Program-made: the position numbers and the translations under genes
IMG/VR virus record: IMGVR_UViG_3300005855_000003
Span: 1-35,397 of that record
Reading direction: 5' to 3' (one strand)
DNA length: 35,397 nucleotides
Source: a virus
Part shown: positions 1-35,397 of the stretch, piece by piece
Position numbering within the stretch: the stretch's first letter is position 1
How the letters are laid out: every line of letters starts with the position of its first letter
The notes under the pieces: generated by a model
The model's database searches: none
Told to the model about the DNA's origin: nothing
The model's input: the letters and a program-made list of their open reading frames with translations, nothing else

Positions 1-69
1 GACCCCATCGCTGCTTGCATCAATTGCAACTACATTGAGGATTTGACTGCAGTGGTTGAAGAAAAATAG
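1..69 (+). CDS. 3' end of a host protein-coding gene rebuilt by the prophage (partial)
   Basis: Only the last 22 codons and the TAG stop are in the window. The frame reads DPIAACINCNYIEDLTAVVE followed by EK. The reading frame runs through the whole attL repeat and ends 6 bp beyond it, so the prophage supplies the final Lys codon and the stop. At attR the same frame ends in Gly and TGA, which must be the original terminus. The phage therefore integrates into the 3' end of a gene and restores it with one changed residue. The protein family cannot be identified from this fragment. Confidence 0.75.
   Translation, partial: DPIAACINCNYIEDLTAVVEEK
10..63. repeat. attL: attL, 54-bp prophage attachment repeat
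   Basis: These 54 bases recur perfectly at 27170-27223 in direct orientation, and identity stops at both ends (C versus G on the left, A versus G on the right). The integrase gene lies next to the other copy. Within the core TTGCA and TGCAA form a short inverted repeat around TCAAT, a possible recombinase core site. The repeat coincides with the 3' codons of a host gene rather than a tRNA. Confidence 0.95.
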
Positions 70-196
70 CCCAAAATCAGCCCAAAACCAGCCGTTTTCC
101 TAACCTTCACGCAACCCTAACCACATTTCACTGTGTCACTAAGTTGTGGGGTTGTCAAGCAGAAAATTTAAGGTTTTGCCACAAGTTTGGGGCGAT
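64..196. promoter_or_regulatory. Left prophage arm, non-coding, with probable integrase arm sites
   Basis: This stretch between attL and the end of terL has no plausible gene. It holds two 11-bp tandem units, CCCAAAATCAG and CCCAAAACCAG (70-91). GTTTTCCTAACCTTC (94-108) recurs as an exact inverted copy at 27148-27162, just inside attR. CAACCCTAACCACA (112-125) pairs in part with TGTGGGGTTG (147-156). The mirrored 15-mers next to both attachment sites look like integrase or accessory-factor arm sites; that role is inferred. Confidence 0.55.
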
Positions 197-1603
197 TTAG
201 ATTATTGTAATGTCGGCTTTGCTTGGTGAAAACTTAACCGCTTCGTAGACTGCCCAGAGTAGGGCAAAGACAGTGTCGTCGTGTTTGCCTTGCCCCGCCT
301 TAAATTTGCCGTTAGTGCGCTCTAATGCGAGCAATTCTTCTATCAGCAAGTCATGGCGGGGAATGATAATCTTGCCTTGCTCAAAAGCCAAGATTAAGAT
401 TGGAAAAGCAGCCAGTTGGGCTTCCCTCGTAGCATGCTGTAATTTGGCGGGCAACCCACGCTGCTTACACCAAGCATAGAGGTCATAAGCCTGATAAGTT
501 TCCAGCACGACCGAAGTTAGCGAATATCGGTTGGCGACTTGCATTAGCCACGCTTTAATTTCTTCAGCTACACCTGTCGGAAACACCTGCAAATCAATTA
601 CAATCAACCTTTCTTGCCCGCTTTCGGTCAAGCAGTTAGCGACGACACAACCTACCGTGCGGTCGCCGTGCTTGCTCATAGGCAGGGCTCGGTCTATAGC
701 AGCAGTAAACAGGAAGCCCACAACCTTATCGCCCAAAACTTCTTCGAGCTGCTCAATAGGCAACGGCACGGGATAGTCTCTAACCGTCGCTTCAACAACT
801 TCGGGTCTAAACACTTTTTCGCCCGCAACGCCCCATTCGTTAAGGTGATACTGCCTAAAAAGAAAATCGGGCATTTGCTTGCGCCTTTCCTCAAGCCACT
901 CCTTCGTAATGAATGGGTGCTCGTTGTAAATCTCAGCGCCGTGATAAACGAAGCGTAACCGCTCTTTCTCTGCTTCTCCGTTAACATGCTTTAGATAGAG
1001 CCTGTGCAGCAAATGCCCGTGCTCCGAAGCGGTTGAAGTAATCAACACCTTAGCGTATTCTTTCTCAGTTTGGCTCATAGCGATTTGCACAACTTCTTCG
1101 TCTTCAATCAGCGCCAATTCGTCTATGATTAGCAAGTCAGTAGCAATTCCCGCAACCGCTTCAACAGTGCACGGCACAGCCTTAATGACGCTACCGTTGC
1201 GAAACTCAACTTTATTCTGTGCAAGCGTAGCAACTTCGGCAGCAACTTGGTCGCTAACCCGACAGAATTGGCGCACATACTTGAATGTCACGCTACTTGC
1301 GTGCTTCTCGGAAGTGCTCAAAACGACGACGGTTGCGCCCATTCGTGTCAGCGCCCAATAGACCGCCACAATTGCGCTGAAAAGCGACTTACCGACCCGC
1401 TTAGGCACACAAATGACTACGGTTTTCCAGCGCGGGTCTTCAACTTCACGCAGCCAGCGCCGCTGATATGGTGTCAGCCTAACCCGTTGCTTGCGGTTAT
1501 TCTCAAACACAAACAAACAATCTTCGGCGAAATCGGCTATGGAGCGGTAGCGGGAAAAGTCAATGGCGGGGGCTTCAATCTTGACCGAGCGCTTAGCAGC
1601 CAA
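197..1603 (-). CDS. terL: Terminase large subunit (TerL), DNA-packaging ATPase/nuclease
   Basis: TerL translocates phage DNA into the prohead and cuts it at the portal. The N-terminal ATPase has a Walker A motif, VPKRVGKS, at about residues 66-73, and a Walker B motif, LLIIDE, near residue 160. The C-terminal RNase H-like nuclease has an acidic AAIDRA motif, LET, and a late KHDDTV motif. Length, about 468 residues, fits the family. A TTG at 1609 abuts the Shine-Dalgarno GGAGGTGA with no spacing, so I prefer the TTG at 1603, 6 nt away. It is transcribed leftward with the membrane-protein gene and is divergent from the portal gene, an unusual arrangement. No small terminase subunit was recognised. 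Confidence 0.93.
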   Translation of the reverse strand: MAAKRSVKIEAPAIDFSRYRSIADFAEDCLFVFENNRKQRVRLTPYQRRWLREVEDPRWKTVVICVPKRVGKSLFSAIVAVYWALTRMGATVVVLSTSEKHASSVTFKYVRQFCRVSDQVAAEVATLAQNKVEFRNGSVIKAVPCTVEAVAGIATDLLIIDELALIEDEEVVQIAMSQTEKEYAKVLITSTASEHGHLLHRLYLKHVNGEAEKERLRFVYHGAEIYNEHPFITKEWLEERRKQMPDFLFRQYHLNEWGVAGEKVFRPEVVEATVRDYPVPLPIEQLEEVLGDKVVGFLFTAAIDRALPMSKHGDRTVGCVVANCLTESGQERLIVIDLQVFPTGVAEEIKAWLMQVANRYSLTSVVLETYQAYDLYAWCKQRGLPAKLQHATREAQLAAFPILILAFEQGKIIIPRHDLLIEELLALERTNGKFKAGQGKHDDTVFALLWAVYEAVKFSPSKADITII

Positions 1604-1609
1604 ACCCAA

Positions 1610-1849
1610 TCACCTCCCTACCTCGTCGCCGCCGCTACCTTCTTCGTCAGAAGACACAGCGCCCATTTTCTCAACCTTAATGTTACCGAATTGAAGGAAT
1701 TTAAGTGGCGACGGGGCTAACAAAGCGATAGCCGCTATAGTCGCTGACAACGCCACGCCGTCAACCCCTTTCCAAAGCGCAAGCGCTTCCAGCCCGACGA
1801 TAGCAGTAATTGCATAAATTAGCACAAATAATTTCGCCCGCTCACTCAT
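1610..1849 (-). CDS. Small two-helix membrane protein, holin candidate
   Basis: The protein has 79 residues, with hydrophobic helices at about residues 6-24 and 28-46 joined by a short turn (WKGVDG) and a polar, acidic, Gly-rich C-terminal tail. Size and topology suit a small class II-type holin, but no family signature is visible. It occupies the position upstream of terL where a small terminase often lies, yet its hydrophobicity argues against that role. Its stop codon overlaps the terL ribosome-binding site, so the two genes are translationally coupled. The start has GGTGA 7 nt upstream and a CAAGTG box in front of that. Confidence 0.7.
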   Translation of the reverse strand: MSERAKLFVLIYAITAIVGLEALALWKGVDGVALSATIAAIALLAPSPLKFLQFGNIKVEKMGAVSSDEEGSGGDEVGR

Positions 1850-1866
1850 TCGCTAATCACCAATCT

Positions 1867-1872
1867 CACTTG
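1867..1872 (-). promoter_or_regulatory. CAAGTG box before membrane-protein/terL genes
   Basis: On the minus strand CAAGTG-AGATT-GGTGA precedes the ATG of the small membrane protein, 23 nt from the first base of the box to the start. It is one of twelve phage copies. Confidence 0.6.
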
Positions 1873-1874
1873 GG

Positions 1875-1890
1875 CAAGTGTGGATGGTGA
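1875..1890 (+). promoter_or_regulatory. CAAGTG box and Shine-Dalgarno before portal
   Basis: CAAGTG-TGGAT-GGTGA ends 5 nt before the portal ATG. The box begins 21 nt upstream of the start codon, within the 21-26 nt range seen at all twelve copies. Confidence 0.65.
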
Positions 1891-1895
1891 TTAGC

Positions 1896-3824
1896 ATGTT
1901 GAAGAAGTTGCGGGAATTAGTGCAAAAGTGGCTTTACAGAGACGCAGCAGGGGAAGTCTACTTCGTTGAAACCGACACACCTAAAAGCCCACTTACAGAC
2001 ATTATCCGCAATCCTATCGTGCGGGCTGCCTTAAGCCGAATTAGCAATTCCGCCGCTTCAGTGCCATTGTTGGTCTACAACGGCGAATTTGAATTGAGCG
2101 AAGACGACCCAAACTTCGGGCACTTAGCGAAATCAGTCGCCGTCGGGCTTAACAACAACGACTTTACCGCCACGACCGTAACCGACCTAATCGTCTTCGG
2201 AAACTCCTACTGGCTTATCCGCAAAGTCGGTCGACGATTTTTGGGGCTTGACTACATCCATCCGAGCAACATTAGTTTCAGCCTTGACGGGAAAGAAGCC
2301 CAACTCATGACTGCCGACCGAGTTGTGACCGTTTCGGTAGACGATATCGCGCACTTCAAATTGCCCGACCCGACCGACCCTAAAGCCTTAGGCTTATCGC
2401 TTCTTTACTCCATTCAAAACGCTGTCACGCTTATCAACGAATGCGACCGCCTGTTAGCCGAGTATCTCTTTCACGGCGCACAACCCTTAACCATTCTAAT
2501 CACTAAGTCTTCATTACCCGAAGCGACGAAACAACGCATTATTGAGCGCATTCAAAGTAGGCACGGGCGGGGGCAAAGGTTTAAGTGGCTTTTGCTTGAA
2601 GGCTCTGACTATGACACGAAGACGATAGACACTTCCTTTAAGGCGGGCGACTTGGTTGAAATGCGCCGCATCCTGCGAGAAGAAATCTTAGCCTGTCTCA
2701 ATGTGCCACCCGCTGTCGTCGGGATTTATGAGTATGCTAACTATGCCAACGCAAGGGAGCAAACAAAAATTTTCTGGCGGGAAACCATAATCCCGCTACT
2801 TAGATTAACTGAGGAAACCCTTAACACTCAATTCTTCCCGAAGGTCAACCCGCAACTTTGGTGCGCCTACGACCTTAGTCAAGTTGAAGCGCTCAAAGAA
2901 AACATTGCCGAAGTCGCTAATTCGCTCGGCAATCTTGTTGACAGAGGCATTATCACCATTAACGAAGCCCGTGAAGTGTTAGGTTTCCAAGACCCGCTGC
3001 CGTGGGGCGATAGTTGGTGGGGCAACCTCAATATCGTGCCTATCGCACAGCAAAAGCCACAACAAACCAAATCGGGCGACGAATTGATTGTCGTCACCAA
3101 GCGAATTCCCCGCACTTACAAAGAAATGTGGCTCAAATTCTTGCGGTTGCACGATAGATATGAGCGCCATGTGCGTGAAGCCGTCAAGGATTACGCTCAA
3201 TCGTTGCGCCGACGCCTTAAATCCGACCTTAACGCCTACTTCCGCAAAGACATAACTGACTTTCTCTTTAACCTTGAAGAAGAAGCAGAGGAATTGGCGA
3301 AAGTTTTGTTGCCCGCCTTAGAGGATATTCTCCGAGACACGCCTAAAGCCTTTGAAGTTGAAGTAGACCCGATAATCTATAACGCCAAAGTTAAGGCTCG
3401 GCTAATGACCTTCAAGCGCCGAATTCGCTGGATTACCGAGACGACTTGGGAGCAACTTAGGCAAAAACTTGGCGACGCTCTGGCTGAAGGTGGCGGTTGG
3501 AGCGACCTAATCGGGGCGGTTGAAGAAGTTTTGGGCGACCTTGAAACTTGGCGTGCCGAGAGAATTGCCCGCACTGAGACGACTGCAGCGCTTAACATGG
3601 GCTATGAGGAAAGCCTTCGTGCTGTAGGCGTTAAACGCAAAATGTGGGTTACCGCCCACGATGAAAGGGTTAGAGAGAGCCACCAACAAATGGAAGGCGT
3701 CGTCGTTGATTTAGACGACTACTTCGTGCTGCCTTCGGGCGCAAGGCTTCGGTTTCCCTGCGACCCGGAAGGTCAACCCGAAGAAGTTATCAATTGCAGG
3801 TGCACAATCGTGCCCGTAGACTAG
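1896..3824 (+). CDS. Portal protein fused to a MuF/SPP1 gp7-like minor head domain
   Basis: The portal is the dodecameric ring at the capsid vertex through which DNA enters and leaves. The N-terminal ~380 residues look like an HK97-type portal (for example GNSYWLIRK, then LGLSLLYS and ILACLNVPPAVVG). The C-terminal ~250 residues match the MuF minor head family, with ARTETTAALNMGYEES, DERVRESHQQMEG, and the typical ending EEVINCRCT. The two functions are usually separate genes, so this is a fusion. I chose the ATG at 1896 because GGTGA lies 5 nt upstream; a GTG at 1878 would fall inside the CAAGTG box. The protein has 642 residues. It heads the rightward morphogenesis block. Confidence 0.9.
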   Translation: MLKKLRELVQKWLYRDAAGEVYFVETDTPKSPLTDIIRNPIVRAALSRISNSAASVPLLVYNGEFELSEDDPNFGHLAKSVAVGLNNNDFTATTVTDLIVFGNSYWLIRKVGRRFLGLDYIHPSNISFSLDGKEAQLMTADRVVTVSVDDIAHFKLPDPTDPKALGLSLLYSIQNAVTLINECDRLLAEYLFHGAQPLTILITKSSLPEATKQRIIERIQSRHGRGQRFKWLLLEGSDYDTKTIDTSFKAGDLVEMRRILREEILACLNVPPAVVGIYEYANYANAREQTKIFWRETIIPLLRLTEETLNTQFFPKVNPQLWCAYDLSQVEALKENIAEVANSLGNLVDRGIITINEAREVLGFQDPLPWGDSWWGNLNIVPIAQQKPQQTKSGDELIVVTKRIPRTYKEMWLKFLRLHDRYERHVREAVKDYAQSLRRRLKSDLNAYFRKDITDFLFNLEEEAEELAKVLLPALEDILRDTPKAFEVEVDPIIYNAKVKARLMTFKRRIRWITETTWEQLRQKLGDALAEGGGWSDLIGAVEEVLGDLETWRAERIARTETTAALNMGYEESLRAVGVKRKMWVTAHDERVRESHQQMEGVVVDLDDYFVLPSGARLRFPCDPEGQPEEVINCRCTIVPVD

Positions 3825-3850
3825 GCTTGTTGATTTGGTTGGGCGACGAC

Positions 3851-3866
3851 GAAGTGCGAATGGTGG
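3851..3866 (+). promoter_or_regulatory. Degenerate CAAGTG-type box before the tRNA-like element
   Basis: GAAGTG-CGAAT-GGTGG matches the phage upstream motif except for its first base. A GTG codon 26 nt downstream opens a 26-codon frame (3877-3957, VLTTLKPKVAGVGSG then CNSRRLHLVQV) that could be a tiny gene; it overlaps the tRNA-like element and is otherwise unsupported. Confidence 0.3.
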
Positions 3867-3943
3867 GGGCGACGCAGTGTTGACGACGCTTAAGCCCAAA
3901 GTGGCTGGCGTCGGAAGCGGGTGCAACTCCCGCCGCCTCCACC
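3865..3943 (+). ncRNA. tRNA-like element resembling the tRNA-like domain of tmRNA
   Basis: GGGGGCG (3865-3871) pairs over 7 bp, with one G-U, with CGCCTCC (3934-3940). Directly inside the 3' strand is a T-arm, GCGGG/CCCGC, around the 7-nt loop TGCAACT, giving a 12-bp coaxial stack followed by ACC. The D-arm position is an unpaired stretch containing GTGTTGACGACG. Next comes a helix CGACGC/GCGTCG enclosing AGCC/GGCT and the loop CAAAGT. A stemless D-loop followed by a long helix is tmRNA-like, and the 3' sequence AACTCCCGCC is typical of tmRNA ends. There is no canonical anticodon arm, the loop has G instead of T at the second position, and CCA is not completed. It could be a degraded tmRNA relic or a new mini-RNA. 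Confidence 0.4.
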
Positions 3944-3948
3944 TTGTG

Positions 3949-3965
3949 CAAGTGTGAATGGTGGG
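3949..3965 (+). promoter_or_regulatory. CAAGTG box and Shine-Dalgarno before prohead protease
   Basis: CAAGTG-TGAAT-GGTGG stands 22 nt (first base) upstream of the ATG at 3971. It overlaps the 3' edge of the flanking intergenic RNA-like element by a few bases only. Confidence 0.6.
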
Positions 3966-3970
3966 TAGGC

Positions 3971-4933
3971 ATGAAAGACATGCTCTATTTGGTCACAAGG
4001 CAAATTGAAACCGATAGCGGGGAAATCTACTCGGGCGTAGCAACAACGGCAGTTAAAGACAGGCTCAACGAAATCGTCAACCCGAAGGGCTGCATTAACC
4101 TTAATGACTACCTTGCTAACCCTGTGCTCCTTTGGCAACACGACCCTAACCGCCCGATAGGCAAAGTCGTCAACATTGAAATCTCCGACGACGCCATTAA
4201 GGTTGACTTCGTTTTCGCTTCCACGCAGTTTGCGCAAGAAATTAAGCAACTCGTTGACGAAGGCATTGTTAGAGGTCTTAGCATTGGCTTCATTCCGAGA
4301 CGGGTTGAAGGTAACACATATGAGGAATGGGAGTGGATTGAAACCTCGGTTGTGACACTCCCAGCAAATCCGCAAGCATTAATTCGAAAGGAGAGTGATA
4401 GCCACATGGAGTTAGTGAAGAAAGGCATTGTGCCTGACAATGACGCAGAATTTCCGCTCTATGAGGATTTTGAGCGGGAGTGGGATGCGGATGAAAGCGA
4501 GAAAAGGTGGCGCAAGTATGTTGGCGTTGAAACTAACGAGGATTTGCAAGACAAGGAAAAGCAGCGCCGCTACGCAAAGCGATTTTTCTGGGCTGACGAC
4601 GAAGCATTAGACAACTTCGGCGCTTACAAACTCCCGCATGTTGATATTGTAGACGGGAAGCCTTACGCGATTTGGCGTGGCGTCGTGGCTGCTATGGCTG
4701 CGTTGCTTGGCGCACGAGGCGGTGTTGACATTCCCGAAGCGGATAGAGAAAAAGTCTATCGGGCGATTGCCAAGTATTACAAGAAGGCGGATAAAGAGCC
4801 ACCTGAGTTTCGGTCTTACACGCCTGAGGAATTGGAGTGGCTTGAAGCGTGTGGGTGGGAAAACCCGCTAAGTTACATTCGCAAGTCGCTTGAGCAATTG
4901 CGCCGAGAGTTAGAAAAAGCGCTTTGCAAGTGA
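3971..4933 (+). CDS. HK97-family prohead maturation protease with C-terminal extension
   Basis: This serine protease cleaves scaffold and capsid N-termini during head maturation. Residues ~1-145 fit the Caudovirales prohead protease fold: the His in LLWQHDP, the Ser in RGLSIGF, and the final strand VVTLPANPQALI. Residues ~180-270 form a second module (YKLPHVDIVDGKPYAIWRG, then AAMAALLGARGGVDIP) found in many phage proteases; it may serve as scaffold. The ATG at 3971 is chosen because GGTGG lies just upstream; translation from a TTG at 3944 would read through the CAAGTG box. The stop codon overlaps the next CAAGTG box, and the capsid gene follows 19 bp later. Confidence 0.87.
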   Translation: MKDMLYLVTRQIETDSGEIYSGVATTAVKDRLNEIVNPKGCINLNDYLANPVLLWQHDPNRPIGKVVNIEISDDAIKVDFVFASTQFAQEIKQLVDEGIVRGLSIGFIPRRVEGNTYEEWEWIETSVVTLPANPQALIRKESDSHMELVKKGIVPDNDAEFPLYEDFEREWDADESEKRWRKYVGVETNEDLQDKEKQRRYAKRFFWADDEALDNFGAYKLPHVDIVDGKPYAIWRGVVAAMAALLGARGGVDIPEADREKVYRAIAKYYKKADKEPPEFRSYTPEELEWLEACGWENPLSYIRKSLEQLRRELEKALCK

Positions 4934-4944
4934 ATTAGGAGGTG
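4927..4944 (+). promoter_or_regulatory. CAAGTG box and GGAGGTG before major capsid gene
   Basis: CAAGTG-AATTA-GGAGGTG begins 26 nt upstream of the capsid ATG. The protease TGA stop sits inside the box. Confidence 0.55.
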
Positions 4945-4952
4945 CTTAACGC

Positions 4953-6131
4953 ATGAAAGAAGTGCTTCAGGAAGTTGAAAAGACGCTTAGTGTCGTTTCT
5001 AACATTGCAGACAAAGTTGCAGCGACCGAGCGCTTAGTTAAGGCGCTTGAAGAGCGTGTCGCCAATGTTGAAGAAGTTTTATCTAAAGGTGTCGTCGGGC
5101 GTGCCCGCATTGAGGTTGAAGGTAAGACCGCACAGGAAAAGTTTGAAAACTTCTTGCTTATGCGGGCGACCGACGAGCAAACTGCTAAGTGGCAAGACCT
5201 TGCCGACGCCTACACTGTCTTTGCTTCAATCCGCAGGTTGCGCCACTTGCCCACTGAGGGTTGGTTGGAGCGCCGATTTGTTGAAATCACTAAGGCAGTC
5301 ACTGGCAGCGACCTTGTTAACTACATTCCCACCACATTCTCTAACCGGGTGTTGCAACTCATTAGGTTGCAGCCGAGCCTTGCCCAAATTTTGCCCCAAG
5401 TTGACATGCCGAGCCAAACCTACAAAATCCCTCTGTCTATCAGCGGGATTAGCGTCGTCTATGTTGCGCCTGCGACTTCAATCACTCTCAGCAACGCTTC
5501 GGCGCAAGGATTGACGCTTGACGCTAAGAAGTTAGCTGCGGGCGTTGAAGTCGCCGACGAAGTTACCGAGGATAGCATTGTAGCGATTATGCCCGAGTTT
5601 CAGGCAGCGTTGGCGCAAGCCTTTGCTGAGGCACTGGAAAACGCTATCCTGAAAGGCGACACTTCCAGCGACGACCCGCTGCTTAAGGTTTGGGATGGGA
5701 TTTTGAAGGGCGCACACTCTATTGACATTGGCACTTTCGCTGCCAATCACATTCAGCAAGCGTGCGCTGCTATGGGCAAGTTGGGCGTCAACCCTAACGA
5801 AGTCGTTGTCGTCGTTAACCCCGCTAAGTTTGCTGAAATAGTCGGTTGGGATGAGGTTAGCACAGTTGACAAGTATGGCGCTCAGGCGACTATCCTGACT
5901 GGCGAATTGGCTAAGGTTTACGGGAAGCCTGTCGTCGTCAGCGCCTTCGTGCCCGCTTCCGTGCACGCCTTAGTCTTCAACCGCCGAGCATTTCTGTTGG
6001 GTGTCAGGCGTGGGTTGCGTGTTGAAACCCAGCGGGATATTGTCAAGCAGACCGACATTTTGGTGACTACAATGCGGGCTGACTTCATTGGCGTGCCCTA
6101 CGACGAGCACTCTGCAGTGAAGTTGGTCTGA
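4953..6131 (+). CDS. HK97-fold major capsid protein
   Basis: The 392-residue protein builds the icosahedral shell. Residues ~1-50 form an amphipathic coiled coil (EVEKTLSVVSNIADK, LVKALEERVANVEEVL), the delta or scaffold region normally removed by the protease. The body has family features: YIPTTFSNRVLQLI, PSQTYKIPLS, a central ALAQAFAEALENAILKG helix, and a C-terminal VETQRDIVKQTDILVTTMR that completes the P domain. The start has a strong GGAGGTG 9 nt upstream. Its place right after portal and protease is the standard head order, and a strong terminator follows. Confidence 0.92.
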   Translation: MKEVLQEVEKTLSVVSNIADKVAATERLVKALEERVANVEEVLSKGVVGRARIEVEGKTAQEKFENFLLMRATDEQTAKWQDLADAYTVFASIRRLRHLPTEGWLERRFVEITKAVTGSDLVNYIPTTFSNRVLQLIRLQPSLAQILPQVDMPSQTYKIPLSISGISVVYVAPATSITLSNASAQGLTLDAKKLAAGVEVADEVTEDSIVAIMPEFQAALAQAFAEALENAILKGDTSSDDPLLKVWDGILKGAHSIDIGTFAANHIQQACAAMGKLGVNPNEVVVVVNPAKFAEIVGWDEVSTVDKYGAQATILTGELAKVYGKPVVVSAFVPASVHALVFNRRAFLLGVRRGLRVETQRDIVKQTDILVTTMRADFIGVPYDEHSAVKLV

Positions 6132-6147
6132 AACTAAGGTAGACAGC

Positions 6148-6192
6148 GCAGGGGCGGGGGTCTAACCGCTCCCCGCCTCTGCTTTTTATTTT
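6148..6192 (+). terminator. Rho-independent terminator after the capsid gene
   Basis: GCAGGGGCGGGG (6148-6159) pairs with CCCCGCCTCTGC (6171-6182) over 12 bp, with one G-U, and is followed at once by TTTTTATTTT. It would separate the head operon from the connector/tail genes, which then need their own promoter in the next 500 bp. Confidence 0.9.
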
Positions 6193-6289
6193 GCGAAATC
6201 TAAGCCAGCCAACCTTACCCTGCCCGCCCCACTGCGTTATCCCGCCTCGGTCGGCGCGGATAGGCGAATTCACTTCGTTGCCCCGCCAC

Positions 6290-6315
6290 ATCGAATTTAT
6301 TTGAATAAATTCAAT
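6290..6315. promoter_or_regulatory. 26-bp AT-rich palindrome, copy 1
   Basis: The arms are ATCGAATTTATT and AATAAATTCAAT around a TG centre, with one arm mismatch. Near-identical copies lie at 21326-21351 and 25072-25097. Read on the minus strand this copy has GGCTCGG just upstream, as copy 3 has on the plus strand. A dimeric regulator site is the likeliest role. Confidence 0.65.
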
Positions 6316-6390
6316 CCCGAGCCCGACTTTATCTACGGGGCACACCCAACCCTCAAAACTTCAGTGACTAAAAGTCTCTTTAAGGTTAAA

Positions 6391-6410
6391 GTCTTTGTCA
6401 TGACAAAGAC
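6391..6410. promoter_or_regulatory. Perfect 20-bp palindrome with GTCATGAC core
   Basis: GTCTTTGTCATGACAAAGAC is its own reverse complement. The core GTCATGAC also centres a perfect 22-bp palindrome at 24916-24937, and both are preceded by TTAAAGT. This suggests an operator for a dimeric phage regulator; the regulator is not identified. Confidence 0.6.
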
Positions 6411-6467
6411 CTCGCGATTTGGGAAAAAGTTGGTAACTCAAATTATCTATTTTTGCCACACACCACA

Positions 6468-6564
6468 TAGGGTTGTATATTACAAAATCCGCCAAAATGC
6501 GGGCAAAATCGCCCAAAATAGCGTCAAAATCGGGTGGGGTTTCGCTTCAGAAATCTACAACCTT
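6468..6564. repeat. Phased CAAAAT box array flanked by inverted GGTTGTA elements
   Basis: CAAAAT begins at 6483, 6493, 6504, 6514 and 6525, spacings of 10, 11, 10 and 11 bp, so all five boxes face one side of the helix. TAGGGTTGTATAT (6468-6480) lies to the left and an inverted relative, AAATCTACAACCTT (6551-6564), to the right. TAGGGTTGTATAT recurs at 24759-24771. In-phase A-tracts bend DNA and are typical of initiator or activator binding regions. A replication origin or the promoter of the connector/tail operon is plausible. From 6193 to 6719 I see no gene. Confidence 0.6.
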
Positions 6565-6697
6565 ACCTACTTCGTAAAAAGTGATATGGAAACTCAATTT
6601 GGATGACAAAGCATGTTTTTGGCAAGGCGTTATGTAAATTTTTTGTGGGGGCACAACCTTAGCTTGCTCTAACCTTCTGAGAATTTCCGAGTAGTAG

Positions 6698-6713
6698 CAA
6701 GTGTGCATGGTGA
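6698..6713 (+). promoter_or_regulatory. CAAGTG box and Shine-Dalgarno before first connector gene
   Basis: CAAGTG-TGCAT-GGTGA begins 22 nt upstream of the ATG at 6720, after more than 500 bp of non-coding DNA. Confidence 0.65.
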
Positions 6714-6719
6714 AGCTGA

Positions 6720-7175
6720 ATGAGCATCAAAACCTACTTCAAGTATCTTGTTAGCAAAGTGACGGGCAATAAAGAAGAAGTGCTCAAATCCGTCGCCGAG
6801 TTAGTCTTCAAGGGCTCAATCAAGCAAGCCATGCTGCTTGACTTCAACCTATATGCGGTTAGCGCCAAAGTGCACATTCTTAACAGCGTCATAGCAAAGA
6901 AGCCTTTCCCGCCAGCGGGCGTCAAGCATTTGCTTACTACATGGGGGCACACCTTCTTTTGCTTCTACTCTGTCAACAACGCCGTCAAGTTACCTGATGA
7001 AACCTTCATTATCTTAGCCCGCCAATTTTTCATTTCCAACGCCATTCAAGTCAATGTCTATTTGTGCGTAGCACCAAAGGAAGTCTATCAGGCATTCAAG
7101 TCAGAAGTTAGCGATGGGTTTGACGAATTTGAAGACTTGGCTGAAAAACTTAAGCGTGAGGTGAAGCCGCAATGA
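6720..7175 (+). CDS. Uncharacterised phage protein in the head-tail connector cluster
   Basis: The 151-residue protein is not recognised. It has no signal peptide or clear membrane helix; its centre is rich in aromatic and aliphatic residues (HTFFCFYSVNNAVKLP, QFFISNAIQVNVYL) and its C-terminus is charged (EFEDLAEKLKREVKPQ). It overlaps the next gene by four bases (ATGA), so it is translationally coupled to the connector genes. It starts a new unit after the capsid terminator, behind a CAAGTG box. A head-decoration, connector or moron role is possible. Confidence 0.75.
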   Translation: MSIKTYFKYLVSKVTGNKEEVLKSVAELVFKGSIKQAMLLDFNLYAVSAKVHILNSVIAKKPFPPAGVKHLLTTWGHTFFCFYSVNNAVKLPDETFIILARQFFISNAIQVNVYLCVAPKEVYQAFKSEVSDGFDEFEDLAEKLKREVKPQ

Positions 7176-7663
7176 ATGCCGCAGCCCAAACGCAAGTGCT
7201 CAGCCTAATAGAAGCGCAATGGGGCTCGGAGACGAAAGACCGAGCGTTAGCATTGCTTGGCGCTGCCGAGCGGATTTGGGAGCGCCTAACTGGGGTGCCG
7301 CTCGAAGCCCGCAATATAACTGAAATTGTCACTTTCAGCAATGGGCGGGGCATAACTTCTACCCATCCAGTTAACGAGGTTAGCAGCATAACTGCTTTAC
7401 CCGAAGGCGTCGCCCTTGAAATTCTAAAGGTGCAACCTTTCGGGCTCATAATCTTAGCCTATCCTTATTGTGGTGAAGCCGTCGTGGGATACTCAGCGGG
7501 CTTTAACAGCACTATCCCCGACGATATTGCCTTAGCCCTTGCTCACCTTACTGTTTGGCTGCTTAACGCCGACATTGTTGACAGCATTCAATCTGAAGTG
7601 CGGGTAGACTTCAATCAACTTCCACCAGTAGCGAGGCAGGTGATTTCCACATGGCGAGGCTAA
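7172..7663 (+). CDS. Head-tail connector/adaptor protein (gp6-like)
   Basis: The 163-residue protein fits the adaptor that binds beneath the portal. It starts with a helical segment (DRALALLGAAERIWERLTG), continues into beta strands, and ends with a helix typical of the HK97 gp6/SPP1 gp15 class (PDDIALALAHLTVWLLNADIV). It is the first of four short overlapping genes in the usual connector, stopper, tail-completion, terminator order. The start overlaps the previous stop as ATGA, and its own 3' end overlaps the next gene by 13 bp. Assignment rests on helix pattern and order. Confidence 0.68.
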   Translation: MNAAAQTQVLSLIEAQWGSETKDRALALLGAAERIWERLTGVPLEARNITEIVTFSNGRGITSTHPVNEVSSITALPEGVALEILKVQPFGLIILAYPYCGEAVVGYSAGFNSTIPDDIALALAHLTVWLLNADIVDSIQSEVRVDFNQLPPVARQVISTWRG

Positions 7664-7968
7664 GCATTCGTGTGCCCGCCGTCGTTTGGCGCAAACGAAT
7701 TGAAGAAAACGCTGACGGCACAGTTAGCGTGACCGAAGTTATGGCAGGCACAGTCGTGGGCTATCTCGTAACGCTGTCGGCGGGGAAGCAATCGCTAATG
7801 CATTCAGCATTTGGCACGATAGACGCCATTTACTTCGTCTTCGGCGACTTTACTTTCCAAACTGACGACATTCTCGAAATCAACTACAAGCGCTATCAAA
7901 TCGCCAAGATTGAAGCCTACCCGACCTTTAGCAAACTCTTTTTGAGAGGTGAGGGTAGTGGCGCTTAA
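7651..7968 (+). CDS. Head closure (stopper) protein candidate
   Basis: This 105-residue, beta-rich protein has the size and position of SPP1 gp16/phi-type head-closure proteins. These contain a small barrel that plugs the connector after packaging. The pattern VVWRKRIEENADGTVSVTEV, then FTFQTDDILEINYKRYQIAKI is compatible with that fold (the family often has a 'D.l...g..y.I..i' segment). CAGGTGA lies 7 nt upstream of the ATG inside the previous gene. Confidence 0.62.
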   Translation: MARLSIRVPAVVWRKRIEENADGTVSVTEVMAGTVVGYLVTLSAGKQSLMHSAFGTIDAIYFVFGDFTFQTDDILEINYKRYQIAKIEAYPTFSKLFLRGEGSGA

Positions 7969-8425
7969 GGTTAGCGTTGATGTTAAAGGCGTCAACGAAA
8001 CTGTTAGCAAATTAAAGCGGGGGCGTGACGAAATCCACAGCACATTCGCTAAGTTGGTCGCCCACACATCGGGAGAGGCAAAGAAACACGCTCCCGTTGA
8101 CACGGGTAGGCTGCGGGCAAGTATCAACTTTGAAGTTTCAGGCTTAACTGGGCGGGTTTACACTAATGTTGACTATGCCAAGTATGTTGAATTTGGTCAC
8201 AGGCGCATAATCGTGCCCGTTAATGCGAAAGCATTACGCTTCTACCTTCGTGGTGTTGGTTGGCTCTTTGCTAAGCGGGTTGAGCAAGGTCGGTCGGGCA
8301 AGTCAGCGACTTGGGAAAAGGTCGGCGACATTATCCGCAAGCCATTCATGAAGCCCGCTGCGGATTGGCTGCGAAATCAATTCGCTAAGTTAGCCGAAGC
8401 GTTTAAGCGGGGTGTTGCGCAATGA
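7958..8425 (+). CDS. HK97 gp10-like tail completion (neck) protein
   Basis: The protein joins head and tail. It shows the gp10 family hallmarks: an N-terminal helix with KLVAHTSGEAKKHAPVDTGR, where the 'A-P-v-d-T-G-r-L-r-a-S' signature is clear, then VYTNVDYAKYVEFGHRR, and a C-terminal KPFMKPAADWLRNQF. The GTG at 7958 is chosen because GAGAGGTGA sits 5 nt upstream; an earlier GTG at 7949 would lie inside that site. It has 155 residues and overlaps the genes on both sides (11 and 4 bp). Confidence 0.87.
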   Translation: MALKVSVDVKGVNETVSKLKRGRDEIHSTFAKLVAHTSGEAKKHAPVDTGRLRASINFEVSGLTGRVYTNVDYAKYVEFGHRRIIVPVNAKALRFYLRGVGWLFAKRVEQGRSGKSATWEKVGDIIRKPFMKPAADWLRNQFAKLAEAFKRGVAQ

Positions 8426-8850
8426 AGCAGTTAGCAGCGTTTGAAGTCGCACAGAAAGTCAGGGATTTGGTCTTCAATAGCGTCAGTGGCGGTCGCAAGG
8501 TTGACATTGGCGTGGGCTTACTCCGTGACGCCGACCTAACCCGCATTACCAAGCCTTTTATTTTGATTGCCCTCGTTAGCAGCGAATTAGTGCCCGAAAG
8601 CCACCAATATGTTTACCGAGAAACCGACAACATTGAAGTCTATGTTATTGCCCGCACGGTTGAAGACAAAAACAGCCTAACTATGGCAGTAGCCAACGCA
8701 GTTTTAAACGCTCCCACACCACCATACACACTGACAACGGGGCAACCTGTAGGGCTATATGTCGTCAGCGTTGATTATCTCATTGAAGAAGCTGTGCCCA
8801 ACCTACATGTTGCCCGTGTTAACTTGCGGGCGGTCACTATGCTGCCGTAG
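8422..8850 (+). CDS. Tail terminator protein candidate
   Basis: This 142-residue protein follows the gp10-like gene with an ATGA overlap, the normal place for the tail terminator (lambda gpU/SPP1 gp17 class), which caps the tail tube at the head end. The predicted helix-strand-helix order (VAQKVRDLV, then FILIALVSS, DNIEVYVIAR, SLTMAVANAVL, HVARVNLRAV) agrees with that alpha/beta fold. The family diverges strongly, so position is the main evidence. Confidence 0.65.
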   Translation: MKQLAAFEVAQKVRDLVFNSVSGGRKVDIGVGLLRDADLTRITKPFILIALVSSELVPESHQYVYRETDNIEVYVIARTVEDKNSLTMAVANAVLNAPTPPYTLTTGQPVGLYVVSVDYLIEEAVPNLHVARVNLRAVTMLP

Positions 8851-8866
8851 CAAGTGTTAGGGGTGA
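8851..8866 (+). promoter_or_regulatory. CAAGTG box and Shine-Dalgarno before tail tube gene
   Basis: CAAGTG-TTAGG-GGTGA directly follows the TAG of the tail terminator gene and begins 23 nt upstream of the tail tube ATG. Confidence 0.6.
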
Positions 8867-8873
8867 TAGCGAA

Positions 8874-9689
8874 ATGAAAACTCATGCCTTAGACCTGTTT
8901 GCGTTTAAAGTAGAAAGCACAAAAGGGCAAGAGCCCTCTGGCGATTGGCAGCAAATTGGTAAAGTCAGTGGCGGCGAAATCAACATTAACGAGAATGTGC
9001 GCCGTGTTGAAGCAGTGGGCGGCGTCTTTTTCTATCACTCCATTGTTGAAGCCACAGTTAGCGCCGAATTCGCTGTCGTTGACAGCCACTTAGAGACCCT
9101 TGAGAGCCTAATGAAGAATGACATTTCCCTCAGCGTCGTTGCTGGGTCGCCAACCGACTATATCGTTAAGGCGTTGGGCTGCCTTGTAGACGAAGTTTCG
9201 CTGGAAGGTCGGGTCGGAGAGCCGTTGCGGGCGACCCTTTCCCTGCGTGCAATGAAGCCAAGCCTTATCAGCACAGCGCCCACAATTCAGCCCGTAAGTG
9301 GCAACATAGTTTTGTGGCATGACGCAGTAGTCAGCGTTGCGGGCAACAATTATCAGGTTAGCAGGTTTACCCTTCGTGTGCGCCGAAACCCACATGTTAC
9401 CGCAGATTTCTCGGCTAAGGCTGCCAACGAAAAGCGGTTGCCCAACCTTAGCGCCTACGGCGTCGCCGAGTGTGAATTCACCTGCGAAATCTTTCTGCCA
9501 TTCACACTAAGTTTCGCAGCCGACGCCCCAACACCCGTAGATATTACCATTTCTTTGCCCAACAACAAAACTTTAACCTTAAACGACTTCAATATCGCAA
9601 CCCGCCGAGTGCCTGTTTCAGGCGGCTCGGATTTGTGGATTATGACGCTCACTTTGCAAGGTAGCGCCGACAACATTTCAATTGAGTAG
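8874..9689 (+). CDS. Major tail tube protein
   Basis: The 271-residue, beta-rich protein probably stacks in hexamers to form the non-contractile tail. It begins with strands (LDLFAFKVEST, QQIGKVSGGEININENVRR) resembling tube proteins, and has a central Ig-like part with repeated strand pairs (EATVSAEFAVVDSHLETL, RATLSLRAMKPSL). It lies between the tail terminator and the tail-assembly chaperone genes, the normal slot in siphoviruses and myoviruses. No sheath gene follows, which favours a siphovirus. Confidence 0.72.
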   Translation: MKTHALDLFAFKVESTKGQEPSGDWQQIGKVSGGEININENVRRVEAVGGVFFYHSIVEATVSAEFAVVDSHLETLESLMKNDISLSVVAGSPTDYIVKALGCLVDEVSLEGRVGEPLRATLSLRAMKPSLISTAPTIQPVSGNIVLWHDAVVSVAGNNYQVSRFTLRVRRNPHVTADFSAKAANEKRLPNLSAYGVAECEFTCEIFLPFTLSFAADAPTPVDITISLPNNKTLTLNDFNIATRRVPVSGGSDLWIMTLTLQGSADNISIE

Positions 9690-9707
9690 TAGTGAAGGTG
9701 AGCCGAC

Positions 9708-9908
9708 ATGTTGACACGCTACGAGCGTGAAATACTTTACATTGCTGCCATGAAAGAAGGCGTAGACGAATTCTGCAAGCGTGTAGGCTTAAGGGAGCGT
9801 GATTTTTGGAAGTTGGTGAAGAATGGGATAGGCGTCGCCGAGCCTATAGTGAGAGAGCGCTGGCACGACATACTCAAAGTATTAGATTGCCGAGGTGACC
9901 AAAAATGA
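9708..9908 (+). CDS. Small helix-turn-helix-like protein in the tail cluster
   Basis: This 66-residue, all-helical protein has the segment DEFCKRVGLRERDFWKLVKN followed by GIGVAEPIVRERWHDILKVL. The spacing resembles a Cro/XRE-type HTH (helix, G-L-turn, recognition helix, N-G). It overlaps the next gene by four bases (ATGA). In this position it could be part of the tail-assembly chaperone system rather than a DNA-binding protein. AAGGTGA lies 7 nt upstream of the ATG. It is the only HTH-like candidate noticed in the phage. Confidence 0.6.
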   Translation: MLTRYEREILYIAAMKEGVDEFCKRVGLRERDFWKLVKNGIGVAEPIVRERWHDILKVLDCRGDQK

Positions 9909-10159
9909 CCGAGGAAGTTATGACCTTAGCGGGCAAATGGAGCGACGAAGACTTCAAGTTGCTCCGCTGGCGGGATTTAATTGAATTCTGTGAGCGCTAT
10001 GGTGTGGGGCTTGAGAGCATTAACGAATTGCCACCCGCCAAGCGAATTGAAGCTGTGGCTTGGCTTGACTGGCGAATTCACACCCTAAAGACGAAAGAGC
10101 AAATCACTTTTGAAGAATGGCTTGAGCGCCCCGCATTAGGCTTCTTTCAGCAAGCGTAA
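9905..10159 (+). CDS. Tail assembly chaperone, short product (gpG-like)
   Basis: The 84-residue helical, acidic protein occupies the gpG position between tail tube and tape measure. GAGGTGA lies 6 nt before its ATG. Near its end the codons TTC TTT CAG provide a run where tRNA-Phe on UUU can re-pair with UUC one base forward. The stop is TAA. In this class the short form binds the tape measure protein and a frameshifted long form recruits tail tube subunits; a matching open frame lies just downstream. Confidence 0.7.
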   Translation: MTEEVMTLAGKWSDEDFKLLRWRDLIEFCERYGVGLESINELPPAKRIEAVAWLDWRIHTLKTKEQITFEEWLERPALGFFQQA

Positions 10160-10358
10160 TCCGAAGAATTATGCCTCTCAATCCGAAACCTTCGGTTTGG
10201 GGTTGGGAGGCACTTCCGTCACTAAAATCTTTATCCTACTTGCCAAATATCGCATAGTCAACTCCATAGCCGACTTCCTTGACCTCAATTTCGCTCAGAC
10301 CGAGTTAATTTTGCTTAATTTACGAGAATTGATTAAAGAAGCCGAAGGTTTCTTCTAA
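10140..10358 (+). CDS. Frameshifted C-terminal extension of the tail assembly chaperone (gpGT-like)
   Basis: No start codon opens this frame, but it is open from 10140 to TAA at 10356 and reads like protein, for example KIFILLAKYRIVNSIADFLD followed by LNFAQTELILLNLRELI, using the same codons as its neighbours. It is in the +1 (equivalently -2) frame relative to the short chaperone. A +1 slip at TTT-C (10145-10148) would give a fusion of about 150 residues. A 19-bp hairpin begins about 24 nt downstream of the proposed slip. Location, size and open frame fit the G/GT arrangement of long-tailed phages, where -1 is commonest but +1 and -2 are known. Confidence 0.6.
   Translation, partial: ASFSKRNPKNYASQSETFGLGLGGTSVTKIFILLAKYRIVNSIADFLDLNFAQTELILLNLRELIKEAEGFF
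10172..10212 (+). promoter_or_regulatory. Strong 19-bp RNA hairpin, possible frameshift stimulator
   Basis: Positions 10172-10190 pair with 10194-10212 across a three-base TTC loop: 16 Watson-Crick pairs, two G-U pairs and one G-G mismatch. The wobble pairs favour function as RNA. It has no T-tract, so a terminator is unlikely. It lies between the proposed slip site and the tape-measure gene. Confidence 0.7.
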
Positions 10359-10361
10359 CCG

Positions 10362-10377
10362 CAAGTGTGTTTGGTGA
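10362..10377 (+). promoter_or_regulatory. CAAGTG box and Shine-Dalgarno before tape measure gene
   Basis: CAAGTG-TGTTT-GGTGA begins 22 nt upstream of the tape measure ATG and 4 nt after the stop of the frameshifted chaperone frame. Confidence 0.65.
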
Positions 10378-10383
10378 AACAAC

Positions 10384-12399
10384 ATGGCAGAAGCGACCGT
10401 AGAAATCCTAATCCGAGCGCAAGAAAATGTTTCACAGACGGTCAACGAGGTCAAACAGCAACTTGAAGGGCTTACCCAACACGCCCAAACAGTTTTTGGG
10501 CGGCTAACTCAATTCTTTCAGCAAAACGAGGAAGCCCTTATGTCGCTTGCTAAGATAGGCGCTGTCGTTTCGGGCACGCTTACCGCACTTACCGTCGCGG
10601 GCGCACGCCACGCTAATCAGTTGCGTGAAGAAGCACTCCAGATTGGCACTACGGTTGAAAAATACTCCGTCTACCGTGCCATGCTCCAAGACTTGGAAAT
10701 CCGCGCCGAGTTAATTCCACTCTTTATTATGCGCATGCAGGTAGCCTTCCAGAATGCCGCCGCTGCGGTTGCCGAGAAAGGCAACAAAGTTAGCGAATTG
10801 ACCGCTACACTGGCTGTGCTCGGTCAAACTATTCAATCTCAGACCAACGACCCGTTGGAGCAATTCGTAGCGTTGCTGAAAGAAATCGCCAAAATTCCCG
10901 ACCAAGCCAAACAGGCGCAAATCCTATTTGAATTGTTTGGTCGCCGAGCCTATACTCTTTTGCCTATATTAAGGCAAGGCGCTCAGGAAATAGATAACCT
11001 TATCAACAAGTATCGCGAGTTGGGTGTAGTAGTTAGCGACGAAGTAGCAAATAAGATTGACGATATGAGCGACGCTTTCACCACATTAGGGGTGTCGATA
11101 AAAGCGCTATTAGCGGAAGGTCTTGCTAATGTTGCGCCGACGCTTGAAAAGATAGCCGAAGCAATTAACAAAGTAACCGCTGCTATAAAAGATTTCGGAG
11201 AGCAACACCCAACACTTTCTTCTTTCGTCAGCCACATTCTTTTGTTGCTCGCAGCGTTAGGAATGCTTGCTGCTACTTTAGGCGCTATAGGGGGCGCTTT
11301 GAAATGGCTTGGCGACGGGCTTAAGTTTTTGGCTTCAATCAAGATACTTGACTGGATTAAAAGTTTGGTTGGCGGATTGGGCGCACTTAGAAACGCTTTT
11401 GCTGCTATCGTCGGTGTTGTAAATCCCGTCATTTTGGCTATCGGCGCAATCGCTTTGGCTATCGGCGGGCTGATTAGAAAGATTGAAGACGCTACGGGCT
11501 CTATCAGCAAATTCCTTGCTAAGTTAATGACTGCTAAAGAAGCACGCAAGTATGTTGAAGAAACGGTAACTGATGTTGAATACACTGCCGAGCAACGGAA
11601 GAAAGACAAAGAGGCATTAGAGCGCTTCTATCGGGAGCGACCCCACCTACGCCAGTTAGAGCAAGAATATGCACTGAAGTATTACGGAAAGGTTGGGGCG
11701 CTTAAAGGCATGGAAGCGCCGATAATTGAGTTGCCTAAAGAGCAACAACAAACTGAGAAAGAGCGCAAAGATTGGGAGAAATGGCGTGAGCAAATACTTC
11801 AATCTCAACGCAATATTGAGCATCGCTGGAATGAATATCTTGACAGATTGGAGAAACAAAGGCAGGAATGGCTTGAATTCCAAAAGAAGCAAGCAGAGGA
11901 AATGCAAAGGAAATATAACGAGTTGGTTGAAAAGCAAAAAGAAGCTTACGAGCGGATTGCCCAAGCCGAAGAAAAAATGCGGCATCGCATGGCAGAAGCC
12001 TATGAGAGCGCCGCACGACTTGCAGCCAACTTAGCAGCCCGAGCGGGCGTTTATCATATCAAGTTTGGCGCTTTCGGTTACTTCGCTATCCCAGTCGTGC
12101 AAGAAGCCCAACCCGTAGCCTACACACCTTCCCGTGAAGAAATGACCTTAAGTTACACTGCTTACATTTACTTCTATGCCCAGCAAATTTGGCTCTCAAT
12201 TCAAAACATTATCGTGCTGTTACAGCAAGCAGTTGGGCACTTAGCAGCTATCGCCCAAGCAACCGCCAAAGCGTCGAGCGTGGCAACTTTGAATGTCAAT
12301 GTGCCATTCGGTTATGACCAAATCCGCAACGCTATCGCTGACGCAGTAAACGAGGCGCTTGGAAAGCAACTTGCACTTGAATTATTGCGAAACGCTTAG
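10384..12399 (+). CDS. Tail tape measure protein
   Basis: The 671-residue protein sets tail length. It has the usual plan: a helical N-terminus (NEVKQQLEGLTQHAQTV), a coiled-coil middle, a hydrophobic transmembrane-like section at about residues 270-370 (HILLLLAALGMLAATLGAIG; NPVILAIGAIALAIGGLI), then a long charged coiled coil at about 420-550 rich in E, K, Q and R (QRNIEHRWNEYLDRLEKQRQ), and a more globular end. Relative to lambda gpH it is short, which predicts a fairly short tail. It follows the chaperone genes as expected. Confidence 0.9.
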   Translation: MAEATVEILIRAQENVSQTVNEVKQQLEGLTQHAQTVFGRLTQFFQQNEEALMSLAKIGAVVSGTLTALTVAGARHANQLREEALQIGTTVEKYSVYRAMLQDLEIRAELIPLFIMRMQVAFQNAAAAVAEKGNKVSELTATLAVLGQTIQSQTNDPLEQFVALLKEIAKIPDQAKQAQILFELFGRRAYTLLPILRQGAQEIDNLINKYRELGVVVSDEVANKIDDMSDAFTTLGVSIKALLAEGLANVAPTLEKIAEAINKVTAAIKDFGEQHPTLSSFVSHILLLLAALGMLAATLGAIGGALKWLGDGLKFLASIKILDWIKSLVGGLGALRNAFAAIVGVVNPVILAIGAIALAIGGLIRKIEDATGSISKFLAKLMTAKEARKYVEETVTDVEYTAEQRKKDKEALERFYRERPHLRQLEQEYALKYYGKVGALKGMEAPIIELPKEQQQTEKERKDWEKWREQILQSQRNIEHRWNEYLDRLEKQRQEWLEFQKKQAEEMQRKYNELVEKQKEAYERIAQAEEKMRHRMAEAYESAARLAANLAARAGVYHIKFGAFGYFAIPVVQEAQPVAYTPSREEMTLSYTAYIYFYAQQIWLSIQNIIVLLQQAVGHLAAIAQATAKASSVATLNVNVPFGYDQIRNAIADAVNEALGKQLALELLRNA

Positions 12400-12411
12400 A
12401 GGTGATACTCA

Positions 12412-13959
12412 GTGCCCTATGTTGGGCTGTATTTCGACATGAAAGGCTACATTCTCGTTACGAGCGACAGTTGGGGCGACCAAGCAGGGCTATGTTTGCC
12501 AAACTTAGTGGGCGGTCAACCTTCGGGCACTGCCTACATTCCTTCACCAATTGGAGCACGCCGCTTGATTGTCAACGACAAAGACATTAGCAACCTACTT
12601 AACCGCCAACTTATCATTGATTGGGTTGAGCCACCTCAATTTACTTGGATAAACCGATCCGAAGGTTACCGCAGTTACCAATTTTTCAACCCGCTAATTC
12701 CTGTCAGGCTTTTCGGCAAAATGTTTTACGCCATAGCCTTTGAGCGTGGCAAAAAGCAACCTTTCAACATTGATTACTTCGTTTACCTTAAAATAATTTA
12801 TCACAGCGACCAACTTGAAATCAGAGACGGCGATTTAACGAAAGTAAAGGTTGAGTTTATCTCAAAAACTTTCGAAGTCAACTTAGACGACGATATAGCA
12901 AGCCAACCCTTCGTTTACCCCTACTGGAATGATGGAAAGGTTATGCAGTTTTGGTTTGACTTGCGCTACTCCTTTAGTCGCTTCAATGAAGTCTACTTTG
13001 CCCCATTTGTAGCGGGCGACGACGCCGCTATGACCGACACAGTAATGCCCTTAGACAGCGATGACTTATCCAACCCGCCTGACAGAGGCGTTTGGTGCTT
13101 CAACCCATTCGTTATCCCGCTCTTTGAAGTTAAAAGCCGTTGGTTTGACCACTACATATCTCGTGTTGATAATCAATACTATGCTGTCTTGTCTAAAGCC
13201 ACACCTGAGACCGAGACATATATAGAGCGGGCGGGCACAAACGCAGCGATAGCGAAATCGCAGTATCAGCATAATAACTTGACCGCTCAAGTTGCACCCT
13301 TAAAGTTTTACTATCCCGCCGAAATTGTCACGCTACAAAGCCCAAACAGAAACTTTACAGTTAGAGACATTCGCACGACAGTGCAAGACGCCGAAGATAG
13401 ATTGAATGAAGTTTGGGATAAGCATTACTTCTGGAGCGGATTTAGGGCGTCTATCTTGCTACCGCTTGAAACGCCACCAACCTACTATATCGCTTGCGAC
13501 GACTACGGTTTTCACGAAATCTTTTCCGTGCGCCCCGTGCCAGTCTTGCTTGGCTCGGCGCTAACCCATGGGTTGCTTCTAATAGCACACTATCACAAGC
13601 AGTGGGCTTTCGTGCCATTAGAAACTTTCAACTTTCACTTCCAACGCTTTAACGCCTACATAGACTATCAGAAAGACCAAGTTAAGTTTGAGAGTAAGGA
13701 TTACATTTTATTGCAGACTTCCTACTATCAACAAGACTTTCCAAACCGTGGTAGCGGGGCATTTATCGTGTTAAATGGTAGGGTTGAAAAACTGTTTCCG
13801 ATTAGCGTTAATCGTTACAACAACATAGGTTGGAGCAACACGAATTTCCCATTCCCGCCCTTGCGTGTGCCGAGAAATTCCGAGCCGACCCGCCCAGACA
13901 TTCTTTCAACACTACCGCCACCTGTAATTGAAGACGGAGGTGAGGAAAAGAAGAAATGA
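12412..13959 (+). CDS. Large tail protein downstream of tape measure, distal-tail candidate
   Basis: The 515-residue protein is rich in aromatic residues and beta strands, with no recognised motif. Tyr, Phe and Trp are frequent (for example YRSYQFFNPLIPVRLFGKM), and the C-terminus is a proline-rich charged tail (STLPPPVIEDGGEEKKK). The GTG start has GAGGTGA 5 nt upstream. It overlaps the next gene by ATGA. Position suggests a distal tail or baseplate component, such as Dit, but I cannot confirm a Dit fold. Confidence 0.7.
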   Translation: MPYVGLYFDMKGYILVTSDSWGDQAGLCLPNLVGGQPSGTAYIPSPIGARRLIVNDKDISNLLNRQLIIDWVEPPQFTWINRSEGYRSYQFFNPLIPVRLFGKMFYAIAFERGKKQPFNIDYFVYLKIIYHSDQLEIRDGDLTKVKVEFISKTFEVNLDDDIASQPFVYPYWNDGKVMQFWFDLRYSFSRFNEVYFAPFVAGDDAAMTDTVMPLDSDDLSNPPDRGVWCFNPFVIPLFEVKSRWFDHYISRVDNQYYAVLSKATPETETYIERAGTNAAIAKSQYQHNNLTAQVAPLKFYYPAEIVTLQSPNRNFTVRDIRTTVQDAEDRLNEVWDKHYFWSGFRASILLPLETPPTYYIACDDYGFHEIFSVRPVPVLLGSALTHGLLLIAHYHKQWAFVPLETFNFHFQRFNAYIDYQKDQVKFESKDYILLQTSYYQQDFPNRGSGAFIVLNGRVEKLFPISVNRYNNIGWSNTNFPFPPLRVPRNSEPTRPDILSTLPPPVIEDGGEEKKK

Positions 13960-14393
13960 TACTTGACAGTCAGCAATTAAAGAAGTTGGGTTTCATGTTT
14001 TTGGAATATTCTCAAAGTTTACCTTCACAAAACCCGAGAGTTGTTAACTGGCAAGGCGGGATAGTTAACGATTTCGGCGTCGTCGTGCATCCGACTTTTA
14101 GCGTTTGGGTTACAGAGTTACCTAACGGTAGCGTGGGTTGTAGCGGGTTTGTGACTATAATGATTTACAACATTCAAACGCCCACCAAGAAATGGTGGCG
14201 TCGCACGGTCAAATATGAGATTTTCAACATTACCAACTTGCTGCCTATCGTGGCGGTCAACCGTAGCCAAGATTTCTGCCTAATTGTGGGCGAAAGAAAA
14301 CACATAGTTTTAATTGCCGCTGGCGGGCAAATAACAGTTAGAGACACTCCTTACACGAAATTGTTGGAGGTGAAAGACGAATTCTATGGCTGA
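13956..14393 (+). CDS. Uncharacterised tail-cluster protein
   Basis: This 145-residue beta-rich protein is unrecognised (for example WQGGIVNDFGVVVHPTFSV; GCSGFVTIMIYNIQTP). It is translationally coupled on both sides: ATGA overlap with the previous gene and an 8-bp overlap with the next. The tight packing with tail genes points to a minor tail or baseplate subunit. Confidence 0.68.
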   Translation: MILDSQQLKKLGFMFLEYSQSLPSQNPRVVNWQGGIVNDFGVVVHPTFSVWVTELPNGSVGCSGFVTIMIYNIQTPTKKWWRRTVKYEIFNITNLLPIVAVNRSQDFCLIVGERKHIVLIAAGGQITVRDTPYTKLLEVKDEFYG

Positions 14394-14778
14394 CGAAAGG
14401 GATACTCGGTTTGCAGGCATTATCAACGATTACAATTCGCGGGTCTATGTCGTTAGCGACTTAATTGATGCACTATCAAGCGTAATCCCGACCGAGTTTG
14501 AGGATATTGAGACAGTCATTGAGCCGTCAAGAAACAATTACTACACCTACACCTTCTTTGTGCCTGTCAGGTTTGATTTCAGTCAAGCAAGCGAATTGAT
14601 TGTGCAATATTTGAGCCCGACGCACGAAGGTTGGCATTTTGAGACTAAGTTTTTTGACCGCCAAGTCGGAGAAGCTGCTTGGGTTAACATAGTGGGCGAA
14701 GAATTTCAGGTCATTAAAGACTACAAAGTCATTCACAAATTCCCGCCAGTAAAGAAGCCAATCGGAGGTGGTCGTTGA
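14386..14778 (+). CDS. Uncharacterised tail-cluster protein
   Basis: The 130-residue protein has a helical start (YVVSDLIDALSSVIPTEFED) and a strand-rich remainder (YYTYTFFVPVRFDF, EGWHFETKFFDRQVG). No family is recognised. GGAGGTGA lies 12 nt upstream within the preceding gene. Its 3' end carries the Shine-Dalgarno of the hub-like gene, with the stop codon just before that start. Confidence 0.66.
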   Translation: MADERDTRFAGIINDYNSRVYVVSDLIDALSSVIPTEFEDIETVIEPSRNNYYTYTFFVPVRFDFSQASELIVQYLSPTHEGWHFETKFFDRQVGEAAWVNIVGEEFQVIKDYKVIHKFPPVKKPIGGGR

Positions 14779-14779
14779 A

Positions 14780-16429
14780 ATGAGCGTTGAAATCACAATC
14801 AAAAAAGCGCCAGCGAGTTATTTCGGCGTGCCCGCCGCAACTTCACCTGTCGGCACGATTAGCGTCTTAGACGCTATGGATTTCCAAGAAAAGACCGTTG
14901 TGCCTATAGGCGGGCGTTACTTCGTCGTCGAGAAAATCACACCGCCCGAGGGTAGCGCAATTCAATTTACTGAAACAAAAGTTTTTATTGAGTTGCCAAC
15001 TTACCTCGAAGATATTACCGACAAAATTAAGGCTGACATATTTTGCTACCCACTAATCTTGCGTGGGCAACGAGCGGCTTACCTTGAGGCGGGGCAAGTA
15101 GTGCAAGTTGAAGCAAGTGCGTGCTGCAACTTCAAAATTGTCAAAGCGCCCTACGCACAAGTCGCTTGGTGGGTTAACTTGGTAGAATTCTACGAGTTTA
15201 ACCCGTCGGGAGGCCCGGCGATAGGCTTCCCAAACAGTTACATTCAAGTAACGCCGACCAAAGCGCCTGCAGGCGGCGATTTTTACGACATAACCGCTAC
15301 GATATTCCCGATTACGCCCGACCCACGCTCTAACCCAATCTTAGTCTTAAAGTTGCAGCAAGGCAAAGAAGTCAAGCAATACTTCTTCACTAACTACTTC
15401 ATGCCTGTGTCACCTGAATTCAAAGTTTCGTTAACTGGGCGGGCGGCGTTTCAAGTATTTCGCTACCTCTTTACGCAACAACTCAATTTAGGTTTTACAG
15501 GTTACATCCTAACCGACGGCTGGAATGGTCTTCAATGGCTGCAAGTGCCGCCCTATCCCACTAAGTCAACGAAAGCGCCCTTCATTTTCCGTAAAGCAAT
15601 ATCTCTAACCCAGCCAACTTATGTCACTTCGGGTAACTTAACTGATTTACAAGGCGTAACACAATTGCAGTGGGGTTGGCGGGATTGCTCGTTTACGAGT
15701 TATAGCCCAGTAGAATTGGGGGATATTGTTGTTGTGCAGGTTAGTGTTGACGGAAACGATTTTCAATGGCTTTACAAGGTTATCAGTGTTGACCAAAGAG
15801 TGCGGGGCAACGAAACGGTCTACGAAGTCAAAGCGACACACCCAATCTATATGCCAGGTAGCATTGTGCGTCAATCTTTCCGCCCGCATCTGCTTACGAC
15901 GGATTTGTTTGTGACAGTTATAAAATCCTTGGCACATTATCCTAAAAACATTATGCTTGACCCCACTTACCAGGGGAAATGGCTCTTTGATAAAGAGCAA
16001 CGCACTTTCAACACGCTACACGAAGCTTTAGATTATCTAATGCAGCACTTAAGCCCAAGACCGACTTTGCTCGTAGACAGTAACGGAAACATTTCTATCG
16101 TGCCTGCTTCTAACCTTAGCCCCGCTTCGCTACCTAATGCTATTGCAATTCAAATTACGACAAGCAAAAATGAAAGCACCAACACGGTTAGGGTTTCACC
16201 CACGGGGGTCTTCAAATCAAGCTTAACAACATCTCGAGGCGTTTATGTGTCGACAACCTACCCGATAGATTATCGACGGGAATATCATTTCGCAGGTTTT
16301 TGGTTTTATCAGGTGGGCACGCCTGTGCGAAACATCAACAATCAAATCGAGTGGGTCGAAGATGTTAATTGGCGTGCTGACGCAGCAGGTGAAATCTTTA
16401 CTACGCTCAAAGTTGTGAAATACGCATAA
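14780..16429 (+). CDS. Tail hub/baseplate-like protein
   Basis: The ATG at 14780 is chosen because GGAGGTG ends 9 nt upstream; a GTG at 14768 lies inside that site. The 549-residue protein is beta-rich in its first two thirds. Its latter part (LGDIVVVQVSVDGNDFQWLY, then a helix HEALDYLMQHLSPRPTLLVD and NGNISIVPAS) resembles baseplate hub or tail-associated proteins, in which a domain with 'g.~l.d.L..l' is followed by 'v...G.l.i.p'. Hub is an inference from this pattern and from gene order. Confidence 0.6.
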   Translation: MSVEITIKKAPASYFGVPAATSPVGTISVLDAMDFQEKTVVPIGGRYFVVEKITPPEGSAIQFTETKVFIELPTYLEDITDKIKADIFCYPLILRGQRAAYLEAGQVVQVEASACCNFKIVKAPYAQVAWWVNLVEFYEFNPSGGPAIGFPNSYIQVTPTKAPAGGDFYDITATIFPITPDPRSNPILVLKLQQGKEVKQYFFTNYFMPVSPEFKVSLTGRAAFQVFRYLFTQQLNLGFTGYILTDGWNGLQWLQVPPYPTKSTKAPFIFRKAISLTQPTYVTSGNLTDLQGVTQLQWGWRDCSFTSYSPVELGDIVVVQVSVDGNDFQWLYKVISVDQRVRGNETVYEVKATHPIYMPGSIVRQSFRPHLLTTDLFVTVIKSLAHYPKNIMLDPTYQGKWLFDKEQRTFNTLHEALDYLMQHLSPRPTLLVDSNGNISIVPASNLSPASLPNAIAIQITTSKNESTNTVRVSPTGVFKSSLTTSRGVYVSTTYPIDYRREYHFAGFWFYQVGTPVRNINNQIEWVEDVNWRADAAGEIFTTLKVVKYA

Positions 16430-16431
16430 AT

Positions 16432-16447
16432 CAAGTGCGAATGGTGA
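16432..16447 (+). promoter_or_regulatory. CAAGTG box and Shine-Dalgarno before repeat-containing tail protein
   Basis: CAAGTG-CGAAT-GGTGA begins 22 nt upstream of the ATG at 16454. Confidence 0.65.
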
Positions 16448-16453
16448 AATGCA

Positions 16454-17341
16454 ATGGGCTGGGATGACTTGATTAGGTTGCTGCGCCGAAGCAGGCAGAG
16501 TGAAAACATTACTAACCCGCCTTACAGCCCGCCAACGCAAATTCAGCGTGGGCAAAAAGCAGTAGATATTGCCCGCCTAACTGATAACATTTTCGTCAAA
16601 ATCCGCATGGCTGTGCTTGAAACTTTAAGTGTCTCCGATAGCGCTTACTACTATCTTTCTAAACTCCAACAAAGCGTAGGCGATACAATCAGTGTAAGCG
16701 ATTTAGTTGATTATCTAATACACGAATATGTGCGCCGAAACGCTACGGATAATCTGTCGCTCAGTGAAGTAGTTAACTATGTCTTAAGCAGCATAGGGCG
16801 CATAACTAGCGCAGCAAGCGATAGTTTGACGCTAAGTGAAATACTTAAAGCTTTGCGGAAGGATTTCGCTCCGAGCGATACATTGAGTTTAAGCGAAAGC
16901 GTTGCCTACCAGTTGACTACGGCTTCGGGTTACTACATTCCAAATTCTTACTCCGTTTATAACCACAACTTGCAGCTACTTAGCGCCAACTTGTCGGTTT
17001 GGTGGGATAACAATACTTCAACGAGTTATTCACTTTTCTACACACCGCCCGCACCAAACAACCCGAGGTTTGCTTTCCTTTACTTTAACTCGCAAATTAG
17101 TTTGCCACGCAGTATTAGTATTTATGTTTCGGGCTACACGAGCGGGAAGACACTTTATATTCAATCTTACAACTTCGGCAACCCAATTTCGTCTACTACA
17201 TTAACGCCAAACACTACAGGTTGGTTTACAGTTACCATACCTATCGGTGCTGATAATTACTTTGACGAATTAAAATTATATGTTGACAGCAACTCGCTTG
17301 GGTTTATAACAGTAGGAGAGTTTCAAGTGCTTCAAAGTTAA
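16454..17341 (+). CDS. Tail fibre-like protein with five DTLSLSE-type repeats
   Basis: The 295-residue protein has a basic N-terminus (LIRLLRRSRQ), then at about residues 55-155 five imperfect repeats spaced 19-24 residues: ETLSVSDSAYYYL, DTISVSDLVDYLI, DNLSLSEVVNYVL, DSLTLSEILKAL and DTLSLSESVAYQL. The last ~140 residues form a Ser/Asn/Tyr-rich beta domain resembling a carbohydrate-binding jelly roll (ISIYVSGYTSGKTLYIQSYN). Repeats of this type occur in extended virion stalks. Its position at the end of the tail cluster suits a fibre or adhesin. Confidence 0.65.
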   Translation: MGWDDLIRLLRRSRQSENITNPPYSPPTQIQRGQKAVDIARLTDNIFVKIRMAVLETLSVSDSAYYYLSKLQQSVGDTISVSDLVDYLIHEYVRRNATDNLSLSEVVNYVLSSIGRITSAASDSLTLSEILKALRKDFAPSDTLSLSESVAYQLTTASGYYIPNSYSVYNHNLQLLSANLSVWWDNNTSTSYSLFYTPPAPNNPRFAFLYFNSQISLPRSISIYVSGYTSGKTLYIQSYNFGNPISSTTLTPNTTGWFTVTIPIGADNYFDELKLYVDSNSLGFITVGEFQVLQS

Positions 17342-17343
17342 CG

Positions 17344-17360
17344 CAAGTGTGTTGGGGTGA
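17344..17360 (+). promoter_or_regulatory. CAAGTG box and Shine-Dalgarno before last rightward tail gene
   Basis: CAAGTG is followed by six bases and GGTGA, beginning 23 nt upstream of the ATG at 17367. Confidence 0.6.
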
Positions 17361-17366
17361 TTGCAC

Positions 17367-17834
17367 ATGACTGAGACGAAAGACTTCGTAAAAATCGTCG
17401 GGATTGTTGAAGTGACGCTCAAAGACGCTGCGACAGGCGAAATCATCCATAGAGAGCAGGGCTACAACACTATAGTTGCACAAGGTAAGGCTTATATGCG
17501 CAGAAATATTATCCAGCACAGCACGCAGTATAACGGAAACTATCTTTGTTTGTCGGGGTCAAGCAGCACACCAAGCGATGGCGAAACTTCTGTGCCGAGC
17601 TTGATTACGCCCGTAAAAACCGCTACGAAGTCTATCGTAACCGAAGGCGGGGCGGAATACATGCGTTGGGAAGCGACTTGGGCAACGTCTGAAGCAAACA
17701 CAACGATTTACAGCGTAGCGATTGCGGAAAATTCTGATGGCACGGGCGAGTGGGCTCGCTATGTGTTTTCAAACGCAATTAACAAAACGAGCACACAAGA
17801 ATTGACTATCACTTACTCCATCTTGCTACAGTGA
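17367..17834 (+). CDS. Tail/fibre-associated protein
   Basis: The ATG at 17367 is preferred over a TTG at 17361, with GGTGA 6 nt upstream. The 155-residue beta protein (EVTLKDAATGEIIHREQGYN, then WATSEANTTIYSVAIAENSD) resembles small virion proteins of other phages in which an 'i...GyNti...G...~~r' segment is followed by a receptor-type sandwich. It is the last rightward late gene and overlaps the convergent sigma-like gene by 9 bp. Confidence 0.6.
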   Translation: MTETKDFVKIVGIVEVTLKDAATGEIIHREQGYNTIVAQGKAYMRRNIIQHSTQYNGNYLCLSGSSSTPSDGETSVPSLITPVKTATKSIVTEGGAEYMRWEATWATSEANTTIYSVAIAENSDGTGEWARYVFSNAINKTSTQELTITYSILLQ

Positions 17835-18476
17835 GAGAAATTCAGTAAGTTTCATTTTTAAGCGCTTAAAATGGGCGTCAAAGTCGTCAATCATGAAGCG
17901 CAATTCGTCAACTTCGTAGCCTTCCATGATTTTGATTGCTATTTCGCGCTCGGCGTCGGGCAACTTGGCGATAAAGTCACGCAACTCAACTTGATTGATA
18001 GGGAAGTCTTCTGTGCCGAAGATAGCTAAATTTTTAGCGTCTGCGTCGTCGTCGTTGCTTGCGGGCTCAATGTCGCTATCTTCGTCGCCTAACAGACTTA
18101 ATGGAATTTTTTCCAGCCGACATTGATTTGCGACATTAGCGAATGCTAAGTTGCGAATTAGCGTTAGAATGCTACCCTTAACATGTTTGCGGATAAATGA
18201 GAAATAATTGTTGCTTTGTTTTAAATTGCGTAGGGCAAAGACGATGCCTTCTAGGCATGCAATTTCTAAGTCTTCACGCACGATATTAGTGAATTGCTGA
18301 TTAACTTTGCGCTCATAGTAATCTATGAGAGCACGATTAATTGGGCGCATTAATTGCTCAATCTTAGCATAAGCAGTGTCAAAATCTAATTCGCCACGAA
18401 AATAGGCTTCGCAGACGCTATTAACTTGAAGTCTAACTTCGTCAGTTTTAGCACAACGCCGCACTTTAGATTTCAT
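17826..18476 (-). CDS. Divergent sigma-70-like regulator candidate
   Basis: The 216-residue protein has two segments like the conserved parts of sigma factors. At about residues 68-110, REDLEIACLEGIVFALRNLK then NYFSFIRKHVKGSILTLIRN resembles region 2 ('DL.QEG..gL..A....n..f..Y....I...i...lR'). Near 165-190, FIAKLPDAEREIAIKIMEGY resembles the start of region 4 ('l..Lp.rer.ii...~G'). Between them is an acidic linker. It may redirect host polymerase to phage promoters. The final HTH of region 4 is weak, so a non-sigma role remains possible. Its start lies inside the preceding zinc-protein gene (11-bp overlap), behind GGGAGGG. Confidence 0.5.
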   Translation of the reverse strand: MKSKVRRCAKTDEVRLQVNSVCEAYFRGELDFDTAYAKIEQLMRPINRALIDYYERKVNQQFTNIVREDLEIACLEGIVFALRNLKQSNNYFSFIRKHVKGSILTLIRNLAFANVANQCRLEKIPLSLLGDEDSDIEPASNDDDADAKNLAIFGTEDFPINQVELRDFIAKLPDAEREIAIKIMEGYEVDELRFMIDDFDAHFKRLKMKLTEFLSL

Positions 18477-19056
18477 TTTCGTTGCCCTCCCATTTGCTCG
18501 ATAAGGTTACCTTGTAAGTTATGTCGCAAGTTAGAAACTCGTTTTTTGCTTTAATTTCAGCACAAACTTCGGGCGGGTGTAGTTTTTTGAAGATTTTGCT
18601 TATGTAATGCTGAAATTGCTCGTAGTTAAAATGTCTTGCGAGCGGGATGTCAGGGCGACGAAACTTTTGAGGGATATAAATTGGGTAGACTGTCAAGCGT
18701 TTAGGGATATAGTTTTTGTTGTAGTCTCCAGATTTATGAATTTGCACAACAAAAGCAGCAGTCGGAGCAACAAACTTGTCTAAGTAAGCTGCTAAAGTTG
18801 AAGTAATCCAGCAATTCTTTGTTGTGCATACTTCACAGGTAGTTTCAAAAAGAATGACTATGTGGCGACAGTGCGGGCATGCAACAACTTGGTCTATGTC
18901 GACAATCTTCAAATCACTCAAATCCGTGCCAACAAATAAGAATCGAAAGGTTGCGTCAGTAACATTTTCTCGCTCCAATCGCCGTTTTTGGTCGATTTGT
19001 AAATCATGCAGCGATTTGTAACCTTTCGCTTCTCGCAATCGCATTCGCTCCGACAA
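18466..19056 (-). CDS. Zinc-ribbon protein of unknown function
   Basis: The 196-residue protein carries a probable zinc site, CPHC at about residue 60 and CEVC about 13 residues later, with a further Cys in TTKNCW. The surroundings are basic, especially the N-terminal helix RLREAKGYKSLHDLQIDQKR. The rest is a mixed fold (AAFVVQIHKSGDYN; YIPKRLTVYPIYIPQKF) I do not recognise. It lies upstream of, and overlaps, the sigma-like gene, suggesting a joint role in late transcription. The start is uncertain: the chosen TTG has only a weak upstream GGTAAG. Confidence 0.6.
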   Translation of the reverse strand: MSERMRLREAKGYKSLHDLQIDQKRRLERENVTDATFRFLFVGTDLSDLKIVDIDQVVACPHCRHIVILFETTCEVCTTKNCWITSTLAAYLDKFVAPTAAFVVQIHKSGDYNKNYIPKRLTVYPIYIPQKFRRPDIPLARHFNYEQFQHYISKIFKKLHPPEVCAEIKAKNEFLTCDITYKVTLSSKWEGNENEI

Positions 19057-19080
19057 ACGCTTACCATAACAACACTACCT

Positions 19081-19239
19081 TTACTTAAGTTTCAACATTA
19101 TCTCTCTCGAGCCACACTTTTTGCAAATGAGACCCTTATCTATGATGTGCTTACTTGAAAGCCAAATCTCTTTCTTGCAACTCCCGCACCAAATTATAGC
19201 ACCGAATTTTCGGCTTGTAAAGGTCTTCTTCTTTCTCAT
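19081..19239 (-). CDS. Small zinc-ribbon protein
   Basis: I place the start at the ATG at 19239, 6 nt after AGGAGA. The 52-residue protein begins with a basic stretch (MRKKKTFTSRKFGA) and contains two CxxC pairs (WCGSCKKE and ICKKCGSRE), a compact zinc ribbon. Such proteins bind nucleic acid or RNA polymerase, but the partner is unknown. It lies between the tail-spike-like gene and the second zinc protein in the leftward block. Confidence 0.65.
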   Translation of the reverse strand: MRKKKTFTSRKFGAIIWCGSCKKEIWLSSKHIIDKGLICKKCGSREIMLKLK

Positions 19240-19261
19240 TGCCGCTCTCCTGTTAAAGATT

Positions 19262-21136
19262 TTAATACGCAATCAAGTAAAACTCGTTGAATAGCAACAC
19301 TTGATTTTGCAAACTAACATACAGCGCCCCCGAAGTGCTTTTTGCCCAAACACGCAAAATTTTGATTTCGTTGCTATCGTTTTCAAAAATGAGCAAATGC
19401 CAACTATCTGCAAGAATTGAGGAAAGGTCTATCATCTCGCCAGTCGTGATTTCTGGGTTAGTGACGAATCGCTCAGAGATTAGGATTAAGCTAACTGCTG
19501 CGGAAGTCAAGTTGGCTGTGCGTTTAACCGCAACAAGCAGCTTTTGACGGGGCGCAATATAAAAGTCTTTAACAACAGCCAAGTTAGGGTTTTTGGGCAT
19601 GAGTTTATAAGTCGCAGGGTTGGGCAAAAGAGAAAGCGGCGGCACTTCTGTTTCTTCAGATTGAATTATCCCGCCCGCCTGAAATTCTTGCTCTTTAATT
19701 ACCGTGTCGCCCACCTTCTTGTTGACAAAACGCACCTTAGGCGTGTCATAACCGAAAGCGTCGCTAAAGTTGTAGGGCTCAACCCAAGTGCCATATAACT
19801 CACAATCTAAATAATCGGTCAAAATTAAACCGCCTCTTTCTATCCAGTCGAAGCGGTTTCTAAGCGTAGCGCTATAGCCCAATGCCGAGTAATTGTAAAA
19901 CTTGCAATTTCGGAAAATGTTGCGGTTAAGAGGGGGTGTAGCGAGGTTTTGAAACACATGCAACCCATAAATTGTGCTGCCTTCAACAATGTGATAAACA
20001 CCTTGTCGGGGGCAAAAGTTGAAGATTGTGCAGTTTTTAATGTTAACTTTGTTTGACAAGTTGCCAAAAAGATACCAATCCCAGATATGTGCGTTTTCTA
20101 TTGCTATGTTGCCCGACGAGCCGAAAATACCCATTGAAGTGCACAGCACGCCACCGACATGTCGCATATGGTTGTTGCTTGCTTGCAAATAAGTGCCACA
20201 ATGATAATAAACAGTCGGATAAGTCACTCCTACTAGAAAATAGAAAGCGTTGGTGCTAATGTGTTGTGGAAGTAATGTTGTGTAGGAAATGTTGTCATCG
20301 TGAATGTTAGCACGCAGTAAAAAGTATCCAGCCGCCGTGCTCGGAGCATACAACCAGACCCACCTAAACCCTGACACAGTCAGGTAATCCGACGACCCCG
20401 CATTTGTAAACACATAATAACTTGTTGAGTTGTTGACATAATGAAGTGTAATCGGTCTGTTAACTTTGGCGACCCATGCGCCCGCTGGGTAAGCGTGAGG
20501 TAAAGAAGCGCTCAAAGTTAAAGTATTTCCGCTAACTGCGGTCACTTGGGCAAGAAAAGGATTGATGATCATGACTGAAGTTTGCGCCTCAGCCGAAGGT
20601 AGGCGGGGCAACATTACCCAATCCCCAACTTCCCAATTTAAGTTTTCGCTGACAGTGATTTGCGTCGCCCCGCTACTTGCTGGCGAAGCAAGGGTCGTGA
20701 CAAACCGATAGTAGCCCGCCTGACTATCATAAGGCACATTTGGCGACCCAACAAAGCTAACTTGTGCCCCGTTATCGTGAAGAAACATGTGATAGCCCGC
20801 CGTAGTCTTCATTATGGTAACTTTAACGGGCATAGGGTCGCTCGGAGTGCCCACAAAAAGTTTCCCAGTGCCACGAATTCGGATATAGCCCCTAAATCTA
20901 AGCCTTAAGGGTTGCGTGGCGGAAGTGTCAAATTGAAGCGTGCCGTAAATGTCAATGTCTAATGAGTTGCCCGCCGTGCCCAATTCTACTTCGTTGCTGC
21001 TACCTTCAACTATGTCGTAAGTGACTGTATGCCCCGACGAAATCACAACTTGGTCGCCCGCTGCGGGCAATCGGTTTAAATTCCAAACAGTCGGGTCGCT
21101 CCAGTTTCCGCTTCTAACTGAGGTTAAGATCGCCAC
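19262..21136 (-). CDS. G8-domain-like tail spike or surface beta-helix protein
   Basis: The 624-residue protein begins with SGNWSDPTVWNLNRLPAAGD followed by QVVISSGHTVTYD, the characteristic opening of G8-like domains. A long series of short beta strands follows, with Asn, Gly and aromatic turns consistent with a right-handed beta helix at about residues 200-430. The C-terminal third is a separate beta domain. Such proteins bind or cut polysaccharide. It is transcribed opposite to all other virion genes, in the replication-side block, which is unusual. The GTG start has GGAGGTGA 6 nt upstream and overlaps the stop of the 51-residue gene. Confidence 0.72.
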   Translation of the reverse strand: MAILTSVRSGNWSDPTVWNLNRLPAAGDQVVISSGHTVTYDIVEGSSNEVELGTAGNSLDIDIYGTLQFDTSATQPLRLRFRGYIRIRGTGKLFVGTPSDPMPVKVTIMKTTAGYHMFLHDNGAQVSFVGSPNVPYDSQAGYYRFVTTLASPASSGATQITVSENLNWEVGDWVMLPRLPSAEAQTSVMIINPFLAQVTAVSGNTLTLSASLPHAYPAGAWVAKVNRPITLHYVNNSTSYYVFTNAGSSDYLTVSGFRWVWLYAPSTAAGYFLLRANIHDDNISYTTLLPQHISTNAFYFLVGVTYPTVYYHCGTYLQASNNHMRHVGGVLCTSMGIFGSSGNIAIENAHIWDWYLFGNLSNKVNIKNCTIFNFCPRQGVYHIVEGSTIYGLHVFQNLATPPLNRNIFRNCKFYNYSALGYSATLRNRFDWIERGGLILTDYLDCELYGTWVEPYNFSDAFGYDTPKVRFVNKKVGDTVIKEQEFQAGGIIQSEETEVPPLSLLPNPATYKLMPKNPNLAVVKDFYIAPRQKLLVAVKRTANLTSAAVSLILISERFVTNPEITTGEMIDLSSILADSWHLLIFENDSNEIKILRVWAKSTSGALYVSLQNQVLLFNEFYLIAY

Positions 21137-21291
21137 TATCGGTCACCTCCTCGGGTGGCGTTGCGAGTTAAGGTTTCAACTTCGTCTTGGCTCGGCTCGT
21201 GGTCAAACCCGACACGCATTAGCAGTTGCCCGTCTTCGTCATAAACTTCAACAACGAAGTAGTCGCCTTCTTTTTCAGTTACAATTCGCAT
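21136..21291 (-). CDS. Small acidic protein coupled to the tail-spike-like gene
   Basis: The 51-residue frame reads MRIVTEKEGDYFVVEVYDED and ends RNATRGGDR. It has no signal or zinc motif. Support is good: GGAGTGA lies 7 nt upstream, a CAAGTG box precedes that, codon use is like neighbouring phage genes, and its last codons contain the Shine-Dalgarno of the next gene, whose GTG shares one base with its TAG. Function is unknown; chaperone or assembly factor for the spike is a guess. Confidence 0.75.
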   Translation of the reverse strand: MRIVTEKEGDYFVVEVYDEDGQLLMRVGFDHEPSQDEVETLTRNATRGGDR

Positions 21292-21302
21292 TACCTATCA
21301 CT

Positions 21303-21315
21303 CCAGTTTCACTTG
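21303..21315 (-). promoter_or_regulatory. CAAGTG box before the small acidic gene
   Basis: On the minus strand CAAGTG-AAACT is followed by GGAGTGA, starting 24 nt before the ATG. The 26-bp AT palindrome lies 11 bp upstream of the box. Confidence 0.55.
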
Positions 21316-21325
21316 ACCGCCCGAG

Positions 21326-21351
21326 ATTGAATTTATTCAAATAAATTCAAT
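21326..21351. promoter_or_regulatory. 26-bp AT-rich palindrome, copy 2 (perfect)
   Basis: ATTGAATTTATT and AATAAATTCAAT are exact reverse complements around CA. It lies in the 76-bp gap between the end of the primase-helicase gene and the small acidic gene. It could be an operator controlling read-through into the spike/zinc-protein operon. Confidence 0.7.
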
Positions 21352-21367
21352 ACAGTCACCTCCCCAC

Positions 21368-24142
21368 TCAAAATGGAAAGTCTTCTAAGTAGTCTCGCTT
21401 GTCGTCTTGACTATCGCTACCGTCGTCGTCGCTGTTACTTTCGAGTAATGAAGGTGAAGGCGTGGGCTCATTACTGTTTTTGGGCTCAATATTAAGACTG
21501 ACATTGTAACAGACATAGCCGTGCCCCGTGCGCTCCAACCGGTAGTTTGTGTGCTTTAAGTATTCCCTAAAATCTAACTCTCTTACGGGCTTAACTTCGT
21601 TTTTCCTACACCAAGTTTTATAAGCTTCATACATTTCCTTTACTAAGATGGAAGACGAAGGGTTGTCAACGACGCAAGTTTGCAGGAAAGCGCCGACTGA
21701 GTTAGCCCGTAAGCGAATTTCGTCAGTTTCCTCACGCACAGCAGGCGGCAATTCGTGAATGAAGTTTTCCTGTGCGGCTATTTTGTAATAATGACGGAAG
21801 GCTTGGATTACGGCTTGCGTGTTTGCCATTAGAGCTTCAACAACGGCGGGATTGCGTTTTTTAACCCACTCGGTCTCGTAGGGAATGTCGGCGAAGCGAT
21901 AGGGAAACTTAATGACCACGAATCGGTCTTCCAGGGCTTGGCTCTGTTGGTCAAACTTTTTTGGCAAGTGATTAGTTAAAATGAGAAGAATGAAGCTTAT
22001 GGGCATATCTTCGGGGTCTCTGTAGTAGCGTTTTGCGACGATAGACCATGCACCCGTAACCGCTTTGAAGATGTCTAAATTCCAGTTTTTGTCGGGAGTC
22101 TCGTCAATGTAGGCAATCGCACAACCCCTCAGTTTGTAAAGAGAAGCAAGGTTTAGTGTTTCTCCCGTTTTTATGATTGCTGCAGTATTAGTTTGCTGCA
22201 CGAGGTCACCTAACGCAGCTTTAATTATGTCAACTACACTATTTTTACCATTTTGCCCGCCACCGACAAAAATAATCGCCTTACGGTAGATATTTCGTTG
22301 GGTTGCCAACACTGTGCTGACTACTTTCAAGAAATATTCTGCGTTTTCTCTTCCGCCCATGACTTGCGCGAGATAATCAACAAATGGCGACATGCTTGCA
22401 TTTTCGTCAACAACGGAAGGAAGTGTCTTAGTAGCATAAAATTCACGCTGCGTAATGAAGAAATCTGTGTTGGGAATGAAGTATGTTTCGCCTGTATCAA
22501 ACCAAAGTAGACAGCCATTTTTGTGGAAGGTTATGCGAAGTAGTTTATAGTCTTGAAACTCGGTGGGAATGTAATCTTTCGGAATGTAGGGGAAATCGTG
22601 CGTGACTTTTAATTCGCTGCGGATAACAGTCATTAGTGTCTGTTTAATGAAGGTTTGATTGAGTAGGCGGTTAAGGCTTGCCATGTAGTTTTTTGGAATT
22701 GTGCCATTGTTGTGCATTTTTATGATTTCCTTGAATTCGTCGTGCACCTGTCTAACCGCTTCGTTTACGAAAACTAAAATGTCGCTTTCGTTGGTTTCAA
22801 TCCACTCCAATCTCTCATAGTCAAACCTAAACCAAGACAGGTAGCGTATGTTGTAACAGAAGTTAGGTTGGAGCAACGCAGCGACCTTTTTGCCTAAAGC
22901 GTCGTAATCTTGCAAGTATTCTGTAAAGTCAGCCGACATTCTAACGCCAAACAAGGCTCGGATTATAGTTTGAATAATTTCTTCTGGCACGCCCGCCGCA
23001 AGGGCTTCCTGTCGGAAGGTTGATATTCCAGCGCAACGCTGATTTCCCGTAAGAGGTAACTTAAACTCATATTCTACTGTGTATAACCTATGAGAAATTT
23101 CTTCATCGCTTGCTAACTCACAAATAGTCTGGATGATTTCACGGGCTTCTGGAAGGGTTAAGGCAGCACGACGCATAACCCCAGAAAGTGTATAACACAA
23201 ATTTTGCCTATGACCTTTCCGCCAATAAGGTGTGAGAGACTTGACGACGATTTCTTTAATGCTGGAAGGTGTTGGGGCGGTAGAAAACACGACTTGGGTT
23301 TGAGTTTGGGTTTGTGCCCTGGATGTGTCTTTGAGCCAAAAGTAAAACCAAGCGGGGAGTTGGGCGTTGCGGGTTGAAGCATCAAATGGGCGGATAAACT
23401 CATATCGCCTAATAACGCCATTAGCGACGCCAGAAACCGAAGGTGGGGCGACAACGTAGGAATGATGGCATCTAATTTCAAAGCCTTCGTAACCGCCAAC
23501 GTTTTCTAAGTAAGATTTGCCACCTAAGATTTTAACGATTTCGGCGTCATAAGCACACCAAATGTGGTAGCCACGGAAGGTGCGCACGATTACATTATCG
23601 GGAAAGGCGATTTGCAGAATTTCTTCAATGTTTTCCTCGCTGGCGTGGAAGCCTATATCTTGGAGGAAGCGAATTAAAGTTTCTGTGTTGTCAAAGTCTA
23701 ACGCCATTAAGTTAGAGACTTGACCGAGTAATATAGCAATCCCCGAAGCAATTGGAGCGTAAGTTTCAATCATTCGCTCGACGATTTCGTCATTAATCCG
23801 TTGCTCGTAGAATACTTGGTAGGAATTCTTTGAGTTAGCAGTGCGAATGTTTGCGACCGATGCCAACGAGGGAATTTTGCTGCTTTTACCTGCGACTTGT
23901 CTGTAACCTTGCAAATTGGCTAAAAAGTTACGAAGTTTTTCGGAGAAAGTCGGGGTTTTAAGAAAGGAGCGTAACGCCGAAACGACTTCACTTTCGGGGC
24001 AGTTAAGAATACTTGCCAGCCGTCTCCGAGCGTCGGGGAATGTTGAAGCGTCTAACATTATTTGTGGGATTAGGTAATGACCGACAGGCACGATATTAAA
24101 GCCTTGTTGGTGATACTCACGCCAAGTTTCCGCAACATGCAT
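21368..24142 (-). CDS. Phage primase-polymerase/SF3 helicase (D5-like replication protein)
   Basis: This is the replication protein: primer synthesis plus DNA unwinding. The N-terminal prim-pol domain (about residues 1-290) has the catalytic DFD in LMALDFDNTE near residue 150, a YHIWCAYD strand and SYVVAPPSVSG. The C-terminal D5/SF3 helicase has Walker A GGGQNGKNS near residue 630, Walker B AYIDETPD, sensor ILLILTNHLPKKF and the arginine finger LEDRFVVIKFP. The ATG at 24142 is chosen because AAGGGGTG lies 6 nt upstream; a GTG at 24193 would add 17 residues with a weaker site. No separate polymerase or initiator was seen. It leads the leftward block. Confidence 0.9.
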   Translation of the reverse strand: MHVAETWREYHQQGFNIVPVGHYLIPQIMLDASTFPDARRRLASILNCPESEVVSALRSFLKTPTFSEKLRNFLANLQGYRQVAGKSSKIPSLASVANIRTANSKNSYQVFYEQRINDEIVERMIETYAPIASGIAILLGQVSNLMALDFDNTETLIRFLQDIGFHASEENIEEILQIAFPDNVIVRTFRGYHIWCAYDAEIVKILGGKSYLENVGGYEGFEIRCHHSYVVAPPSVSGVANGVIRRYEFIRPFDASTRNAQLPAWFYFWLKDTSRAQTQTQTQVVFSTAPTPSSIKEIVVKSLTPYWRKGHRQNLCYTLSGVMRRAALTLPEAREIIQTICELASDEEISHRLYTVEYEFKLPLTGNQRCAGISTFRQEALAAGVPEEIIQTIIRALFGVRMSADFTEYLQDYDALGKKVAALLQPNFCYNIRYLSWFRFDYERLEWIETNESDILVFVNEAVRQVHDEFKEIIKMHNNGTIPKNYMASLNRLLNQTFIKQTLMTVIRSELKVTHDFPYIPKDYIPTEFQDYKLLRITFHKNGCLLWFDTGETYFIPNTDFFITQREFYATKTLPSVVDENASMSPFVDYLAQVMGGRENAEYFLKVVSTVLATQRNIYRKAIIFVGGGQNGKNSVVDIIKAALGDLVQQTNTAAIIKTGETLNLASLYKLRGCAIAYIDETPDKNWNLDIFKAVTGAWSIVAKRYYRDPEDMPISFILLILTNHLPKKFDQQSQALEDRFVVIKFPYRFADIPYETEWVKKRNPAVVEALMANTQAVIQAFRHYYKIAAQENFIHELPPAVREETDEIRLRANSVGAFLQTCVVDNPSSSILVKEMYEAYKTWCRKNEVKPVRELDFREYLKHTNYRLERTGHGYVCYNVSLNIEPKNSNEPTPSPSLLESNSDDDGSDSQDDKRDYLEDFPF

Positions 24143-24353
24143 AAGTGACACCCCTTTCTCTACTCGGTCTTGCATAAGCAAAAATCGCCTCACTGAGTGC
24201 CTACCTTGTTTGGTTTCTTCACCTCCGTGCTAGCTTCCATTCCGCCAAAATAGCGGGCTTTTTCGCAAACTACAACTCCATTAGCCTTGCTGTTTAAAAC
24301 ATAGCACAACCAATCGCCAATGTAAAGGAGTGAAGACCTACAAATTTTGGCGT

Positions 24354-24368
24354 TTTTGCTACCAGTTT
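24354..24368 (+). repeat. 15-bp direct repeat, copy 1
   Basis: TTTTGCTACCAGTTT occurs exactly here and at 24601-24615. It overlaps the GGCG/TTTTGC-rich stretch of the control region. Confidence 0.6.
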
Positions 24369-24478
24369 TGGCGGTTTTGCACCAACATGCCTTTTTTGGT
24401 GACGCTCAAAATAGCCTTGCATAAAGCGGGCGGGAAACTTTCTACTTTCGAAACAGCAAGAAGCCTAAAGCAAAAGCA

Positions 24479-24498
24479 GCGGGCGACTGTGCGCCCGC
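24479..24498. other. GC-rich 7-bp hairpin in the control region
   Basis: GCGGGCG and CGCCCGC pair perfectly around ACTGTG. No T-tract follows on either strand, so it is not an ordinary terminator. Confidence 0.5.
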
Positions 24499-24600
24499 CA
24501 CTTCAGGGGTGTCACCTATGCATGACGCTTCAAGCCCCGTAAACGAGGCACTAAAATTTTGCCCTCATTGAAGCCCATTGTAAATAGTGATTTTGAGCCA

Positions 24601-24615
24601 TTTTGCTACCAGTTT
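24601..24615 (+). repeat. 15-bp direct repeat, copy 2
   Basis: Exact copy of TTTTGCTACCAGTTT at 24354-24368, 247 bp away. Both are followed by CGCC- or GGCG-type sequence. Confidence 0.6.
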
Positions 24616-24758
24616 CGCCCTGTTTTGAGCACCCCACTTCCACTTGAAAAGATAAACTGTGCCCCCGTAACCCTACACCAACCACCTCGTAAATTTCCAG
24701 AAAATCTTGCCAAAAATTAATCGGTCACTATATTCCATACTCCTTGCTGTAAATCGGT

Positions 24759-24771
24759 TAGGGTTGTATAT
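24759..24771 (+). promoter_or_regulatory. TAGGGTTGTATAT box shared with the 6.4-kb region
   Basis: This 13-mer is identical to 6468-6480. In both places it lies in an A-tract-rich non-coding region on the same strand as a palindrome with a GTCATGAC core. Confidence 0.5.
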
Positions 24772-24915
24772 CTCACCTTGCGAAGGGTCTCCAAAACACC
24801 CTTATTTTTGGCGGATTTTGACGGCAAAATTTTGATTTTAGAAGGCTTGTCACGACTTAGTGAAGGTGGTTGATAGCGATTTACCAAATTTCGGGGAAAT
24901 TACCCTTAAAGTAAG

Positions 24916-24937
24916 GCATTCGGTCATGACCGAATGC
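24916..24937. promoter_or_regulatory. Perfect 22-bp palindrome with GTCATGAC core
   Basis: GCATTCGGTCA followed by TGACCGAATGC is fully self-complementary. An outer AAAGT/ACTTT pair extends it after a short mismatch. Its core GTCATGAC is the same as in the 6391-6410 palindrome. Confidence 0.65.
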
Positions 24938-25071
24938 TTCACTTTAGAGTGAGTTTCCCAAAAATTCAGTAAATCGGTATTTCCGACCAACATTCTCAGA
25001 TTTTGCGGGCGGTCTCAGGTGGCGGGGTCGGTCTCAGCGATAAAAACGGTAACAGAATGTTAGGCTCGGAG

Positions 25072-25097
25072 ATTGAATTTATTTGAATAAATTCGAT
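25072..25097. promoter_or_regulatory. 26-bp AT-rich palindrome, copy 3
   Basis: ATTGAATTTATT and AATAAATTCGAT surround TG, with one mismatch. GGCTCGGAG precedes it, as on the minus strand of copy 1. It ends 5 bp before the CAAGTG box of the endolysin gene, so it probably controls lysis expression. Confidence 0.7.
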
Positions 25098-25102
25098 TTT
25101 GC

Positions 25103-25118
25103 CAAGTGGGCTTGGTGG
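25103..25118 (+). promoter_or_regulatory. CAAGTG box and Shine-Dalgarno before endolysin
   Basis: CAAGTG-GGCTT-GGTGG begins 23 nt upstream of the ATG at 25126. Confidence 0.6.
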
Positions 25119-25125
25119 GTGTGCT

Positions 25126-25671
25126 ATGACCGACAAATTCCTTCGTTGCCTTCGGTTTGTGCTAAAGTGGGAAGGCGGTCTCAGCAACGACCCAGCGGAT
25201 AGGGGCGGGCTAACGAAATGGGGCGTCACGCAGGCAACTTATGACCGCTACCGCACTGCGAAAGGTCTTCTACTTCAATCTGTAGCCAAACTAACCGACG
25301 CTGAAATGCGGGAAATCTACTGGCACTACTACTGGCTTCCAGTTAAAGCCGACGAATTCGCCTATCCGCTCGCCTTAGCCTTATTTGACACTGGCGTGAA
25401 TATGGGCACGGTCACAGCTATTAGGCTGCTTCAGCGGGCGATTAACGACTTACTTCCGCAGCAAAAGTGGGTAGCGGTCGACGGAGTGCTCGGGGAGCAA
25501 ACTTTAAAGGCAGCCAAAAACTTAGACGCCAAGCGGTTAGCCTTAAAACTTTGCGACCGCCGAGAGGAAAGATACTACGCCATAGTTAGAGCCAATCCGA
25601 CACAGCGGAAATTCCTTCGTGGCTGGCTTAACCGCCTCAATGACCTTCGTCGCTCAATCCAACAACCGTAG
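25126..25671 (+). CDS. Endolysin, glycoside hydrolase family 108 muramidase
   Basis: The 181-residue enzyme cleaves peptidoglycan for lysis. The N-terminal GH108 domain has the catalytic Glu16 in KWEGGLSNDPADRGGLTKWG, followed by VTQATYDRYR. Its substrate-cleft helix contains EIYWHYYW and ALALFDTGVNMG. The C-terminal ~80 residues fit a peptidoglycan-binding domain (VDGVLGEQTLKAA). There is no signal peptide, so export needs a holin. The ATG at 25126 is chosen because GGTGG lies upstream; a TTG at 25099 would translate through the box. It is isolated from the late block and reads toward the integrase. Confidence 0.93.
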   Translation: MTDKFLRCLRFVLKWEGGLSNDPADRGGLTKWGVTQATYDRYRTAKGLLLQSVAKLTDAEMREIYWHYYWLPVKADEFAYPLALALFDTGVNMGTVTAIRLLQRAINDLLPQQKWVAVDGVLGEQTLKAAKNLDAKRLALKLCDRREERYYAIVRANPTQRKFLRGWLNRLNDLRRSIQQP

Positions 25672-25811
25672 AAAGTGATACAACCGAGACGACTTTCGCT
25701 TAGCCGTAAAGCGTGATAACCCTTCCTAACCGCCCGTCGCCCGGGCTTACTTAGCGACATTAACGCCCGCCCAAACAGCAAGCCAAGCATGACAAGTAAA
25801 AGCCACTCCAT
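25575..25811 (-). CDS. Small single-helix membrane protein overlapping the endolysin gene antisense
   Basis: The ATG at 25811 has GAGGTGA 5 nt upstream, an excellent site. The 78-residue product begins with a membrane helix (MEWLLLVMLGLLFGRALMSL) followed by a strongly basic tail (KPGRRAVRKGYHALR). Its last third is antisense to the endolysin 3' end (97-bp overlap), so that part may be constrained by the other strand. One helix plus basic tail could suit a spanin or holin-like accessory, but there is no family match. It lies 14 bp after the small zinc-protein gene and is probably co-transcribed with it. Confidence 0.6.
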   Translation of the reverse strand: MEWLLLVMLGLLFGRALMSLSKPGRRAVRKGYHALRLSESRLGCITFYGCWIERRRSLRRLSQPRRNFRCVGLALTMA

Positions 25812-25825
25812 AACGCTCACCTCGC

Positions 25826-26065
25826 TTAGATTATAGTGATTTCCAGCCAACCATACTTTTCCTGTTTTGGCTTCTTATGGGCTTCCTTCCACGCTTTCAA
25901 TCTTAACAATTCACGCTCCTTCACAGCGGGGTCGGCTATGTGTCGCTCCCAAGCCCGCCGAGAGTAATACTTTCTATAGCATTTCTGACTACAAAACACT
26001 CGGCGCTGCGACCCTGTGACAAACTTCGTGAAACATATCGGGCAAGTCACCAGCCTAAACTCCAT
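25826..26065 (-). CDS. Small treble-clef-type zinc protein
   Basis: The 79-residue protein has two cysteine pairs, CPIC at residues ~9-12 and CSQKC near 26-30 (FCSQKCYRKYYSRRAWERHI), followed by a basic helical tail (LRLKAWKEAHKKPKQEK). 'FCs..CrkkyyrRr' is typical of treble-clef zinc fingers found in phage and HNH-associated proteins, but no HNH residues are evident. The ATG at 26065 follows GGAGGTGA by 5 nt, rather than a codon 15 bp earlier. A CAAGTG box and 12-bp iterons lie upstream, so it may bind its own control region. Confidence 0.68.
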   Translation of the reverse strand: MEFRLVTCPICFTKFVTGSQRRVFCSQKCYRKYYSRRAWERHIADPAVKERELLRLKAWKEAHKKPKQEKYGWLEITII

Positions 26066-26071
26066 AGCAGT

Positions 26072-26090
26072 CACCTCCAACCTACACTTG
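26072..26090 (-). promoter_or_regulatory. CAAGTG box and GGAGGTGA before zinc-protein gene
   Basis: On the minus strand CAAGTG-TAGGTT-GGAGGTGA begins 25 nt upstream of the ATG at 26065. The CAAGTG overlaps the last iteron. Confidence 0.55.
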
Positions 26091-26143
26091 TTACAGTTAG
26101 TGCTACGATAGTGTTACGATTAGTGCTACGATTAGTGTTACAA
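26086..26143. repeat. 12-bp iterons upstream of the zinc-protein gene
   Basis: TTAGTGCTACGA (26097-26108), TAGTGTTACGA (26109-26119), TTAGTGCTACGA (26120-26131) and TTAGTGTTACAA (26132-26143) form a tandem series in which C and T alternate at one position. A partial unit, ACTTGTTACAG, starts at 26086. They fill the gap between the integrase stop and the zinc-protein start. A regulator or initiator array is likely. Confidence 0.75.
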
Positions 26144-26192
26144 ACGCCAGCCAGTGGGGGTCGGGCGTGCTATTCTGCGGGTTAGTTTGGGC

Positions 26193-27095
26193 TTACTTTG
26201 GTAACCTTAATGGTAGGCTATCGACGGGGCTAACACGGGCGTGGATTTCCTTCAAGTCAGAGCCCCACAGGGTTACATAGCGACGTGTCGTTTCGGGCGA
26301 CGAATGACCTAAAATTAGTTGTAGGCTGAATGCGTCGCCTTTATTGAGCAACCACCTTCGGGCGAAACCGTGCCTTAGACCGTGAAACGGCAATGGCGTT
26401 AAGCCCGCTTTCTTTTGGGCTCTGTGCCAAACCTTGCAAACGGTAGGTTTGGGGATAGGGTTGTTGTTTAAGGTTACAAAAACTAAGTCGTCGGGGCTTA
26501 GCGTGCGGTTTTCCCTTATCATTCGTGCGGTTAGGTAGCGACGCAATATTTGCGCTGTCTTTTGCCCGAAGAAGACGACCCGCTCCTTTCCGCCTTTGCC
26601 CCAAATTTTCGCCATGCGGTTAACCAAATCTAAGTCGCCCACCTTAAGGTTTAGCAATTCAGATAGTCGTGCGCCTGTGTCATATGCGACGACAAACAGA
26701 GCCAGCCAGCGTAGGTCTTCAAACTTGTTGGGGTTAAGCGTGCTGATAGCCTGTAGGAAGTGGGTTTCCGTGACCGTTTTGGGCAAAGGTTGGGCGGGCT
26801 TAACTTGCACGGAAGCGACAGGATTGTCTTGCCTTAACCCTTCCTGACGCAGCCAGTTGAAGAAAGACTTTAGCACTAACAGGCGGGGCGCAATAGTTGT
26901 GCTCCTAACGCCACGATTTTGAAGCCATGCAACATAAGCAGTAACATGCGACGGAGCGCAATTCAGCGGGGAATGACATTCGTGCGCTTGATAGAATTGC
27001 TTCAACACGATTTCGTAATGCTGCAAGGTCTTAGCGCTTAAACCCTTAACCCGCTTAGCCCACAGGAAAGCGTCTACCGCAACTTCCCACGACAA
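26193..27095 (-). CDS. int: Tyrosine recombinase integrase
   Basis: The enzyme recombines attP with the host site. The 300-residue protein has a SAM-like N-terminal core-binding domain (AFLWAKRVKGLSAKTLQHYE) and a C-terminal catalytic domain with the full set of active residues: Arg143 in DTGARLSELL, Lys about 170 in GKGGKERVV, His238 and Arg241 in HGLRHGFA, His264 in LGHSS, and Tyr273 in TRRYVTL. Length and layout are XerC/D-like, without a typical arm-binding domain. The gene ends at the iterons and starts 75 bp from attR. The TTG start has no well-spaced Shine-Dalgarno, so the exact start is uncertain. Confidence 0.95.
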   Translation of the reverse strand: MSWEVAVDAFLWAKRVKGLSAKTLQHYEIVLKQFYQAHECHSPLNCAPSHVTAYVAWLQNRGVRSTTIAPRLLVLKSFFNWLRQEGLRQDNPVASVQVKPAQPLPKTVTETHFLQAISTLNPNKFEDLRWLALFVVAYDTGARLSELLNLKVGDLDLVNRMAKIWGKGGKERVVFFGQKTAQILRRYLTARMIRENRTLSPDDLVFVTLNNNPIPKPTVCKVWHRAQKKAGLTPLPFHGLRHGFARRWLLNKGDAFSLQLILGHSSPETTRRYVTLWGSDLKEIHARVSPVDSLPLRLPK

Positions 27096-27169
27096 TTCCT
27101 TCAGCGCTAACCGCCCCCTTTCACATGCAACTACATTTTGCGGGGCGGAAGGTTAGGAAAACTGGGCGG
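27096..27169. promoter_or_regulatory. Right prophage arm between integrase and attR
   Basis: The arm holds GAAGGTTAGGAAAAC (27148-27162), the exact reverse complement of 94-108 at the other prophage end. TGCAACTACATT (27126-27137) duplicates 12 bases of the att core, 59 bp from the copy in attR. Both are plausible integrase contacts, and the second overlaps the integrase leader. Confidence 0.6.
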
Positions 27170-27223
27170 GCTGCTTGCATCAATTGCAACTACATTGAGG
27201 ATTTGACTGCAGTGGTTGAAGAA
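27170..27223. repeat. attR: attR, 54-bp prophage attachment repeat
   Basis: Identical to 10-63 and in the same orientation. It ends 14 bp from the tRNA-Glu 3' CCA and does not overlap the tRNA. Confidence 0.95.
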
Positions 27224-27229
27224 GGATGA
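27170..27229 (+). pseudogene. Displaced original 3' end of the host gene interrupted by the prophage
   Basis: Read in the same frame as the left-hand copy, these codons encode the host C-terminus and then GGA TGA, giving -EEG, instead of the phage-supplied AAA TAG. It has no start or upstream gene here and is a leftover of integration. Excision would rejoin it to the upstream gene. Confidence 0.7.
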
Positions 27230-27237
27230 CTTGCAAA

Positions 27238-27316
27238 TGGTGGCCCCGGCGGGATTTGAACCCGCGACCTCCGGCTTGAGAGGCCGGCGTCCTGAACCGG
27301 GCTAGACGACGGGGCC
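27238..27316 (-). tRNA. tRNA-Glu (anticodon CTC), CCA encoded
   Basis: On the minus strand the acceptor stem GGCCCCG/CGGGGCC, T-arm GCGGG-TTCAAAT-CCCGC and anticodon arm GCCGG-CCTCTCAA-CCGG-type with CTC are all clear; the 3' end is A-CCA. CTC reads GAG, so it charges glutamate. The gene is convergent with the interrupted host gene and next to attR, but the phage does not integrate within it. Confidence 0.95.
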
Positions 27317-27384
27317 ACCTTCTTTGGGCGCTCAAAAAGGATAACGCACAAAAAGCCAAAGCGCAAGTTCCTCACCGAAGCCCT

Positions 27385-27825
27385 CTAAAAAGCACCAGAG
27401 GGGTCGGGGAGATTTGGTATGCCTGCAAGGGGCGAGCGGACTCTTACCTCGCCAACGACCACCGTTCCTTCGTTGCCGACAGCATCTCTCGCCGTCACCC
27501 TCACTTGGTAGACCATGTCAGACACGCTTCCGTTGGCGGGGAGCGAAATCGTTATGTTGGCGGTGACGGTCTGTTGGTTTTGTGGGGCAAGTTCGGTTGG
27601 GTTGAAGTTTGGTGGGCGAGGGGAAACATCAATTCGGGCAAAAGCAACCCCCGATGGGTCGCTTATGGTCACGGTGACCTGAACTGTCCCACCTCCGAAA
27701 GGCAATTCAGTTCGCGAGAAACTTCCTGTCGCAGTTGGAGGCGTCCTATCACCTCCGCCGCCACCGCCGCAACCGAACAGGGCAAGAGGCAAAATCAATG
27801 CCAGCAAAATTCTCCGCCACATCAT
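27385..27825 (-). CDS. Secreted lipoprotein with Ig/cadherin-like domain
   Basis: The signal peptide RRILLALILPLALFGC ends in a lipobox (LFGC) followed by a six-glycine spacer, so the protein should be lipid-anchored. The ~100-residue body has alternating strands with DPSGVAFARIDVSP and VRVTARDAVGNEG, typical of Ig-like or cadherin-like repeats ('D.~Gn.g'). The ATG at 27825 lies 6 nt after AAGGGAG. It sits 12 bp after the S8 protease stop on the same strand, so the two probably share a transcript and may act together at the envelope. Confidence 0.8.
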   Translation of the reverse strand: MMWRRILLALILPLALFGCGGGGGGDRTPPTATGSFSRTELPFGGGTVQVTVTISDPSGVAFARIDVSPRPPNFNPTELAPQNQQTVTANITISLPANGSVSDMVYQVRVTARDAVGNEGTVVVGEVRVRSPLAGIPNLPDPSGAF

Positions 27826-27837
27826 GAACATCTCCCT

Positions 27838-30800
27838 TCACCTCAGTCTTGTGCTGACAACGCTTTGAGCGACACGACCCTTTTCATCGCGAGCGATGAC
27901 CTTCACCAAGTAAACACCTGTGGGCACAGGTTGCCCACCTGAGATTGTCCCGTCCCAAAGAATTCGGTGGTTGCCGGCTTGCCTGAAGGAATTGTCCAAA
28001 ACCCGAACAACCCTTCCAGTCAGCGTTTGGACGACGATTTCCGTTTGAGCAGCATTCGTCAAACTGAACTCAACCGCTATCCCACGCCCTCGCATCGAGG
28101 TTGCTCGCAGGTTTTGGATTCTAAGCGGTTGTGTCGTCCCTTTTTCGGCAACGATTTGAACCTGACGCTCCTCTCCTGCCGAAAGCCTCAACTTGTAAGT
28201 TCCCGCCCTCAGCGAGCGAGTCAGATTAGCCACAGGGTCAACGAGGGTCAGCGACCAATCCCGTCCCAACGATGACAAGTTCCATCCGCCAATCTCAACC
28301 TCTTCGTCTTCCTCTCCGCCAACCAGCAACAGCGTCCACACAACCTTTTGCCTCATCGGCTTGACAGACACACCGGTTTTTGCTCCGTCAGCACCAATCA
28401 AAGCGGTCCTCGTCGGAGCAGCGGGATTCGGTGGCAAGGCAGCGTCAATGGCTTGACCGTTAAGGCTTAGACCGAGCAGCAGCGTGTCAGTTCCATCCTT
28501 TCGGGTCACCTTCAGGCTGAAGAGTTGCCAGTTGGGAGACTTTGAAGGCAAAGTCTCTTTGCGAGCGCCTAACGGGACGGGCACAACCAGTGTGCACGGC
28601 TGGAACGCGTAGATGAAGTAGGCTTCCCAAGGCTTGATTTCGCCCTCAAAGTCACCTTGAGCCAAACTCTTGTCGTAAACGAACTTGTAAGCGTTGGCAG
28701 TTTCGTCCCACCGCCACATGAACGGTGTCACAATGTCAGTCGCTTGAGCCAATGGCTTGACTGTAGTCCCAGAGCGAATTTGGATGGTGCTAAGTCGCCA
28801 AGGGACCTCAACTGGGATGGGGAAGCCAATCAAGTTCCAGCCAACTTGCAAGGCAACTTCAACGGTGTCAGTTGGCGGCAGCCGACCGCTGCTGGGACGG
28901 AAAGTGACAGTTTGTCGTGGCTTGACAAAGAATCCGGTGCCAACCTCAGACAGAGGCTTCGTTGGGTCAACGAACTCAAACCGAGCGAAAACAGGGTTGT
29001 AGCGGACGATGCGCCTCTCAAGCACTTGTGGGTCAACACCCAAAAGTTCGCTCAGAGACGGCGGATTCTGCCCCTGCGGTGTCAGCGGCGGCAGGAAAGG
29101 AATGCTCAAACCGCGAACCCTTTCGGAGGATACGGTGATTGGTTCTGGCAACACGATTATGCGGTAAGTTTGCCGCCAGTCTGCAGGTAGCCTAAGTCCG
29201 CCGGAACTAACCCACAGGTTGCGGGTGCCCGGACTTTCAAATCGCTCCGTCAAGGTAACCTCTCCGTTCTCGTCAGTTTTCCTCGTTGTTGTCTTCACTG
29301 TCAGACCTTGTTGAATTGTCAGGCTGACATCCTGCCCTGCGATTGGGTTTCCGTAAATGTCCACGACTTTCACCTTCAAACTCACTTCCTCGCCTTTGAA
29401 CTTCACCATCGGCGAGGTTATGGATGCTTGCCACTCGTCAACTTGCTCCAAAAGCAGCAGGCGTGTAGGAACGCTCGGCTGGACAGCGACATTGACCTGA
29501 ACCGGTTGAATATTAGGAAATTCGGGCACGGAAACGCTTATCAGAGCCTGTCCCGATTTCCTTCCGACCGAGATGGAGACTTGGATTGAGCCATTAACGC
29601 TTCTGTCCTCATCCGATGTGCCCCCATCCACAACGAGCCGACTTTCAGGCTGTCCTTCAACGGGAATTATCGCCACTTGGAACTGGACGGGCGATTCAGG
29701 ATGGGCGAAGGGATTATTCTTAGCGTCCATCAAACTTGCCCTCAGGACAATGTTGCCATCAACAGTGACTTTCACAGTCCCTTGTTCATCCGTTGGCGGT
29801 GTCGTGGTAACTGCCAGAACAGTAGGGACACCCAAACGAACTGTCAAGGTTCGGGTTGCAACGAGGTTCGCTTCGGGTGCTTCCGCCTTGACCGTCAAAT
29901 TACCCGCCCGTCCTGTCAGCGTTATTGTTGCCTTGAATTGACCATTTTCGTCAGTTATGCCTTCAATCACGGAAGTGCCTGCGACTGTCCCAATCGTGAC
30001 AGGCTCAACGCTCAATCTCACCCGAACGCCCTCAATGGCATTGTCTGCAGCGTCAACGACTTTTACTGTTGCTTTCACTTGCTCAGTCGTGGCTGGGACC
30101 TCGGTCGCATCCAAATCAAGTAAAATTCGTGCGGGAGGTCCTGCCACAACAGTGACCGGGAGTTGATAACTCAAATCGGAAGGCAGCGCGCTCTCTTGTG
30201 ACGGTATTGTTGCCGAGACAGTGTAGTTGCCCAATTGTGCGGTCTTGGCATCGGCTATGAGGGAAACGGTCAAAGTTGAGCCGCCAATTATCGTCCCTGC
30301 TGCCGGTGAGACACCAAAACCGAAGCCGTCTCCGCCGTGAGTCATCAGCGCCCATCCAAAGTCTGGTGCAAAGTCAACGGTGCCCGTCGTGTTGTCTATC
30401 ATCTGAGCCCGTGCTTGAATTCGCCACTCAGGACTGTTCAAATTCAAATCAGAGAGGCGAACTCCAAACTCAACTGTCCGCTCGCTCAAGTTGAAGAAAG
30501 CAAAAGTCCGTCTTGCTGCACCGACGAAGAGCGCTTGTTCGGAGGCATTAATTCTCGCCACTGCATTTGCTACACCGTCCCCGTCCGAGTCAAACTCAAT
30601 GAGCAAGTTGATTTCGGCAAGATTGGTTAGCCTCCGACCAACAAATTCAACTCGCACAAAGAGGACACCATCTCGCTCTTGCACCCAGATACGACCGATG
30701 TTGAGAGGAATGGCAGGCAATCTTTGAACTTCACTTAAAGCCGCTTCGTTAGGGTCGGCAATGAGCAGCAGCCAATCCGCTATGCCCGGCTCAACCCCAG

Positions 30801-33120
30801 GTTCAGCAGGTCTTGGACCCGGCGGGAGGAAGAAACGAGCCTGTGACGGCTGGACGAGCCGAAGCCCCTCGGAAAATCGGAAGGGCAAGACTTGCTGGAG
30901 AGAAGCGCCCTCATTTTTGAGTGAGCCCAAAACGATGCCCACTTCACCCGCTCTCAACGCATCGCTTTCCGCCAAAGACCCAACGGCGAAGTTCTGGAAC
31001 GAAGCAGAGGTGGTGATTTCGCGAAGTCTCAGGACATAGGAGCCCCGCTGTCGGGATGATGGCGCTCCTGTTTCTGCTGTGATGCCAAAGTAAACTTCCG
31101 AACCGTTGCCCTTGACAACGGCTACAGGGTCACGACCGATGTAGTTGGAAGCGACAAAAAGCACTTGGTTGGCAGAAAGCGGCTGACCGTTAGCATCCGT
31201 TACCTGCAACTGAGCATCCAAAGGCGAACCTGTCTGCCACGCCCTAACTTCAACCCAGAAAACTTTGCCTGCAGGTAAGTTGGCTTTGAACCAATCTTGG
31301 TCATTAGCAGCCAAGTATGCCCGTTCAGTCGTTATGTCCGTGCTGACCAAAGTGAAGGCAGCGGTTGGAATGTTATTAGGCTCATGCGGGTCAGTGGGCG
31401 AAACTATTCGGACGGTTGCTGGGTTGGTGAAAACCGTAAAAGCGTTTTCCGCACTGATTTGCGCTTCAAGCCTTGCCTCTCCTTCCAATGCAGCCCCGGC
31501 GCTAAACCTAAGAGTGACGGTTTGACCGACGGCGACTCTCGCCAATGACCAGCGAACTTGTCTGTTGATGCGATCAAAAACTCCACCGTCTTGAGGCGTT
31601 ATAGGCGACAAGATTGTCGGGATGCTTGGAACAATCACGACCACATTGGTGGCGTCAGCGTTTCCTGAGTTAACAACGCGAACCGTGAAGGTCACTGTGT
31701 CACCAACAGTTGCTTCAGGTGTGGAAACTTCAAGGGTTGAATTGGCGAGGTTGGGGAAGCCGATGGGGCGAGGTGGCGGGATTTTCCGCAGCGCCTCAAA
31801 AGCGTCTATGCGACCGCTCCCGTAATCGTTGTCCTTGCCGGGACGACCCAGATCAACAGCCGTCTCCTCTAATGCCCGCTTGAGGAAGTCAACATCAATC
31901 TCGTCGATGCGCCTGTTCTTGATGGCAAGGGAAAGCATCAAAGCGACAGTTCCAGCAACATGCGGACATGCCATCGATGTGCCCATCCAACTTTCATATC
32001 CGCCACCGGGAACTGACGAGTAAATGTCAACACCGGGCGCCGAGACATCAGGCTTGATTATGTCGCCGAAGCCTTCCCAGAAGACCGGACCTCGGCTTGA
32101 AAAGTCCGCAATTTGGTCGTTAATGTCCGTAGCACCAACACCAAAAGCCATCGGATAATCGCCGGGAGAACCCGTCGTTCGTGGGTCTGGACCTTCATTG
32201 CCAATTGCGAAGGCTGGGAAGATTCGGGCTGCAATCCAAGCGTTGATAATGTCACGGTATTCAGGTATCATCGTCGGGGAATCGCTTGAACCTCCCCAAG
32301 AGTTGTTCACCACATCAGCACCATCGTCAGTATTAGGGTCGCCGTCGGGATCCATCACCCACTGCATGGATGCTATAATCCATTCAAAGGTTCCAATACC
32401 TGAAGCGTCAAAAGCCTTTGCAGCAATCAAAGTAGCCTTAGGAGCAACCCCGATGTGCACACCGCTGGCGTTTCCACCGGCAATCGTGCCAGAGACATGC
32501 GTTCCATGTCCTTGGTCATCGTATGGAGTAGGTCGACCATTAACGGCGTCAAACCAACCGTTTTGGGGTCGCAATTTTCCTCGCAAGTCTGGATGGTTAG
32601 GGTCAATGCCAGTATCAATGACGCCGACAACAACACCTTCGCCCTGAACTTGAAATGTCTGCCAAGCCTCAGGCACTCGGATTTTCTGCAAGCCCCAAGT
32701 GAACGCTTGTTGTATGACTATGCGGGAGGAAGGAATCGGTCGCGGCAAAGTTACAGTGGTGTTGGGGCGAATAGCAGCGACGGCTGGATGACGCTCCAAC
32801 GCTTGAAAAACTTGCTGTGTCCCTTCAACAGCGATAGCGTTGATAATCCAGAAACGACGATAACGGCGAACTTCGCCTTGCTGCTTCCACGCTTCAAGTT
32901 GCGGGATAAGTTCCCGTTGACTTTGCTCCGCAGTTTGCATCAACAGCCTCTTGACGGCGGTTCGGTTTCCGAAGACTGCTGCAAGGTTGGCTTTCGCTTT
33001 GAGGACGACAATGCGGGTTTCATATTGTGGAGTTTGGGAGGGTAGAAATTGCCATGTCATCAAAACCCCAACAACCACCAACCAGCCCAAAATCAACACT
33101 GAGCGTCGCCAGTTCGCCAT
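27838..33120 (-). CDS. Very large secreted subtilisin-like (S8) protease with Ig-type repeats and a FlgD-like end
   Basis: The 1760-residue exoenzyme starts with a basic stretch and hydrophobic signal/anchor (SVLILGWLVVVGVLMTW), then a propeptide. The catalytic domain (about residues 160-430) has all three active residues: Asp in VIDTGIDPNHPDL, His in GHGTHVSGTIAGG and Ser in GTSMACPHVAGTVAL. After it come a DUF11/CARDB-like module (VGDTVTFTVRVVNSGNADAT), a pre-peptidase C-like region (DPHEPNNIPTAA), several invasin-type Ig domains (GVRVRLSVEP, ITDENGQFKATI) and a C-terminal FlgD-like module (NHRILWDGTISGGQPVPTG). I chose the ATG at 33120, 7 nt after GGGGAGGTG. Confidence 0.9.
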   Translation of the reverse strand: MANWRRSVLILGWLVVVGVLMTWQFLPSQTPQYETRIVVLKAKANLAAVFGNRTAVKRLLMQTAEQSQRELIPQLEAWKQQGEVRRYRRFWIINAIAVEGTQQVFQALERHPAVAAIRPNTTVTLPRPIPSSRIVIQQAFTWGLQKIRVPEAWQTFQVQGEGVVVGVIDTGIDPNHPDLRGKLRPQNGWFDAVNGRPTPYDDQGHGTHVSGTIAGGNASGVHIGVAPKATLIAAKAFDASGIGTFEWIIASMQWVMDPDGDPNTDDGADVVNNSWGGSSDSPTMIPEYRDIINAWIAARIFPAFAIGNEGPDPRTTGSPGDYPMAFGVGATDINDQIADFSSRGPVFWEGFGDIIKPDVSAPGVDIYSSVPGGGYESWMGTSMACPHVAGTVALMLSLAIKNRRIDEIDVDFLKRALEETAVDLGRPGKDNDYGSGRIDAFEALRKIPPPRPIGFPNLANSTLEVSTPEATVGDTVTFTVRVVNSGNADATNVVVIVPSIPTILSPITPQDGGVFDRINRQVRWSLARVAVGQTVTLRFSAGAALEGEARLEAQISAENAFTVFTNPATVRIVSPTDPHEPNNIPTAAFTLVSTDITTERAYLAANDQDWFKANLPAGKVFWVEVRAWQTGSPLDAQLQVTDANGQPLSANQVLFVASNYIGRDPVAVVKGNGSEVYFGITAETGAPSSRQRGSYVLRLREITTSASFQNFAVGSLAESDALRAGEVGIVLGSLKNEGASLQQVLPFRFSEGLRLVQPSQARFFLPPGPRPAEPGVEPGIADWLLLIADPNEAALSEVQRLPAIPLNIGRIWVQERDGVLFVRVEFVGRRLTNLAEINLLIEFDSDGDGVANAVARINASEQALFVGAARRTFAFFNLSERTVEFGVRLSDLNLNSPEWRIQARAQMIDNTTGTVDFAPDFGWALMTHGGDGFGFGVSPAAGTIIGGSTLTVSLIADAKTAQLGNYTVSATIPSQESALPSDLSYQLPVTVVAGPPARILLDLDATEVPATTEQVKATVKVVDAADNAIEGVRVRLSVEPVTIGTVAGTSVIEGITDENGQFKATITLTGRAGNLTVKAEAPEANLVATRTLTVRLGVPTVLAVTTTPPTDEQGTVKVTVDGNIVLRASLMDAKNNPFAHPESPVQFQVAIIPVEGQPESRLVVDGGTSDEDRSVNGSIQVSISVGRKSGQALISVSVPEFPNIQPVQVNVAVQPSVPTRLLLLEQVDEWQASITSPMVKFKGEEVSLKVKVVDIYGNPIAGQDVSLTIQQGLTVKTTTRKTDENGEVTLTERFESPGTRNLWVSSGGLRLPADWRQTYRIIVLPEPITVSSERVRGLSIPFLPPLTPQGQNPPSLSELLGVDPQVLERRIVRYNPVFARFEFVDPTKPLSEVGTGFFVKPRQTVTFRPSSGRLPPTDTVEVALQVGWNLIGFPIPVEVPWRLSTIQIRSGTTVKPLAQATDIVTPFMWRWDETANAYKFVYDKSLAQGDFEGEIKPWEAYFIYAFQPCTLVVPVPLGARKETLPSKSPNWQLFSLKVTRKDGTDTLLLGLSLNGQAIDAALPPNPAAPTRTALIGADGAKTGVSVKPMRQKVVWTLLLVGGEEDEEVEIGGWNLSSLGRDWSLTLVDPVANLTRSLRAGTYKLRLSAGEERQVQIVAEKGTTQPLRIQNLRATSMRGRGIAVEFSLTNAAQTEIVVQTLTGRVVRVLDNSFRQAGNHRILWDGTISGGQPVPTGVYLVKVIARDEKGRVAQSVVSTRLR

Positions 33121-33138
33121 AGTTTCGCACCTCCCCAT

Positions 33139-33433
33139 TTTTCTCCCAAAGGCATGGCAAAAACGCCACCTTCGTTTTAGCGCAACTTGGGCGATATGTC
33201 AAGAAACGGACGCTGAAATGCTGGCTTTGCTTTGCATTTGGAGGCAAATTTTGAGCCTCTGCCCCTTCGTGCGACACGGAGCGAAAATCCGATGCATTTG
33301 CATTGCGCATCCTTTTCTGACCTCATGCATCAATGGTTGTGGGCGCGACGGAGATGCAGCGCCCTTTAAACCACACACAAAAGGGTGCGGGGCAAAAAAT
33401 CCCCCACCCAAACTGCAAGGAGGTTGATGCCGT
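33139..33433. promoter_or_regulatory. Divergent intergenic region between S8 protease and disulfide oxidoreductase
   Basis: The 295 bp hold a promoter for the protease (minus strand). I saw no promoter as clear for the rightward redox operon. AAGGAGG at 33419-33425 is the ribosome-binding site for the oxidoreductase. Confidence 0.5.
33174..33202 (-). promoter_or_regulatory. Sigma-70-type promoter for the S8 protease
   Basis: On the minus strand a perfect TTGACA is separated by 17 bp from TAAAAC, a partial -10 match, about 54 bp upstream of the start codon. Confidence 0.5.
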
Positions 33434-34249
33434 ATGGCTATCTTGAGCGAACGCGACAGAAGGAAGTTGCAGGAAATCTTCCGCAGCAGGTTGGTCAATC
33501 CAGTCAGGCTCGTCCTGTTCACGCAGGAACAAAGGCTGGTCTGGACGCCTTGGAATCAACCGTGCCAATTCTGCAAGGAAACGGAACAGTTGGTCAAGGA
33601 ACTGAGCGAAATCTCCCCGTTGATTGAAGCGGAAGTCCATGACTTTGAGCGTGAAAGCGAGTTGGCGGAACAATACGGGGTTGACAAAGTGCCAGCCATA
33701 ATCGTTACCGACGGCAACGGGCGTGGGAACATCAGGTTCTTCGGCATCCCTGCAGGCTTGGAGTTCACGACGCTCATTGAGGACATCTTGATGGTCTCTC
33801 AGGGCAGAACGAACCTGAGCGATGATGTTCGGGCTAAAATCAAAGCCATTGACAAGCCTGTGCACATTCAGGTTTTCGTCACGCCAACTTGCCCTTACTG
33901 CCCGAGAGCGGTTCTCACCGCCCACCAATTTGCGATGGAAAATCCCAATATCGTTGCCGACATGGTTGAGGCAACTGAATTTCCTGAATTGGCTGAGCGC
34001 TACGGAGTATTCGCCGTCCCGAAAGTTGTCATCAACGACGCAGTGAGTTTTGAGGGTGCTTTGCCCGAACACTTGTTCGCCCTCTATGTCCTCAAAGCCG
34101 TTGACCAACTCAGCGGCGAGGAAAGGCGAGAGTTTGAAGAGGTTGACCGCCAACTCAGAGGGATGGCGGATGATGATTGGGAACACGAGCATCGTCATGA
34201 CCATGACGAATTTGAGCACGAACACCACTTCCATCGCTACGAACACTGA
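33434..34249 (+). CDS. Protein disulfide oxidoreductase (double thioredoxin fold) with His-rich tail
   Basis: The protein has two tandem thioredoxin folds, each with an active site: CQFC at residues 44-47 and CPYC near residue 153, with following cis-Pro loops KVPAI and AVPKV. This two-site design is characteristic of the protein disulfide oxidoreductases of hyperthermophiles, which make or exchange cytosolic disulfides. No signal peptide is seen. The end is very rich in His and acidic residues (HEHRHDHDEFEHEHHFHRYE), likely metal-binding. AAGGAGG lies 8 nt upstream. A thioredoxin-reductase-like gene follows 31 bp later and is the expected partner. Confidence 0.9.
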   Translation: MAILSERDRRKLQEIFRSRLVNPVRLVLFTQEQRLVWTPWNQPCQFCKETEQLVKELSEISPLIEAEVHDFERESELAEQYGVDKVPAIIVTDGNGRGNIRFFGIPAGLEFTTLIEDILMVSQGRTNLSDDVRAKIKAIDKPVHIQVFVTPTCPYCPRAVLTAHQFAMENPNIVADMVEATEFPELAERYGVFAVPKVVINDAVSFEGALPEHLFALYVLKAVDQLSGEERREFEEVDRQLRGMADDDWEHEHRHDHDEFEHEHHFHRYEH

Positions 34250-34280
34250 AACATCGGTTAGGTCAGCGAGGTGATGGGGC

Positions 34281-35267
34281 ATGGTGATGCCGATGAGCCT
34301 TGATTTAAGGCTTGAACTCCCGGACAGCGAACCCTACGATGTGGTCATAATCGGCGGCGGTCCGGCAGGACTGACCGCCGCCATCTACGCAGCGCGGGCA
34401 AACTTGAGAACGGTTGTTTTGGACAAACACCCCAAAGCAGGGGCGTTGGGGATGACACAACGCATTGAAAACTACCCGGGCATCCCTGAACCCATCAGCG
34501 GCGCTGAGTTGCTTGAAATTTTGCGCCGTCAGGCTATTCAGTTTGGTGCCGAGTATGTTCAGGCTCAAGTTACTGGCGTTGACTTGCTCAAAGACCCAAA
34601 GGAAATTTTCAGCAGCGCTGGCACTTTCTACGGACGAACCGTCATCATCGCAACTGGGGCGATGGGGCATAAGCCTTCCATCCCCGGCGAAGCAAAGTTG
34701 GTAGGCAAGGGCGTGAGTTACTGCGCCGTTTGCGATGCACCTTTCTTTGCGGGCAAAGATGTGGCTGTTATCGGCGACAACGAGGAAGCGTTGGAAGAGT
34801 TAGATTTTGTCAGCAGATTTGCCAAGACCGTCTACCTGATTTCGCACCACAAAGAACCAAGAGCGTCTCAGGAAGCGATTGAGCGTGCCCGTCAACTTCC
34901 GAACATCGTTTGGCTTATGGGCACGCGGGTCGTCGCCATTGAGGGTGAGGAAAAGGTCACAGGGATTGTCATTGAGCGAGAAGGTGTCAGAGAGAGGTTG
35001 CCTGTTGCGGGTGTGTTCGTTTACTTGCTCGGAACAAAGCCCGTCACCGACTTCCTCAACGGTCAAGTTGAGTTGACGCCCCAAGGTTGTATCAAGGTTG
35101 ACCCTGAGACGAAGATGACGAATGTGCCCGGTGTCTTTGCTGTCGGCGATGTGACATGCAAGGAGATTCGGCAGGCGGTTATCGCTGCCGCCGAGGGCGC
35201 TATTGCCGCTTTGGAAGCGGACAAGTTCCTTCGCAAACGCGCAAAGGCTCGTTCTGATTGGGCGTGA
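34281..35267 (+). CDS. Thioredoxin-reductase-like flavoprotein with altered NADPH site
   Basis: The protein has the two-domain FAD-dependent thioredoxin reductase fold: FAD motif GGGPAGL at residues 25-31, the redox pair CAVC near 151 in SYCAVCDAPFF, and the final FAD-contact AVGDVTCKEIRQ. The usual pyridine-nucleotide motif GGGxSA is VIGDNEEALEE, and HRRxxFR is SHHKEPR. The arginines that normally hold the NADPH phosphate are missing. It probably reduces the adjacent disulfide oxidoreductase using another donor (NADH, ferredoxin or F420); similar losses are known in archaeal and clostridial reductases. The ATG lies 6 nt after GAGGTGA. Confidence 0.85.
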   Translation: MVMPMSLDLRLELPDSEPYDVVIIGGGPAGLTAAIYAARANLRTVVLDKHPKAGALGMTQRIENYPGIPEPISGAELLEILRRQAIQFGAEYVQAQVTGVDLLKDPKEIFSSAGTFYGRTVIIATGAMGHKPSIPGEAKLVGKGVSYCAVCDAPFFAGKDVAVIGDNEEALEELDFVSRFAKTVYLISHHKEPRASQEAIERARQLPNIVWLMGTRVVAIEGEEKVTGIVIEREGVRERLPVAGVFVYLLGTKPVTDFLNGQVELTPQGCIKVDPETKMTNVPGVFAVGDVTCKEIRQAVIAAAEGAIAALEADKFLRKRAKARSDWA

Positions 35268-35327
35268 TTTGAACATGTTTGTCTTATCTCCGATTTGCCG
35301 AACCTGCCGTCGTTGTTAAGAATTTTC

Positions 35328-35347
35328 GGCAGTGCAGGAGCACTGCC
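35328..35347 (+). other. 8-bp hairpin downstream of the reductase gene
   Basis: GGCAGTGC and GCACTGCC pair perfectly around AGGA. No T-tract follows, so it is a weak terminator candidate or a short interspersed repeat. Confidence 0.4.
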
Positions 35348-35362
35348 CTCCAGAAAAGTCAT

Positions 35363-35395
35363 TCACCATTCGCTAATCGCCAGTCGCCATTCGCT
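35363..35395 (+). repeat. Short ACCATTCGCT/GCCATTCGCT direct repeats at the window end
   Basis: TCACCATTCGCT and TCGCCATTCGCT lie 21 bp apart in low-complexity CGCCA/ATTCGC sequence. They may continue beyond the window. Confidence 0.4.
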
Positions 35396-35397
35396 GC

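Follow-up and report, generated by a model that had tools for sequence, protein, structure and literature searches.

A Conserved CAAGTG Box Upstream of Structural and Lysis Genes, a Putative Late Promoter Element in a Phage Clade of Thermophilic Armatimonadota

The Prophage and Its Relatives

The window analyzed in this study, a virus record, spans 35,397 bases; positions 1 to about 27,225 are prophage and the remainder is host DNA. Near-identical direct repeats, read directly from the sequence (approximately 1–60 and 27169–27225), mark the prophage edges and adjoin a tRNA-Glu(CTC) gene at 27,238–27,316; they are probable attachment sites. An integrase lies within the prophage at 26,193–27,095. 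The host is a thermophilic Armatimonadota bacterium. Its nearest relatives are Armatimonadetes, with a thioredoxin-reductase-like gene 81% identical in MAG SKW126 and 83% identical in a second genome of the same family.

The phage clade was sampled through 12 viral contigs whose capsid protein is 91–100% identical to that of the window, one of which, L008, is almost the same phage. Alignments of the capsid and of a sigma-like protein (see below) revealed no more distant relatives outside this clade, a portal search over 50,697 phage records returned matches below 60% identity only, and the capsid gene was not found in five genomes of the host's class. Two long non-coding stretches, 6131–6698 and 24200–25070, carry repeated CAAAAT-type words and are possibly origin or control regions; the former is cut to less than 140 nt in some relatives. 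Between 9708 and 10358 lie two small frames, the first with a weak match to a tail-assembly chaperone, and a third frame precedes the tape-measure gene; this arrangement may involve a programmed frameshift.

A Real, Phage-Specific, and Conserved Signal

CAAGTG recurs just upstream of prophage start codons, at the following positions:

1867..1872, minus strand: box of g79 (ATG 1849), CAAGTG-AGATT-GGTGA, back to back with the portal box
1875..1880, plus strand: box of the portal gene (ATG 1896), present in all relatives that span this position
3949..3954, plus strand: box of the prohead protease gene (ATG 3971)
4927..4932, plus strand: box of the major capsid gene (ATG 4953), overlapping the protease stop codon and followed by N5-GGAGG
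6698..6703, plus strand: box of gene 6720, invariant in 11 sites with replaced upstream DNA
8851..8856, plus strand: box of gene 8874
10362..10367, plus strand: box of the tape-measure gene (10384)
14759..14779, plus strand: decayed box position of g549 (14780), reading CAATCG, with a stronger GGAGGTGG present
16432..16437, plus strand: box of gene 16454
17344..17349, plus strand: box of gene 17367
21310..21315, minus strand: box of gene 21291, followed by N5-GGAGTGA
25103..25108, plus strand: box of the endolysin gene (ATG 25126)
26085..26090, minus strand: box of the zinc-finger gene (26065), the sole site with N6 before GG

A sequence-only reading had already located the twelve intact copies, and its coordinates and strands are all correct, as are the 21–26 nt that it gave from box to start codon, the eight copies with exactly five bases and then GGTGA or GGTGG, and the occurrence of the box on both strands between the divergent genes at 1850–1895. 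It had seen none at host genes, and the host flank past 27,225 indeed holds no copy at such spacing. The excess over chance that it claimed is borne out: CAAGTG begins at −20 to −28 before 12 of the 29 curated prophage gene starts, against a mean of 0.12 boxed starts, and a maximum of 3, in 3000 rounds of first-order shuffling of the same 60-nt upstream regions. Other 6-mers in this interval reach at most seven genes each, the next best being shifted overlaps of CAAGTG itself. Counting both strands, the prophage contains 23 copies in total, 12 of them at gene starts.

By function, the boxed genes include portal, prohead protease, capsid, tape measure, and endolysin, and the majority are structural, tail, or lysis genes. 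No box precedes primase, integrase, or the sigma cluster; the timing class of all these genes is judged from function alone. The sequence-only reading proposed that the box marks genes that follow a gap or open a block. The gap rule is not strict: the genes at 9708 (18-nt gap) and 12412 (12-nt gap) are unboxed despite their gaps, and primase, integrase, and the zinc-ribbon gene at 19239 are likewise without a box.

The CAAGTG box is a real, phage-specific, and conserved signal. The pattern CAAGTGNNNNTGGTGA-N4..8-ATG has no match in five whole genomes of the host's class (about 12.8 Mb), and the positional peak of CAAGTG is absent before 227 genes in a 315-kb sample of the nearest sampled host relative; a general host signal is thus rejected. 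Wherever a boxed gene was examined, no distinct upstream sequence among the relatives (12 contigs) lacked the box. The signal is therefore neither equally frequent before host genes nor lost in related phages, the two outcomes that had been named as fatal to it. Genes unboxed in the window lack the box in relatives too, except g549 (14780), where five relatives have CAAGTG-N5-GG, lost in the window. Upstream of gene 6720 the DNA has been replaced several times with CAAGTG constant in all 11 sequences, and the bases between the box and TGG vary among relatives. Only in four contigs, and there only before the divergent gene g79, does TAAGTG take the place of CAAGTG. Matches to the pattern in unrelated viral contigs, almost always one per contig, were taken as chance, and a literature search found no paper tying CAAGTG to a phage promoter.

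Geometry of the Box

We collected 83 distinct sites across the clade, permitting 4–6 bases between box and GG. The start codon lies 20–26 nt from the box in these sites, and the Shine-Dalgarno core is GGTGA, GGTGG, GGAGG, or other; the spacing from box to GG is exactly 5 nt in 82 of the 83, which places GG at +6/+7 from the box end and is compatible with a transcription start 6–8 bp downstream. A fixed distance to the start codon had been the chief ground for a signal acting at the RNA level, and this ground is removed, since the box keeps its register with GG rather than with the start codon. Constant with respect to GG while start distance and Shine-Dalgarno type vary, the box is anchored as to a transcription start point, unlike a ribosome site.

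In the logo of 13 distinct genes nothing rises above noise between −60 and the box, and there is no sign of a −35 element. CAAGTG stands out, together with a T at +10, the GG at +11/+12, and a G at +14. GGTG is preceded by T at 45 of 75 box sites but always by A or G, never T, at the 71 other starts (P = 8e-18, a value that is too strong since the sequences are related and not independent). A T cannot pair with the anti-Shine-Dalgarno. Were transcription to start at the first G, the preceding T would lie outside the mRNA, free of ribosomal selection, which fits a −1 base.

A Putative Single-Element Late Promoter

Two settings bear on where transcripts of boxed genes begin. The first is a terminator:

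6148..6192, plus strand: intrinsic terminator after the capsid gene, fold −30.8 kcal/mol, with a T tract; conserved in the relatives covering it

With a terminator of about −30 kcal/mol between the capsid gene and the next box, transcription beyond it must come from the box or from read-through. The capsid stop codon and the box are just 76 nt apart in L015, where the T tract ends immediately before the box, and a similar terminator-then-box arrangement is found in L017 and L019. The second is the divergent pair of g79 and portal, whose start codons are 46 bp apart with two boxes between them. Seven contigs were scanned to about 100 nt upstream of this pair, and none has a sigma-70-like site that outscores the shuffled average; the best host sigma-70-type promoter (TTGACA/TATAAT, 16–18 nt apart) upstream of the portal, g79, and g151 boxes matches 5–7 of 12 positions, about the shuffled mean.

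We consider it probable that the box is a single-element late promoter of the phage, read by a phage-encoded sigma factor and giving short leaders. CAAGTG would be the sole recognition element of these promoters, replacing the −10 hexamer, and would be recognized by RNA polymerase carrying the sigma-like product of 17826–18476 (minus strand). Transcription would begin at the GG five bases past the box, which would put the box at approximately −12/−11 to −7/−6; the mRNA 5′ end would be GGUGA.. or GGAGG.., with the Shine-Dalgarno at its extreme 5′ end and a leader of only about 9–15 nt. The box would thus precede structural, tail, and lysis genes needing their own promoter, presumably late in infection, and genes that overlap or closely trail a neighbor would be co-transcribed. 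Of the three readings first offered for the box, the promoter with very short leaders is the one that gains support; a translational enhancer and an mRNA-processing site are not favored.

Several points count against the promoter reading. CAAGTG is not AT-rich, which is unusual for an element that must melt, and a small phage would have many promoters if each of the eight boxes that one strand carries from 1.9 to 17.4 kb were one. Judged by capsid identity, all relatives are close and the clade is narrow. Transcripts could also arise by terminator read-through or from promoters inside upstream genes.

We lean, if only slightly, toward a more specific version of the late promoter. Here CAAGTG-N4-T-GGTGA-N5..7-ATG would form a fused promoter–ribosome-site module of about 25 bp, its transcription start coinciding with the first Shine-Dalgarno base. 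No fewer than 13 genes of the clade, 12 of them in the window, would have this module in front of them, and a divergent sigma factor of this phage, whose hosts are thermophilic Armatimonadota, would read it without recourse to a −35 element. If this is true, sequence alone would reveal the complete late regulon of a phage group not yet cultured, along with a candidate for its sigma factor; a −10 element need not be AT-rich, and a ribosome site can start at the first mRNA base, which bears on the minimal leader that ribosomes need when a Shine-Dalgarno is present. The candidate sigma factor is compact and probably heat-stable.

A Candidate Reader of the Box

The gene proposed to encode the reader lies in a small cluster:

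17826..18476, minus strand: sigma-factor-like protein, 216 aa, proposed box reader (profile and fold matches)
18466..19044, minus strand: gene for a zinc-ribbon-like protein, overlapping the sigma gene (weak matches)
19193..19221, minus strand: host-type promoter candidate of the sigma cluster, TTTACA-17-TATAAT with TG before it, 11/12

All four aligned orthologues of the 216-aa protein match NCBIfam TIGR02937 (sigma70-ECF) weakly, below the cut-off, with a best E of 3.7e-5; the window copy scores 19.1 bits against a curated cut-off of 42.9, and we therefore name the protein sigma-like. Profile and sequence searches against Pfam, PHROGs, and PDB sequences gave nothing useful. Its AlphaFold model has a pLDDT of 67, only moderate, and the fold matches of this model are mainly sigma factors: SigH, sigma-B, sigma-70, sigma-28 (2.3 Å over 81 residues), and T4 gp55 (Z 7.8). 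The modeled fold lends strong but not final support to a sigma identity, because helical models readily give middling matches. Residues 160–216 can be superposed on the C-terminal portions of several sigma chains, at large overall rmsd, and the protein thus seems to have a region-4-like end. Such an end is odd where the boxes have no −35 element, and this counts against the reading.

Four contigs with boxes, the near-identical one among them, encode relatives of the sigma-like protein, which is the simplest candidate for the reader of the box; the zinc-ribbon-like protein of the overlapping gene is a possible partner. The putative host-type promoter at 19193..19221 is the best candidate in the window and is present in L070 too. 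It could make the sigma early, or may be chance, since it lies inside coding sequence.

Part of the probability that we assign to a late promoter belongs to another reader, an unrelated phage factor such as a small zinc-finger protein acting with host sigma-A. Zinc-ribbon-like proteins encoded at 18466–19044, 19084–19239, and 25829–26065 would suit this role, and the region-4-like end that finds no −35 element speaks for it as well. Yet the sigma-like protein is the simpler choice and accompanies the box in four contigs, and we regard the unrelated factor as unlikely.

Signals Acting on the mRNA

As a translational enhancer, the box would be part of the mRNA, immediately 5′ of the Shine-Dalgarno, and would aid the ribosome or a phage RNA-binding protein in de novo starts at genes uncoupled from their neighbor. 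The closeness of the box to start codons (about 25 nt at most), chiefly in narrow gaps between genes of a single block, agrees with this, as does the often weaker GGTGA site of boxed genes; at 14780, where the window has lost the box, the Shine-Dalgarno became GGAGGTGG. However, start-codon distance and anti-Shine-Dalgarno register vary with box-to-GG spacing fixed, the strong T before GGTG is left unexplained, and early-type genes with gaps have no box. In two genomes of the host's family the 16S rRNA 3′ end, GGATCACCTCCTTTCTAAGG, is without CACTTG, which occurs far inside the 16S of one genome and nowhere in that of the other. Extended Shine-Dalgarno pairing of the box with the 16S tail GGATCACCTCCTTTCTAAGGAG was rejected, no complementarity being found in these two genomes of the host's family. 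We regard an enhancer as improbable.

Endonuclease cleavage at or near the box into short-leader monocistronic mRNAs would equally yield fixed box-to-GG spacing and short leaders, and a tmRNA-like element that is likely processed out lies 5 nt before one box, yet no candidate RNase was recognized among the genes searched and transcription past a strong terminator, or between divergent genes, is left unexplained, making a processing site very unlikely.

Known Phage Promoter Systems

Late promoters of T4, read by gp55, consist of a −10 element only (TATAAATA, an AT-rich octamer), and T4 late transcription needs gp33 and the gp45 clamp. The promoter proposed here is likewise a −10 element only, and gp55 is among the fold matches of the sigma-like protein; T4-type partners (gp33, gp45 clamp) were not identified in this phage.

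In phiEco32, middle and late promoters carry the element tAATGTAtA with a start 6–8 bp downstream and are read by the sigma gp36 (PMC8948821). The likeness lies in one short element without a −35, placed before late genes, with a phage sigma on host core polymerase (PMC8948821), a use of sigma that would apply here as well. The element here is instead CAAGTG-N4-TGG, the Shine-Dalgarno would open a minimal leader, and gp36 lacks region 4 (PMC8948821), whereas our sigma-like protein seems to have a region-4-like end. Late promoters of AR9, AACA-(6N)-TA/G, have a near-identical geometry, here CAAG-(6N)-TG, with a start at the purine after T (PMC5312081). AR9, however, employs a multisubunit polymerase of phage origin, a kind of enzyme not found here, and has leaders of 26–491 nt (PMC5312081). 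As may be the case here, phage 7-11 relies on a phage sigma with region 4 for late transcription, yet its late promoters, GTAAtg-(16)-aCTA, are bipartite (PMC8948821), and no −35 element is seen at the boxes. The match in geometry with the promoters of phiEco32 and AR9 is a further point in favor of the promoter reading.

Further Elements Near the Boxes

An operator-like palindrome, GAATTTAT-N4-ATAAATTC, occurs in the window at 25075–25094, 21329–21348, and 6293–6312, and also in L012, L014, and L018. It lies 8–13 nt upstream of the box at the lysin gene and at gene 21291, and also precedes the tape-measure gene in L014 and gene 6720 in L012. A phage regulator may act on some box promoters through this palindrome.

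Between the portal and protease genes, 5 nt before the protease box, lies a 79-nt tmRNA-like RNA without the mRNA-like part (3865–3944, plus strand), also present in L009–L019 and L034 and with a pattern found in this clade only. Box-like letters before this element were considered as promoter proof and dropped: some relatives do not have them, and in others they form the tail of a coding frame. The RNA matches the Rfam tmRNA model with 47.2 bits in the window and up to 57.1 in L019. Across 11 distinct sequences every pair is kept, the pairs of one helix covary, and the G-U wobble at the third pair of the acceptor stem, the alanine identity in tmRNA, is invariant. It is possibly an alanine-accepting mini-tmRNA or a processing element.

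Follow-up and report, generated by a model that had tools for sequence, protein, structure and literature searches.

Frameshifting in phage tail genes was reportedly first surveyed by Xu in 2004. In the tail genes of long-tailed phages, shifts of -1, -2 and +1 all occur, and UUU_Ynn has been reported to be especially prone to +1 shifting in bacteria (PMC5009743). For PA-X of influenza A virus, a +1 shift at UUU_CGU was shown by mass spectrometry (PMC3498833), and in a survey of annotated phage genomes 350 of the 2718 positive sites used were forward cases (PMC10885494). The gene pair described here, which we call A and B, comes from a virus record of IMG/VR (IMGVR_UViG_3300005855_000003); the whole stretch analysed, 35,397 nt, is referred to as the window. 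As in the G/GT-type tail chaperone frameshift, represented by gpG/gpGT of lambda and its counterparts in long-tailed phages, the pair sits between the tail tube and tape measure genes, its second frame lacks a start and its joint product would be a fusion of two domains. Lambda differs in that its shift is a -1 slip on a heptamer, whereas the one proposed here would be a +1 slip at a single P-site codon.

All features of the locus lie on the plus strand. The tail tube protein gene (271 aa, 8874..9689; Pfam PF18906 Phage_tube_2, E 4.6e-12, above cut-off) is followed by a gene of 66 aa (9708..9908), kept in relatives, which adjoins A on its 5' side and overlaps the start of A by ATGA. A, the zero-frame candidate for a gpG-like tail assembly chaperone, encodes 84 aa (9905..10159) from the ATG at 9905 to the TAA at 10157-10159. 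B (72 aa, 10140..10358) lies in the +1 frame of A and would form the C-terminal, T-like domain of the fusion. The tape measure protein gene (671 aa, 10384..12399; PHROG 9483 tail length tape measure, E 7.3e-18) comes next. The first-pass annotation had placed a startless +1 frame at 10140-10358 behind an 84-residue gene, and these coordinates are exact: B contains neither ATG nor GTG, and its first in-frame TTG codons are at 10197 and 10203. A TAG at 10137..10139, read from the sequence and invariant among close relatives, bounds the +1 frame on its 5' side, which confines the shift to positions downstream of it. There, TTC (10142-10144) is followed by TTT (10145-10147) and by CAG (10148..10150), the zero-frame A-site codon, which is also invariant among close relatives. 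The candidate shift site is UUU_C (10145..10148), where tRNA on the P-site Phe codon TTT would re-pair with TTC after a +1 step. When the frames are joined there, with TTTC read as one Phe, the fusion has 150 aa, which bears out the earlier estimate of about 150 residues.

A gave no hit to the chaperone families of PHROGs or Pfam. Its predicted structure is all-helical, with a mean pLDDT of 81 (A and B were predicted separately). Profile searches against solved structures returned short repeat-protein matches (E 0.0014 for A, 0.00028 for B) and one further match (E 0.78), none of which we took as homology. The neighbouring 66-aa gene matches PHROG 1196 'tail assembly chaperone' weakly (E 0.005). 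We infer a chaperone role for A from gene position and this weak match of its neighbour. The naming of the gene as a tail assembly chaperone in the first-pass annotation has the same basis.

Our preferred reading, which we hold at a probability of roughly 0.9 on comparative sequence grounds, is that A and B form a single gene whose two frames are joined by +1 programmed ribosomal frameshifting at UUU_C. We infer that slippage occurs at a rate at which most ribosomes would complete the 84-aa A. In some, peptidyl-tRNA-Phe would sit on the UUU at 10145-10147 in the P site with the less common CAG in the A site; the tRNA would then slip one base forward, its anticodon pairing with UUC, and AGC would be read next. 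Across the relatives, P-site tRNA-Phe would re-pair from UUU to UUC or UUU. Reading would continue through B to give the 150-aa A-B fusion. By position, the lambda counterparts would be gpG for A and gpGT for A-B; A would then coat the tape measure protein, and tail tube subunits would be recruited by the B domain.

The relatives used for comparison are IMG/VR viral records throughout, metagenomic or similar, and some are fragments. Eight contigs carry A in IMG/VR; one of them, L002, matches the window exactly across the 2 kb compared, where L007 and L008 have 2 differences. Portal and capsid searches brought in the more distant L076-L080, L082, L083 and L087 (L080 is the same record as L050), and A of the distant relatives is 46-53% identical to that of the window (tblastn). 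Searching genome contigs with tube and capsid queries found no relatives, and GenBank phage records held no match to the tube, the capsid or the DNA. In every relative with alignable A and B, seven distant contigs included, B is in the +1 frame, with the exception of L087, and the A-B fusions of relatives align end to end. The alignment with homologous phages proposed by the first-pass annotation thus finds the second frame conserved; it had counted non-conservation in related phages as evidence against a frameshift. That a sequencing or assembly error split one continuous gene, a concern with sources that are all metagenomic or similar, has a negligible probability given that the same frame relation recurs across many contigs, with differences of about 5 to 50% between their A proteins and varied positions of the A stop.

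Other parts of these genomes also hold recognisable elements. Between the portal and protease genes of the window, an 80-nt element on the plus strand (3865-3944) resembles the tRNA-like part of tmRNA and scores 47.2 bits, just above the Rfam tmRNA threshold; its conservation among close relatives is strong (L044 57.1 bits, L036 51.2 bits), and ARAGORN called nothing there in the window or in those two relatives. A perfect 54-bp direct repeat occurs at 10-63 and 27170-27223, the latter copy beside an integrase gene (26193-27095, minus strand) and a tRNA-Glu (27238-27316, minus strand). The two copies probably mark the attachment sites of an integrated prophage, the sequence to the right being that of the host. 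Past the probable right attachment site lie a 1766-aa ORF (27838-33138, minus strand) and a pyridine nucleotide-disulphide oxidoreductase gene (34281-35267, plus strand), both likely host genes. Among the relatives, a selenocysteine tRNA is found close to the record start (L077 138-230, L076 1-89), and in L080 and L051 a tRNA-Val precedes the portal gene.

Within the close group, every contig retains TTAGGYTTCTTTCAGYAAGC and the +1 frame, and indels in the A-B linker are all multiples of three; in contrast, indels of 1 and 26 nt occur as well in the stretch separating B from the tape measure gene. Variation in B falls at third codon positions far more than at positions 1 and 2 (Fisher 6e-11). 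The pN/pS ratio is 0.195 for B past the overlap, 0.125 for the core of B and 0.09 for A. Across B, both remaining forward frames have ratios above 1 and stops in nearly every sequence, and one reverse frame also has a low ratio (0.232) but stops in 5 of 7 sequences. Judged by this variation, B is under purifying selection in the +1 frame. An alternative is that B is an independent short gene with its start at the in-frame TTG 10203 (or 10197), and a TTG stands at the position aligned to 10203 in all close relatives. The linker upstream of this TTG nevertheless stays open in the +1 frame throughout the close group, with its indels in threes, and by eye the alignment has no consistent Shine-Dalgarno sequence before the TTG (unscored). 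Among the distant relatives, B of L080 and L083 has no ATG, GTG or TTG before its C-terminal third, near its end, so internal initiation fails to explain B there, and the others have no such codon at the aligned position. The first-pass annotation had singled out a separate start as the finding to look for against a frameshift; no conserved start serves all relatives, and we regard independent initiation as unlikely.

Returning to frameshifting at UUU_C, the site can be narrowed down within the short overlaps. In L007-L009 the stop of A comes immediately after CAG, so the shift must be at GGY, TTC, TTT or CAG, and among these a synonymous codon one base on exists for TTT only. The ends of A in distant relatives are TTT TTT TCG CAG TAA (L076/L077), ATT TTT CGT GAT TAG (L078), GAG GAG ATT TTT CGT CTT CAG TAA (L079), TTG TTT TGA (L080, L083) and TTA TTT CAA CTC TGA (L082). 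In the window's group and in L078, L080 and L083, TTT is the sole overlap codon for which a +1 step gives a synonymous codon, and it stands zero to three codons ahead of the A stop. The longer overlaps of L076/L077, L079 and L082 contain additional slip candidates, the TTT nearest the stop being the one common to all. The proposal of a +1 slip at TTT-C in the first-pass annotation has therefore held up, TTT being the sole synonymous re-pairing in short overlaps and TTT-Y being kept in distant relatives.

In all +1 lineages the aligned Phe is encoded by TTT with C or T as the next base, and the codon after it differs among relatives (CAG, CAA, CGT, TCG, TGA). TTT accounts for 15% of the Phe codons in L078 and 9% in L079, and the slip codon is still TTT in both. 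With TTT fractions of 0.49, 0.37, 0.15, 0.09, 0.51, 0.40 and 0.41 in seven lineages and Y following Phe at about 0.36, the product for TTT-Y at Phe over the seven is about 1.6e-7 assuming independent draws, an approximation given that the lineages are related and that the Phe position was picked after looking. A fixed TTT-Y with a changing next codon fits the pattern expected for P-site slippage on UUU_Y. In nine of the ten listed genomes, the exception being L009, the codon read after a +1 slip is commoner than the one that occupies the A site in the zero frame. The window's CAG is the minor Gln codon (10.8 per 1000, against 31.8 for CAA; the +1 codon AGC has 23.0), but it is only moderately uncommon, which counts against the slip model. 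The A-site codon is a stop (TGA) in L080 and L083 and a sense codon in the other +1 relatives. A codons 63-82 (10091-10150) have 2.81 synonymous differences where 5.21 would be expected from neighbouring genes; this lowering is no more than suggestive, with P about 0.01 for codons picked after looking.

Two other ribosomal movements would also connect A to B. The first-pass annotation had left the second frame as +1 or -2, and a -2 shift at the same place, known in phage Mu (PMC5009743), would arrive in the same frame with one extra residue. It could re-pair on the T-runs of L076-L079, but in the window, L080, L082 and L083 a -2 slip of UUU would land on UCU, UGU or UAU with a mismatch at the middle base; of the two directions +1 is the one supported, and we consider -2 improbable, marginally more so than an independent start. 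The other movement is a short hop of peptidyl-tRNA-Phe from the TTC at 10142-10144 to TTC at 10146-10148, skipping one residue. A matching landing codon is present in the window's close group, yet the codon before TTT is TTG or TTA in L080, L082 and L083, where the hop is unavailable, and we regard it as very improbable.

As for elements that could stimulate the +1 slip on UUU, a Shine-Dalgarno-like stimulator in the window was rejected: the energy upstream of the window site (-2.4 kcal/mol) is equalled by about half of the control positions in A, such energies are ordinary and no strong element occurs anywhere in the close group, which also counts against the slip model. The value reaches -9.3 in L079 alone and is moderate in L076/L077. 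A strong RNA stem-loop (10172..10212, z about -5) lies 3' of the A stop in the window, beginning about 24 nt past UUU (about 18-19 nt in most close relatives). This hairpin is also strong in L003-L006 (least so in L005, z -2.9 to -3.7) and L077, weak in L008 and L009 and weaker or absent elsewhere. We rejected it as a family-wide stimulator on this distribution; in the window itself, it is a possible stimulator.

In the sister lineage the shift would go in the other direction. L087 has the same two domains with B in the -1 frame and C_CCT_TTA in the overlap, and its fusion made via C_CCT_TTA aligns with those of the +1 relatives. A -1 slippery heptamer (X_XXY_YYZ) with B at -1 is thus found in L087 and not in the window, where B is in +1. 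In a capsid tree, 14 +1 rows fall on one side of a branch with support 98/98 and L087 falls outside; L051, L052 and L081, whose A-B pair was not read, fall among the +1 rows. The outer branches of this tree are long. Read by eye, the overlaps of the more distant L056 and L059 put the second frame at -1, with CCCCCG and A_AAA_AAC. A tentative interpretation, to which we give somewhat less than even odds, is that the lineage keeps a +1 shift on Phe UUU while the stimulator is replaced over evolution, that the sister lineage shifts -1 on a different motif, and that the two directions are interchangeable means to the same protein ratio. If so, the stimulators replacing one another would be a less common sense codon (CAG, CAA, CGU, UCG), a UGA stop, the Shine-Dalgarno-like element of L079 and the 3' hairpin in most of the window's group. 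Related genes with a constant slip codon, changing surroundings and a sister of the other direction make the direction and rate of shifting testable by short reporters. On a practical matter, standard gene prediction would overlook the second half of this tail gene throughout the family.

The first-pass annotation considered a +1 shift notable because -1 is the common direction; notable it is, though not unprecedented, since +1 shifts are known in tail genes of other phages. HSTV-2 (called very likely +1), the tsh gene of a Listeria phage and SPP1 gp17.1* have a +1 shift in a tail gene, as proposed here. Listeria tsh and SPP1 gp17.1* differ in that they are tube proteins and shift on the proline codon CCC before a stop, whereas here the shift would take place on Phe UUU, and in most members the A site holds no stop. 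The UCC_UUU_CGU site of influenza A PA-X shares the P-site slippage on UUU_C, and L078 and L079 even share UUU_CGU, although PA-X is an unrelated gene read by a eukaryotic ribosome. Bacterial prfB, with CUU_UGA, is resembled by the UUU_UGA of L080 and L083, and in L079 a strong Shine-Dalgarno-like element, GAGGAG, stands three bases upstream of UUU; in contrast to prfB, the window has neither an A-site stop nor a strong Shine-Dalgarno-like element. The +1 shift proposed here for a little-known phage family would be of a known kind, in the rarer direction.
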